49,253 nt of DNA from Bacteroidales bacterium. Lineage in GTDB: Bacteria; Bacteroidota; Bacteroidia; Bacteroidales; Paludibacteraceae. This document shows, in pieces, positions 1 through 49,253 of this stretch (the stretch's first letter is position 1; the number at the start of each line of letters is the position of its first letter). Location of the stretch: NCBI GenBank assembly GCA_012518275.1, contig JAAYSS010000108.1, forward strand, positions 1 through 49,253, given 5' to 3'. The notes under the pieces were generated by a model. The model was not told the origin of the DNA, did not search any database, and saw only the letters and a list, made by a program, of their open reading frames with translations. A program made the translations under genes and the position numbers.

Positions 1-212
1 AACTCATCCTTTAATTTTTCACCGATTTCTTCACCGATTTGCTCAGGCGATTTCTTCGCCATTTTTACGAAAGGGAAGACCACGAGCGTGATATCACCTT
101 CAAATTCTTTTTTTGTTTTTTGAAATAGGATGGATTTTTTGTTTATTTTTGTTTGATAAAGCTCATTTACAGCTTTTTCAACTGCATTTTCAAGTAATAC
201 TTCTAATTTCAT
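1..212 (-). CDS. argS: Arginine--tRNA ligase, N-terminal part (cut by window edge)
   Basis: This is the first ~70 residues of a class I arginyl-tRNA synthetase, which charges tRNA-Arg in the cytoplasm. The visible segment contains LFQKTKKEFEGDITLVVFPF followed by the KKSPEQIGEEIG stretch, typical of the N-terminal Add-1 domain of Bacteroidota ArgS. The ATG at 212 gives the start MKLEVLLENAVEKAV, which fits the family. An in-frame ATG at 230 would add six residues, but it lies only a few bases below the probable transcription start set by the -7 box at 243-250, so 212 is preferred. The rest of the gene, including the HIGH and KMSKS motifs, lies outside the window. Confidence 0.88.
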   Translation of the reverse strand, partial: MKLEVLLENAVEKAVNELYQTKINKKSILFQKTKKEFEGDITLVVFPFVKMAKKSPEQIGEEIGEKLKDE

Positions 213-242
213 TGGATAGTTTTTCTTCATTTATTTTGTTTG

Positions 243-250
243 CAAATTTA
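243..250 (-). promoter_or_regulatory. Bacteroidota -7 box of argS
   Basis: Read on the minus strand this is TAAATTTG followed by CA, a perfect match to the Bacteroidota -7 consensus TAnnTTTG. It lies about 30 bases before the preferred argS ATG at 212. No clear TTG -33 element is present at the ideal distance, so the call rests on the -7 box and its position. Confidence 0.55.
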
Positions 251-399
251 CATAAAAATAGTCAATTTTAGGCAGATCGTTCAAAAATCTGAAGTGTTAA
301 GTATTGTTAGTTTAGAATTATTTTAAAGTTAGTCTGTTGTAAAACAAAAAAATCCAAGTTTTTTTACGACCTTTGTAAAATAATTATATATTTATATAA

Positions 400-1665
400 A
401 TGAAAGCGAAGAATGAAAACAGGCGAAGAGATTTTAATCCTAACGCTGGCCGTGACGGTAAATTATTAGACAAAAAAGGTTACAAATCTGTTGTTAAAGG
501 TGAAAAGCCTGACAGTAACCAAGATAAAACTGATGAACGAAAGCCTTTCAGTGATGCAAGAAAACGAAATGACGAGAGAATTCATTTTGGTGAAAAACGA
601 TGGTCACCGAGAAGTGATGAATCAAGCTTTCGTCGTGATAGTCGAAGATTTGGTGAGCCGAAAAGGACAAGCAAACCATACCACAGTGAAGACCAATCCG
701 AATATGGGCATAAAAGATATAAAAGTGGAAGCCGGAAACGATACCAAAGTGATCATCTGAGCGATAAGAAACTTTCATTTCGAAAAGCGAGTGAAGTAAA
801 GGAGAGTAAGTTTGTTGAAACACGTTTTGACAATAAGCATAAAGGCACTGTTTTTCGCCCACGCAAAAAATTCAGAAATCATGATTCAAACGCAAAATAC
901 AACAAGAAAAAACAATTTGAATACTGGCAAAAGAACTTTGACCCCACTGAACCTATCCGACTCAACAAGTTTTTGGCAAACGCCGGAATCGCTTCCAGAC
1001 GTAAAGCAGATGAGTATATCCAAGCAGGTGTTGTTTCTGTAAATGGGAAAGTTGTTACTGAATTAGGAACGAAAATACTTCCAACGGATAAAGTGATGTT
1101 TCATGATCAGCCGGTAAAAATTGAACAAAAAGTTTATATCCTGCTCAATAAGCCGAAAAACTGCATAACTACTGTTGAAGATACTCACGAGCGTAAAACT
1201 GTGATGGATATTGTGAAAAATGCTTGTAGTGAAAGGATTTATCCCGTCGGGCGATTGGACAGAAATACGACTGGTGTGCTTTTGCTAACCAACGATGGTG
1301 ATTTAGCCGCAAAACTAACACATCCTAAGTATGATAAGAAAAAGATTTATCATTTAGTTTTGGATCGCGATATCGAAAAAGAAGATTTTGATAAAATTCT
1401 GGAAGGCATCGATTTAGGTGATTTTCAAATTAAAGCAGATACGCTGGAATTTGTGAAAGAAGACAATATGCGTGAGTTGGGAATAGAAATTCACTCTGGA
1501 CAAAATCGTGTTGTACGCCGCATTTTTGATTCTTTGGGTTACAAAGTATTACGATTAGATCGTGTTTATTTTGCCGGATTAACTAAAAAGAATCTTCGAC
1601 GAGGTAAATATAGATTCCTAACCGAGCGCGAAGTGAATATGTTGAAAATGGGTGCGTATGAATAA
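400..1665 (+). CDS. 23S/16S rRNA pseudouridine synthase, RsuA/RluB family, with long basic N-terminal extension
   Basis: This is an RNA pseudouridine synthase that isomerises uridine in rRNA. Residues 1-180 are low-complexity and rich in Lys, Arg, Ser and Asp, and probably disordered and RNA-binding. Residues ~185-230 form an S4 RNA-binding domain (IRLNKFLANAGIASRRKADE). The catalytic domain follows, with the RsuA/RluB motif GRLDRNTTGVLLLTNDG and predicted catalytic Asp287. NRVVRRIFDSLGYKVLRLDR near residue 370 is the second family signature. The total of 421 residues exceeds the usual ~240-290 because of the extension. RluB (23S U2605) is the likely specificity, but motif reading cannot separate RluB from RsuA or RluE. 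The gene is divergent from argS. Confidence 0.88.
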   Translation: MKAKNENRRRDFNPNAGRDGKLLDKKGYKSVVKGEKPDSNQDKTDERKPFSDARKRNDERIHFGEKRWSPRSDESSFRRDSRRFGEPKRTSKPYHSEDQSEYGHKRYKSGSRKRYQSDHLSDKKLSFRKASEVKESKFVETRFDNKHKGTVFRPRKKFRNHDSNAKYNKKKQFEYWQKNFDPTEPIRLNKFLANAGIASRRKADEYIQAGVVSVNGKVVTELGTKILPTDKVMFHDQPVKIEQKVYILLNKPKNCITTVEDTHERKTVMDIVKNACSERIYPVGRLDRNTTGVLLLTNDGDLAAKLTHPKYDKKKIYHLVLDRDIEKEDFDKILEGIDLGDFQIKADTLEFVKEDNMRELGIEIHSGQNRVVRRIFDSLGYKVLRLDRVYFAGLTKKNLRRGKYRFLTEREVNMLKMGAYE

Positions 1666-1735
1666 TTGCTTTGTAATTAGAAGTTTACATTCTTAAATAG
1701 GTTATAGAATTCAAAACTTAAAAACACGTCAAATA

Positions 1736-2290
1736 ATGGGAAAGAAAAATTCAACACAAGTTCAAAAACAATCAACCACTACTACGACTTCAAAAAAGCC
1801 TAATCGGTTAGTTAAGTATATTCTAAAGCATAAAACGGCGTTTTCATTGCTTTTTGCATTGGTAGTTGTTTTTATTTGGGCTCAGTGCAATATCAGCAAG
1901 TTGAAAAAAGAAAATTTGGCTTTAACTACAGTCTGTGAATTAAAAATAGATAGTGTAGCAGTTGAAAATTACAAAACCGTGTCTAAAGTATTTTCATGGG
2001 CTGTCCGAAGTGATTTGATGCGTGGAAATTTAGATCAAGTTAATCGGTGTTTGGACAATATGCTGAAAGAGCCTTATATCAAGAAAGCGTACATTATTGA
2101 CTTGGAAAAAAGCATTATTTTACTTTCGACCAATAAAGCTGAAAATGGATTACCGGTTTCTGATGTTACGCTACTTCAACCTGCACAAAACGTTGTGAAA
2201 TTGAATAATTCGACTACTCGGTATATCTCGCCGATTACAGGGCTCAGTAGTGTTATTGGAATGTCGGTATTGGAAGTGGATTTTAGGTAG
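1736..2290 (+). CDS. Single-pass membrane protein of unknown function
   Basis: I do not recognise this 184-residue protein. The N-terminus is polar and Thr/Lys-rich (1-32). One transmembrane segment follows at residues ~34-49 (AFSLLFALVVVFIWAQ), then a short coiled-coil-like stretch, then a ~120-residue presumably periplasmic domain. The text around residues 80-145 (VFSWAVRSDLMRGNLDQVN, later KKAYIIDLEKSIIL) recalls small Cache/PAS-like sensor folds; this is inference only. No catalytic or signalling domain follows, so it would be a stand-alone sensor or structural subunit. It lies 70 bp after the pseudouridine synthase on the same strand and is closed by a strong hairpin terminator. Confidence 0.7.
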   Translation: MGKKNSTQVQKQSTTTTTSKKPNRLVKYILKHKTAFSLLFALVVVFIWAQCNISKLKKENLALTTVCELKIDSVAVENYKTVSKVFSWAVRSDLMRGNLDQVNRCLDNMLKEPYIKKAYIIDLEKSIILLSTNKAENGLPVSDVTLLQPAQNVVKLNNSTTRYISPITGLSSVIGMSVLEVDFR

Positions 2291-2308
2291 AAAAATTATT
2301 TTATAATG

Positions 2309-2347
2309 AAAAAGGAAGAGCAATTACAGCCTTCCTTTTTTGTTTTT
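2309..2347. terminator. Intrinsic terminator, probably bidirectional
   Basis: A perfect 10-bp stem, AAAAAGGAAG (2309-2318) and CTTCCTTTTT (2331-2340), with a 12-base loop, is followed by TGTTTTTT. It sits between the convergent 1736-2290 gene and the leftward M28 gene ending at 2392, so it can stop transcripts from both sides. Confidence 0.85.
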
Positions 2348-2391
2348 TTTAATAATTAAGATGATTTTTCAAAATTGAAAAACTGTAACCA

Positions 2392-3831
2392 CTAAAATAC
2401 GTAAGATACAGTAAAGTAATTTGCTCTGTTTCGTATATGTGCATTGTCAGAGTTAGGTGATTGGGTGAAATTGGTGAGTGCCTGTCGGCTTGTAAAGCCT
2501 ATTTTAAAAGGTTTCACTTGAAATCCAAAGCCAAAAGTTAATCCGGTTTCATTGCGATTGAATGTGTTGACGAAATCAATCTTTTCACCGTTTTGTTTTC
2601 CGTTAAACCGATAAGAATAGTAGCCACCCAAAAAAACATCGACCCCGGCGCCACCTTCCATGTTTTGCATTACAAGGCTAATCGGAACGGTGAGGTTGTT
2701 GGTCGAGATATCACCGTTTGGATGCTTTGCGTTTAATATTTCGTAATACACTTCCGGGCGTATGGCAAAACGACCGAAATTAACTTGTGACATCAACCCG
2801 ATGCCGGATGAAGAAGCTGTTTTCCCGTCCGTCGCTCCGGCGGTGTAATGGTGGTAGTTCGTACCCAAATTTCCGGTGATACCGAATGTAAACAGTTGGT
2901 TTTCGCGATGTTTTTTCGCAATTTTTCCCGATGCATTAAACTCCGTATCGTTGGCAATGTGTCCTATCAGGTTAATCAGATGTTCCGTGATAAGTGTCAT
3001 CCCTTCATAATCAATTAGATGTGCATCGTCTTCAGGTTTGTGATAGGGTGATTTAGTACCTGTGGTTACGGCAAGTGTAGGGACGCCTTTTATTGCAAAA
3101 GGTTGAGTATCAGTGGCTGTAAAAATGCTTCTCTCGAAGTTTTTCACGCTCACGTTGAGTCCGGCAGGAATTAGATTCGGGTTTTTCAAGAGTTCTTTGC
3201 CGTTTTTGATTGTGCCTGTTCCTGCGTAATTTACCGCTCCACTTGCCTTGTACCAACCCACCATATCAATGCTAAACATCAATTTTATATCCATATCAGT
3301 AGCACTTGTGTGATTGATAAAATGTTTTGAACCTACCAATCCGATTTCTTCCGCATCGAAAGCCACCAACATCACACTTCGTTTCAAGTTTGATTGATTC
3401 TTTTTCAATGCTTTTCCCAATTCAATTAGCGTTGCAACACCCGAGGCATTGTCGTCTGCACCGTTGTAAATCTCCCCTTTTTTTACTCCCAAATGGTCGT
3501 AGTGAGCGCCAATGACGATGTATTCATTCTTTAACTTTTCATCGTTGCCAGTAATAATTTTCACGATGTTCTGATATTTATCATTTTCTCCAAATGAATA
3601 CATAAAAGTTGTATCGGGATGTATGTCTGTGTCGCTATCAGTCCATTCATTGATGATATAATTTGCCGCTTTTTGGGCGTGAATAGTGCCCGCAGCGCGC
3701 CCTTGCAACGAATCGGATGCGAGCGTATAAACATGCTTTTCGAGATTGCTTGTAAGCGATGTTTGACTTTTCGAAACGAAAAACGATAATGTGAAAAGTA
3801 CAAGTGTTAGCAAAATGTGTTTGTTTGTCAT
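2392..3831 (-). CDS. M28-family metallopeptidase fused to a C-terminal outer-membrane beta-barrel
   Basis: Residues 1-22 are a signal peptide ending SKSQ. Residues ~30-295 are an M28 zinc aminopeptidase-type domain. The visible metal and catalytic motifs are HYD (His110, Asp112), GADDNASG (Asp126/127), AFDAEEIGL (Glu161/162), SIDMVG (Asp189) and SPYHKPEDD (distal His). From ~310 to 479 the sequence changes to alternating hydrophobic/aromatic strands (FTFGITGNLG, FAIRPEVYYEIL, LTFGFGFQVK) and ends YFTVSYVF. The terminal Phe and aromatic pattern are those of an outer-membrane porin-type barrel. The protein is therefore probably an outer-membrane-anchored aminopeptidase. It is the last gene of the leftward series, 21 bp after the HIRAN gene. 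Confidence 0.85.
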   Translation of the reverse strand: MTNKHILLTLVLFTLSFFVSKSQTSLTSNLEKHVYTLASDSLQGRAAGTIHAQKAANYIINEWTDSDTDIHPDTTFMYSFGENDKYQNIVKIITGNDEKLKNEYIVIGAHYDHLGVKKGEIYNGADDNASGVATLIELGKALKKNQSNLKRSVMLVAFDAEEIGLVGSKHFINHTSATDMDIKLMFSIDMVGWYKASGAVNYAGTGTIKNGKELLKNPNLIPAGLNVSVKNFERSIFTATDTQPFAIKGVPTLAVTTGTKSPYHKPEDDAHLIDYEGMTLITEHLINLIGHIANDTEFNASGKIAKKHRENQLFTFGITGNLGTNYHHYTAGATDGKTASSSGIGLMSQVNFGRFAIRPEVYYEILNAKHPNGDISTNNLTVPISLVMQNMEGGAGVDVFLGGYYSYRFNGKQNGEKIDFVNTFNRNETGLTFGFGFQVKPFKIGFTSRQALTNFTQSPNSDNAHIRNRANYFTVSYVF

Positions 3832-3852
3832 TTTTTATAGAATTAGTTTTTA

Positions 3853-4242
3853 TTATTCTACCATATAAACTTTTGCATCTATTTTAACCCATTCCCCTTT
3901 TTTGGATACTTTAGACACCCTACAAAAAAATGCTTTGCCTGCATCCATTAATCGGGAAATTACTTCATTCAAATTCTGTGGAACCCATCCTATGCGTATC
4001 TTGTTATAATAAATACCGATAGCCAATTCATCATATTTGTTTTTTGGATCGCGAATCATTTTAAGAGTAGTTTCAGGTAACAAGGATGGGTATATTTCAT
4101 CTATTTCCTTGCAGAATGTTGTTCCTGCCACTATTATATCTAACAAAAATATTTCTCTTGTAAATGGGCTGATAGCATCAACTCCGCCCGTGCCGATAAA
4201 AGTAATAAGTTCCGGTGTAAGTTTTATGATGTTGGCTGCCAT
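3853..4242 (-). CDS. Stand-alone HIRAN-domain protein
   Basis: This 129-residue protein is almost entirely a HIRAN domain. The family pattern runs from IVAGTTFCKEID, through LKMIRDPKNKYDELAIGIYY, to IGWVPQNLNEVISRLMDAGK. HIRAN domains occur in helicases such as HLTF, where they bind 3' DNA ends, and as stand-alone bacterial proteins of unknown role. There is no signal peptide, so the protein is cytoplasmic. Its start lies inside the end of the J-like gene (19-bp overlap, different frame), which implies translational coupling and a shared function. A direct DNA-end-binding role here is inferred from the family only. Confidence 0.82.
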   Translation of the reverse strand: MAANIIKLTPELITFIGTGGVDAISPFTREIFLLDIIVAGTTFCKEIDEIYPSLLPETTLKMIRDPKNKYDELAIGIYYNKIRIGWVPQNLNEVISRLMDAGKAFFCRVSKVSKKGEWVKIDAKVYMVE

Positions 4243-5030
4243 TCCTCTAATAGTGTGATATAGTTTTTATATTTTTCAATATCTTGACTCAATTGTGAGA
4301 TACGTTCTTCCGATTTTTCATTTTCATTATCTATCCACTCTTGGTTTTGTAGATTATCTCGATGAATGAAAGGAAAAGTTTGTTCTAATTTTTCTATTTT
4401 TAATTTCAAATTTGCAATCCTTTGTCTCAAATTTTTGATACTACTTTCTAATGATTCTTCATTTATCAAAATATTTTTGTCATTTAGTTTGATTGAAGCC
4501 ATTATCTGTTTTAACTCTTCGAGGTCACTTTTTTCGTAGGCAATTTGAGCTTTTAAAAAGAGAACTTTTTCAAATTCGGTTACTTGTGGATTTACATCGG
4601 GATGTAAGAGTTTTGCAATGGTGTAATAAAGTTCCCTGAGTAATTTGGAATCTTCCTTGGACAATATCGGAGCTTTTAAATATTCGTTTGCTATTGACAG
4701 TCTTCTCGCTTCTTCTGCTATTTTTTTTGCATACTCTTCAAACTCTTTTTCAATGGTTTTATCGACACTTATCAAGTTAGGTTTTTCGTTTCGATTAACA
4801 TATGCTTGCAACAATTCCATTTTCCGTTTCAGCATTACCAACTCGGTTTGTAAACAAAATACTTCGTAATATTTTTGTCCTACTTTATTGAGAAATAGAG
4901 CCGTAAGAAGCGGTTCTTTATGCATGGTCATCTCTTGATGGAGCGAGAAATATTTGGCAAACTCTTGTCTTAATCGATTATATTCTTTTCTTAATTGACG
5001 CTGTTTGGGTGTAAGGTCGATATTACACAT
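4224..5030 (-). CDS. Coiled-coil protein with a J-like (HPD) module
   Basis: This 268-residue cytoplasmic protein has three parts. Residues 1-120 are a helical, charged coiled-coil-like region. Residues ~123-178 read like a DnaJ J domain: LRELYYTIAKLLHPDVNP, with the HPD tripeptide at 143-145 that activates Hsp70 ATPase. Residues 185-268 form a second long coiled coil. Classical DnaJ proteins carry the J domain at the N-terminus; here it is internal and flanked by coils. The gene overlaps the downstream HIRAN gene by 19 bp and lies 55 bp after coaB. A co-chaperone role is inference, and a structural coiled-coil role is the alternative. Confidence 0.75.
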   Translation of the reverse strand: MCNIDLTPKQRQLRKEYNRLRQEFAKYFSLHQEMTMHKEPLLTALFLNKVGQKYYEVFCLQTELVMLKRKMELLQAYVNRNEKPNLISVDKTIEKEFEEYAKKIAEEARRLSIANEYLKAPILSKEDSKLLRELYYTIAKLLHPDVNPQVTEFEKVLFLKAQIAYEKSDLEELKQIMASIKLNDKNILINEESLESSIKNLRQRIANLKLKIEKLEQTFPFIHRDNLQNQEWIDNENEKSEERISQLSQDIEKYKNYITLLEEWQPTS

Positions 5031-5085
5031 AAGTGATTTGTTTTCTAAAAGAAGCGAATTTACTAAATTTTTATTACAGAATAAA

Positions 5086-5856
5086 CTATTTCATCATCTT
5101 TTCCACAATCACTTTTGCTATTTCTTTTTTACCTTCTGCCCTTTCAATGATTTCGCCGTTTTTGATTAAAATTCCTTGGTGGTTGGTTTCGCTGATAGCG
5201 GATAGTTGATTGGCTAAAACCAGATTACAGCTGTTTTTTTCTGCCGTTTGATTGGCAACTTGAAGCAGTTTGGACTCTGACACATCGCGAAGCAGTTTGA
5301 ATCCGACAAGGAACGTGTTTGGGTTGTTTTGTTTTATCAACGGCATTACTTTTTTGGTGCGTTTCAGTCCAATGATAATATCAGAATCGGATGAGATTTT
5401 TTCGTCAGCAGAAAGCTTGCTTTGGGGATTTTCGAGCAGGGAACGGACATGGTCGTCAGTAAATTCACCTACTTTTTGCAATGCTTCAATTTCTTCGGAA
5501 AGCTTATGGATATTCACGGCGTAGCTAAATGTGAAATCGGAGATAGCCATGGAATGGATGAAATAATCAATCGAAATTTCTTTTGTCAGCTTGTCCACTG
5601 CTTGATATACGCTTTCGGCATTCGTTACAGGGATAAATGTAACGTGTTGTAAATCTGTTTTATCAAGTGGTTTGATTATTGCGTTTTCGGTGTGGATGTA
5701 ATGAATATGGAAGTTTTTCTCGGAACGAGCGGTAAAATAAGCAAACACCGCTTCCAAGCAATGCCAGCCCAGCGAGCCGGTGCTGATGTTGGTTATTTTT
5801 CGGATGCCGTCAATCGGTTCCGACGTTCCGCCTGCTGAAATAGCGATGTTTATCAT
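5086..5856 (-). CDS. coaB: Phosphopantothenate--cysteine ligase, stand-alone CoaB
   Basis: This is the DFP-family domain that joins 4'-phosphopantothenate to cysteine in CoA synthesis. The N-terminal nucleotide-binding signature ISAGGTSEPIDGIRKITN and STGSLG are clear. FIHSMAISDF and later NPNTFLVGFKLL fit the stand-alone CoaB type seen in streptococci rather than the bifunctional CoaBC enzyme. At 256 residues no CoaC decarboxylase part is present, so a CoaC must be encoded elsewhere. The start is 8 bp after panD, and the gene continues the panG-B-C-D series. Confidence 0.85.
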   Translation of the reverse strand: MINIAISAGGTSEPIDGIRKITNISTGSLGWHCLEAVFAYFTARSEKNFHIHYIHTENAIIKPLDKTDLQHVTFIPVTNAESVYQAVDKLTKEISIDYFIHSMAISDFTFSYAVNIHKLSEEIEALQKVGEFTDDHVRSLLENPQSKLSADEKISSDSDIIIGLKRTKKVMPLIKQNNPNTFLVGFKLLRDVSESKLLQVANQTAEKNSCNLVLANQLSAISETNHQGILIKNGEIIERAEGKKEIAKVIVEKMMK

Positions 5857-5864
5857 AAAATTTT

Positions 5865-6248
5865 TTAGTCAATAACTTGTCCGGCAGATTCGGTTAATCT
5901 GTCTATAATTTGGTTTTGGTCGTCCAGCAAAAGTACAACCGGCTTGTGTTCCTGTGCTTCTTCGGGCGTCATATGCGCATATGCCATCACGATGATTTTA
6001 TCGCCGGGCTGTACCAAACGAGCTGCGGCGCCGTTCAGGCAGATGGTACCGCTACCGCGCTCGCCTTCAATCACGTAGGTTTCAAAACGGGCACCGTTGT
6101 TGTTATTCACGATTTGGACTTTTTCGTGCATAAATATCCCGGCTTTATCTGCCAAATCCCTGTCAATGGTAATGCTGCCGGTGTAATTTAAATTGGCTTC
6201 GGTTACCGTGGCGCGGTGAAGCTTGGCTTTAAGAAGTGTAAGTAACAT
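5865..6248 (-). CDS. panD: Aspartate 1-decarboxylase
   Basis: PanD converts L-aspartate to beta-alanine for pantothenate synthesis. It is made as a proenzyme that self-cleaves at Gly-Ser to create the pyruvoyl cofactor. The expected cleavage site is visible as Gly24-Ser25 in [14 protein letters not shown]. Other family features are [10 protein letters not shown] at residues 9-18, the Asn-Gly-Ala-Ala segment ([22 protein letters not shown]), and a length of 127 residues, normal for the class. It lies 32 bp after panC and 8 bp before coaB, so co-transcription is likely. Confidence 0.96.
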
Positions 6249-6280
6249 ATTGTTTATTTACGAATTAATTATTGAAACAA

Positions 6281-7123
6281 TTACCCAAAAATCACATTAT
6301 CAATCAATCTTGTTTTCCCGAATTTTACAGCTACAGCAGCCAAAACTTCTTTTTCGATTTTAGAAACCGGAGCCAGCGACGGGAAATCAAGGATGTTCAC
6401 GTAATCGATTTCAGCCAAAGGCATTTCATTGATTTTATTGGAAATGATTTTAACCAATTTCGATGCTTCTTTTTCGCCTTTTTCAAAAGCATCTTTTCCT
6501 GCTTTTAGAGCTTGATTTAGTACGACAGCCTGTTTCCGTTCTTCGACAGAAAGATAGGTGTTTCGCGAACTCATTGCTAGCCCGTCACTTTCGCGCACGA
6601 TGGGGCAGGTTATCAGCTCGATGTTCATGTGCAGGTCGTTTATCATTTTCATAAGCACGGCTGCTTGTTGAGCGTCTTTTTGTCCGAAATAGGCTTTGTC
6701 GGGCTGTACGATGTTAAAAAGCATACTTACCACCGTAGTTACGCCCTTGAAATGGGTGGGACGAGATGCTCCGCAAAGCACTTTCGTGATGTTGCCTTCC
6801 ACTTCCACGATTGTAGAACTGTCGGTGGGATACATTTCTTCTACCGACGGATGGAAAATCACGTCTGCTCCGGCATCTGTTGCCAACTTTGCGTCTCGTT
6901 CAATGTCTCTCGGGTAAGTTGCGAAATCTTCATTTGGACCGAACTGTGTTGGGTTTACGAAGTCACTGACTACTACCACATTATTTTCTTTTCTCGCTGC
7001 GCGGATAAGCGATAAGTGCCCATCGTGCAGGTAACCCATTGTGGGAACTAAACCCACAGTTTTACCTTGCAATCGCTGATTGTGCAGGTAGTTCCGAAGT
7101 TCGGATATGGTTGTTATTATCAT
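6281..7123 (-). CDS. panC: Pantothenate synthetase (pantoate--beta-alanine ligase)
   Basis: PanC condenses pantoate and beta-alanine using ATP. Seen motifs are VPTMGYLHDGHLSLIRAARK (HxGH nucleotide-binding motif), FVNPTQFGPNEDFATYPR, YFGQKDAQQ and the KMSKS-like region SDGLAMSSRN. At 280 residues it has the normal length. It lies 27 bp after panB and 32 bp before panD. Confidence 0.96.
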   Translation of the reverse strand: MIITTISELRNYLHNQRLQGKTVGLVPTMGYLHDGHLSLIRAARKENNVVVVSDFVNPTQFGPNEDFATYPRDIERDAKLATDAGADVIFHPSVEEMYPTDSSTIVEVEGNITKVLCGASRPTHFKGVTTVVSMLFNIVQPDKAYFGQKDAQQAAVLMKMINDLHMNIELITCPIVRESDGLAMSSRNTYLSVEERKQAVVLNQALKAGKDAFEKGEKEASKLVKIISNKINEMPLAEIDYVNILDFPSLAPVSKIEKEVLAAVAVKFGKTRLIDNVIFG

Positions 7124-7150
7124 TGTTTTAAGTTTGATACAAGTTGTTGC

Positions 7151-7948
7151 TTATTTATACGTATGCTCTTCTGCCGGAAAATTGCCGTTTTGTACTTCCT
7201 GAATGTAATTTTGTACGGCATCAGTAATTATCGTGTTCAGGTCGGCATATCGCTTAACAAATTTCGGCACAAAGTCGTTAAACATTCCAAGCATGTCGTT
7301 GATTACCAATACTTGCCCGTCACAATATTTTCCTGCTCCAATTCCTATTGTTGGTATGGTTAGCTTTTCAGAAATTTCTTTTGCCAAAGGTTCGGGTATC
7401 CCTTCAAGCGTAATGGCAAATACGCCCGCTTTTTCGAGCAACAGTGCATCTTCCAAAATTCGTTTGGCATTTTCTTCGTCGCGTCCTTGCACTTTGAATC
7501 CGCCGAAAGCATTGACTGATTGCGGGGTAAGTCCAAGATGCCCGACAACCGGAATTTGAGCGTCAATCACTGCTTTTACCTGATTGATAATGTTGCTTCC
7601 ACCTTCCATTTTCACAGCTTCGGCACCGCCTTCTTTCACAAGGCGTCCGGCATTACGAACAGCATCTTCTGCTGATATGTGGTAGGATAAGAAAGGCATA
7701 TCGCCTACTATGAGTGCGTTTTTATTGCCACGAACCACCATTTTTGTGTGGTAAATAACTTCATCAATCGTTACCGGAAGGGTAGAGCTCTGCCCCTGCA
7801 TCACCATTCCGAGCGAATCGCCCACCAAAATGGAATCAACACCTGCCGAAGTTACCAGTTTTGCCATTGAATAATCGTAGGCAGTCAGCATCGTAATTTT
7901 ACGCCCTTCGTCTTTGAATTTCTGAAAGGATTTTACTGTAATTTTCAT
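7151..7948 (-). CDS. panB: 3-methyl-2-oxobutanoate hydroxymethyltransferase
   Basis: PanB adds a hydroxymethyl group from methylene-THF to ketoisovalerate, giving ketopantoate, the first committed step of pantothenate synthesis. Family signatures are [28 protein letters not shown] (the metal-binding Asp of VGDS), HLGLTPQ and [14 protein letters not shown]. The length of 265 residues is normal. Its ATG overlaps the panG stop by 4 bp (7945-7948), so the two genes for consecutive steps are translationally coupled. Confidence 0.96.
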
Positions 7949-8772
7949 TGTAAGATATTATTTAATTGAAAGTTGTTTATCATTCGCATCGTTTCTCTGC
8001 CCATTACTTTATAAAGTTCAGTTAATTCAGGCAAATTCTGTTCCAAAACTTCCAAATGTTTTTTTACCGTTTCGGCATCGCCCCGTTTTATGGGTCCCGT
8101 AAGTGCTTCCGCCGGTGTTTTTCCTTGCAAATTGTCCAGCACGCTTTTCACTAAAACCAACGACGCGTCCCCGAGTGTTCTTTCATCTATTCCTACCAAA
8201 TCAAAAAGTTGGTTGGATGCATATACAAGCGTTACCAAGTAGTTTGACAAAACGGCGGCAGCGGCGTGATAAGCCGGTTTGCTTTTTTTGTCAATGATAT
8301 GGTAGCTGTTGCCTGTTTCTGCAAGTATTTTCTTTATTTCTGTCAGAGCGTCTGTCTGTCCTTCGATGAAAAAAGCGGTATCTTTCAGTGCCGAAACAGC
8401 TTTCGTGATGTCGCTAAATGCTAAAAGCGGATGCGCCGAACAGATGCGATGTCCTTTTTTTTCCAAACAACCCAATGCATCGGAAGTAAGGGAACCACTG
8501 GCATGAATAAACGTTTTAGTACCCTTAATGTTCAGTCCCGAAATTTGCTCAGCTACTTTTTCAATCGAATCATCGGGTGTGGTAATCCAGATGATTTGGT
8601 TGTTATTTACCAAGCATTCAAGGTTAGAGTAAGCTGTTGAATGAGTTAGAGTTGATGCTCGTTTGGCGCTTTCCGCCGTACGGCTGAAGTATCCGCCGAT
8701 ATTCAATCCGTTTTCTTTGAAATATATTCCCAAAGAAGTTCCTACTTTTCCTGCTCCGACGAATGATTGCAT
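7945..8772 (-). CDS. panG: DUF2520-type NAD(P)-dependent reductase, probable PanG ketopantoate reductase
   Basis: The protein has an N-terminal Rossmann fold ([12 protein letters not shown], residues ~4-15; TTPDDSI for the nucleotide-binding region) and a helical C-terminal half with [18 protein letters not shown] and TGPIKRGD. This is the Rossmann-like/DUF2520 architecture. A member of this type, PanG of Francisella, was shown to be a ketopantoate reductase replacing PanE. Here the gene overlaps panB by 4 bp inside a pan operon that otherwise lacks the ketopantoate-to-pantoate step, which strongly supports the same role. An unrelated reductase is possible but less parsimonious. Confidence 0.85.
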
Positions 8773-8824
8773 TTTAGTTAAATAGTTAAGTGGTTAAATA
8801 TTTCCATACATCCAATAGTATTTG

Positions 8825-10237
8825 TTATTTAACGCCAGATTTCTCAATAATTTCTTTCCCGATTTTCATCATATATTCCCTTGCGGGCTCGTATTCGTTA
8901 GGGATGATGCCGTCCAAAATAGCATCTTTTATCTTCGTTTTTATCTCTCCGACAGCATTGCAAGCCGGCAGATTAAAAGTTTCCATAATTTCCCTTCCGT
9001 TAATGGGTGGTTGAAAATTACGGATTCGGTCTTTTTCTTCTATATCCACTAATTTTTGCTTGACAAGTTGAAAGTTTTTGCGGTAGCGGCGTACCTTTTC
9101 GGGGTTCTTGGACGTAATATCTGCATTGCAAAGCAACATCAGGTCGTCAATATCATCTCCCGCTTCAAATAAAAGCCTTCTGATTGCTGAATCCGTAACT
9201 TCGTCTTCACTTAGGGCGATGGGACGCATATGAAGGTCAACCATCTTTTGTACATATTTCATTTTTTCATTGGTTGGCAGTTTCATTTTTCGAAAGATTC
9301 CCGGAATCATCCGTTGTCCGATGAAGTTGTGATTGTGGAATGTCCAACCCAGTTTTGGGTCAAAGCGTTTCGTTCGGGGTTTGCCGATGTCGTGAAGCAG
9401 AGCCGACCAGCGCAGCCACAGGTTGTCAGTTTTGGTAGAAAGTTCATCCAGTACGGCGAGCGTGTGGTAAAAATTATCTTTATGTCCCACACCTTCTTTG
9501 GTCTCAACCCCTTTCAGTGCCAGCAGTTCGGGGAAAATCAGCTGCAGTAAGCCTGTTTTTTCCAGCAAAATAAATCCGACCGACGGTTTTGGCGAAAGGA
9601 TGATTTTGTTCAGTTCGTCGGCGATGCGCTCTTTGCTGATGATTTTTATCCGCTCTTTGTTACGTGCGATGGCGTCGAAGGTGTTTTCTTCCAAGAAAAA
9701 GCGAAGCTGCGAAGCAAATCGGATTCCGCGCATCATCCTTAGCGGGTCGTCAGAAAATGTGATGTCGGGATTTAACGGCGTGCGGATAACGAAATTTTTC
9801 AGGTCAAACAGTCCGTTGAACGGGTCCACCAGCTCGCCGTAGCGGTCTTTGTTTAGGCAGAGCGCCAGGGCGTTGATGGTAAAATCGCGCCGGTTTTGGT
9901 CGTCTTCGAGCGTGCCGTCTTCCACGATGGGGTTGCGTGAATCAGAACGGTACGATTCCTTGCGGGCTCCCACAAATTCCACTTCCAGGTCGCGAGTTTT
10001 GATTTGCGCGGTGCCATAGGTTTTGAAAAACGAGAGCTTGGCTTTCTTCCCTAGTTTCTCGTGAACCTTTTCCGCCAACTCAATCCCGCTTCCAACGGTA
10101 ACAATATCGATGTCTTTCGACGGGCGTTGCAAAAACAAATCACGCACAAAACCGCCGATGACATAGGTTTCCAGCCCCATTTCATCTGCCGTTTCAGAAA
10201 TCAATTTAAATATTTTGTCTTGTAAATGTTCCTGCAT
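8825..10237 (-). CDS. cca: CCA tRNA nucleotidyltransferase / poly(A) polymerase family with HD domain
   Basis: This protein adds or repairs CCA at tRNA 3' ends. The class II nucleotidyltransferase motif VIGGFVRDLFLQRPSKDIDI contains the metal-binding DxD. Later motifs are RRDFTINALAL, DPLRMMRGIRFASQL and NKERIKIISKERIADELNK. The C-terminal HD phosphohydrolase domain shows LLHDIGKP and VDLHMRP. The ATG at 10237 is preferred to the TTG at 10261 because the -7 promoter box occupies 10259-10266, which places the TTG at or above the transcription start. It is the first gene of the leftward series and lies 52 bp before panG. Confidence 0.93.
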   Translation of the reverse strand: MQEHLQDKIFKLISETADEMGLETYVIGGFVRDLFLQRPSKDIDIVTVGSGIELAEKVHEKLGKKAKLSFFKTYGTAQIKTRDLEVEFVGARKESYRSDSRNPIVEDGTLEDDQNRRDFTINALALCLNKDRYGELVDPFNGLFDLKNFVIRTPLNPDITFSDDPLRMMRGIRFASQLRFFLEENTFDAIARNKERIKIISKERIADELNKIILSPKPSVGFILLEKTGLLQLIFPELLALKGVETKEGVGHKDNFYHTLAVLDELSTKTDNLWLRWSALLHDIGKPRTKRFDPKLGWTFHNHNFIGQRMIPGIFRKMKLPTNEKMKYVQKMVDLHMRPIALSEDEVTDSAIRRLLFEAGDDIDDLMLLCNADITSKNPEKVRRYRKNFQLVKQKLVDIEEKDRIRNFQPPINGREIMETFNLPACNAVGEIKTKIKDAILDGIIPNEYEPAREYMMKIGKEIIEKSGVK

Positions 10238-10258
10238 TCTCACTGTTTTTTCAGAATG

Positions 10259-10289
10259 CAAAATTAGTGATTTTTAGGGATTATGGCAA
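10259..10289 (-). promoter_or_regulatory. Promoter of the cca-panGBCD-coaB series
   Basis: On the minus strand there is TTG (10289-10287), 20 bases, then TAATTTTG (10266-10259) followed by CA. Both boxes and the spacing fit the Bacteroidota primary-sigma promoter. Transcription would start near 10252, about 15 bases before the cca ATG. Confidence 0.75.
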
Positions 10290-10313
10290 GAAAGGGATGA
10301 TTTAATGTGAGTT

Positions 10314-10387
10314 TAGTCTTACCCCGAGTGAATCGCTGATAAAACGTGTAAAACTTGATAACGTGCCACTCGTCGGGGCGCGACTAT
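10314..10387. repeat. REP-like imperfect palindrome, copy 1
   Basis: The outer arms AGTCTTACCCCGAGT (10315-10329) and ACTCGTCGGGGCGCGACT (10368-10385) pair with each other. The spacer GAATCGCTGATAAAACGTGT resembles that of the copy at 47825-47913. Its GC-rich arms contrast with the AT-rich surroundings. A partial copy lies at 46540-46575. Confidence 0.75.
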
Positions 10388-10534
10388 AGAAAATATATCT
10401 GCCATTTATAAAATCAAATATTTGATGCTGCTAACAACAGATATTATTTTGCTGAGCGAACCACGATTAGAAATCTGTGGTAACGGGGAGCAGCGTAGTG
10501 GGGTAGTAAATGGTGGGGGTAAGGAAAACTTTCT

Positions 10535-10914
10535 TTACTCTAAATCATTTTCATTTATTACAAAAGTCATTTTCCAACCAGTTTTGCTGTTGCCTTTACA
10601 TTCCCAATTATTAATGTTTGAAATTTCTTTTACCAAACTCTTTCCACTACTTAAAACTACTTTTACATCATTAGGTATATCCCGGAATATTCACAACCAT
10701 TTTTTACAGGTCTTCCCTCTGAATGAAAATAATTGTTTGCTGATAAGGGATACACAATTACAGAATCTTTCCCCTGTGTATAAGCTGTTGTTCCTTCAAA
10801 ATAAAACTTTATCGTATCTGTGGTTTTATTAATTATTGTCAAATCATAAAAGACGTTTATATCTCCACACCCACACGTAAGGACAATTATAACTATAAAA
10901 AATATCTTTTTCAT
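10535..10914 (-). pseudogene. Small lipoprotein-like gene broken by a frameshift
   Basis: An 83-codon frame starts with a signal-like segment (MKKIFFIVIIVLTCGCGD) and then reads VFYDLTIINKTTDTIKFYF. It stops at 10663. From about 10680 a different frame continues without a stop as IPNDVKVVLSSGK, then NWECKGNSKTGWKMTFVINE, to a TAA at 10535-10537. The two halves fit one protein of ~126 residues split by a one-base indel near 10676-10684, in the run GGGATATACC. It is either a pseudogene or a base-calling error. It lies 28 bp after the DUF4884 gene on the same strand. I do not recognise the family. Confidence 0.6.
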
Positions 10915-10942
10915 AGATGTTACCTCGTTAGTGTTGCACCTT

Positions 10943-11215
10943 TTAACGATTATATACTTGCCGTTCTGTTATTGTTTGGATGCGTGTAGAGTCGCTCGTC
11001 AATGCTGTAACAGAGCCGTTGCAGTTGGTAAAATAGACGTAATTTCCCATATCCCTAAACCGATATACCCTGCATCCGTCGTGTTCAAAAAGATAATCAA
11101 CGGTGTAGGTGCGGTTGTTGTCTGAATGCTCTGTGGCAAGTGGTCGGTTCATAAAGCACGACGTAAAAGTGAAAACGGTAATAAGTGTAAAAATGAACTT
11201 TGCTAATGTTTTCAT
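10943..11215 (-). CDS. DUF4884-type small lipoprotein
   Basis: This 90-residue exported lipoprotein starts MKTLAKFIFTLITVFTFTSC, with lipobox FTSC and lipidated Cys20. The mature part contains RPLATEHSDNNRTYTVDYLF and GCRVYRFRDMGNYVYFTNC, the pattern of the Bacteroidales DUF4884 family, whose function is unknown. The ATG at 11215 is chosen over upstream codons because it begins the signal peptide and lies ~40 bp after the -7 box at 11263-11256. A frameshifted copy lies at 46586-46860. Confidence 0.82.
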   Translation of the reverse strand: MKTLAKFIFTLITVFTFTSCFMNRPLATEHSDNNRTYTVDYLFEHDGCRVYRFRDMGNYVYFTNCNGSVTALTSDSTRIQTITERQVYNR

Positions 11216-11255
11216 AATGGATTGTAAGTAAAAGTTAATACATCTATATAGCATT

Positions 11256-11263
11256 CAAAATTA
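11256..11263 (-). promoter_or_regulatory. -7 box of the DUF4884 gene
   Basis: On the minus strand this is TAATTTTG, matching TAnnTTTG. The equivalent place in the right repeat copy (46901-46908) reads TAGCTTTG. It differs only at the two free positions, so the promoter core is conserved although the flanks have diverged. Confidence 0.6.
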
Positions 11264-11436
11264 GTGCTTTTTTGTAAATAGAAAAAGTTATGTATTCATT
11301 TTTTTTTGAAAACTTTTAAAGTCATTTTCAATTGGATGAATTGATTGTCTTTGTAAAAAATTCTTATGAAGCCAACTCATCCGACAACTCGTGCTTAAAT
11401 TATTATTTTTCCGATTGAAATCCCTGCCTGAAAGCT

Positions 11437-11580
11437 TTGAAAGCGAACCCCTTAGCTAAAGCCGTTAAAAAAAGACTTAACAAACAATTGGAATTTGACG
11501 TTCATTGCAAATTCAACCGAAAAAGACTTGACTTGGTAAGATACAAGAAAGCAATAGGATGGATGAGCAGAAAATCGGGT
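11437..11580 (+). pseudogene. Conserved coding remnant inside the direct repeat
   Basis: The frame reads KANPLAKAVKKRLNKQ, then LEFDV, then CKFNRKRLDLVRYKK, then AIGWMSRKS. The right repeat copy (about 47080-47213) keeps the same frame, with changes K/E, H/P, P/I and A/S. Both lie between stops and lack a plausible promoter. They look like two copies of the tail of an old basic protein that I cannot identify. The open frame continues to 11625, but similarity ends near 11577. The rest of 11216-11734 holds the DUF4884 promoter and AT-rich sequence with no gene I can support. Confidence 0.35.
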
Positions 11581-11734
11581 GTCCTTTTATGGTTTTTTGT
11601 ACCAGAACGTAGATACAATTTTTAAACAAGAAACAAGATATTTATTTTTGGAAAAGAGAAATAGAATTTTAATGAAAAGTCAAAAAAAAACTAAAATGTT
11701 ATTTTGCCACAGCGCATACCGTGAGATAATTTTT

Positions 11735-12826
11735 CTAGACATATTGTTCCAAGTAAACAAGGTCATTGAACTCACGATATAAATCAATAGTTTCTTTGGT
11801 GAGAATATCAAGTGGAAGGATGTTGGCTACCATAACGGGCATCTTGTAAATCAAGTGTTCTATCAAAAATTTCATTGCAAGGTATCCTTGCCGTTCAGGT
11901 TTTTGACCAATGAGAAAATCGATTTTACCCTTTTTTAATGCTTTGATATTGGCATCAGTCAGGTCCACGCATACCAGTTTGATGTCGTTTATCTTCTTTT
12001 TGGCTAAATAATTTGCAATCACATTTCCACGAGAGTTGAGCACCACAATTCCTTTGACGTTTGTATTTTTTGCAAAAAAATCGTCAAAAAGCTCTTCATT
12101 TTTTTGCGGTTCAGTGGCTGAAAACGGAATCTTGTATATATTGTTCTCAATATTATTTTCGGCGAGATAATCCATAAATCCCGCCTTACGAAGAATGGTA
12201 GAGTTGGCGCTTTTGTTTCCAACTCGCATTGCTTGCATGATGCCTATATCTTTTGATTTGTTCATGATGGCATTAATTAATTTGCACATCAAATAGCCTG
12301 ACACATAGTGATTTGCTGAAAAATAGGCTAACGGTTTGGTTTCTTCAACGTTGGAATCAACGAAAACGTACGGTATTTTCCTTTCTTCCAACTTGCTGCA
12401 AAAATACCTTGTTTCATTCTGAAAAATAGGCCCAATTATTACGGCATCAAATTCGAGTTGGAGAGCTTCGTCGTATGTTTCCTTGCAAAGAAAGATATCA
12501 TACTGATCGTACATCATTTTTTTGCAGGTGACAGCAATATTTTCGAATTCTTCAAGAGCCCTCTGTATTCCAAGATAGATACTTTCCCAATATTCGCCAG
12601 CTGAAAATTTCGGAGCAATAAAAAGTATTTTATACTTTTTGCGTAAAGAAATGCTTGACATATGCACGTTTGGGCGGTAGTTTACTTCCTTCAAAACTTT
12701 TTCAACAGCTTCACGGCTTTTTTGTGAAACATTTCCCCTGTTATGCACGACGCGGTCAACAGTACCTGCAGAAACGCCTGCAAGCTTAGCAATATCTTTA
12801 ATTCTAATTCTTTTTCTTTTTTGCAT
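11735..12826 (-). CDS. LacI-family transcriptional regulator, probable pectin-locus repressor
   Basis: The N-terminal LacI-type helix-turn-helix (residues ~7-55) reads RIKDIAKLAGVSAGTVDRVV, then VNYRPNVHMSSISLRKK at the hinge. Residues ~60-340 form a periplasmic-binding-protein-like effector domain (YKILFIAPKFSAGEYWESIY, VIIGPIF, GIVVLNSRG, DFLIGQKPERQGY). The start is ATG 12826; the TTG at 12850 overlaps the -7 box. It is divergent from susC across a 540-bp gap. Four palindromes with the central CG typical of LacI operators lie before locus units, so it probably controls them in response to a uronate or oligogalacturonide. The effector is not deducible from sequence. Confidence 0.9.
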   Translation of the reverse strand: MQKRKRIRIKDIAKLAGVSAGTVDRVVHNRGNVSQKSREAVEKVLKEVNYRPNVHMSSISLRKKYKILFIAPKFSAGEYWESIYLGIQRALEEFENIAVTCKKMMYDQYDIFLCKETYDEALQLEFDAVIIGPIFQNETRYFCSKLEERKIPYVFVDSNVEETKPLAYFSANHYVSGYLMCKLINAIMNKSKDIGIMQAMRVGNKSANSTILRKAGFMDYLAENNIENNIYKIPFSATEPQKNEELFDDFFAKNTNVKGIVVLNSRGNVIANYLAKKKINDIKLVCVDLTDANIKALKKGKIDFLIGQKPERQGYLAMKFLIEHLIYKMPVMVANILPLDILTKETIDLYREFNDLVYLEQYV

Positions 12827-12847
12827 TTCCTTACATTTATGATTACA

Positions 12848-12855
12848 CAAAAATA
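12848..12855 (-). promoter_or_regulatory. -7 box of the LacI-family regulator gene
   Basis: The minus strand reads TATTTTTG followed by TG, a perfect TAnnTTTG, ending 22 bases above the ATG at 12826. It excludes the TTG at 12850 as a translation start. Confidence 0.6.
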
Positions 12856-13202
12856 CAAACTTATTTTGATAAAAATATATTTATTAATGATAGAAAGTGA
12901 GTTCTTGACTGAAAAACCACTTTTTTCTTTACTTCTAAAAGTATATTTGACACTATGTCTTTTTTTATCAAAAATATATTTTTAGATATTTTGCATGCAT
13001 TAATGTAGTATTATCATGTGTAGTATCTCAAATAAATATCACTTAAATAATTTATTATCAATTTATTATGCTTTCACGTAATTGTAATGATAAATCATAC
13101 TGTTTTTATTAAAATTAAAGTCAAATCTGCTTTCTCGAAAAAATAAATTCCAGTTTTAACATTTTTTAATTTTTAATAATGGACAAATGAAAATATAAAT
13201 CG

Positions 13203-13234
13203 TATTTTTGCAATATCAATTGTGTATGTACACA
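13203..13234 (+). promoter_or_regulatory. susC promoter -7 box and LacI-type operator 1
   Basis: TATTTTTG at 13203-13210 is a perfect Bacteroidota -7 box, followed by CA. At 13221-13234 lies TGTGTATGTACACA, one base from the palindrome TGTGTACGTACACA. The operator would sit in the first ~20 transcribed bases, where a bound LacI protein would block transcription. The 539-bp regulator-susC gap (12827-13365) otherwise holds only AT-rich sequence, including an AAAAATATATTTTT palindrome near 12967. Confidence 0.7.
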
Positions 13235-13365
13235 GTGATTTTAATTGTTGCTAAGTTAACAAATAAAAGGTTGTAATATGTTTTACAACTTTGTTGTTTC
13301 ACAATTTTATTCTTAAAGAAGAAGTAAAACAATCAAATAATTATCTTTATTTTAAATCTAACAGA

Positions 13366-16300
13366 ATGAGAACACATGAAAAACTATTTTATGTATTAAT
13401 TTTTGTCTTGTTAGCATTTTCAAGTAAAAATGTTTCAGCATCAGTAGATGCAAATATTGAAATGCAACAAGCAGAAAAAGTAATCAGAGGTACTGTCAGT
13501 TCACAAGATGGAGAGCCGCTAATCGGGGTTTCCGTGAAAATTTTAGGCGCAACTGCAGCTGGTGCTATCACGAATGTTGATGGTGAATACTCCATTAAAG
13601 TCCCAAGTAACACACGCAGCTTGCAATTCACTTATGTAGGGATGAAGCCATTGACTATTGATATTGATGGACGAGCATCAATAAATGTTACACTAGAAGA
13701 TGAAGCAATTGGATTGAATGAAGTGGTGGCAATTGGATATGGAACTGCACGAAGAAAAGACCTAACAGGTTCCGTCTCGTCGGTAAGTTCAGAGACACTT
13801 GCAGGAATTCCAGTTGCATCTCCAACCGAAGCTTTAACAGGTAAAATGGCAGGAGTGCAAGTAACTACAACAGAAGGCTCACCTGATGCAGAAATGAAAA
13901 TTCGTGTACGTGGTGGTGGTTCAATCACGCAGAGCAACGAACCGCTTTTTATTGTTGATGGTTTCCCGGTATCTTCTATTTCTGATATTCCACCTACGGA
14001 TATCGAATCAATTGACGTGTTGAAAGATGCTTCTTCTACAGCAATCTACGGATCTCGAGGTGCAAATGGTGTAGTTATTGTAACTACAAAATCAGGGGAA
14101 ACAGGAAAGGTCAGTGTAAATTACAATGCATATTTTGGTCTAAAAAAGATAGCCAAAACACTTGATGTGCTTGAACCGTATGATTATGTAAAATGGCAAT
14201 ACGAATTGGCCTCATTGAAAAGTTCCAACGAAATGAATAAATATGTTTCGTTCTTTGGAAATTATCAAGACTTGGACCTTTATCAAGGAGTTCCTTTCAA
14301 TGATTGGCAAGACCTAACATTCGGACGAACGGGCAACACCTTCAATCACAACCTAAATGTAACCGGTGGTTCAGACAAAATGCGTTTTTCATTCAGCTAT
14401 TCCCACATGAATGATAAAGCAATCATGCAGCAATCGAGTTTTAAGAGAGATAACCTAAGCTTGAAATTAAATAACAAGATTACAAATACTCTTTCGTTGA
14501 ATTTATCAGCCAGAATGTCAAATACCGATATTACTGGGGGTGGAGCCAACGATACTAAAAGTACTTACGACTCGGATAAAAGGCTGAAGTATTCTGTTAT
14601 TTACACCCCGATTCCTGTTAAGAATTTGGATGAAACTGCGGGTAGTGAAGACGAAGAGCTTGGAAACTTGTACAATCCGTTAGAATCAATTGACGATAAT
14701 GCGCGTGAAAAAAATCGTAAAAATTGGAATTTAGGCGCTAATCTGACTTGGGAAGCAATAAAAAATCTCCGCTTGAGAACAGAAGTAGGACTTGATGACA
14801 AAAACTATGAAGATAAGAGATATTGGGGTTTGACTACTTATTACATCAAAAACGTTCCGGCTTCTGCCAATCAGAATAAACCTGCAATTCAACTTTTAAA
14901 CAGAAAAGGAAAAGCGTTGAGAAATAGTAATACTGTGAGTTACAACTTTAAAAACGACTTGCCCGAAAAGCATGGAATGGACGTAATGGTTGGACACGAG
15001 TATATTATTGAAAAGAAGAATACGCTGACAAACATTGTTCACGGTTTCCCAGAATCGTTCAGTGCTAAAGACGCTTGGAAACTTTCTACTCAAGGAGTTC
15101 CTTTCTCTACTGAAAATTTTATTAATGAAGACGATAAGCTATTATCATTCTTCGGTAGGGCAAATTACGATTTTGATAGTAAATATCTGTTGAGTTTTAC
15201 ATTCAGAGCTGACGCGTCATCGCGTTTCAGTAAAGAAAATCGTTGGGGCTATTTCCCATCTGTAGCCGCTGCTTGGCGTGTATCTTCCGAGCCGTTTATG
15301 GAAAACACTCGCTCTTGGCTAGATGACTTAAAATTGAGATTCAGCTACGGAACGGCAGGTAATAATAATATCCCTACAGGTCAAATGTCCCAAAACTACA
15401 CATCGAGTGCCACTTCGTGGATCAATGGATTTTCCAATTATTGGGCTCCCTCAAAAACGATGGCAAATCCTGACCTCAAATGGGAAACCACTATAACACG
15501 TAACTTGGGATTGGATATCACTACATTGAACAGCAGATTAAGCGGAACGATTGAAGCATATCTGAACTCAACTCGAGACTTGCTTATCAAGTTTCCTGTT
15601 TCGGGAACCGGTTATGATACTCAATACCGTAATATGGGAAATACTGAAAACAAAGGTATTGAGTTTTCTGCCAACTACATTGCCATTGATACTAAAAATT
15701 TTGGTTTGACAATGAATGCTAATATTGGTTTCAACAAATCGAAAATTACAAACCTAGGAATGATGGACGATTTTGGAGCAGAGACTTACTGGGCTTCATC
15801 TGAAATTGGTTACGATTACTGGATTGCCGTAGGTGGTGCTGTTGGACAAATGATTGGATATCGTTCTGACGGTAGATACGAAGTAGATGACTTTGAAAGT
15901 GTTGATGAAAATGGAAATTGGAAACTAAAATCTGGAGTAGCAGATGCCTCGGCAGTAGTGGGAACTATTCGTCCGGGAAGCATGAAATTAAAAGATTTAA
16001 CAGGTGAAGGAGTGGTTACAACCGATGATCGGGAAGTAATCGGCGATGCAAATCCGCTTCATACAGGTGGTTTCAATTTAAATGCACGAGTTTACGGCTT
16101 TGATTTTGGAGCCGGATTTAACTGGAGTGTCGGCAATGATATTTACAACGCTAATAAAATTGAATTTACTCAAACTGGTAAATATCAGTTTAGAAATATG
16201 ATTGACATCATGGCAGACGGAAAACGTTGGACTAATTTACGTTCCGATGGAACCATTTCCAACGACCCTGCTGAACTTAAAGAAATGAACACGAATACAA

Positions 16301-16602
16301 CCATGTGGTCACCTTACACAGCACGCATGGTGCTTAGCGATTGGGCAATAGAAAAAGCTTCTTTTTTACGCCTGAACACACTTACATTCGGTTACACATT
16401 GCCAAAAAGCGCCACGAAAGCCATTCGTGTACAAACTTTGCGTTTCTATGTTACTGGTTATAACGTGTTTGTTTTAACCAACTATTCAGGCTATGACCCC
16501 GAAGTTTCAACTATTCGAAATACAAACTTGACTCCAGGTGTTGATTATTCAGCTTATCCAAGAAGCCGTCAAGTTGTATTTGGATTAAATATTGGTTTCT
16601 AA
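13366..16602 (+). CDS. SusC/RagA-type TonB-dependent outer-membrane transporter
   Basis: This is the outer-membrane channel that imports pectin oligosaccharides with its SusD partner. A signal peptide occupies the first ~25 residues. A CarboxypepD_reg-like domain (VIRGTVSSQDGEPLIGVSVK) follows, then the plug with the SusC signature (ALTGKMAGVQVTT, KIRVRGGGSIT, IESIDVLKDASSTAIYGSRG), then a 22-strand-type barrel ending in Phe. ATG 13366 (MRTHEKLFYVLIF) is chosen; an upstream TTG at 13291 would place 25 odd residues before the signal peptide. The length of 1078 residues is normal. susD follows 19 bp later. Confidence 0.95.
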   Translation: MRTHEKLFYVLIFVLLAFSSKNVSASVDANIEMQQAEKVIRGTVSSQDGEPLIGVSVKILGATAAGAITNVDGEYSIKVPSNTRSLQFTYVGMKPLTIDIDGRASINVTLEDEAIGLNEVVAIGYGTARRKDLTGSVSSVSSETLAGIPVASPTEALTGKMAGVQVTTTEGSPDAEMKIRVRGGGSITQSNEPLFIVDGFPVSSISDIPPTDIESIDVLKDASSTAIYGSRGANGVVIVTTKSGETGKVSVNYNAYFGLKKIAKTLDVLEPYDYVKWQYELASLKSSNEMNKYVSFFGNYQDLDLYQGVPFNDWQDLTFGRTGNTFNHNLNVTGGSDKMRFSFSYSHMNDKAIMQQSSFKRDNLSLKLNNKITNTLSLNLSARMSNTDITGGGANDTKSTYDSDKRLKYSVIYTPIPVKNLDETAGSEDEELGNLYNPLESIDDNAREKNRKNWNLGANLTWEAIKNLRLRTEVGLDDKNYEDKRYWGLTTYYIKNVPASANQNKPAIQLLNRKGKALRNSNTVSYNFKNDLPEKHGMDVMVGHEYIIEKKNTLTNIVHGFPESFSAKDAWKLSTQGVPFSTENFINEDDKLLSFFGRANYDFDSKYLLSFTFRADASSRFSKENRWGYFPSVAAAWRVSSEPFMENTRSWLDDLKLRFSYGTAGNNNIPTGQMSQNYTSSATSWINGFSNYWAPSKTMANPDLKWETTITRNLGLDITTLNSRLSGTIEAYLNSTRDLLIKFPVSGTGYDTQYRNMGNTENKGIEFSANYIAIDTKNFGLTMNANIGFNKSKITNLGMMDDFGAETYWASSEIGYDYWIAVGGAVGQMIGYRSDGRYEVDDFESVDENGNWKLKSGVADASAVVGTIRPGSMKLKDLTGEGVVTTDDREVIGDANPLHTGGFNLNARVYGFDFGAGFNWSVGNDIYNANKIEFTQTGKYQFRNMIDIMADGKRWTNLRSDGTISNDPAELKEMNTNTTMWSPYTARMVLSDWAIEKASFLRLNTLTFGYTLPKSATKAIRVQTLRFYVTGYNVFVLTNYSGYDPEVSTIRNTNLTPGVDYSAYPRSRQVVFGLNIGF

Positions 16603-16621
16603 CTTATAAAAATATTCTCTA

Positions 16622-18394
16622 ATGAAAAATCTAATTTATTATATAATAACTGTCATGCTGTTTTTGAGTGGAATAACGGCATGCGACATGGAAGCACCTA
16701 CTCAATCAACGATGGATGAGTCTGTAATCTTTTCCACATATGCCCTAGCAGAGCCGGCTGTTATGGGAATACATCAATCTTTTGGAGAGACAAACTCTTA
16801 TAGGGGTAGATATTTGCCATTTTATGGAATAAATTCCGATATAGAATGGATAAATAATGCACCGCAATCAGGAACCGGTATTGCTGATGACGGTAAATAC
16901 TCGCTAACAGGCTATGCCCCAAGCCCTACGAACACACAAATGAATACCGTGAACAATGCATGGGCAAAATTTTACGAAGGAATCGAAAGAGCAAATATGA
17001 TTATCAGGGGATTGCGTACTTACGGCAATATAGAAAAAGACCCTGCAATGGCACAATTATTGGGTGAAACACTTACACTTCGTGCAGTTATTTACCTAGA
17101 TTTGATAAAAGGGTGGGGCGATGTTCCGGCTCGTTTTGAACCGATAACAACTGAAACCCTGTACCTTCCTCGTGTTGACAGAGATACCATTTACAAACAC
17201 ATTCTTGCTGATTTAGCTGAAGCAGAAAACATGGTAGCTTGGCCCAACGAAACCGCAGTAACAAGCAGTACGGAGAGAGTAAATAAGGCTTTTGTGAAAG
17301 GACTTCAAGCTCGAATCGCTCTTTATGCAGCCGGCTACAGTCAAAGAAAAGACGGAATTCGTAAAAGTACAGATCCAGAGTTGAGCGTTAATAAAATGTA
17401 CACTTTGGCAAAAACCAAGGCGCTTGATGTGATTAACAGCGGTACAGTTTCACTAGGAACTTTCGAAGAAAACTTCCGCCGTTTGTGTCAAGATAATACA
17501 AAAGCAGGAAAAGAATCTATTTGGGAAATACCTTTTTCTGACGGACGTGGACGCGTGCTTTACACGTTTGGTGTACAACACAAAGGAATTGACCAATATA
17601 CCGGTCAATCACGGGGTGGTGTGAATGGACCTGTACCAAATCTTTTCTACGATTATGATATAGATGATATTAGACGTGATATTACTTGTGTGCCTTACGA
17701 ATGGTCAAATTCGAATCCGGCAAAACAAGAATTACGCTCTGTCCGCTCTTGGTGTTTTGGAAAACTTCGTTATGAGTGGATGAATCGTCGAGTAACTTCA
17801 ACAAACGACGATGGAATAAACTGGCAGTATCTCCGATTGGCAGATGTGTATATGATGGCAGCTGAAGCCATTAATGAATTGGAAGGTCCTACAGCTGCAG
17901 CTCCATACTTGAAGCCAATTTTGGATCGTGCGTTACCGGCAGAAAAAGTAGCCGCATACATGTCAAAAGCTACGGCAAGTAAAGATGCATTTTTCAAAGC
18001 AATAGTAGATCAACGGGCTTTTGAATTTGCTGGTGAATCATTAAGAAAAGCTGATTTGATTCGTTGGAATTTACTGAAAGAGAAAATGGATGAAGCTAAA
18101 GTAAAAATGAACGATTTGGCAAATAGGCAAGGTGCTTATGCCGATTTACCTGAAAAACTTTATTTCAAAACAGCTGAAGATGGTGAATCATTGATTATTT
18201 ACGGATTGAATCACGGTGATACAGATGAAATAGGTGTGACTTTAGGATACGATACCAATAACTGGCTGACAGAACCGGATAAACTCCCGACAACTTTGAT
18301 AAATACACTATATCAAAAAAATCCGGATGAAAATCAATACTGGCCAATATGGCAAACATTTATTGATAGTAGTAATGGACAATTAACCAATTAG
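16622..18394 (+). CDS. SusD/RagB-type surface glycan-binding lipoprotein
   Basis: This protein forms the lid of the SusC channel and captures glycan at the cell surface. The lipoprotein signal MKNLIYYIITVMLFLSGITAC places the lipidated Cys at residue 21. The SusD fold shows the helical TPR-like regions (GETLTLRAVIYLDLIKGWGD, RVNKAFVKGLQARIALYAAG) and the C-terminal RagB part (LRLADVYMMAAEAINELEG, DQRAFEFAGESLRKADLIRW). At 590 residues it is in the usual range. It lies directly after susC and 4 bp before the next lipoprotein gene. Confidence 0.95.
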   Translation: MKNLIYYIITVMLFLSGITACDMEAPTQSTMDESVIFSTYALAEPAVMGIHQSFGETNSYRGRYLPFYGINSDIEWINNAPQSGTGIADDGKYSLTGYAPSPTNTQMNTVNNAWAKFYEGIERANMIIRGLRTYGNIEKDPAMAQLLGETLTLRAVIYLDLIKGWGDVPARFEPITTETLYLPRVDRDTIYKHILADLAEAENMVAWPNETAVTSSTERVNKAFVKGLQARIALYAAGYSQRKDGIRKSTDPELSVNKMYTLAKTKALDVINSGTVSLGTFEENFRRLCQDNTKAGKESIWEIPFSDGRGRVLYTFGVQHKGIDQYTGQSRGGVNGPVPNLFYDYDIDDIRRDITCVPYEWSNSNPAKQELRSVRSWCFGKLRYEWMNRRVTSTNDDGINWQYLRLADVYMMAAEAINELEGPTAAAPYLKPILDRALPAEKVAAYMSKATASKDAFFKAIVDQRAFEFAGESLRKADLIRWNLLKEKMDEAKVKMNDLANRQGAYADLPEKLYFKTAEDGESLIIYGLNHGDTDEIGVTLGYDTNNWLTEPDKLPTTLINTLYQKNPDENQYWPIWQTFIDSSNGQLTN

Positions 18395-18398
18395 TAAA

Positions 18399-19976
18399 AT
18401 GAAAAAATATAATATGAAATCGAAATCGTTAAAAAAAATAGTATACATTTTCGTGTTTTTCCTTGGATGCGGCTTGGTAGGTTGCTCCGAACCGGCAGAT
18501 GAAATCACGGATATTGAATATGCACGAGCTTTTTCGCCATTTGAATTAACGGCACGCGTTAGAAACCAGATAAATGTTGAGTTAAACTGGGTGCCGGTAA
18601 AAGCCGATAGCTATGTCATTGAAGTTTTTGAAAATGACAGCTTGACATTCTCCCAAACTCCAAAGTTAACTTTTAAAGATGTGAAATCTACTGATATCCC
18701 TTTTACTATTTATGATTTAAACGGGAATACGCCATATTCTTTCAGAGTAAAAGCAATATTAAGTGGAGCAGAAGAATCTAAATGGAGTGGAGTTTTTGTA
18801 AAAACATTAGCAGAAAATATTTTCTTGCCATTTGAAGATACAGATATACAGGCAAACTCGGTTACTCTCCGATGGACTCCAACTCCCAATGTGACAAAAG
18901 TGACTGTTGAAGTTTTAGATGGACAAGTAATAGAACATGTGCTTACTGCTGAAGAAATTACATCCGGCACGGCTGTAATAAATGGTTTGACCGGAGAGAC
19001 CGATTACATTGCAAAAGTTTATAAAGACAACATCCAAAGAGGAAGAACTACATTTACATCATTGATTGACGTGGGAAATGCTATACCTGTGGAAGCAACT
19101 GATGATTTTATAGCCATGCTTGCCAATGCAAATAGTGGCGATGTATTTGCATTATTCCCGGGAACTTACGGAGAATCAAGTAAATTTGTTGTTCCTACAA
19201 ATGTTGAAATAAAAGCAGTTTATCCAAACGATAAACCTATTATTCAAGGGTGTTTCACGGTTGAAAATAATTCTTCGCTACTTCTCAAAGATTTAGTTAT
19301 TGATGGCGCTGGACTTGCAGATGGAAATCAAGCAATTGTTTTTGTAACTTCAGATGCAAATTATGGCGAAATTAAGGTTGATGGTTGTGAAATAAAAAAC
19401 CATGTGAAAGGAGTTTATTACTTGAATGTGGAAGCAACAGTCGATGCCTTGATAATAAATAATACGATAATTCATGATATTCAATGTTCCGGTGGTGATT
19501 TTATGGACAATAGAAAAGGTGCCATCAAGGAGCTTACTTTCACGAATAACACGGTTTATGGTAGTGCGGCGGCTCGTGATTTTATCAGATACGATAATAC
19601 TTCGGCTGCATTTCCAGATATAGCACCAGTTATCACTATTGATAATAACACATTGGATGGAATTGCAAATAACGCTTCGAAAAGAATCTTATACGTAAGA
19701 TTAGCAGGAGCTACAATTTATTTTAGAAATAATATCGTATCCAATACTGTTGGAAATTTCTCGAACCAAAGTACTACGCCAGTTCCAACTTTTTTGAATA
19801 ATAACTATTTTAATGCTCCTGCACTCTTTTCAGATGGTTCTGACGTGGCAAAAGTATTCGATGATTCAGCCAGTGACTTGGACCCCGAATATGCAGCACC
19901 TGCATCCGGTAATTTCAAGGTTTCAAATCAAACAATCATTGATAATGCTATCGGAGACCCACGCTGGTTAAAGTAG
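18399..19976 (+). CDS. Surface lipoprotein with FN3-like domains and a DUF4957/DUF5123-type beta-helix
   Basis: The signal ends in lipobox LVGC with Cys29. Residues ~45-140 and ~145-220 look like two fibronectin III-like domains (VELNWVPVKADSYVIEVFEN; VTLRWTPTPNVTKVTVEVLD). Residues ~235-525 show repeated short strands of a right-handed beta-helix (VDGCEIKNHVKGVYYLNV, LTFTNNTVYG, ITIDNNTLDG, IYFRNNIVSN), as in the DUF4957/DUF5123 proteins common after susD in pectin loci. No GH28 or PL catalytic motif is visible, so a surface glycan-binding role is more likely than catalysis. It lies 4 bp after susD. Confidence 0.8.
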   Translation: MKKYNMKSKSLKKIVYIFVFFLGCGLVGCSEPADEITDIEYARAFSPFELTARVRNQINVELNWVPVKADSYVIEVFENDSLTFSQTPKLTFKDVKSTDIPFTIYDLNGNTPYSFRVKAILSGAEESKWSGVFVKTLAENIFLPFEDTDIQANSVTLRWTPTPNVTKVTVEVLDGQVIEHVLTAEEITSGTAVINGLTGETDYIAKVYKDNIQRGRTTFTSLIDVGNAIPVEATDDFIAMLANANSGDVFALFPGTYGESSKFVVPTNVEIKAVYPNDKPIIQGCFTVENNSSLLLKDLVIDGAGLADGNQAIVFVTSDANYGEIKVDGCEIKNHVKGVYYLNVEATVDALIINNTIIHDIQCSGGDFMDNRKGAIKELTFTNNTVYGSAAARDFIRYDNTSAAFPDIAPVITIDNNTLDGIANNASKRILYVRLAGATIYFRNNIVSNTVGNFSNQSTTPVPTFLNNNYFNAPALFSDGSDVAKVFDDSASDLDPEYAAPASGNFKVSNQTIIDNAIGDPRWLK

Positions 19977-19988
19977 AATAACATTCAA

Positions 19989-20029
19989 AATACACGGTTT
20001 GCGACAAACAATGTCGTGAATCGTGTATT
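19989..20029 (+). other. Long RNA hairpin between the surface-lipoprotein and GH28 genes
   Basis: AATACACG (19989-19996) pairs with CGTGTATT (20022-20029). GTTTG pairs with TGAAT by U-A and G-U pairs, and CGACA (20002-20006) pairs with TGTCG (20012-20016) around the loop AACAA. The result is an 18-bp RNA stem with a 5-base loop. No T-run follows, so it is not a standard terminator. It may stabilise or process the transcript so that susCD-lipoprotein mRNA differs in level from the enzyme mRNA. Confidence 0.6.
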
Positions 20030-20056
20030 GTAAACATCTAAAATTTTCACTTACAA

Positions 20057-21733
20057 ATGAAATTTCTTAAAGCATTATTTATTGCCTTTTTTGTAATTTT
20101 ACTTTCTGCTTGTGCATCACAGAAATCGGTTTCAAACTATCCTTATGAACATCTTTACAAGAATTTACCTTTTGAAATGCCAAAGTTAAAAGCGCCGGTT
20201 TTTCCCAATAACAAGGTAAATTTAGCTGATATGGGTGGTGTCCCTGATGGAATAACGCTGAACACGGATGCTTTCGAAAAATCGATGAAAGCACTTGCCG
20301 ATAAAGGCGGTGGAACATTAGTTGTTCCAAAAGGAGTTTGGTTTACGGGACCGATTGTTTTTCGTTCAAATATAAATATGCATTTGGAAAAAGGGGCTTT
20401 GATACTTTTTTCACCTAATTTCAAACTCTATCCGATTGTCGAAACTGTATTTGAAGGGTTAGACACTCGAAGGTGTCAATCTCCAATTTCTGGTAGAAAC
20501 TTGGAAAATATTGCCATAACAGGATATGGTTCAATAGATGGTTCTGGAGATGCTTGGAGACCATTGAAGAAGGAAAAGGTAACGAATAAAATGTGGAAGA
20601 AAAAAATTTCGTCAGGTGGAATTGTAAGGAATAAAAACACATGGTTCCCTTCTGAAAGCTCGCTTAAAGGTTTTGAAATCAGCGATATGAACGTTCCGCG
20701 AAAAGACTTATCTGAAGCTCAATGGCTGGAAATAAAAGATTTTTTACGCCCTGTTATGGTAAGTTTTATTGGGTGTAAAAATGTGTTTCTTCAAGGAGTT
20801 CTTTTTGAAAATTCACCCGCTTGGAATATCCATCCTTTGATGTGTGAGAATGTGATTGTTGACGGTATTTACGTGAAAAATCCGAGTTATTCTCAAAACG
20901 GGGATGGAATCGATCTTGAGTCTTGTGTAAATTCAATTGTAGTCAATAGCACGTTTGATGTGGGTGATGACGCAATTTGCATTAAATCTGGAAAAGATGA
21001 AGATGGTCGTCGTCGTGCTCGTCCTACAGTAAATTTAATTGTTGATAATTGCAAAGTATTTCACGGTCATGGAGGATTTATTGTTGGAAGTGAGATGTCC
21101 GGTGGTGTAAAAAATATTGCAGTTAAAAATTGCCAATTCCTTGGTACAGATGTCGGATTGCGATTTAAGAGCACACGCGGACGGGGTGGAATTGTAGAAA
21201 ATATCTATATCTCAGATATCTATATGTTTAATATTGCGACAGAATCATTTCTTTTTGATTTGTTTTACGGGGGCAAATCAGCTTCAGAATCATTGGATGA
21301 TGGTGATGTGACTCCCAAAGAAGAAGTTTATCCACCAGTTGATGAGACAACACCTATTTTCAGAAATATTTATGTAGAGAATATTATTTCTCGTAATGCA
21401 CGAAGAGCATTGTTGTTTAACGGTTTACCTGAAATGAATATTGAAAATATCCATTTGAAAAATGCTTTCATTACTTCGAAAATTGGTGCAGAGTTGTCTG
21501 AATCTAAAAATATTGTTTTTGAAAACGTAACAGTAATTCCGCGAAAAGGACCTGCTTACAGCTTAAATAATGTCAAAAATTTTAAGTCAGAAAAATTGGC
21601 TTTTGATGAAAACAATACTCGAAATGCAATTCGAATTGAAGGAAAAAAGACAAAAGACATCCAATTGCCAAAATTAGCAACCGACGTTGTTGAAATTTCG
21701 TCAGAGGTAAATAAATCAGAAGTAAAATTATGA
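20057..21733 (+). CDS. GH28 polygalacturonase, lipoprotein
   Basis: This enzyme hydrolyses alpha-1,4-galacturonosyl bonds in (oligo)galacturonan. A lipobox LLSAC (Cys19) predicts an envelope lipoprotein. The GH28 beta-helix shows the family catalytic set: NGDGID (281-286, Asp283), GDDAI (Asp304/Asp305), GHGG (His338) and RFKS (Arg369, Lys371; RIK in most members). The N-terminal NLADMGGVPDGITLNTDAF is also typical. At 558 residues it is longer than simple GH28 enzymes. Exo or endo action, or rhamnogalacturonan specificity, cannot be fixed from sequence. The stop overlaps the CE12 start by 4 bp. Confidence 0.93.
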   Translation: MKFLKALFIAFFVILLSACASQKSVSNYPYEHLYKNLPFEMPKLKAPVFPNNKVNLADMGGVPDGITLNTDAFEKSMKALADKGGGTLVVPKGVWFTGPIVFRSNINMHLEKGALILFSPNFKLYPIVETVFEGLDTRRCQSPISGRNLENIAITGYGSIDGSGDAWRPLKKEKVTNKMWKKKISSGGIVRNKNTWFPSESSLKGFEISDMNVPRKDLSEAQWLEIKDFLRPVMVSFIGCKNVFLQGVLFENSPAWNIHPLMCENVIVDGIYVKNPSYSQNGDGIDLESCVNSIVVNSTFDVGDDAICIKSGKDEDGRRRARPTVNLIVDNCKVFHGHGGFIVGSEMSGGVKNIAVKNCQFLGTDVGLRFKSTRGRGGIVENIYISDIYMFNIATESFLFDLFYGGKSASESLDDGDVTPKEEVYPPVDETTPIFRNIYVENIISRNARRALLFNGLPEMNIENIHLKNAFITSKIGAELSESKNIVFENVTVIPRKGPAYSLNNVKNFKSEKLAFDENNTRNAIRIEGKKTKDIQLPKLATDVVEISSEVNKSEVKL

Positions 21734-22518
21734 AGCTCAATTTGAAACTTATTACCGGTTTAATCGTTTTTAGCCTGTTTTTTCTTGGTTTTTCTCCAAA
21801 ACAGTCAAAAATCTTGATGGCAGGTGATTCGACCATGGCAGATAAAGTATTATCAAAATCTGTGTTTGATAGTGTTTCTGGGAAAACCGTTGAGGTGCCA
21901 TTTTTAGAAAGAGGATGGGGAATGTTGCTGCCAAGGTTGATAAATGATAAAGCAATTGTAAAGAATTATGCTAAAAACGGACGAAGCACACGTACCTTTA
22001 TTCAGGAAGGTTTGTGGGAGGAGTTGATTACTAATACGGGGAAAGATGATTATGTGATTATCCAGTTTGGACATAATGACAGTTCGATTTCAAAAGGCGA
22101 ACGATACACCAACCCGATGCAGTTTCGAATGAATTTCATTGCTTTTATTCAAGATGTGAAAGCGAAAGGAGCTACACCGATTCTTTGCACGCCCGTTGCT
22201 CGAAGAAAATTTGATAAAGCTGGTAAGTTGGTTCCAACGCACGGCGTTTATCCTGATATAATACGCGAAGTAGCTCGGCAACAGCATGTTCCATTAATTG
22301 ATATGGAAAAACTGACATCTGAATGGTTAATAGCTGAAGGTGTAGAAAACTCTAAAAAATATTTTCACAAGTTCAAACCCGGCGAAAGCTTACTCTATCC
22401 AAACGGTTTGGATGACAATACACACTTCAACGAACAGGGTGCAATTATTGTTGCTAAACTATTTGTAAACGAAGTAAAAAAACAAAAAATTAAAGGTATC
22501 AAAAAATTATTTTTATAA
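21730..22518 (+). CDS. CE12 SGNH-hydrolase, rhamnogalacturonan/pectin acetylesterase
   Basis: This protein removes acetyl groups from pectin. SGNH blocks are visible: AGDSTMADK (nucleophile Ser34), NYAKNGRSTRTF, FGHNDSS (Asn116) and DDNTHFNEQG (Asp229, His232). That arrangement is typical of CE12/YesT-like esterases. A signal peptide or N-terminal anchor covers residues 1-23. The 4-bp ATGA overlap with GH28 indicates translational coupling of deacetylation with backbone hydrolysis. Confidence 0.9.
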   Translation: MKLNLKLITGLIVFSLFFLGFSPKQSKILMAGDSTMADKVLSKSVFDSVSGKTVEVPFLERGWGMLLPRLINDKAIVKNYAKNGRSTRTFIQEGLWEELITNTGKDDYVIIQFGHNDSSISKGERYTNPMQFRMNFIAFIQDVKAKGATPILCTPVARRKFDKAGKLVPTHGVYPDIIREVARQQHVPLIDMEKLTSEWLIAEGVENSKKYFHKFKPGESLLYPNGLDDNTHFNEQGAIIVAKLFVNEVKKQKIKGIKKLFL

Positions 22519-22608
22519 CCTGAAAATCATAACTCTTCTAATTAATACCTAACCTTGATTATCAAAGTTCAATTGAAAAAAGAACAAAAAAAATTAACAA
22601 ACATTTAA

Positions 22609-24660
22609 ATGAACAAAAAAATTTACATAATATTCTTCGCAATCTTTTCCATAGTGATGCTTCAAGCGCAAACTCCTGCATTTCCCGGTGCTGAAGGCGG
22701 TGGAATGTACACTGTCGGTGGGCGGGGTGGAGCAGTATATTATGTTACAACACTTGAAGATACAAATACAGAAGGTTCGCTACGTTGGGCAATCAACCAA
22801 ACTGGAAAACGGACTATTCTTTTCAGAGTTTCAGGGCTTATCGAATTGAAATCTGATTTAAGAATTAGAAACGGAAATTTGACCATTGCTGGGCAAACTG
22901 CTCCCGGAGATGGAATTACGATAAAAAACTTTCCGGTGATTATCAGTGCCGATAACGTGATAATTAGATACCTAAGATTCAGAATGGGTGATGAAGCTGT
23001 TCCACTGTATCCTACGTATAATTGGGATGGAGGAGATGCATTGTGGGGAAAAGAAAGAAGCAACATCATCATTGACCATTGTTCTATGAGTTGGAGTGTT
23101 GATGAAACTTCTTCGTTTTATGACAATAAAAACTTCACTATGCAGTGGTGCATCATTGCTGAAAGTTTGAGAAATTCTGTTCATGGAAAAGGAAAGCACG
23201 GTTATGGTGGAATTTGGGGTGGACAGAATGCATCATTTCACCACAATATGTTTTTTAGCCATGATAGTCGGACGCCGCGCTTTAACGGAAGTCGTTATTC
23301 TGGGCAGCCAGATTTGGAAACGGTAGATTATCGAAATAATGTGATTTATAACTGGGGCAGTAACAATGCATATGGTGCAGAAGGTGGTAGCTATAACTTG
23401 GTAAATAATTATTATAAACCCGGTCCCGCATCTTCTTCGAGTTCAAAAAAAAGGTTTTTACAGCCTTATAGTAAGAGTGGCGTTTATGGAAAATTTTACT
23501 TGAGCGGAAATGTGATGACAACAAATTCCACGATTACAAATAATAACTGGAATGGAGTTGTGATGGGAAATACTTTCCCTTCGGGGACTACTTTAAATAA
23601 TCTCAAATCTGAAACGGAATTTTCAGCTTATCCTGTAAATACTCACACAGCAGAAGATGCTTTTGAAAAAGTTTTACTCTACGGTGGTGCTTCGTTGTCG
23701 CGTGATACTTTGGATAGACGATATGTAAAAGAAGCAAGACTCGGTACTGTTTCAGCTATAGGTTCTAACGGAAGCACCAATGGGTTGATTGACACACAGG
23801 TAGATGCCGGAGGATACCCTACACACAGTACCTTGCCGGCTCCAAAAGACAGTAATAACGACGGAATTCCTGACGGATGGCTTGAAACAAATTTTCCTGG
23901 AAAAATTTCAACAGATGTAAATGAACAAGGTTACACTTACTTAGAAGTTTATCTGAATAGTTTGGTGGCTCAAATTACTGAAGGACAAGGTTACGAGGAG
24001 CCGCAAAATCAAGAACAGAAAATTTTATTCTGTGAAAATTCGCCTTCAGAGTTACCGGTTGTAATTCCGATAGAATTAAGTAATTTGATAACAGATGGTG
24101 CTATGAGTTACGAAGATAGAACAAGTAAAACAGATGGATGTCACTCCGAAAATAAGTTTGCATGGCGTACAAGTGACGTAACATTTACACTACCAGAAAA
24201 TGCTATTTTCTCTGCTAAGTTTGCATCAAACGGAACTCGTTATGTTAATGTTTCAGTTGATGGAGAACAACTGGGAGACACTTACAAACTGAAAAATGGC
24301 TCTTGTGAATTAGTTTACTTTGACTTGAAAAATTCTCAAAATATTGCTTTGCGAATTCAAAGTTTTGGAAGCGACAGTGTAAGCTATTCGTCATTTAGTT
24401 TACCGGAATTGTGTATTAAACAAGCATCACCCACATCCGTTTCAATGACAAATATTGACAAAAAATCACAGGTAATAATTTCTAAAAACGAGATTATTGC
24501 AGATGCTCAATCCATTGAAATTTATAATATTAGTGGACAATTGATGAAACACGAGTTCAACACGAATTCGATTAATATTGATGATTTGAACAATGGTATT
24601 TATATCACACGAGTATTATTGCGCGATGGAAGCAAAGAAACTTTGAAATTTGTAAAATAA
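22609..24660 (+). CDS. PL1 pectate lyase with accessory domain and T9SS C-terminal sorting domain
   Basis: Signal peptide 1-20 (LQAQ). PL1 beta-helix domain from FPGAEGGG to ~residue 440: DHCSMSW (156-162), the PL1 HHN (211-213) and R-x-P-R (RTPR, 221-224, catalytic Arg), plus NNVIYNWGSNNAYG. DSNNDGIPDGW near 420 is a calcium-binding-type loop. Residues ~470-605 form a beta-sandwich-like domain of unknown role. The end (SIEIYNISGQLMKHEF, LNNGIYITRVLL, LKFVK) is a type A T9SS signal, so the enzyme is secreted or surface-attached. It is a tandem paralog of the next gene, which lacks the last two regions. Confidence 0.92.
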   Translation: MNKKIYIIFFAIFSIVMLQAQTPAFPGAEGGGMYTVGGRGGAVYYVTTLEDTNTEGSLRWAINQTGKRTILFRVSGLIELKSDLRIRNGNLTIAGQTAPGDGITIKNFPVIISADNVIIRYLRFRMGDEAVPLYPTYNWDGGDALWGKERSNIIIDHCSMSWSVDETSSFYDNKNFTMQWCIIAESLRNSVHGKGKHGYGGIWGGQNASFHHNMFFSHDSRTPRFNGSRYSGQPDLETVDYRNNVIYNWGSNNAYGAEGGSYNLVNNYYKPGPASSSSSKKRFLQPYSKSGVYGKFYLSGNVMTTNSTITNNNWNGVVMGNTFPSGTTLNNLKSETEFSAYPVNTHTAEDAFEKVLLYGGASLSRDTLDRRYVKEARLGTVSAIGSNGSTNGLIDTQVDAGGYPTHSTLPAPKDSNNDGIPDGWLETNFPGKISTDVNEQGYTYLEVYLNSLVAQITEGQGYEEPQNQEQKILFCENSPSELPVVIPIELSNLITDGAMSYEDRTSKTDGCHSENKFAWRTSDVTFTLPENAIFSAKFASNGTRYVNVSVDGEQLGDTYKLKNGSCELVYFDLKNSQNIALRIQSFGSDSVSYSSFSLPELCIKQASPTSVSMTNIDKKSQVIISKNEIIADAQSIEIYNISGQLMKHEFNTNSINIDDLNNGIYITRVLLRDGSKETLKFVK

Positions 24661-24664
24661 AAGA

Positions 24665-26026
24665 ATGAAGAAATCTTTCGTATTCATATTGTTTGCTGTT
24701 GTTACACAGGTTTACGCTCAAATACCGGCTTTCCCGGGTGCTGAGGGTGGTGGAAAATTCACAACGGGCGGAAGAGGGGGCAAGGTGCTTTATGTCACTT
24801 CGTTAGAAGACAGTAAAGAAGAAGGTACTCTGCGTTGGGCAATTCGAAAGAAAGGACCAAGAATAATTCTTTTTAAAGTGTCCGGTACGATTCAACTAAA
24901 AGAAGAATTAGTAATAAACAACGGTGATGTTACGATTGTCGGACAATCTGCCCCGGGCGATGGAATTTGCATTCGAGATTACAAGTTTTCTATAAGTGCT
25001 GATAATGTAATTATTCGATATCTTCGATTTCGGCTTGGAGATGAAACAAAGCAGGTGGATGATGCGTTTTCTGGCATCAGGAATAAAAACATCATCATAG
25101 ATCACTGCAGCATGAGTTGGGGCATTGACGAATGCGGTTCTTTTTATGATAATGAGAATTTTACGTTACAATGGTGTTTGTTGGCAGAAAGTTTGAAAAA
25201 TTCAATTCATGGAAAAGGTGAGCACGGTTATGGTGGAATTTGGGGAGGTAAAAATGCAACTTTTCACCATAATTTACTCGTTAGCCACGACAGCCGAAAT
25301 CCACGCTTTTGCGGAAGCCGATATAGTAATAAAGTTGGATTAGAGCGAGTAGATTTTCGTAATAACGTGATTTACAACTGGGGAAGTCATAGCTCTTATG
25401 GCGGTGAAGGTGGGTTTTACAATATTGTGAATAATTATTATAAGCCGGGACCCGCATCCAAAAATCGTGATCAAATGTTGGTTCCGTATGCTGATATTGG
25501 AAAGAATTCACAAGATCAAGGAGTTTTTGGACGATTCTATTTGAATGGTAATGTATTAGAAGGGAATAATGAAATATCAATGAATAACCGACTTGGAGTT
25601 AAATTAGATAAAAATTCATTTTCAAAATTTGCTCCAAGCGCATCCTTAAAAGATGTGGTTTCTACAAGAGAATTTATTATGCCATTCATCCAAACTTCAT
25701 CTGCATACGCAGCCTATGAGCAAGTATTAAAGTATGCCGGAGCTTCATTGGTGAGAGATGAGTTGGATACAAGATATGTTGCAGAAGTCAGATCAGGCAA
25801 ATTCACTTACGAAGGTTCAAAAGGAAGCAAAAAGGGCTTGATTGACAGCCAAAAAGATGTTGGAGGATGGATTCAATATAATTCATTGCCGGCACCATCA
25901 GACTCGAATAATGACGGAATCCCCGATGGATGGTTAGAAGAAAATTTTCCAGGGAAAAAAGCAACTGATTTAGACGAAAACGGATACACGTTATTGGAAG
26001 TATATTTGAATAGTCTCGTCCTGTAA
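24665..26026 (+). CDS. PL1 pectate lyase, single-domain paralog
   Basis: Signal peptide 1-18 (VYAQ). PL1 domain: FPGAEGGGKFTTGGRGG, DHCSMSW (146-152), HHN (201-203), RNPR (211-214) and NNVIYNWGSHSSYG. It aligns through its whole length with the preceding gene, including the C-terminal DSNNDGIPDGWLEENFPGK and LLEVYLNSLVL. It then stops exactly where the paralog continues into its accessory and T9SS regions. Without a sorting domain it is probably periplasmic. The 4-bp gap suggests co-translation. Confidence 0.92.
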   Translation: MKKSFVFILFAVVTQVYAQIPAFPGAEGGGKFTTGGRGGKVLYVTSLEDSKEEGTLRWAIRKKGPRIILFKVSGTIQLKEELVINNGDVTIVGQSAPGDGICIRDYKFSISADNVIIRYLRFRLGDETKQVDDAFSGIRNKNIIIDHCSMSWGIDECGSFYDNENFTLQWCLLAESLKNSIHGKGEHGYGGIWGGKNATFHHNLLVSHDSRNPRFCGSRYSNKVGLERVDFRNNVIYNWGSHSSYGGEGGFYNIVNNYYKPGPASKNRDQMLVPYADIGKNSQDQGVFGRFYLNGNVLEGNNEISMNNRLGVKLDKNSFSKFAPSASLKDVVSTREFIMPFIQTSSAYAAYEQVLKYAGASLVRDELDTRYVAEVRSGKFTYEGSKGSKKGLIDSQKDVGGWIQYNSLPAPSDSNNDGIPDGWLEENFPGKKATDLDENGYTLLEVYLNSLVL

Positions 26027-26106
26027 CTACAAACAAATATTCAAACTCAAACAAATGAAATTAATTTGAATTAAATCCCTACAACGGAACTAACGGCAAA
26101 TACACT

Positions 26107-29100
26107 ATGAAAAAACACTACTATTTTCTACAAATTGCAGTTGTTATGAGTTTTTTCTTTTTGGCTCATAATATTTTCGCACAAACAAAAATCGATGTTT
26201 GGGATTTTGGAGCTGAACAATTAGATGAGAATCAATATAATAATATGTTAGATGTGACAACCATCAACAGTTGGTACTCTTCTACAATTACTCCCGGTTC
26301 TGTATCCACAAGTAACGTTTTTCCTTCAAGTTTCGGTCCAGTAGGCGGATTATCTTGGAAAGGCGGGTCAAATGATCGTTTACGCTCGACTAATGAATCG
26401 CTTACTCGATACGATGAAAACTTAGGTGGAGTCTCCAATTTTGCCGGAAGACTTTACCAAAATAGTGCCGGTGTGGAACCCCCATCCCGTTATTTAACTA
26501 TCGAGTTAGCCGAAGATGATGAAGTTTCATTGGTTACCCGAGCAGATGCAACTGGAAATATGAATTTTGTAAATGCTGAAACAGGACAGTATGATTCTTT
26601 TGAGATTGGTTCTACACTTGTAACGCTTAACTTTGTAGCCAAAACTTCAGGAAGTTATAGAATCTATGCTTCATCCGGGAAACCATCTTTTTATCGAATT
26701 TATAGAAAATCTGCAGAGTACGTAACATTGAGCGGAACTGTTGATGTATCACAATTAGATGTAATCCCGACAGGATATACAATCAATTTTACAAATGAAG
26801 CTGGAAAAACATGGTCTGCTGCGCCTGATGCTTCTAACAATTTCAAAATACAAGTTCCGGCTGGATTCAATTATACCCCAAGTTTAGGCAACGCGAACGG
26901 ATATATTATCACAAGTAATGAAACATTGACTGTAGATGGTAATACGACGTTTAATACTGCAATTTTGAAAGTATCACTTTTTACTTTGAGCGGAAAAGTA
27001 ACAGGACTTTCTGCAGAAGAAATTGCAAATATGTCATTAGTTTTCATTCCAACAGAATCACGTCCTTACAAGCCTATAACAGAATTTAATTACTCAACTG
27101 GCGAATACACAGTACAGCTGGAAGCAAATCAAGAATACTCCATTTCGGCAAAAGATATTAATGACTATTATTTGACAAATAATACAATTAATCTTGTTTC
27201 CGATGAAACGCGGGATTTAACTTTTGCAGCCAAATTAACACATAAGGTTTCGTTAATTACTTCGGGATTAGATGCTGCTCAATTAGCTGATTTACAAGTT
27301 ACTTTTAATAATTTAAATGAACCCGGATACCTGTATTCATTCACTGATTTGAGCAATATTAATCTTCGCGATGGGGTCTATTCAATTTCTTGTAGCGGTT
27401 TAGACCAGTATCCAATTCAGCTGGGACTTACATCAAATTTGAAAGTAAATGGTGCAGATACTGAAAAAAATCTAACTTTTGTACCGGTTACGATTTGGTC
27501 ATTTGATGACTCGGCAATTACTTCATCTACAACAGTATACAAAGGTATGTTGTTTTCAGGAGCACCATATAATGAGCAGGGTAAAGGGCATTTGGTGTTG
27601 AAAAACAGTGATACTGCAAAAATCCCTGTTTCTCCAGGTCAAAAAATTATTATTTCTTACTATTATTCAGCGAGATTTACTGTTGATGGTGGAGATGAAG
27701 TTTCTACATCGAGTGGAAGCACGAATCAGCTTGAATCACAAGAATTTATCTACGATGGAACAAGTTCTGGATTTATGACAATCGCAAATATTCCAGGTAC
27801 AACTACGTATATATCAGAGGTAAGAATAGAAAAAGTTGTTCCATATAAAAAGGTAATTACAGTTGGATTTGACAAGGATTATTTGTCAATAAACGAAGCT
27901 TTAGCTGCAGTTAGGAGTATGAATAGGGATGCTAATGATACAGTGAAAATCATGATTGATCCAGGAAATTATGAAGAAATGTTAGTGATTGATGTGCCTG
28001 ACGTGGCTTTAATAAATGCTGCTTCCAATCCAGATATTTCTTTGCTTAACAAGGGAGTTGATATCTCTCCAAATGCTGTGAGGATTACCAGTTATTATGG
28101 ACACGGATACAATTATTTCAGCATGGGTAAAGACCAAAAATGGAATGCTGAGGTTCTGCGTGTAAACAAGGAAAATGGATATACTGAGTACAAAAATACC
28201 GGCAGTGGTACCGGAAATAATTCATATTGGAATGCAACAGTTTTGGTCACTGCACCGAGATTTTATGCTGAAAATATCATTTTCGAAAATTCTTTCAATC
28301 AATACATTTCAAAGAAGGAATCGGAAGATGTTGTAGTAGAATGGGCTTCTGGAGGTAAAGGCAAACGACCAACAGATTATGGAAATACTTCGGTTCAAAA
28401 TAAAAGTTTTGTTGAAAGAGCAGCTGCTATTGCGTATACAAAAAGTGGTGATAAATCGGTATTGTTCAATTGTAGAGTTATTGGTCGTCAGGATAGTTTC
28501 TTTGGAGCTGAAGGCGCGCGGGTAGTAGCCTATAAAGGCTCTTTGATGGGAAGTACAGACTACATTTTTGGAGGTATGACCTTGACTGCATACAAGTCTG
28601 AATTGGCTATGAATACGAGCGAAGCTAGTTCTGACGTAGCCTATATTACTGCAGCACAACAAAACACATCAAGAGGTTTTCTGTTCTACGAATGCATAAT
28701 TACGTCAGCATTACCCGGCACAGAAACAGCTTCAGTATACCTTTCAAAACCAGGTTATTTTGGCCGTCCTTGGCAACCAAACTCAAGTGAAGCAGTGTTT
28801 TATAATACTACAATTAATACAACTGATAATCCTAATTATTCGGGTAAATCTCTTATCATTCCAAAAGGTTGGAATAATTCTCTGGGCGGAACATCTGATA
28901 AAGTTTATGAATTTGGAACAATTGAAAAATCCGGAGTTGATAATCAAGCAAACCGTGTAACATGGTCTAAGATATTGGCATCTCCTTCACTGGATGATGG
29001 AACAGAAATAACCACTTTTAACTTCACAAAAGGAAATGATGACTGGGATCCGATTCCATCTTTGATATTAAAAGATGTTGCTTCGGGAGTCAATGAGAAA

Positions 29101-29316
29101 AGCAGTTCAAATTTGAATATTTATGTTGTAAATGATGATTTACACATTTCAAATTTAGTTTCAGAAACAACTGTTGAAATTTATTCCGTCGATGGTAAAT
29201 TAATTCTTTCAAATAGAATTTCGGAAAATTCTATGTTCAAAATTGATAATGGTTTTTGGATAGTTAAAGCATCTGATAACCAGGGTTATAAAGTTAGAAA
29301 AATCATTGTTCATTAA
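26107..29316 (+). CDS. Multidomain CE8 pectin methylesterase with T9SS C-terminal domain
   Basis: Signal peptide 1-25 (IFAQ). Residues ~28-205 form a beta-rich domain (VDVWDFGAE-like start, SRYLTIELAEDDEVSLV, GSYRIYASSGKPSFYRIYRK) also found as the stand-alone protein at 29529. Residues ~210-580 hold repeated Ig/prealbumin-like units. The CE8 domain spans ~582-985: GRQDSFF (Gln795, Asp796), TDYIFGG (Asp818) and FGRPW (Arg887), the expected catalytic set. The C-terminal ~70 residues (VEIYSVDGKLILSNR, NGFWIVKA, RKIIVH) are a T9SS sorting domain. It de-esterifies homogalacturonan outside the cell, preparing it for the PL1 enzymes. Confidence 0.9.
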   Translation: MKKHYYFLQIAVVMSFFFLAHNIFAQTKIDVWDFGAEQLDENQYNNMLDVTTINSWYSSTITPGSVSTSNVFPSSFGPVGGLSWKGGSNDRLRSTNESLTRYDENLGGVSNFAGRLYQNSAGVEPPSRYLTIELAEDDEVSLVTRADATGNMNFVNAETGQYDSFEIGSTLVTLNFVAKTSGSYRIYASSGKPSFYRIYRKSAEYVTLSGTVDVSQLDVIPTGYTINFTNEAGKTWSAAPDASNNFKIQVPAGFNYTPSLGNANGYIITSNETLTVDGNTTFNTAILKVSLFTLSGKVTGLSAEEIANMSLVFIPTESRPYKPITEFNYSTGEYTVQLEANQEYSISAKDINDYYLTNNTINLVSDETRDLTFAAKLTHKVSLITSGLDAAQLADLQVTFNNLNEPGYLYSFTDLSNINLRDGVYSISCSGLDQYPIQLGLTSNLKVNGADTEKNLTFVPVTIWSFDDSAITSSTTVYKGMLFSGAPYNEQGKGHLVLKNSDTAKIPVSPGQKIIISYYYSARFTVDGGDEVSTSSGSTNQLESQEFIYDGTSSGFMTIANIPGTTTYISEVRIEKVVPYKKVITVGFDKDYLSINEALAAVRSMNRDANDTVKIMIDPGNYEEMLVIDVPDVALINAASNPDISLLNKGVDISPNAVRITSYYGHGYNYFSMGKDQKWNAEVLRVNKENGYTEYKNTGSGTGNNSYWNATVLVTAPRFYAENIIFENSFNQYISKKESEDVVVEWASGGKGKRPTDYGNTSVQNKSFVERAAAIAYTKSGDKSVLFNCRVIGRQDSFFGAEGARVVAYKGSLMGSTDYIFGGMTLTAYKSELAMNTSEASSDVAYITAAQQNTSRGFLFYECIITSALPGTETASVYLSKPGYFGRPWQPNSSEAVFYNTTINTTDNPNYSGKSLIIPKGWNNSLGGTSDKVYEFGTIEKSGVDNQANRVTWSKILASPSLDDGTEITTFNFTKGNDDWDPIPSLILKDVASGVNEKSSSNLNIYVVNDDLHISNLVSETTVEIYSVDGKLILSNRISENSMFKIDNGFWIVKASDNQGYKVRKIIVH

Positions 29317-29411
29317 CTGTGTTTTCGATGAACTGTAACAAATTGAATTATTGAAAGCAAACAGCGTATAACTATTTGGCAAATAGCGTTAAACGTTAAT
29401 GTTTCTTTTTC

Positions 29412-29425
29412 TGTGTACGAACACA
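29412..29425. promoter_or_regulatory. LacI-type operator 2
   Basis: TGTGTACGAACACA differs at one base from the palindrome TGTGTACGTACACA. It lies 104 bp before the 29529 gene. The preceding AATGTTTCTTT also precedes the operator at 41994, so this is probably the start of a separate transcription unit. A -7 box is not clear here. Confidence 0.65.
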
Positions 29426-29528
29426 AAAAATATTTAAAAAATTAGTTTCTATGAATTTTTCTTTTTACTTTTACGTAAAATATTTAAACTAACAATAAAA
29501 TTATTTATTAACAAAAAAAGTATTTATT

Positions 29529-30233
29529 ATGAAAAAAATTTTACTATTAGCATTAGTAGCAATTTCATTGAATGGATTTGCACAAACTACCAAGACATGG
29601 AATTTTAGTGAGGCTCCGTTTGGAGAAGAAGGAATGACAGCTCTTGATTTTTCTAAAACCCAGGTTATTGATGGGCTTACACTTGGTTCCGATGGTTCCA
29701 AGCTTTTTGCACTTGACGCTAACAATAAAACTTTGAATGATGTTAAATATACCCATCGTCTTAAAACTGGTGGAGGAGGATCCCCTAAAAGTGGTTCTTT
29801 AATTCCTACTACCCGTTATTTGAAAATTGATGTGGCGGGAAATAGTACAATTAAATTCGGAATGATGTCTTCCAATAAAACAGATGCGAGAATTTTGCAA
29901 ATAGTTAATGCTGATGAAACTTATACTGCAGAAATTTCTGATATAATTGGGTCGAGTATTGCAGAATACACCCATGAATATACGGGCGGACCTACATCTC
30001 TGTATTTTTATTCAACGTCAGGAGGTATTAACTTCTATGTAATCTCTGCAACTAACATAGCAACTTCTTCAGTAAACAACATCGATGCAAATAAAGCTAT
30101 CGTTAGTGAAAAATACTACGATGTACTTGGTCGTGAAATCCAAAGCAATTCAAATGGATTGGTAATCAGAAAAATAACTTACGATGACGGTACTACAGCT
30201 TCTCTGAAAACTTATATCAGAAAAGATAGATAA
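29529..30233 (+). CDS. Small secreted beta-sandwich protein, candidate pectin-binding module
   Basis: Signal peptide 1-19 (NGFAQ). The domain at residues ~20-180 (TKTWNFSEAPFGEEG, TTRYLKIDVAGNSTIKFG, TSLYFYSTSGGINFYVIS) matches in layout the N-terminal domain of the CE8 enzyme at 26107. The last ~45 residues (YYDVLGREIQSNSNGLVIRK, ITYDDGTT, KTYIR) resemble a short T9SS sorting domain. There is no catalytic motif. With its own operator and terminator it can be expressed alone and abundantly, fitting a surface glycan-binding or scaffold protein. The function is inferred. Confidence 0.7.
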   Translation: MKKILLLALVAISLNGFAQTTKTWNFSEAPFGEEGMTALDFSKTQVIDGLTLGSDGSKLFALDANNKTLNDVKYTHRLKTGGGGSPKSGSLIPTTRYLKIDVAGNSTIKFGMMSSNKTDARILQIVNADETYTAEISDIIGSSIAEYTHEYTGGPTSLYFYSTSGGINFYVISATNIATSSVNNIDANKAIVSEKYYDVLGREIQSNSNGLVIRKITYDDGTTASLKTYIRKDR

Positions 30234-30246
30234 TTTCCAAAGTTCG

Positions 30247-30290
30247 ACCAATGGTAATCTTAGATTAGATTATCATTGGTTGTTTTTTTG
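30247..30290 (+). terminator. Intrinsic terminator after the 29529 gene
   Basis: A 13-bp stem ACCAATGGTAATC (30247-30259) / GATTATCATTGGT (30268-30280), with one G-U pair and an 8-base loop, is followed by TGTTTTTTTG. It makes the operator 2-29529 unit monocistronic. Confidence 0.85.
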
Positions 30291-30317
30291 TCTATTCAAA
30301 ATTACTACAATCATTTG

Positions 30318-30558
30318 ATGAAGAAACATCACTTCATATTTATCAGTACTATTTTCTTCTTACCTAAAATTGCTTTTTCTCAGAAAGCTAAAGTTGAGTT
30401 TATCAAGCAGGATTCCAAATTTCAACTTGGAGTATTCATAAACGGAAATTATTTTAAGACCAAAACAAAAAATTGTATTTAAACACAAATTAGTGGTGTC
30501 AGGAATTCTCACTGATGATAAAATTAATGAGATAAAAACCGATTTTTGGCGCCGTTAA
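30318..30558 (+). pseudogene. Internally deleted remnant, possibly DUF6807 (PmoA-like)
   Basis: The frame from 30318 gives a signal peptide (MKKHHFIFISTIFFLPKIAFS) and KVEFIKQDSKFQLGVFINGN before stopping at 30482. In the next frame about 28 codons up to the stop at 30556-30558 read IVFKHKLVVSGILTDDKINE then IKTDFWRR. The first part resembles the N-terminus of DUF6807 proteins (the xINGxYFTxY region) and the second their C-terminus (YRLVVHxGxLT...IN). The middle of the gene appears lost. The family name is a low-certainty reading; the broken state is clear. The rest of the 30234-30577 gap holds the terminator. Confidence 0.45.
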
Positions 30559-30577
30559 TTTTTTACCGTGATATTCA

Positions 30578-33142
30578 ATGAAAAATGTATCTTTCATATT
30601 ATTAATGCTTTTGATGTTTATTTCAGGCTCTATTTTTTCACAAGCTCCAACTATAATCGAATCTTCTGGTTGGCTTGAAAGTGCTTTTGTGAAATGGAAG
30701 CCTGTGGAAGGTGCTCAAAGCTACAATGTTTATTACACAGGAAATGAAAATGTAGACCAAAAAATAGATAATCAACTGATACGTGATTACGGAGATTATT
30801 TCCGTGCGGATATTTTAGGACTGAAAGCAGGAGAATACACCATAAAAGTTGTTCCCGTGATTTCTGGAACAGAAAGCATTGAAACAGAAACAGCTGTGCT
30901 TACTGTTCTTCCTCATGACCGCACAGGGTTTGCATTTTACGGAGAAAGAGTGCCGGGTGCCTACAAAGCAGATGGAACACCGAAAGACGGTGCGGTTATT
31001 CTTTACATCACAGAAAATAATAAAAATTCTGTGTCTATAAATGTTACAGGAGCCAACTCAAATCCTTGCGTGGGACTTCAAACTATTCTTGATGGTTTCA
31101 AAAAAGGGAAAGATAACCGCCCGTTGATTGTTCGACTGATTGGACAAATTACTGATCTCGACTATATGCTCGGCGGTGATATTGTCATTGAAAATAGAAG
31201 AAACGAGATGAGTTACATTACATTTGAAGGAGTTGGTGATGACGCTGTGGCTGATGGGTGGGGGTTGAGAATAAAAAACGCAGCTAATATCGAAGTTCGG
31301 AATCTCGGGTTTATGAACTGCAACAGCAATGAAGGAGACAACGTAGGATTACAGCAGGACAATACGCACATTTGGGTTCATAATTGTGATATGTTTTATG
31401 GAAATGCCGGTTCTGATGCTGACCAAATAAAAGGCGACGGCGCTCTTGACTGTAAACGATCAACGTATGTGACTTCTTCATACAATCATTTTTGGGACAG
31501 TGGAAAAAGCAATTTAGTCGGACTCAGCGAAGGTGCAGACCCGGAACTTTTCATCACATTTCATCACAATTGGTACGATCATTCCGATTCTCGCCATCCG
31601 CGCGTTCGTTTTTATTCGGCACATGTTTACAACAATTATTATGACGGAATTTCTAAATACGGCGTTGGTTCTACGCGCGGTTCGTCGGTCTTTGTAGAAG
31701 GAAATTATTTTCGAAATTGCAAACGTCCGATGATGATTTCGATGCAGGGAACAGATGTTTGGAGCGAATCAAAACAGGCTAATGACTATAGAAATGTTCC
31801 CACTTTTTCAAGTGAAGATGGAGGAATAATAAAAGCTTACAATAACCTTTTTGATTACACAAATGGTCAGCCGCGTTTTGTGGCTTACGGAGATCCTGAT
31901 CCCAAGTATAATATTGGCGGAAAAATCAGTTCTACGGTTGATTTTGATGCATATGTCGTAAATAAGAGAGAAGAACAGGTGCCCGCCACTGTAAAATCAG
32001 CTTACGGTTCAAATACGTATAATAATTTTGACACTGATCCAACATTGTATGTGAAAAATCTAGCAATAGACAATCCTTCAGTTGCCAAAGAAAAAGTAAT
32101 GCAGTTTGCCGGTCGCGTTCAGGGTGGGGATTTCAAATGGACATTTGACAACGCTGTTGACGATAATTCCTATAACGTGATCTCGGCACTAAAATCTGCA
32201 TTGACAGCCTACAAGACAAAACTGGTGGCAGTTCAGGGAGAAACCTCTTCTTCAGTGAGCACTCAAACCCTTACTTCAATAGGAAATGTTAATCAGACTG
32301 TGCAAGCAGGAACTGCAATTGATGAAATTGTTTTCACTTGGGGAGGAGATGCAACTGATGCTTCCGTTACCGGATTGCCGGCTTCTGGAATTAGTTTTGT
32401 GAAAAATTCTACAGCAAAAACGGTTACAATTTCGGGTGTTCCAACATCTGATGTTCACTACACAGTAACAACATCTGGAATGTCTGGAATTCCTGTTTCT
32501 CAGTCTGGTACCATTAGTCTTTCGAATGAAGCATCTTCTGGCGAAATGATTCATAATTTCACCACAGATGGAAAAACCAGCAATTTCTACAACATAACCG
32601 GTAATCTTTCAACGAAATATGGTACCGTAACTTACGAGGGTCATATGTTGACACAATGTTTGAAAATGGAGTCAGCTACAAGCATCTCATTCAACACAAC
32701 GGATATTTCCACTTTGACGCTTGTTTTCAATAAATCGTATTCCGGTAATGTGAAAATTGATGGCACAACGTATGAACCAGCATCCACAGCGGATGGGGTG
32801 TTGAAAATAAATAATTTGCCTGCAGGTTCTCATACGATTCTCAAAGGAAACGGTGGAAGTTATTTGTTTTACATGAGTGTAAAATACCCAACACTGTCAA
32901 GTGTCACAGAAAATAAAAACATTAACTTAGAAATTCATCCTAATCCTGTAAATAAAAAGCTGTATGTGTCGTCCGATATTGACTTTGAAAAGATTGAAAT
33001 TTATTCAATTACAGGCCGGATGATAAAACAAATCACTGGAAACAGAAAAAGCATTGATTTAGGCAACATTCCCAGTGGTAACTATTTGATAAGATTCAAA
33101 ACAAAAAATGGGGTAATTTCCAAAACGATAATTAAAAAATAA
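30578..33142 (+). CDS. PL1 pectate lyase with FN3-like, Ig-like and T9SS domains
   Basis: Signal peptide 1-21 (IFSQ). Residues ~25-115 are FN3-like (AFVKWKPVEGAQSYNVYYTG). The PL1 domain spans ~120-480: GDGALDCKRSTYV for the calcium site, FHHNWYD (His329, His330, Asn331) and SRHPRVRF (Arg339, Arg342). Residues ~560-650 are Ig-like, ~655-770 a beta-sandwich (HNFTTDGKTSNFYNI). The end, LEIHPNPVNKKLYV, IEIYSITGRMIKQI, GNYLIRFKTKNG, is a classic type A T9SS sorting domain. It is less similar to the two tandem PL1 enzymes than they are to each other, so it probably has a different substrate or product pattern. Confidence 0.92.
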   Translation: MKNVSFILLMLLMFISGSIFSQAPTIIESSGWLESAFVKWKPVEGAQSYNVYYTGNENVDQKIDNQLIRDYGDYFRADILGLKAGEYTIKVVPVISGTESIETETAVLTVLPHDRTGFAFYGERVPGAYKADGTPKDGAVILYITENNKNSVSINVTGANSNPCVGLQTILDGFKKGKDNRPLIVRLIGQITDLDYMLGGDIVIENRRNEMSYITFEGVGDDAVADGWGLRIKNAANIEVRNLGFMNCNSNEGDNVGLQQDNTHIWVHNCDMFYGNAGSDADQIKGDGALDCKRSTYVTSSYNHFWDSGKSNLVGLSEGADPELFITFHHNWYDHSDSRHPRVRFYSAHVYNNYYDGISKYGVGSTRGSSVFVEGNYFRNCKRPMMISMQGTDVWSESKQANDYRNVPTFSSEDGGIIKAYNNLFDYTNGQPRFVAYGDPDPKYNIGGKISSTVDFDAYVVNKREEQVPATVKSAYGSNTYNNFDTDPTLYVKNLAIDNPSVAKEKVMQFAGRVQGGDFKWTFDNAVDDNSYNVISALKSALTAYKTKLVAVQGETSSSVSTQTLTSIGNVNQTVQAGTAIDEIVFTWGGDATDASVTGLPASGISFVKNSTAKTVTISGVPTSDVHYTVTTSGMSGIPVSQSGTISLSNEASSGEMIHNFTTDGKTSNFYNITGNLSTKYGTVTYEGHMLTQCLKMESATSISFNTTDISTLTLVFNKSYSGNVKIDGTTYEPASTADGVLKINNLPAGSHTILKGNGGSYLFYMSVKYPTLSSVTENKNINLEIHPNPVNKKLYVSSDIDFEKIEIYSITGRMIKQITGNRKSIDLGNIPSGNYLIRFKTKNGVISKTIIKK

Positions 33143-33203
33143 TCATAAATGATTTTACCTTCAATTTTATAATTTGGTGGTTGTAGAATAACTATTTATT
33201 AAA

Positions 33204-34823
33204 ATGAAAAAAGCGGTAACTCTTCTTTTTGCCTGTGCGTTTGTAATCAATCTTTTTAGTCAAAACACACTTTCAAAATCTTGGGTTTCGGACTTAGGAA
33301 ACGGTAAATACAAAAATCCTATTATCCATGCTGACTATTCGGATCCTGATGTTTGCAGGGTAGGAGACGATTATTACATGACCGCTTCGAGTTTTAATGC
33401 GATTCCCGGTTTGCCGATTTTGCACTCAAAAGATTTGGTAAATTGGAAATTAATTGGACACGGAATTCAGAATTTGGAACCAAAGGATGTTTTTTCAAAG
33501 CCTCAGCACGGAAACGGTGTCTGGGCGCCATCCATTCGTTATCACAATAATGAATTTTATATTTATTGGGGCGATCCTGACTTCGGAATTTACATGGTAA
33601 AAACTAAAAATCCGGCTGGTAAATGGGAAAATCCTGTGATGGTAAAAGCTGGAAAGGGTTTGATTGATCCCTGTCCGCTTTGGGATGATGACGGCCGTGC
33701 ATACGTGGTACACGCATATGCAGGAAGTCGTGCAGGGATTAAGAGTATTTTGGCTGTATTTGAAATGAATGCAGAAGGAACGAAAGCTGTTTCGCCAAGC
33801 CGTACGGTTTATGACGGGCACGAAATCGATCCAACTATAGAAGGTGCGAAATTTCACAAACGCAATGGCGAATATTATATTTTTGCTCCTGCGGGCGGAG
33901 TTGCCACCGGTTGGCAAGTAGTGATGAAATCAAAAAACATCTATGGACCTTACGAGCGGAAAGTGGTTTTGTCACAAGGAAAAACATCTATAAACGGACC
34001 GCATCAAGGTGCTTGGGTGGATACGCAGGAAGGAGAAAATTGGTTTTTTCATTTTCAAGATAAAGGGGCTTATGGGCGCATTGTCCATTTGCAACCTATG
34101 GTTTGGAAAGACAACGGATTTCCTGTAATTGGAATCGATAAAGATGGTGATGGAGTGGGGGAGCCTGTTTTAGAATATAAAAAACCAAAAGTTACAGGAA
34201 ACAATCCAAAACAAACACCTGCCGAAAGTGATGAATTTTCAACCAGTGAATTGGGTTTGCAGTGGCAATGGCATGCTAATCCTGCAGATTGGTGGAGCTA
34301 CTCGGATGTTCAACGTGGAATTCTCACGCTTTTCTCTGTTCCAATTCCTGAAAACTATAAAAATCTTTGGGATGTTCCAAATTTGCTTTTGCAGAAATTT
34401 CCGGCTGAAAAATTTACTTCTACACTCAAATTTAAGTTCATCCCCGATGAGCGATTTGTTGGTGAAAGGGCAGGCCTTGTTGTGATGGGAATGGATTATG
34501 CCGTTTTAACAATTGAAAAAACAAAGGATGGATTCGTCATCTCGCAGGATGAATGTATCGGAGCTGAAAAAGGAAAAGGCGAAGTGAAAAATGAAACGAT
34601 TACAGCCAAACAATCTGATGTCTTGTTCCGTGTAAATGTTGGAGCGGATGCAATTTGCAGTTTCTCGTACAGTTTGGATGGTAGGAAATTTACAAAAATT
34701 GGCAAAACCTTTAAAGCTAAAGAAGGCAAATGGATTGGCGCGAAAGTAGGAGTTTTTTGCTCACGTCCAATAAGTAATAATGACGGTGGAAGGATGGAAA
34801 TAGATTGGTTTAGAATTGACTAA
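33204..34823 (+). CDS. GH43 glycosidase with C-terminal beta-sandwich
   Basis: Signal peptide 1-19. The five-bladed GH43 propeller shows the three catalytic acids: HADYSDPDV (Asp47, base), GLIDPCPLW (Asp155) and DPTIEGAKF (Glu213, acid). FHFQDKGAYGRIVHLQPM also fits. Residues ~340-539 form the C-terminal GH43 beta-sandwich (SDEFSTSELGLQWQWHANPA). Activities in this family are alpha-L-arabinofuranosidase, beta-xylosidase or galactosidase; in this locus removal of arabinan or other side chains of rhamnogalacturonan I is likely. Substrate not proven. Confidence 0.9.
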   Translation: MKKAVTLLFACAFVINLFSQNTLSKSWVSDLGNGKYKNPIIHADYSDPDVCRVGDDYYMTASSFNAIPGLPILHSKDLVNWKLIGHGIQNLEPKDVFSKPQHGNGVWAPSIRYHNNEFYIYWGDPDFGIYMVKTKNPAGKWENPVMVKAGKGLIDPCPLWDDDGRAYVVHAYAGSRAGIKSILAVFEMNAEGTKAVSPSRTVYDGHEIDPTIEGAKFHKRNGEYYIFAPAGGVATGWQVVMKSKNIYGPYERKVVLSQGKTSINGPHQGAWVDTQEGENWFFHFQDKGAYGRIVHLQPMVWKDNGFPVIGIDKDGDGVGEPVLEYKKPKVTGNNPKQTPAESDEFSTSELGLQWQWHANPADWWSYSDVQRGILTLFSVPIPENYKNLWDVPNLLLQKFPAEKFTSTLKFKFIPDERFVGERAGLVVMGMDYAVLTIEKTKDGFVISQDECIGAEKGKGEVKNETITAKQSDVLFRVNVGADAICSFSYSLDGRKFTKIGKTFKAKEGKWIGAKVGVFCSRPISNNDGGRMEIDWFRID

Positions 34824-34868
34824 CAGCAGTTACAAGAAAACACAAAATTTGTAAATCGTATATCTTCA

Positions 34869-36737
34869 ATGAAAAATTCAAAGTTTATATTAACTTGTAT
34901 TATCCTTTTATACAGCATCGGTTTGGTTTCTCAAACTGTTTTAATTCAGGGTATTAGTCGTGATACAAGCTATACGGTTTATAGTTCTTTTGTCAAAGAG
35001 AAAAAGAAATTTCCGTTTATCCAATTAGTTGATACAAAGGCTGATGATTTGGAGATTTACAACGATATTCCTTACAAATCGATTTCTGCAGCGCGAAAAC
35101 TTTCGTTAAATATTTTCCGACCGAAATCAGTTGAAAAACTTCCTGTAATTTTGATGATACACGGTGGGGGATGGAATTCCGGATCGCCCGAATTGCAAAG
35201 AGCATTGGCTGTGAATTTAGCACGAAAAAATTTCGTTACCATTACTGTCGAATACCGTTTGATTCCCGAAGCAATTTATCCCGCAGGAGTAGAAGATTTG
35301 GAAGACGCGGTGAGTTGGATAGCGGAAAATTCAGAAAACTACAATATTGATAAAAGTAAAATTGCTGTTTCAGGCTGTTCTGCCGGTGGTCATCTAGCTA
35401 ATTTGCTTGGTACAAAAAATGAGAAGAAACTAATAAAAGCAGTTGTAAACATTGATGGACTTTCTACTTTCATTGAACCTGCTATCGTGGAAAGAGCGAG
35501 AAAAGCTCGTGAAACCAGTTCTAAAATGCCTGTAGATGCATTGTGGCTTGGAGGTACGTATGATGAATGTCCTGAAACTTGGAAAAAAGCATCCCCACTG
35601 TATCACGTAAATGAAAATTCTGCCCCCGTTTGCTTCATCAACAGCTCTATTCCGCGTTTCCACAGCGGTCGTGATGAGCAAATCCGACTGCTTGATATGA
35701 TGAAGAAATACTCTGAAGTCCACATGTTTGAAAAAAGTCCACACACATTTTGGCATTTTCATCCGTGGCATTTATCAACAGTAAATTTCGCAGCAAATTT
35801 TTTGGATAAAATTTTCAATAACGAAAAATCCAATTTCGACAAGAAAGGATTTGATATCGTAGTTGCTCAAGATGGTAGTGGTGATTTTGCTTCAGTACAG
35901 CAAGCTATAAATGCCGTTCCAGATTTTCGCAAAAAACAGACAAAAATTTTCATCCGGAATGGCTATTACTACGAAAAAATAATTATTCCCGAAACGAAAG
36001 ACAGCCTGATTCTGATTGGTGAAGATAAATTCAAGACCATCCTTTCGTTTAATAACTTTGCTTCTAAACCATCCGGGTTGGGCGATCAACTCGGAACTTC
36101 TGGCTCGGCGAGTGTATATATTTCTCCTGCAAATTTTCGAGCAGAAAATATCACGTTTGAAAACGGATCAGGTCCAGTTGGTCAGGCGGTTGCAGTGATT
36201 GTAAGGAGCGATAAGGCAAGTTTTGTGAACTGCCGTTTCATCGGCTTTCAAGACACGCTTTACACGCACAAAATCGGTAGTCGGCAATATTATAAAAGCT
36301 GCTACATTGAAGGAACGGTTGATTTTATTTTTGGCTTTTCAACTGCTTTTTTTGAAGATTGTGAGATTTTTTGCAAGAATAACGGCTATGTTACCGCTCC
36401 TTCAACTCCAAAAGACACACCTTTCGGCTATGTTTTTTATAAATGCAACATCACGGGCGAAAATCCCAAGTCCTTTTACTTAGGCAGACCATGGCGTCCT
36501 TTCGGAAATGTTGCTTTCATCGAATGTGAAATGAGCGACGTCATCAAATCCGAAGGTTGGGATAATTGGCGAAATCCGAATAATGAGAAAACCGCAAAAT
36601 TTATCGAATACAAAAATACCGGCAAAGGTGGAAATTTGCAGAACAAACGGGTAAAATGGTCAAATATATTGACTGAAAAACAAGCTAGAAAATACACAAA
36701 AGAAAATGTGCTGGGTACTGATTTTTTTCATGATTAA
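34869..36737 (+). CDS. Bifunctional esterase: alpha/beta-hydrolase fused to CE8 pectin methylesterase
   Basis: Signal peptide ~1-22. The N-terminal domain (~60-325) is an alpha/beta-hydrolase esterase: oxyanion motif HGGGW (98-102), nucleophile GCSAGG (Ser171), and late acid/His candidates in SIPRFHSGRD and HTFWHFHPWH. The CE8 domain (~330-610) has FQDTLY (Gln461, Asp462), VDFIFG (Asp485) and GRPWRPFG (Arg540). It would remove acetyl or aryl esters and methyl esters from the same pectin chain. There is no T9SS domain, so the periplasm is likely. A hairpin terminator follows. Confidence 0.92.
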   Translation: MKNSKFILTCIILLYSIGLVSQTVLIQGISRDTSYTVYSSFVKEKKKFPFIQLVDTKADDLEIYNDIPYKSISAARKLSLNIFRPKSVEKLPVILMIHGGGWNSGSPELQRALAVNLARKNFVTITVEYRLIPEAIYPAGVEDLEDAVSWIAENSENYNIDKSKIAVSGCSAGGHLANLLGTKNEKKLIKAVVNIDGLSTFIEPAIVERARKARETSSKMPVDALWLGGTYDECPETWKKASPLYHVNENSAPVCFINSSIPRFHSGRDEQIRLLDMMKKYSEVHMFEKSPHTFWHFHPWHLSTVNFAANFLDKIFNNEKSNFDKKGFDIVVAQDGSGDFASVQQAINAVPDFRKKQTKIFIRNGYYYEKIIIPETKDSLILIGEDKFKTILSFNNFASKPSGLGDQLGTSGSASVYISPANFRAENITFENGSGPVGQAVAVIVRSDKASFVNCRFIGFQDTLYTHKIGSRQYYKSCYIEGTVDFIFGFSTAFFEDCEIFCKNNGYVTAPSTPKDTPFGYVFYKCNITGENPKSFYLGRPWRPFGNVAFIECEMSDVIKSEGWDNWRNPNNEKTAKFIEYKNTGKGGNLQNKRVKWSNILTEKQARKYTKENVLGTDFFHD

Positions 36738-36767
36738 AGTGAACGGCACAGACATTCTTGTCGATGC

Positions 36768-36797
36768 ACAGAAATCGGTTGTTTATTTCTGTTTTTA
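36768..36797 (+). terminator. Intrinsic terminator after the esterase fusion
   Basis: Stem ACAGAAAT (36768-36775) / ATTTCTGT (36785-36792), loop of 9, followed by TTTTA. The T-run is short, so termination may be partial. Confidence 0.6.
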
Positions 36798-36860
36798 TAG
36801 CGAATAAGAATGACCGTGATTCTGAAAACAAAAATAAACAAAACAAAAACAGATAAAACA

Positions 36861-38072
36861 ATGAAAATCAATCGTTTAATCTTATTGTTCTTTTTGAGCG
36901 TATTAATGCTTAACGCTCATTCTCAAATTATTACAGTGAAAAATAATTCTTCGGTTGTAATCAAAGATTTTGTAGCTGAAGTTCCTATAAAAAAATTAAA
37001 GCTTTCTATCGGAAATTATGTTGTAGTGTCTCAAAACGGAGAGATTGTTCCGCTTGAATTAGTTGCAGATTTGAAAGGAAATGAATTTGCTGTTTTTCCA
37101 ATCAAAAAAATAGATGCTAAATCCACATTATCCTTCAAAATTCAAAAAGGAACAGCTGATAAATATCCAAAGCGGACGTATGCCGAGTTGGCACATAAAA
37201 TCGGCGGGAAATTCAACGGAAACAAGTATGAAGGCGGATTTTCATGGGTAAAACCAAACTATTTGAAAGTCCCCGGTACATTCCGTGATCACGCCTATTA
37301 CATCAAGTACGAAGGCCCGGGCTGGGAGAGCGATAAAGTAGGCTACCGTTTTTATCTCGATCAACGAAATGCGATTGATGCTTTCGGCAAAAAAACATCA
37401 GGGATGGTTCTTCCTGCCGTTGGCGTGGATGGGTACGACAATTACCATTTGATGGCTGATTGGGGTATGGACAACATGAAGGTTGGCAAAACTTTAGGGA
37501 TTGGTTCAATCGGTTATTTTAATGGTAGTAAAGCGATTCGAATTGAAAAACGCGATAGTGCAGTTTGTTTCATACCGACGGACGGAAAAGTGCGCTCGCA
37601 GGTAAATACTACTTATTATGGTTGGGATGTTGATGAAAATATATTCAATTTAAAATCACTTATCACGATTGATGCTGGTAGTAAAGCTTCAAGAATGGAA
37701 CTTTTGGCTGACAAAACTGTTGATAACCTGACTACCGGAATTATTAAAAACAAGAATGCAGAATTGATTAAATCGCCGGAAAATGATGGAGAATGGGCTT
37801 ATATAGCCACATTTGGCAAGCAAAGCTTGAACGATGATAATCTTGGATTTGCTGTTTTTTATAAAAAGAAACAATTGAAAACCATTACCGAAGACGCTAT
37901 TAATCATCTTGTTGTATTGCAACCCGAGAATGGCTTTGTTGAATATTATTTCATGGCTTCTTGGGAAATGGACTGGGAGAGTGCAAAAACAAGAACTTTA
38001 TTCTTAAATGGCGTTGAAGAACAGCTTGTTAGGCTGAATAGTGAAATTCAAATAAAAGTAAAAAGGAGATAG
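36861..38072 (+). CDS. DUF4861 family exported protein
   Basis: ATG 36861 (MKINRLILLFFLSVLMLNAHS, signal peptide) is preferred to the one at 36810, which would add a charged 17-residue leader. The mature protein (~380 residues) starts with a small beta domain (ITVKNNSSVVIKDFVAEVPI). It then has the DUF4861 pattern: FSWVKPNYLKVPGTFRDHAY, YEGPGWESDKVGYRFYLDQR, LMADWGMDNMKVGKTLGIGS and a C-terminal YYFMASWEMDWESA. The family has no settled function but often neighbours GH88/GH105 and uronate genes. Conserved Trp, Asp, His and Arg suggest a sugar-acting enzyme. It lies before the uxaC promoter. Confidence 0.85.
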   Translation: MKINRLILLFFLSVLMLNAHSQIITVKNNSSVVIKDFVAEVPIKKLKLSIGNYVVVSQNGEIVPLELVADLKGNEFAVFPIKKIDAKSTLSFKIQKGTADKYPKRTYAELAHKIGGKFNGNKYEGGFSWVKPNYLKVPGTFRDHAYYIKYEGPGWESDKVGYRFYLDQRNAIDAFGKKTSGMVLPAVGVDGYDNYHLMADWGMDNMKVGKTLGIGSIGYFNGSKAIRIEKRDSAVCFIPTDGKVRSQVNTTYYGWDVDENIFNLKSLITIDAGSKASRMELLADKTVDNLTTGIIKNKNAELIKSPENDGEWAYIATFGKQSLNDDNLGFAVFYKKKQLKTITEDAINHLVVLQPENGFVEYYFMASWEMDWESAKTRTLFLNGVEEQLVRLNSEIQIKVKRR

Positions 38073-38172
38073 TTCCCACGAGCTTTTTCTTGTCTTTATT
38101 TAAAAATTTGTTTTTTCTTATACTATCCATAAAAAAATACAACTAAAATTTTCTATTTTCTGTTTTAATTTG

Positions 38173-38192
38173 TACTTTTGTGGACGTACACA
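38173..38192 (+). promoter_or_regulatory. uxaC promoter -7 box and LacI-type operator 3
   Basis: TACTTTTG at 38173-38180 fits TAnnTTTG. It overlaps by two bases the palindrome TGTGGACGTACACA (38179-38192), one base from the consensus. Repressor binding here would mask the start site. The uxaC ATG is 43 bp further on. Confidence 0.75.
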
Positions 38193-38234
38193 ATTTTGAG
38201 ACTCAATAGATAATTAATTAAAAAATAATATATA

Positions 38235-39641
38235 ATGAAAAGCTTTATTCACGATGATTTTTTACTACAAAGTGATGCAGCCAAAGAATTGTATCACAAT
38301 CATTCAAAGAAACAACCAATCATCGACTATCACTGTCACTTAATTCCGGAGTACATTGCCAAAGACCATCAGTTTGATAATTTGGGACAGATTTGGTTGG
38401 AAGGCGACCACTATAAGTGGCGTGCAATGCGTACGAACGGTATCGATGAAAAATACTGTACGGGGAAGGACACTTCCGATTGGGAAAAATACGAAAAATG
38501 GGTAGAAACAGTACCTTATACGATGCGGAATCCACTTTATCATTGGACGCATCTAGAACTTAAACGTGCCTTCGGGGTGGACGAACTGCTTAATCCGTCT
38601 TCCGGAAAACGGATATACGATATTTGCACCGAGCAGTTGCGTACCAAGGAATTTTCTGCACGTGGATTGATGAAGAAGTTTAACGTGAAAGTTGTGTGTA
38701 CGACCGACGACCCGGTAGATTCGCTGGAACATCACATCTCGTTGAAAAATGAAGGTTTCGAAATAAAGGTGCTTCCGACTTGGCGTCCTGATAAAGCGAT
38801 GGCAGTTGAAAACCCGGCAGAATATCGGAAATACGTTGAAAAACTCAGTGAAGTTTCGGGCGTTTCCATTTCAAACTTTGCCGATTTATTGCAGGCTCTA
38901 CAAGTTCGCCACGATTTCTTTGCAAGTGTTGGTTGTAAGCTTTCCGACCACGGAATTGAAGAGTTTTATGCTGAAGATTATACGCAAGCTGAAATTGAAG
39001 CGATTTTCAATAAAGTTTACGGTGGTCAAGAACTTTCACAAGAAGAAATTCTGAAATTCAAATCGGCAATGCTTTACGAAGGTGCCGTGATGGATTGGGA
39101 AAAAGGCTGGACACAACAGTTTCATTATGGTGCAATTCGAAATAATAATTCCAGATTGTTTAGGCAGTTAGGTGCCGATACAGGTTTTGACAGTATCGGT
39201 GATTTCACGGTAGCCAAAACAATGAGTAAATTTCTTAATAGTTTGGACAACAACGATAAACTTGCAAAAACCATCATTTATAATTTGAATCCGCGTGATA
39301 ATGACCTGATTGCTACAATGATAGGAAATTTCCAAGACGGATCGGTTGCCGGTAAAATTCAATTCGGTTCCGGATGGTGGTTTTTGGACCAAAAAACGGG
39401 TATGGAAGCACAATTAAATTCACTTTCCAATCTTGGATTATTGAGTCGATTTGTTGGGATGCTGACAGATAGCCGTAGTTTCTTGTCTTATCCGCGCCAC
39501 GAGTACTTCCGCCGTATCCTTTGCAATCTTATCGGTAATGACGTTGAAAAAGGTCTTCTGCCAAAATCAGAAATGAAATTTTTGGGAGAAATGGTTGAAA
39601 ACATATCTTATTTTAACGCAAAAAAATTCTTTAACTTTTAG
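38235..39641 (+). CDS. uxaC: Uronate isomerase
   Basis: UxaC converts D-galacturonate to D-tagaturonate (and glucuronate to fructuronate), the first cytoplasmic step after pectin breakdown. The amidohydrolase-like metal site DYHCHLIPEYIA (His33, His35) is present. Other family stretches are WLEGDHYKWRAMRTNGI, VVCTTDDPVDSLEHH, LPTWRPDKAM, QFHYGAIRNNN and GMLTDSRSFLSYPRHEYFRR. The length of 468 residues is normal. It heads the operator 3 unit with uxaE and the SDR gene. Confidence 0.97.
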   Translation: MKSFIHDDFLLQSDAAKELYHNHSKKQPIIDYHCHLIPEYIAKDHQFDNLGQIWLEGDHYKWRAMRTNGIDEKYCTGKDTSDWEKYEKWVETVPYTMRNPLYHWTHLELKRAFGVDELLNPSSGKRIYDICTEQLRTKEFSARGLMKKFNVKVVCTTDDPVDSLEHHISLKNEGFEIKVLPTWRPDKAMAVENPAEYRKYVEKLSEVSGVSISNFADLLQALQVRHDFFASVGCKLSDHGIEEFYAEDYTQAEIEAIFNKVYGGQELSQEEILKFKSAMLYEGAVMDWEKGWTQQFHYGAIRNNNSRLFRQLGADTGFDSIGDFTVAKTMSKFLNSLDNNDKLAKTIIYNLNPRDNDLIATMIGNFQDGSVAGKIQFGSGWWFLDQKTGMEAQLNSLSNLGLLSRFVGMLTDSRSFLSYPRHEYFRRILCNLIGNDVEKGLLPKSEMKFLGEMVENISYFNAKKFFNF

Positions 39642-39692
39642 AAAAACAAATATTATAAAAATCAATTTTGTAAATCATAAAAAACATAGAAA

Positions 39693-40940
39693 ATGAAATT
39701 AGGAAAATTCAGTATTGGAGTGGGAGACCGTTTCTCTCATCAAGGTAAAGCGCAATTGCGGGCTATCATGAAAGCCAATAAAAGTGGTTTGGAAATTAAC
39801 CCAGTTTGGAATAAATCAAATCGCGAACACACGTATGTTCACTCAGAACCGATTGATACGCGCAGAGAAGCTGACGAAGCTGTAAATGCACTTGGCTATA
39901 CAGGACCATATTTTGTTGATGCCGACCATATAAACTTGAGTACGGTAGATCGTTATATAGCTGTATCAGACTTTTTTACACTCGACGTGGCTTCATTTAT
40001 CGGGAAACCGAGTGCGCAAGAAGATGTTGATAAATTCATAGCATCGTGCGAAAAATACATCGGACAGCTTAAAATTCCTGGAATTGAAAAACCATTGGAA
40101 ATAACTAAAGAATTACTTGAAAAAATAGCTAATAAATTCTTATCTGCTACACAACAAGCATCTGATATCTATGCTCACTTGGTAAAAGAAAAAGGTGCCG
40201 GAAATTTCATCACGGAAGTTTCAATGGATGAAGTGGAAAGTCCACAAACTCCGGTTGAAATGCTTTTTATCCTGAAGATGTTAGCAGACAAAGGCGTTCC
40301 CGCTCAAACAATCGCTCCGAAATTTACGGGTCGTTTCAATAAAGGTGTTGATTATGTTGGTGATTTAGAGCAATTTGCCAAGGAGTTTGAAGAAGACGTT
40401 TTGGTGATAGATTACGCTGTGAAAGAGTTCGGATTGCCGGAAGAGCTGAAATTAAGTGTTCACTCCGGTAGCGATAAATTCTCCATTTATCCGATTATGG
40501 CTGAAATCATCAACCGCTACGATAAGGGTCTCCATCTGAAAACAGCCGGCACTACGTGGCTCGAAGAAGTAATCGGACTTGCAAAAGCTGGGGGCGACGG
40601 TTTGGCTTTGGCAAAGAAAATTTATGCTAATTCATTGAACAGAAAAGATGAACTTTGTGCACCGTATGCAGATGTGATTGACATTGACGCATCTAAACTG
40701 CCATCAATCGAAGAAGTTAATAGTTGGACGAGTGAAAAATATCAAAATACGCTTCGCCACATCCCTGAGCACCCGGATTATAATTCTAACTTCCGCCAGT
40801 TAATACATGTGGCTTATGCCGTAGCTGCAGAAATGGGCTCAGAGTATACAATTCTGCTTGAAAAGTACGAAGATATTATTGGTAGTTGCGTTGAAGAAAA
40901 TATTTATGAAAGACATTTGAAACGATTGTTTGCATTGTAA
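39693..40940 (+). CDS. uxaE: Tagaturonate epimerase family protein
   Basis: The protein begins MKLGKFSIGVGDRFSHQGKA, followed by VWNKSNREHTYVHSEP, PYFVDADHINLSTVDRYI, APKFTGRFNKGVDYVGD, LSVHSGSDKFSIYPIM and LHLKTAGTTWLEE. These fit the UxaE family, first described in Thermotoga, which epimerises tagaturonate to fructuronate. HSGSDKF and the acidic and His residues fit a metal-dependent barrel. Its place between uxaC and a fructuronate reductase-like SDR gives exactly the missing link between galacturonate and mannonate. At 415 residues it is a complete cytoplasmic protein. Biochemical function in this lineage is inferred. Confidence 0.78.
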   Translation: MKLGKFSIGVGDRFSHQGKAQLRAIMKANKSGLEINPVWNKSNREHTYVHSEPIDTRREADEAVNALGYTGPYFVDADHINLSTVDRYIAVSDFFTLDVASFIGKPSAQEDVDKFIASCEKYIGQLKIPGIEKPLEITKELLEKIANKFLSATQQASDIYAHLVKEKGAGNFITEVSMDEVESPQTPVEMLFILKMLADKGVPAQTIAPKFTGRFNKGVDYVGDLEQFAKEFEEDVLVIDYAVKEFGLPEELKLSVHSGSDKFSIYPIMAEIINRYDKGLHLKTAGTTWLEEVIGLAKAGGDGLALAKKIYANSLNRKDELCAPYADVIDIDASKLPSIEEVNSWTSEKYQNTLRHIPEHPDYNSNFRQLIHVAYAVAAEMGSEYTILLEKYEDIIGSCVEENIYERHLKRLFAL

Positions 40941-41029
40941 TCTAAAGGTTTATTAAATTTAGCTACAAGACAAATATTTGCGTTTTTTGAAAATCCATTG
41001 TTTATTGTAAAATCAAAAATATAATTATC

Positions 41030-41842
41030 ATGTACAAATTATTTGACATTAAAGACCGAGTGATAGCTATCACCGGCGGAACAGGCGTGCTTGGAACGAG
41101 CATGGTGGAATATCTTGCATCCCATGGAGCGAAAGTTGCTGTAATGGCGCGTAATAAAGAAAAAGGTGACAAACTGATTGAAAAAGTGAAAGCCAATGGT
41201 GGTGAAGCCATATTTTTGGTAACTGATGTAACCGATGAAGCTATTTTGAAACAGAATGCCAAAGACATCATTGCGAAATATGGAAAAATAGATGTGTTAA
41301 TCAACGCTGCTGGAGGAAATATGCCCGGAGCAACCATTGGTCCGGATAATAATATCTTTGATTTAAAAACGGATGACTTCCGTGAAGTGGTTAATTTGAA
41401 CCTGATGGGAACAGTTATCCCAACTGTTGTTTTTGCAGAATATATGGTTAATGCAAAGCAGGGAAACATCGTAAATATCTCGTCAGCGTCGGCATTACGT
41501 CCGCTCACGCGTGTGGCAGGCTACGGCTCGGCAAAAGCAGCTGTAACTAATTTTACCAAGTACATGGCAGGCGAAATGGCAATTAAATTTGGTGAAACAT
41601 TCCGTGTAAATGCTATCTGCCCCGGATTTTTCATTACCGATCAAAACCGTGCGTTACTCACCAATCCCGATGGAAGTTATTCTGACCGTGGCAATACAAT
41701 TATTGCTCACACACCGTTCCGTCGTTTCGGAGTTCCCGAAGACCTGCTCGGAACCTTACATTATTTGGTTAGCGATGCTTCTAAATTTGTAACAGGAACA
41801 GTTGCTATTGTAGATGGTGGATTTGATGCATTTAGTATTTAG
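41030..41842 (+). CDS. uxuB: SDR oxidoreductase, probable fructuronate reductase / D-mannonate oxidoreductase
   Basis: This is a classical SDR: cofactor motif TGGTGVLG (15-22), NAAGG (92-96), catalytic Ser151/152 and YGSAK (Tyr165, Lys169), then CPGFFITDQNR. This type resembles the Bacillus YjmF/UxuB enzymes that reduce D-fructuronate to D-mannonate with NADH. The position directly after uxaC and uxaE supports that role. A 2-keto-3-deoxygluconate or 5-keto-gluconate reductase is the main alternative. Mannonate dehydratase (uxuA) and KDG kinase/aldolase are not in the window. Confidence 0.75.
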   Translation: MYKLFDIKDRVIAITGGTGVLGTSMVEYLASHGAKVAVMARNKEKGDKLIEKVKANGGEAIFLVTDVTDEAILKQNAKDIIAKYGKIDVLINAAGGNMPGATIGPDNNIFDLKTDDFREVVNLNLMGTVIPTVVFAEYMVNAKQGNIVNISSASALRPLTRVAGYGSAKAAVTNFTKYMAGEMAIKFGETFRVNAICPGFFITDQNRALLTNPDGSYSDRGNTIIAHTPFRRFGVPEDLLGTLHYLVSDASKFVTGTVAIVDGGFDAFSI

Positions 41843-41989
41843 AAATTGAGTTAAACCGTTAATTGGTAAAATATAAATGGAATTAATCAAGCTCAGGTTA
41901 TAAACAAACTTCTACACTTAGATAAGGAGTTTTTAGTTTCGATTAACATTATTTAGATAATTATATTTTAATATTTAAATAAATAAATG

Positions 41990-42011
41990 TTTCTTTGTGT
42001 ACGTACACAAA
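41990..42011 (+). promoter_or_regulatory. Promoter -7 box and LacI-type operator 4
   Basis: TTTCTTTG (41990-41997) resembles the TAnnTTTG box. It overlaps an 18-bp perfect palindrome TTTGTGTACGTACACAAA (41994-42011), the best of the four sites. The flank TGAG..TCAA after it is shared with operator 3. The ATG of the next gene is 36 bp away. Confidence 0.75.
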
Positions 42012-42046
42012 TCTGAGCTTCAACCATTTAATTATTTCTTTTTATC

Positions 42047-43423
42047 ATGACAATAAAAATGAATCGTAGAAGCTTTATCACTACAACAGGCACAGCAAGC
42101 GCAGGAGTACTTCTTAGTGCGCTTCCTGGAGTAACAAAGGCTCAGAGAAAAACGAATCGAAAAACAACACCCAAAAGCACCAAAACAAGAGTTGCGGTGG
42201 TAGGAACCGGATCACGCGGTACCCGCATGTGGGGAAAAAGAGTTATTGATAATTATGGCGATCTGGTAGAGTACGTTGGGCTTTGTGATACGAATATCGG
42301 CAGACTCGAGGCTTCAAAAAAGTATATGGGTGCTACTTGCAAGGTTTACACCAATTTTGACCAGATGATGAAAGAAACTAAACCCGAAATCTTAATCGTG
42401 ACAACAATGGATTCAACTCATGATGAATTCATTATAAAAGGGCTGAACTACGGAAGTAATATCCTTACTGAAAAACCTATGACTACTGACGAAGTAAAAT
42501 GTCAGGCAATTCTTGATGCACAACGAAAATCCGGAAAAGAAGTAATCGTAACATTTAACTACCGTTTTTCTCCCCACCGTGCAAAAATCTGGGAACTTAT
42601 CAATTCAGGTGAAATAGGAGAAATTACATCGGTAGATTTCCATTGGTATTTAGATACAAGCCACGGTGCTGATTATTTCCGTCGTTGGCATAGAAAACGT
42701 GAATTCGGGGGATCGCTTTGGGTACACAAAGCATCGCACCATTTCGACCTGCTTGGCTGGTGGCTCGACTCTGAACCAGAGGAAGTTTTTGCCTATGGTG
42801 CGTTGGAATTTTATGGAAAAAACGGGAAACAACGCGGCAAAAATTGTCGAACATGTTCTTTCAAAAACAGTTGTGATTTTTACTGGGAGGTAAACAAAAA
42901 CGAATACTACAAAATGCTTTACACCGACAATGAACATTATGACGGTTATCTACGCGATGGTTGTGTTTTCAAGGAAGATATTGACATATTTGATAAAATG
43001 TGTGCTTCCATCAAGTATGCCAATGGTGTTCAGGTTGCTTATTCTCTTACCGCCTACTCGCCGTATGAAGGCTATCGTATTGCATTTAACGGTACCAAAG
43101 GACGCATTGATGCTTGGATTCAGGAAAGCAATCCTGTGCATGACGGAGAATACGATGAAATCATGATTAGTCGGAATTTTGGAAAAAGAAATTACATCCG
43201 TATTCCGCAAGCCGAAGGACATGGTGGAGGCGATAAGTTGATGCACGATAAAATTTGGAAAAAAATTAAAAAAGATCCATTCAAACAAACAGCGAACCTG
43301 CGTGACGGAGCTTTTGCTATCCTTACCGGTATAGCTGCTCGAAAAAGCTGTGACACAGGTAAACCAATTAAAATTGCCGATTTGTCTGAATTGAAACCAA
43401 GGGCAAAAAAAATCTCTGATTAA
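42047..43423 (+). CDS. Exported Gfo/Idh/MocA-family oxidoreductase with twin-arginine signal
   Basis: A Tat-type signal (NRRSFITTTG, residues 6-15) predicts export of the folded, cofactor-loaded protein. The Rossmann domain has VAVVGTGSRGTRMWG (GTGSRG 53-58) and the family motif TEKPMTTD (Glu142-Lys143-Pro144). The C-terminal alpha/beta domain contains HKASHHFDLLGWWL. A Cys cluster, NCRTCSFKNSC (Cys267, 270, 276), may bind metal or be structural. The substrate is unknown; relatives include GH109-type glycosidases and sugar dehydrogenases. An alternative ATG at 42059 would begin MNRRSF and suits the Tat signal equally well. Confidence 0.83.
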   Translation: MTIKMNRRSFITTTGTASAGVLLSALPGVTKAQRKTNRKTTPKSTKTRVAVVGTGSRGTRMWGKRVIDNYGDLVEYVGLCDTNIGRLEASKKYMGATCKVYTNFDQMMKETKPEILIVTTMDSTHDEFIIKGLNYGSNILTEKPMTTDEVKCQAILDAQRKSGKEVIVTFNYRFSPHRAKIWELINSGEIGEITSVDFHWYLDTSHGADYFRRWHRKREFGGSLWVHKASHHFDLLGWWLDSEPEEVFAYGALEFYGKNGKQRGKNCRTCSFKNSCDFYWEVNKNEYYKMLYTDNEHYDGYLRDGCVFKEDIDIFDKMCASIKYANGVQVAYSLTAYSPYEGYRIAFNGTKGRIDAWIQESNPVHDGEYDEIMISRNFGKRNYIRIPQAEGHGGGDKLMHDKIWKKIKKDPFKQTANLRDGAFAILTGIAARKSCDTGKPIKIADLSELKPRAKKISD

Positions 43424-43465
43424 AAGATTGTTTGCTTTTATATTTATTCGTCAATTAAAGAAATA

Positions 43466-44815
43466 ATGTTCTCAAAAAGGCTATATCTGTTGTTTATCAT
43501 GCCATTTTTTATGGCAATGACTTTTTCTGCTCCATTCAGGACGGATTCGCTTTATTCCAAGTGGATTATCGACTCTCGTATGGGCGATTTTAGAAACAAA
43601 GCAAAAACTGAACGGTTTTTGACACCGTATAATGCTTCAAACACAGCCACATGGGATTACGTGCCCGGCTTAGTTGCCAAGGCTATTCTAAAAGCTTGGG
43701 AACAATACAAAGACGAACCTTGGAGCACATATTACTTCATCGGAATCCAGAATTATGCGGATAATATCACGATGAAACTCGGTGACAGCAATATTGACGA
43801 CCTGAATGCCGCAAAGATATTCTTTGAACTCTACAGAGGTGCTTTGGATAAAGGACAAAAAGCGAAAGCACAGAAATACAAAGCAGATGCTACTTTTTGT
43901 CGGAATAAATTAAAATATGACCATACGCGCATCCAATCACCACTGCCGGGGGCAGGAGGGTTCTGGCATAAAAGCCGGTATGTCAACCAAATGTGGCTCG
44001 ACGGACTTTACATGGGTGCTGCATTTTATGCAGAATGGCAGGGAAATTTCGGTACTGAATTGAGTGAAACAGACAACCGCCAATCGTGGAATGACATTGC
44101 ACTACAGTTTGATACCATTTTTCACTACACTTGGAATCCGATAAAAAAGCTAAATTACCATGCTTGGTCAGCTGAGCCGCTCAACAAAGCTTCAAGCTTC
44201 TGGGCAGATCCTGTTACCGGAAAATCTCAAGAATTTTGGGGGCGTGGTGTAGGTTGGTTCTTTGCCGCTCTCATAGATGTGCTTGAGTATATGCCTGCCA
44301 ACCACCCGGCACGAACACGCTTGGTAGAGTATACCAACAAAGTAGCAGATGGATTAGCTACAAGACAAGATAAATCGGGTTGCTGGTATCAACTATTACA
44401 ATATGACAGCTCGATGAAAGGCACTTCCTGCAATGTAAGCAATTACTTGGAAAGTTCCGCCTCTTCAATGTTTACGTATGCTTATTTTAAGGGAATCAGG
44501 TTAGGAATATTAAATAAAAACAAATATTTTTCCACTGCTGTAAAAGCTTATCGGGGATTAATTAAAAAATTTGTAGTGGAAGAGCCGAATGGCAAAATCA
44601 AATTGATACAAAGCTGCGAATCTGCTGGTTTGAGCAGTAAGCGAAAAGGTGATGCAAATTATTATCTCTGCGGAAACGATGTGGCTGTTCATAATGATAC
44701 GGAAGGAAAAGTTTTAGGACCTTTCATCATGGCAAGTTTGGAGTATGAAAAAGCTGTAACGCAAAGTACAAATACAAAAAAAGCAAAAAGAAAGTGCTTT
44801 TTATTTTGGAGGTAG
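43466..44815 (+). CDS. GH105 unsaturated rhamnogalacturonyl/galacturonyl hydrolase
   Basis: This enzyme removes the 4,5-unsaturated uronic acid left by PL enzymes. The (alpha/alpha)6-barrel of GH88/GH105 is recognised by TWDYVPGLVAKAILKAWEQY, DDLNAAKIFFELY, NQMWLDGLYMGAAFYAEW (conserved catalytic-type Asp179) and WGRGVGWFFAALIDVLEYMP. A signal peptide at ~1-22 predicts periplasmic action. At 449 residues it is in the usual range. It lies 42 bp after the Gfo/Idh/MocA gene under operator 4. Confidence 0.92.
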   Translation: MFSKRLYLLFIMPFFMAMTFSAPFRTDSLYSKWIIDSRMGDFRNKAKTERFLTPYNASNTATWDYVPGLVAKAILKAWEQYKDEPWSTYYFIGIQNYADNITMKLGDSNIDDLNAAKIFFELYRGALDKGQKAKAQKYKADATFCRNKLKYDHTRIQSPLPGAGGFWHKSRYVNQMWLDGLYMGAAFYAEWQGNFGTELSETDNRQSWNDIALQFDTIFHYTWNPIKKLNYHAWSAEPLNKASSFWADPVTGKSQEFWGRGVGWFFAALIDVLEYMPANHPARTRLVEYTNKVADGLATRQDKSGCWYQLLQYDSSMKGTSCNVSNYLESSASSMFTYAYFKGIRLGILNKNKYFSTAVKAYRGLIKKFVVEEPNGKIKLIQSCESAGLSSKRKGDANYYLCGNDVAVHNDTEGKVLGPFIMASLEYEKAVTQSTNTKKAKRKCFLFWR

Positions 44816-44896
44816 CAGTAGATAGCAAAAATAACAATGATTTGTTAGGTAGTATTAATTATAAATTCAATTATTAACTTTTTAAAATTTTTTATT

Positions 44897-46450
44897 ATGG
44901 AAAAACATTTTACAAAATTATTTTTCATTACAGCAGTATTAATGCTTAATGTATTTAATTTTAATGGTCAAGTATTTAAATCGATTACATCAGAGCTATC
45001 GTTCGATTGTTTAAAAGAAAATATTGATGCAGCTGTTGAAGAAAACTGGGTGACATTTACTAATAATTATTCCACAAGGAAAAAGTGTGTAGAAGGTGCA
45101 ATACCAAACCTTTCTAGTAATGAAAGAATTATCACTTTTAATGTTTCGAATTGTGAATCTTTCACAATAACTGGAGATGGGAATAAAGAAGAAAGGTTTT
45201 TGTCTGTAAAAATTAATGATGGTACAGCATTTGAAACTGAAAGTTGGCCCAACGGCTGTTCAACTCAAACATTTTCCACAGAAAATACAGGAGATATAAC
45301 AATTTCAATATCAGGAGTAGAAGGTTCTGTTTATCTGGCAAATGTAACATTTACACCCGCGACAATAGCATCTCCAATAATTACAGATTTCGTTATCGAT
45401 GGCGTCTCAGCAATAATTAATCAAGATGCTGGTACAATTACTGCTCAACTTCCTTATGGAACAAACTTATCAGCGTTAACTCCAATCGTTACAACTGCAG
45501 GCGGAGCAACAGAATATACTCCAGTCGGAGCCCAAGATTTTACAAACTCAGATGCAACTCCAATAGAATACACTGTTACCGATGGAACAAACAGCAAAAC
45601 TTATAAAGTTTCCCTTACTACAGCTATTCCTCTAAAAGAAGTTACAGAAATTATATTTTCGAACTCATTTAATGCTTTTATAAATGGTGAAACAGTTACA
45701 GCTTACTATCTTGAAGGGACAGATAAACCAACAATCCAAAGCTTTGAAGCTTCTGATGGAGCAACAGTAAGTTTATCAGCAGATGGAACAAAAGTTATTG
45801 TTACAGGCGCAGATAACACCACTCGAGAATTGACGCTGACTTTAGAACCTGTAACCCCATTTGCAGCAACAACCCCACTGACATTTGATGGCTCTGAAGG
45901 AAATTGGATAAAAACAGGTTACAGTTATGATACGGAGAAAGGGTGGAGATTTGCTAAGGCAATAGAAGAAGAAACAAATAAACGTATATCTGAAGGTAAA
46001 ACCCGCCTATACTTCTTTGTTGGTAATTACAATAAACTAACATTTACTTCTGGCTCCGGAGGGAACAGAGCGATTAAAGTATTTATAAATGGTGTTGAGC
46101 AGACATCGCCCACTGAAACCGGAGCATCCGGAACTTCTTTCAGTATTTCATTATCAGGTGCAACATCATATATGGTAGAAATTAGATCGAATCAAACATC
46201 AGGAGATGGTGGAGTAACTGCCCTTGTCGCTGAGCCCGAGGTGATTAGTTCCATTGAAAAAAGTCATATTTCAAATGTGTTTTATGATGGAACAACCATT
46301 CAAAATCCAAATTTCATTCAACTGAGAGTGTATGATATCTCTGGCAGATTGATTATTACTTCGAGTAAAGACATTGACATGAGTCATTGTCAAAAAGGCA
46401 TTTATATAATAAAATCAGGACTAAGAGCAAAGAAAATAAACGTAAGATAA
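44897..46450 (+). CDS. Secreted multidomain beta-sandwich protein with T9SS C-terminal domain
   Basis: Signal peptide 1-24 (NFNGQ). Residues ~25-150 form a first beta domain (ERIITFNVSNCESFTITGDG). Residues ~155-235 are a DUF5018-like Ig unit (ITDFVIDGVSAIINQDAG, then YTVTDGTNSKTYKVSLT) and ~240-305 a second similar unit. Residues ~315-440 are another beta-sandwich (LYFFVGNYNKLTFTSGSGG). The C-terminal ~60 residues (LRVYDISGRLIITSSKD, QKGIYIIKSG, AKKINVR) form a T9SS sorting domain. There is no catalytic motif. A surface pectin-binding or adhesion role is inferred. A strong terminator ends the unit. Confidence 0.78.
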   Translation: MEKHFTKLFFITAVLMLNVFNFNGQVFKSITSELSFDCLKENIDAAVEENWVTFTNNYSTRKKCVEGAIPNLSSNERIITFNVSNCESFTITGDGNKEERFLSVKINDGTAFETESWPNGCSTQTFSTENTGDITISISGVEGSVYLANVTFTPATIASPIITDFVIDGVSAIINQDAGTITAQLPYGTNLSALTPIVTTAGGATEYTPVGAQDFTNSDATPIEYTVTDGTNSKTYKVSLTTAIPLKEVTEIIFSNSFNAFINGETVTAYYLEGTDKPTIQSFEASDGATVSLSADGTKVIVTGADNTTRELTLTLEPVTPFAATTPLTFDGSEGNWIKTGYSYDTEKGWRFAKAIEEETNKRISEGKTRLYFFVGNYNKLTFTSGSGGNRAIKVFINGVEQTSPTETGASGTSFSISLSGATSYMVEIRSNQTSGDGGVTALVAEPEVISSIEKSHISNVFYDGTTIQNPNFIQLRVYDISGRLIITSSKDIDMSHCQKGIYIIKSGLRAKKINVR

Positions 46451-46474
46451 AAAATGTCACTTAGGATTAATGCC

Positions 46475-46516
46475 AAAAAGAAGCTGTCTAAATGGAAAAG
46501 ACAGCTTCTTTTTTTT
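46475..46516 (+). terminator. Strong intrinsic terminator ending the pectin locus
   Basis: Perfect stem AAAAAGAAGCTGTCT (46475-46489) / AGACAGCTTCTTTTT (46499-46513), 9-base loop, T-run continuing to 46516. It marks the end of the last unit of the locus, just before the right repeat. Confidence 0.92.
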
Positions 46517-46539
46517 AGTTTTAAATATTAAAGATTATA

Positions 46540-46575
46540 TAGTCGTACCTTGAGTGAATCAATTAATAACGTGAA
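46540..46575. repeat. REP-like element, truncated copy
   Basis: AGTCGTACCTTGAGTGAATC then ATTAATAACGTG matches the left arm and part of the spacer of the copy at 10314-10387. The right arm is missing. It stands directly before the right DUF4884 copy, as copy 1 stands on the outer side of the left one. Confidence 0.55.
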
Positions 46576-46582
46576 CCCATAA

Positions 46583-47208
46583 CTTTTAACGATTATATAC
46601 CTGCTGTTGTCCTATTATTGTTTGGATGCGTGTAGAGTCGCTTGTCAATGCTGTGACGGAGCCGTTGCAGTTGGTAAAATAGACGTAATTTCCCATATCC
46701 CTAAATCGATATACCCAGCATCCGTCGTACTCAAAAAGATAATCGATGGTGTAGGTGTACTTGTTGTCTGAATGCTCTGTGGCAAGTGGTTGCTCATAAA
46801 GCACGACGTAAAAGTGAAAGCAGTAATAAGCATGAAAATAAGCTTTGCTAATGTTTTCATAATGGATTGTAAGTAAACGTTAATATACCTATATGGTATT
46901 CAAAGCTAGTGCTTTTTGTGAATAGAGAAAGTTATGTATTCATTTTTTTGAAAACTTTTAAAGTCATTTTCAATTGGATGAATTGATTGTCTTTGTAAAA
47001 AATTATTATTAACCCAACTCATTTTATCACTCGTGTTTCAATCATTATTTTCCAATTGAAATCCCTGCCTGAAAGCGAACATCTTATCCAAAGCCGTTAA
47101 AAAAAGACTTAACGAACAATTGGAATTTGACGTGCCTTGCAAATTCAACCGAAAAAGACTTGACTTGGTAAGATACAAGAAAGCAATAGGATGGATGAGC
47201 AGAAAATC
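46583..47208. repeat. Right copy of the ~630-bp imperfect direct repeat
   Basis: It aligns with 10940-11577 in the same orientation. It includes the frameshifted DUF4884 gene, the conserved -7 box TAGCTTTG (complement of 46901-46908), the ATTTTCAATTGGATGAATTG block and the coding remnant CKFNRKRLDLVRYKKAIGW. It is about 12 bp shorter than the left copy through small indels. The span from 46861 to 47275 holds no other gene that I can support. Confidence 0.88.
46586..46860 (-). pseudogene. DUF4884-type lipoprotein gene, frameshifted copy
   Basis: It starts MKTLAKLIFMLITAFTFTSC like the intact copy at 10943-11215. Near 46790 one base is missing (ATGAGCAACCAC against ATGAACCGACCAC), so the start frame leaves the conserved PLATEHSDN and RFRDMGNYVYFTNC segments. 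These continue in the next frame to the stop at 46586. The remaining substitutions are mostly conservative, so the inactivation looks recent compared with the duplication, or is a sequence error. Confidence 0.75.
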
Positions 47209-47275
47209 AGAAAGTTTATGAAAGTTTTTTGTAACAGATTCTTTAAAAAGTCAAAACAATCCCTTTCAAAAACCA

Positions 47276-47301
47276 TTGAGTTAAAAAATTCCGTATCTTT
47301 G
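47276..47301 (+). promoter_or_regulatory. Promoter of coaD
   Basis: TTG (47276-47278), 15 bases, then TATCTTTG (47294-47301) followed by CA. The -7 box is a perfect and very typical Bacteroidota TAnnTTTG; the spacing to the TTG is a little short. Confidence 0.7.
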
Positions 47302-47369
47302 CACTTTAATAAGAATTAGAAATCAGAAGCTGGAAGCAGAAAACTAAAAACTGCAAATTGTAAACTACC

Positions 47370-47822
47370 ATGAAACGAGCTATTTTCCCCGGAACATTTG
47401 ACCCATTCACGATTGGGCATTACAGCATTGTAAAGCGCGGTATGGAACTTTTTGATGAAATAGTAATCGGCATAGGCGTAAACCATTCGAAAAAAACGCT
47501 GTTTGACATTGAAAAACGAATGGATATCATCAAGCAGGCATTCAACGGCAATTTACGCGTATCAGTGCAATCCTACGATTGCCTGACTGTAGATTTTGCC
47601 AAGAAAGTAGGTGCTAAGTACATCTTGCGGGGACTGCGCACAGTTTCGGATTTTGAGTATGAACACACCATTGCCAATGCCAATCGGCAGTTGAGTGGTT
47701 TGGAAACGGTGCTTTTATTTACCGAAGCAGAATATTCGTTTATCTCGTCTACCGTGGTACGTGATTTGATAAAGTACAACAAGGATATCAACGATTTTTT
47801 ACCCCCGGGAGTGGAGATATAA
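47370..47822 (+). CDS. coaD: Phosphopantetheine adenylyltransferase
   Basis: CoaD transfers AMP to 4'-phosphopantetheine, the penultimate step of CoA synthesis. The nucleotidyltransferase motif [19 protein letters not shown] contains the T/HxGH element. [20 protein letters not shown] and the C-terminal [12 protein letters not shown] (ISSTxVR) are diagnostic. At 150 residues the length is normal. It lies beyond the right repeat, while the pan/coaB genes for earlier steps lie beyond the left repeat. Confidence 0.97.
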
Positions 47823-47824
47823 CC

Positions 47825-47913
47825 TAGTCGTACCCCGAGTATCTCGCTGATTAAATGTGTGAAATTTGATGATGTTATCTAGGTTGATAAATGAGCAACT
47901 CGGGGCGCGACTA
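47825..47913. repeat. REP-like imperfect palindrome, copy 2
   Basis: Arms TAGTCGTACCCCGAGT (47825-47840) and ACTCGGGGCGCGACTA (47898-47913) pair over 15-16 bp with one A-C mismatch and one G-U pair. The spacer CGCTGATTAAATGTGTGAAA is similar to copy 1 at 10314-10387, but the loop is longer. It lies in the coaD-S41 gap, where it could also reduce read-through. Confidence 0.78.
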
Positions 47914-47949
47914 CTATTATGAAGTCTTTATTATTTAAGAATAATATAT

Positions 47950-49253
47950 ATGTCCAATAAATTTTACAGAAAATATAAATACAGCTTTTTGAAAGGCATA
48001 AGTGTCATTTTAGCAACTTTTTTTGTCTTTTCCCTTTCAGCCCAAAAAGAAGAAAAGTATTTCAAAATCACTAAAAACCTAAGTGTTTTCAACAGTGTTT
48101 TGCGTGAGCTGAATGCTTTTTACGTGGATACGCTGGATTATGACAAGGTAGTGCAAACCGGTATTAACAGTATGTTGGCGTCGCTTGACCCGTACACGAT
48201 TTATATGCCGGAAGAGATGACTGACGATATCAAAATGATGACTTCAGGCGAGTATGCCGGAATTGGTGCGCTCATCATGCAGAAAGACGGCAACGTGGTG
48301 ATTTCCGAACCGTACGAAGGAATGCCGGCGCAAAAAAATGATTTGCGTGCCGGTGACATCATCTTGGAAGTAGACGGCGTGAATGCCGAAGGCAAAACCA
48401 CTTCGCAGGTCAGCGAGATGCTGAAAGGGAAAAACGGGACTAAAATTGTTGTTAAAATAAAACGTTGGAACAAGAAAAGACCGATTACTAAGAAATTTCA
48501 TCGTGAACTGATTCAATTCAGCCCGATAAGCTACCACACTGTATTCGAAAACGGTACGGGCTATGTGATGCTCAATGACTTTACCGATAAAGCGGGAGCC
48601 GAATTCAAATCGGTAGTGAGCGATATGGTAAAGCAACACCAAATAAAATCGCTGATTATTGATGTACGGAATAATCCGGGTGGAATTGTGGATGAAGCGG
48701 TGAAGATTATGGGTTATTTCGTACCTAAGGGGACTCCAATTGTTTCTACCAAAGGACGTTCCAGAGAAGTTGACCGCACCTACCGAACCCCCTTTGAGCC
48801 AATCTTTCCGGATATGAAAGTAGCGGTTTTGGTTAATCGGGCATCGGCGTCTGCTTCGGAGATTTTAGCCGGAGCGATGCAGGATTTGGATCGCGGAATT
48901 GTGGTGGGAGAGCGTACCTTCGGGAAAGGGCTGGTGCAGAATATCCGCCCTGTTGCTTATGGAGGACACGTAAAAGTAACCATCGCGAAGTACTACACAC
49001 CGAGCGGAAGATGCGTGCAAGCGCTCGATTATAGCCATCGGAACGAAGACGGAAGTGTGGGGAGGATTCCGGATAGCTTAACGACTGCATTCAAAACCAC
49101 AAAAGGGAGAATTGTGAAAGACGGTGGCGGCATTTTGCCCGATACACTTACCACTGATTCGCGGAAATTAAACATTGCCTATTATATTTTGGTGCAGAAT
49201 CACTATTTTGATTACGCCACTCGTTATGCGCAGAAGCATAACAAAATTGCTTC
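47950..49253 (+). CDS. S41 family C-terminal processing peptidase (cut by window edge)
   Basis: This CtpA-type serine protease has a signal peptide or anchor (GISVILATFFVFSLSAQ), an N-terminal helical region (LREL, FYVDTLDYDKVVQTGINSM), a PDZ domain (GIGALIMQKDGNVVISEPYE, then LRAGDIILEVDGVN) and the S41 catalytic domain. Catalytic Ser is in NRASASASEILAGAMQD and the Lys in FGKGLVQ. DVRNNPGGIVDEAV is also typical. ATG 47950 starts the frame, which is open to the window end (434 codons seen). The coaD-S41 order is one I associate with Bacteroidales genomes; the gene's role is envelope protein turnover. Confidence 0.93.
   Translation, partial: MSNKFYRKYKYSFLKGISVILATFFVFSLSAQKEEKYFKITKNLSVFNSVLRELNAFYVDTLDYDKVVQTGINSMLASLDPYTIYMPEEMTDDIKMMTSGEYAGIGALIMQKDGNVVISEPYEGMPAQKNDLRAGDIILEVDGVNAEGKTTSQVSEMLKGKNGTKIVVKIKRWNKKRPITKKFHRELIQFSPISYHTVFENGTGYVMLNDFTDKAGAEFKSVVSDMVKQHQIKSLIIDVRNNPGGIVDEAVKIMGYFVPKGTPIVSTKGRSREVDRTYRTPFEPIFPDMKVAVLVNRASASASEILAGAMQDLDRGIVVGERTFGKGLVQNIRPVAYGGHVKVTIAKYYTPSGRCVQALDYSHRNEDGSVGRIPDSLTTAFKTTKGRIVKDGGGILPDTLTTDSRKLNIAYYILVQNHYFDYATRYAQKHNKIA

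Follow-up and report, generated by a model that had tools for sequence, protein, structure and literature searches.

The window, the whole stretch of 49,253 nucleotides analysed here, comes from an uncultured Bacteroidales genus and carries a pectin locus with a LacI-family regulator gene, four units of genes on the opposite strand and a set of short palindromes. The features are as follows:

11735-12826, reverse strand: LacI-family regulator gene (PF00356, 2.3e-17; PF13407, 2.6e-36)
13203-13210, forward strand: Bacteroidetes-type -7 promoter box of susC, TATTTTTG, an exact TAnnTTTG
13221-13234, no strand assigned: predicted operator 1, TGTGTATGTACACA, one mismatch, centre TG
13366-29316, forward strand: probable operon 1 (Pfam and NCBIfam matches; internal gaps of at most 90 bp)
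29412-29425, no strand assigned: predicted operator 2, TGTGTACGAACACA, one mismatch
29529-38072, forward strand: second module (Pfam matches)
38173-38180, forward strand: -7 promoter box of uxaC, TACTTTTG, an exact TAnnTTTG overlapping operator 3
38179-38192, no strand assigned: predicted operator 3, TGTGGACGTACACA, one mismatch
38235-41842, forward strand: uronate catabolism genes (profile matches)
41996-42009, no strand assigned: predicted operator 4, a perfect TGTGTACGTACACA with no mismatches
42047-46450, forward strand: unit 4 (profile matches)

The locus has the gene content of a pectin PUL, with a TIGR04056 match over the cut-off, SusD_RagB, GH28, PL1 and pectinesterases. Operon 1, whose boundaries we infer, encodes SusC, SusD, a DUF4957/DUF5123 protein, a GH28 enzyme, a GDSL esterase, two PelZ-like proteins (pectate lyase PelZ matches below the cut-off) and a pectinesterase. 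The second module contains a 234-aa protein with no Pfam match, a pectate lyase with CBM77 and a T9SS tail, a GH43 enzyme, a two-domain esterase (BD-FAE/pectinesterase) and a DUF4861 protein; it includes a 344-bp gap (30234-30577) with no palindrome and so may or may not be a single transcript. The uronate unit comprises the UxaC isomerase (PF02614, 1.5e-204), the UxaE tagaturonate epimerase (PF16257, 3.9e-57) and an SDR of the D-mannonate oxidoreductase subfamily (NF006132, over its cut-off). Unit 4 encodes a GFO/IDH/MocA oxidoreductase, a PF07470 glycosidase and a 517-aa protein with a T9SS tail match below the cut-off. PF07470 is the GH88 model; the first-pass annotation had named this glycosidase GH105.

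The palindrome TGTGTACGTACACA occurs four times in the window at no more than one mismatch, with starts at 13221, 29412, 38179 and 41996, as that annotation had reported. All four copies are intergenic by our gene list, which leaves 13% of the window non-coding. The claim that no equally good copy lies in coding sequence extends to the whole assembly (2,397,942 bases, 90% complete), where the four window sites are the only copies at this threshold and the reversed pattern has none. The reading thus withstood a genome-wide scan for many unrelated matches. The palindrome had been described as CG-centred; this is correct for 29412, 38179 and 41996 but not for 13221, which has TG. Six further copies in the assembly have two mismatches, five of them within ORFs of at least 100 aa. 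Allowing up to three mismatches adds a single match in the window (47654, three mismatches), and 100 shuffles of the window at this threshold averaged 1.33 matches and never exceeded 4. The first-order Markov expectation for the window is 0.0039 copies at one mismatch or fewer. Five gaps longer than 100 bp interrupt the cluster, and all but 30234-30577 contain a site. The looser pattern YGTGNNCGNNCACR has five matches in the genome (reversed control, 1), namely those at 29412, 38179 and 41996 and two within ORFs; it misses the 13221 site because of the TG centre there. An RNA element was rejected: no Rfam match was found in the window at gathering thresholds, and a loop-less palindrome is not a terminator-like hairpin. 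An exact literature search for the 14-mer found no paper.

The operators lie 131, 103, 42 and 37 bases from the following start codons (assuming ATG 13366 for susC), within the 36-135 bp originally given. Three of them had also been placed at or just after a TAnnTTTG-like box. The box is exact at susC, where the site is placed 10 bases after it, and at uxaC; that at 41990-41997 has one mismatch, and the 45 bases preceding 29412 contain none within one mismatch. The count of three out of four is therefore right, though one of the boxes is imperfect. The susC box is also exact at the corresponding place in three of the genomes compared below (G004, G005 and G001), and the overlap at uxaC recurs in G004 and G005. 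Overlap with the box at uxaC and a position after the box at susC fit the blocking of initiation by a repressor. According to passages of a LacI-family survey, the operators of this family are even palindromes (1251 of 1303 regulators), usually with a central CG (1173), and mostly lie between 140 and 30 bp upstream of the start codon (PMC4052901). The window palindromes, 14 bp long, 37-131 bp before starts and CG-centred in three of four cases, have this format.

The regulator gene starts at ATG 12826 in a frame that stays open up to a TTG at 12850. Its product has an HTH and a periplasmic-binding-protein-like effector domain, both over the cut-offs of their Pfam models, which identifies it as a LacI-family member. 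The top-scoring solved chain was 3gbv_A, a putative LacI-family regulator that covers residues 66-359 only. The recognition helix GVSxGTVDR is near invariant among aligned relatives, though the pattern that fetched the 80 loci described next itself required GVSxGTVDR. One other LacI-family protein was found in the assembly, and its recognition helix differs.

Relatives of the regulator associate with the same palindrome. We scanned 80 named loci, the best of at least 589 confirmed and each fetched separately, over 400 bp upstream of lacI plus 20 (only 145 bp in L149). A site with at most two mismatches precedes the lacI relative in 45 of these best 80 of at least 589 loci, against a mean of 0.25 and a maximum of 4 for 59 permuted palindromes on the same loci; the loci are not independent events because near-duplicates such as L103 and L104 are included. 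No such site was found within the scanned stretch for the other 35 of the best 80, although L086, which is among these, has a perfect one a little further out. Proteiniphilum acetatigenes DSM 18083, which encodes a 57%-identical protein, also has a perfect site, about 390 bp ahead of the gene. In a motif-free test confined to CG-centred palindromes, 61 of 104 lacI upstream regions contained one with at least six of seven pairs, and 117 of the 144 half-sites started with TGTG or CGTG. Restricting the gene matches to those above 150 bits and with upstream sequence longer than 100 bp, we found sites before SDR (17/42), UxaC (6/18) and kdgK (10/23) genes; in many cases a divergent lacI shares the same site. 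None of the 15 SusC genes had a counted site, suggesting that SusC control is not general in the family. In L118, a two-mismatch site lies 118 bp upstream of where the SusC match begins; it was left out of the counts. In L087, a GH2/SusCD operon is preceded by a pair of sites spaced 223 bp apart. Of the Bacteroides-type rows next to kdgK-kdgA, again among the best 80 of at least 589 loci, most have TGTGTRCGYACACA-like sites before lacI. We also built a quick tree from the 80 named loci (best of at least 589), 23 of 29 further relatives' loci, the window protein and one outgroup, leaving out BT0824, BT0487 and BT1434. The window protein falls in a 35-row clade (SH-aLRT 99) that does not include the Bacteroides rows found next to uxaC or kdgK-kdgA.

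The sites also recur in genomes with close orthologues of the regulator, three of which (G001, G004 and G005) belong to the same genus. Four other genomes (G001, G004, G005 and G036) have LacI orthologues of at least 64% identity, and together they contain ten sites with no more than one mismatch: one in G001, five in G004, four in G005 and none genome-wide in G036, whose LacI is 64% identical and whose 5.4-kb lacI contig has a best match of 4 mismatches. Eight of the ten lie at corresponding lacI-susC, 29529-gene, uxaC or GFO promoters, of which G004 has all four, G005 three and G001 one. Of the other two sites, one falls within a SusCD/PL11 rhamnogalacturonan-lyase cluster of G005 and one (G004 C157) has no visible pectin link. 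The operator 1 counterparts beside lacI in G004, G005 and G001 keep 12 of 14 bases and have a CG centre; those of operator 2 (G004 and G005) keep all 14, those of operator 3 (G004 and G005) 13, and that of operator 4 (G004) 13. Identity of the 120-bp upstream flanks averages 0.66 (non-orthologous pairs, 0.62), although the flanks are not wholly randomised, since four of eight pairs (0.69-0.72) exceed the top control value of 0.67. The transporters at the lacI-susC position are not close (SusC 39-42% and SusD 30-31% identical between genomes). In G004, a PelZ-like gene lies between the site and susC, and a second, two-mismatch site lies beside lacI, 113 bp from the first. A site precedes the uxaC-uxaE-SDR unit here and in G004, and uxaC in G005, where the contig ends after this gene. 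As background, the reversed pattern has 15 matches in 101 genomes and the forward pattern 14 in the 74 genomes with no LacI match at 1e-30. The 27 genomes with a LacI relative contain 25 sites; site context was examined for our own genome, G001, G004, G005, G060 and G068, and some of the remaining sites may be coding. The recurrence of all four sites in G004 supports the earlier claim of a single regulon.

The palindromes are very probably, judging from sequence comparisons, docking sites of the cluster's own sugar-sensing LacI repressor. We are confident in the fuller prediction that the four are operators of the LacI protein encoded at 11735-12826, which would repress the four units until a pectin product releases it. 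The association with LacI relatives (45 of the best 80 of at least 589 loci), the sister-genome promoters and the different helix of the other LacI protein all favour the operator assignment already made in the first-pass annotation. When pectin is lacking, a LacI dimer bound on the -7 boxes of its promoters or immediately downstream of them would prevent transcription of susCD and the pectinase genes, the secreted pectate lyase and debranching genes, the uxaC-uxaE-uxuB-like catabolic genes and the oxidoreductase/unsaturated-glycuronidase unit. The effector that releases the repressor would be a cytoplasmic product of pectin breakdown; the likeliest candidates are D-galacturonate and early intermediates, for example tagaturonate. 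Uptake, secreted enzymes and galacturonic-acid breakdown would in this way come under one common switch.

We infer repression rather than activation, yet the protein could be an activator or loop between distant operators instead of acting as a simple roadblock. The position of one site 10 bases after its box, the lack of a recognisable box at another and the paired sites in L087 (223 bp) and G004 (113 bp, the second with two mismatches) would suit such a role. However, the uxaC site overlaps the -7 box in three genomes, the susC site follows its box and the window has one site per promoter, all of which make this alternative unlikely. It is quite improbable that another hexuronate regulator encoded elsewhere binds the sites while the neighbouring LacI controls something else. 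The LacI-site link is predicted, several regulator families bind palindromes, and such a regulator may be missing from an assembly that is about 90% complete. Against it stand the palindromes that precede the lacI relative in 45 of the 80 loci (best 80 of at least 589), the near reversed-control level in genomes with no LacI relative, the different recognition helix of the sole other LacI protein found in the assembly and the even palindromes that passages of the family survey give as the norm (PMC4052901). Two-mismatch copies elsewhere in the genome and single one-mismatch copies in genomes with no regulator are what chance palindromes in AT-rich intergenic DNA would produce, but with 0.004 copies expected in the window, none elsewhere in 2.4 Mb and recurrence at corresponding promoters, a chance origin is extremely improbable and is rejected by the comparative data.

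Operation of the predicted LacI repressor on other uronate genes of the genome was also considered. The kdgK-kdgA-MFS cluster has one site 74 bp upstream, with three mismatches; no kdgK site was found in G004 (best match, 5 mismatches), and 108 bp of upstream sequence were available in G005. Having three mismatches and no G004 counterpart, operator control of the genome's own kdgK was not counted. UxuA was not found in the assembly but is present in 8 of 13 genomes searched, our own among the 13, so the gene may simply be missing from the assembled sequence.

LacI-type hexuronate regulons (UxaR, UxuR and KdgR) have already been predicted in Bacteroides, with galacturonate, glucuronate and ketodeoxygluconate genes as their predicted targets (Ravcheev et al., 2013, PMC3878776; 2014, PMC4052901). 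The window regulon likewise includes hexuronate catabolic genes, by motif only. Compared by tree position and gene content, it differs in that its regulator probably belongs to a separate clade, going by the quick tree, and its predicted targets add pectin SusCD and secreted pectinases. Monosaccharide regulators that also control SusC/SusD and extracellular enzymes are described for the Bacteroides ManR and AraR regulons, but these are GntR and NrtR proteins responding to mannose and arabinose instead of uronates (PMC3878776, in part). The pectin PUL of Gramella flava JLT2011 unites pectinases, SusC/SusD, uxaC, uxuB and kdgK with a gene labelled exuR, hexuronate operon repressor; the susCD of this PUL was reported not to be up-regulated on pectin, and the passages concerned give no operators (PMC5306329). 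UxuR2 of Algoriphagus marincola HL-49, also a Bacteroidetes LacI-family regulator of galacturonate and glucuronate loci, is coupled to a TRAP transporter and a GH109-family enzyme, with no SusCD in the passage describing it (PMC5507952). HTCS_Rgu-1 and -2 control pectin or rhamnogalacturonan degradation genes but, unlike the regulator here, have AraC-type output and direct repeats (PMC3878776, in part).

The first-pass annotation contrasted the locus with such hybrid two-component control. Those window genes that were scanned include no hybrid two-component sensor of the kind found in or near HTCS-controlled pectin PULs. Nor did the Y_Y_Y domain lead to one in the 90% complete assembly: its two Y_Y_Y proteins over the cut-off showed neither a kinase nor an HTH domain at E 1e-5 in the part read (the N-terminal part is cut off). 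The contrast holds in this respect, but LacI control of hexuronate genes in Bacteroides was already published, and the Gramella pectin PUL has its hexuronate repressor gene. Among the papers listed on LacI, pectin, PULs and related subjects, none described the regulon, judging by titles and abstract openings.

What is new, and well supported, is the link between a related LacI clade and a complete pectin locus in an uncultured genus of Bacteroidales; the type of control is known. The finding provides a concrete predicted operator, regulator and four-unit regulon for this locus. It would extend LacI-type uronate control to the SusCD step, which passages on Bacteroides pectin loci assign to hybrid two-component sensors (PMC3878776). 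With an intracellular monomer rather than a periplasmic oligosaccharide as the inducer, the kinetics of induction should differ and some basal leakage of the enzymes would be needed. Together with the genes next to it, the motif can guide the annotation of uronate regulons across Bacteroidales. A broader reading, on which we are evenly divided, is that a single LacI repressor sensing a cytoplasmic end product took over the entire pectin locus with no hybrid sensor, and that its clade captured other SusCD operons, a GH2 beta-glucuronidase-like PUL (UBA4912) and the PL11 rhamnogalacturonan PUL of G005. If true, the clade would be a mobile module that couples uronate catabolism to glycan uptake.

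Four copies of a 14-bp palindrome with a central CG lie at positions 13221, 29412, 38179 and 41996, with 1, 1, 1 and 0 mismatches, respectively, and all four are intergenic, as the first-pass annotation had read them. No fifth copy with at most one mismatch turned up in the whole assembly (2,397,942 bases), where the reversed pattern used as a control gave 0 matches; under a first-order model, the number expected in the window is 0.0039. At two mismatches the rest of the assembly has six copies, five of them within ORFs. The palindrome is the putative operator of a LacI-family protein encoded with the four units that carry the sites:

11735-12826, gene for the LacI-family protein, divergent from the downstream units
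Unit 1 (susC, site at 13221), probable SusCD and pectinase operon
Unit 2 (29529 gene, site at 29412), secreted module of pectate lyase/GH43/esterase
Unit 3 (uxaC, site at 38179), uronate catabolism with UxaC, UxaE and a short-chain dehydrogenase (SDR) of D-mannonate-oxidoreductase type
Unit 4 (GFO/IDH/MocA oxidoreductase, GFO, site at 41996), oxidoreductase and GH88-model glycosidase

A palindrome is present in four of the five gaps above 100 bp within the cluster. The siteless gap (30234-30577) is a 344-bp intergenic stretch 5' of a pectate lyase gene, with a best palindrome match of 5 mismatches; because it lacks an operator, this gene may have a separate promoter. On the other side of the regulator gene (400-11254), 11 of the 13 ORFs considered were scanned against Pfam. 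The matches, which include pantoate ligase, ketopantoate hydroxymethyltransferase, pseudouridine synthase and a poly(A) polymerase/HD protein, contain no sensor or regulator.

A Bacteroidetes-type -7 promoter box (TAnnTTTG) had been claimed at three sites. The box is exact at susC and uxaC, is only approximate (one mismatch) at 41990, and is absent near 29412. At uxaC, the operator overlaps the promoter box both in the window and in the same-genus genomes G004 and G005; at susC, the spacing between them is 10 bases in the window and ranges from 9 to 12 in G004, G005 and a third same-genus genome, G001. From this layout we infer a repressor geometry, short of proof.

Relatives of the LacI protein (E ≤1e-30) occur in 27 of the 101 genomes searched, and four genomes besides the window's own carry orthologues with 64-78% identity. 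The expected recurrence of the motif beside orthologous lacI genes was found in G004, G005 and G001. G004 has the palindrome at the counterparts of all four units (4/4). In G005 it lies between lacI and susC and 5' of both the 29529-gene homologue and uxaC, and the GFO homologue (61%) is part of the pectate lyase module and lacks its own site. G001 has the palindrome between lacI and susC, where the contig stops shortly past susC. Overall, 25 sites occur in the 27 genomes that have a LacI relative, and the window's genome together with the four that carry close orthologues accounts for 14 of these; the 74 genomes without a relative hold 14, and the reversed pattern occurs 15 times in all 101.

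Only two sites with at most one mismatch lie off counterpart promoters in the close-orthologue genomes. One (L073:5796, G005 contig C23, one mismatch) lies in a SusCD cluster, flanked by the gene of a PL11 rhamnogalacturonan lyase and by a 905-aa gene that has no Pfam match; this cluster is a possible further regulon member. The other (L069:5860, G004 contig C157, also one mismatch) is 118 bp 5' of a 172-aa ORF neighbored by a greA-type gene and a 1052-aa Reg_prop/Y_Y_Y/HisKA_3 sensor, with no pectin link seen near the site.

Across same-genus counterparts, 12-14 of the 14 operator bases are kept. The 120 bp 5' of the counterpart operators have a mean identity of 0.66 (0.57-0.72, n=8), compared to 0.62 for non-orthologous flank pairs (sd 0.03, maximum 0.67, n=24), and 4/8 pairs exceed the control maximum. 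Within the cluster, uxaC (94-95%) and GFO (89%) have close orthologues; for the 29529 gene, identity to the homologue is 66% in G004 and 40% in G005. The lacI-susC position was matched by synteny; SusC is 39-42% and SusD 30-31% identical to the window's proteins, and in G004 a gene with a pectate lyase PelZ-type match comes 5' of susC. Diverged SusC/SusD occupy this position at L065:9214-14256 and L070:4449-9301, whereas enzymes nearby are 75-95% identical. Thus, the transporter may have been swapped beneath a retained operator in the sister genomes.

The predicted regulon has gaps. In the window's own genome, kdgK-kdgA has no convincing site and the mannonate dehydratase UxuA was not found; therefore, the regulon falls short of a full route to central metabolism. 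UxuA is present in 5/7 other same-genus genomes searched and its absence is probably an assembly gap. G036, with a 64%-identical LacI, has no site near lacI on its 5.4-kb contig (C41, L075), which also has no match to any other window protein queried, and no palindrome with at most one mismatch genome-wide. A similar pectin locus (L155, Bacteroidales isolate Th196P3bin81; SusC 57%, SusD 53%, GH28, GH105-like, UxaC) has a LacI just 35% identical and no site 5' of lacI.

We also read the best 80 named loci of at least 589 relatives' loci, near-duplicates included, obtained by searching with an alignment of the family and covering 400 bp 5' of lacI plus 20 bases. The palindrome precedes lacI in 21/80, 45/80 and 55/80 loci at up to 1, 2 and 3 mismatches, against means of 0.02, 0.25 and 2.0 (maxima 1, 4 and 18) for 59 permuted CG-centred palindromes; 35/80 have no site with up to 2 mismatches in that stretch. 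A motif-free search recovered CG-centred palindromes (at least 6 of 7 pairs) in 61/104 upstream regions, with 117/144 half-sites starting TGTG or CGTG. The hexuronate gene set often neighbors lacI relatives. The palindrome precedes 17/42 SDR, 6/18 UxaC and 10/23 kdgK genes, where permuted controls never exceed 1, 1 and 4, respectively; many of these sites are common to a divergent lacI and not independent of the 45/80. In contrast, none precedes the SusC genes of the surveyed loci (0/15), nor UxaE (0/14), kdgA (0/22), GFO (0/1) or GH105 (0/1). The common family role therefore looks to be uronate control, with SusC control added locally. Proteiniphilum acetatigenes (L086) has a perfect palindrome between lacI and DUF6807 genes; thus, judged by neighbors, uronate genes are not the target in every member. 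In UBA4912, the region separating lacI from a GH2/SusC/SusD operon holds two TGTGCACGAACACA sites (L087:11153 and 11376) spaced by 223 bp; the first gene of the operon best matches the NCBIfam beta-glucuronidase LacZ4, below the model cut-off. The pairing suggests a looping arrangement in this relative.

In a quick maximum-likelihood tree of the 80 named loci, 23 of the 29 LacI-relative loci from the searched genomes, the window protein and one outgroup, the window's LacI forms a group (100) with the orthologues from three same-genus genomes. This group sits inside a clade of 35 rows (SH-aLRT 99) whose members include Dysgonomonadaceae, Rikenellaceae and Cryptobacteroides. G040, from the same family as the window genome, groups with Paludibacter rows, and Paludibacteraceae is the likely family. 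Bacteroides rows beside uxaC or kdgK-kdgA fall outside the clade, and we infer that they correspond to UxaR and KdgR. In five Bacteroides/Mediterranea loci (L131, L138, L149, L164 and L165), CCGTTATCGAACACAA stands 5' of lacI in place of the palindrome (5/5, with uxaC nearby in 4/5); this points to a possible change of operator sequence within the broader family.

LacI sites are typically even palindromes, mostly CG-centred, and more than 75% are found 30-140 bp ahead of the start (PMC4052901), a distance that the window sites share. An exuR repressor gene is reported for the pectin PUL of Gramella flava (PMC5306329), and in Segatella copri a gene resembling LacI, located close to KDG genes, was noted as not up-regulated on pectins (PMC11784079). 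In Bacteroides, regulons of the LacI-family UxaR, UxuR, KdgR and UxmR were predicted for hexuronates and mannuronate (PMC3878776, Table 2), the first three named as a single Bacteroides branch (PMC4052901). The KdgR regulon includes some periplasmic or extracellular proteins, and the ManR and AraR regulons already take in SusCD operons (PMC3878776). LacI-type hexuronate regulons are already known in these sources as predictions. The regulon predicted for the window is a well-supported addition to them, and its new content is the predicted control of pectin SusCD by a uronate LacI clade.
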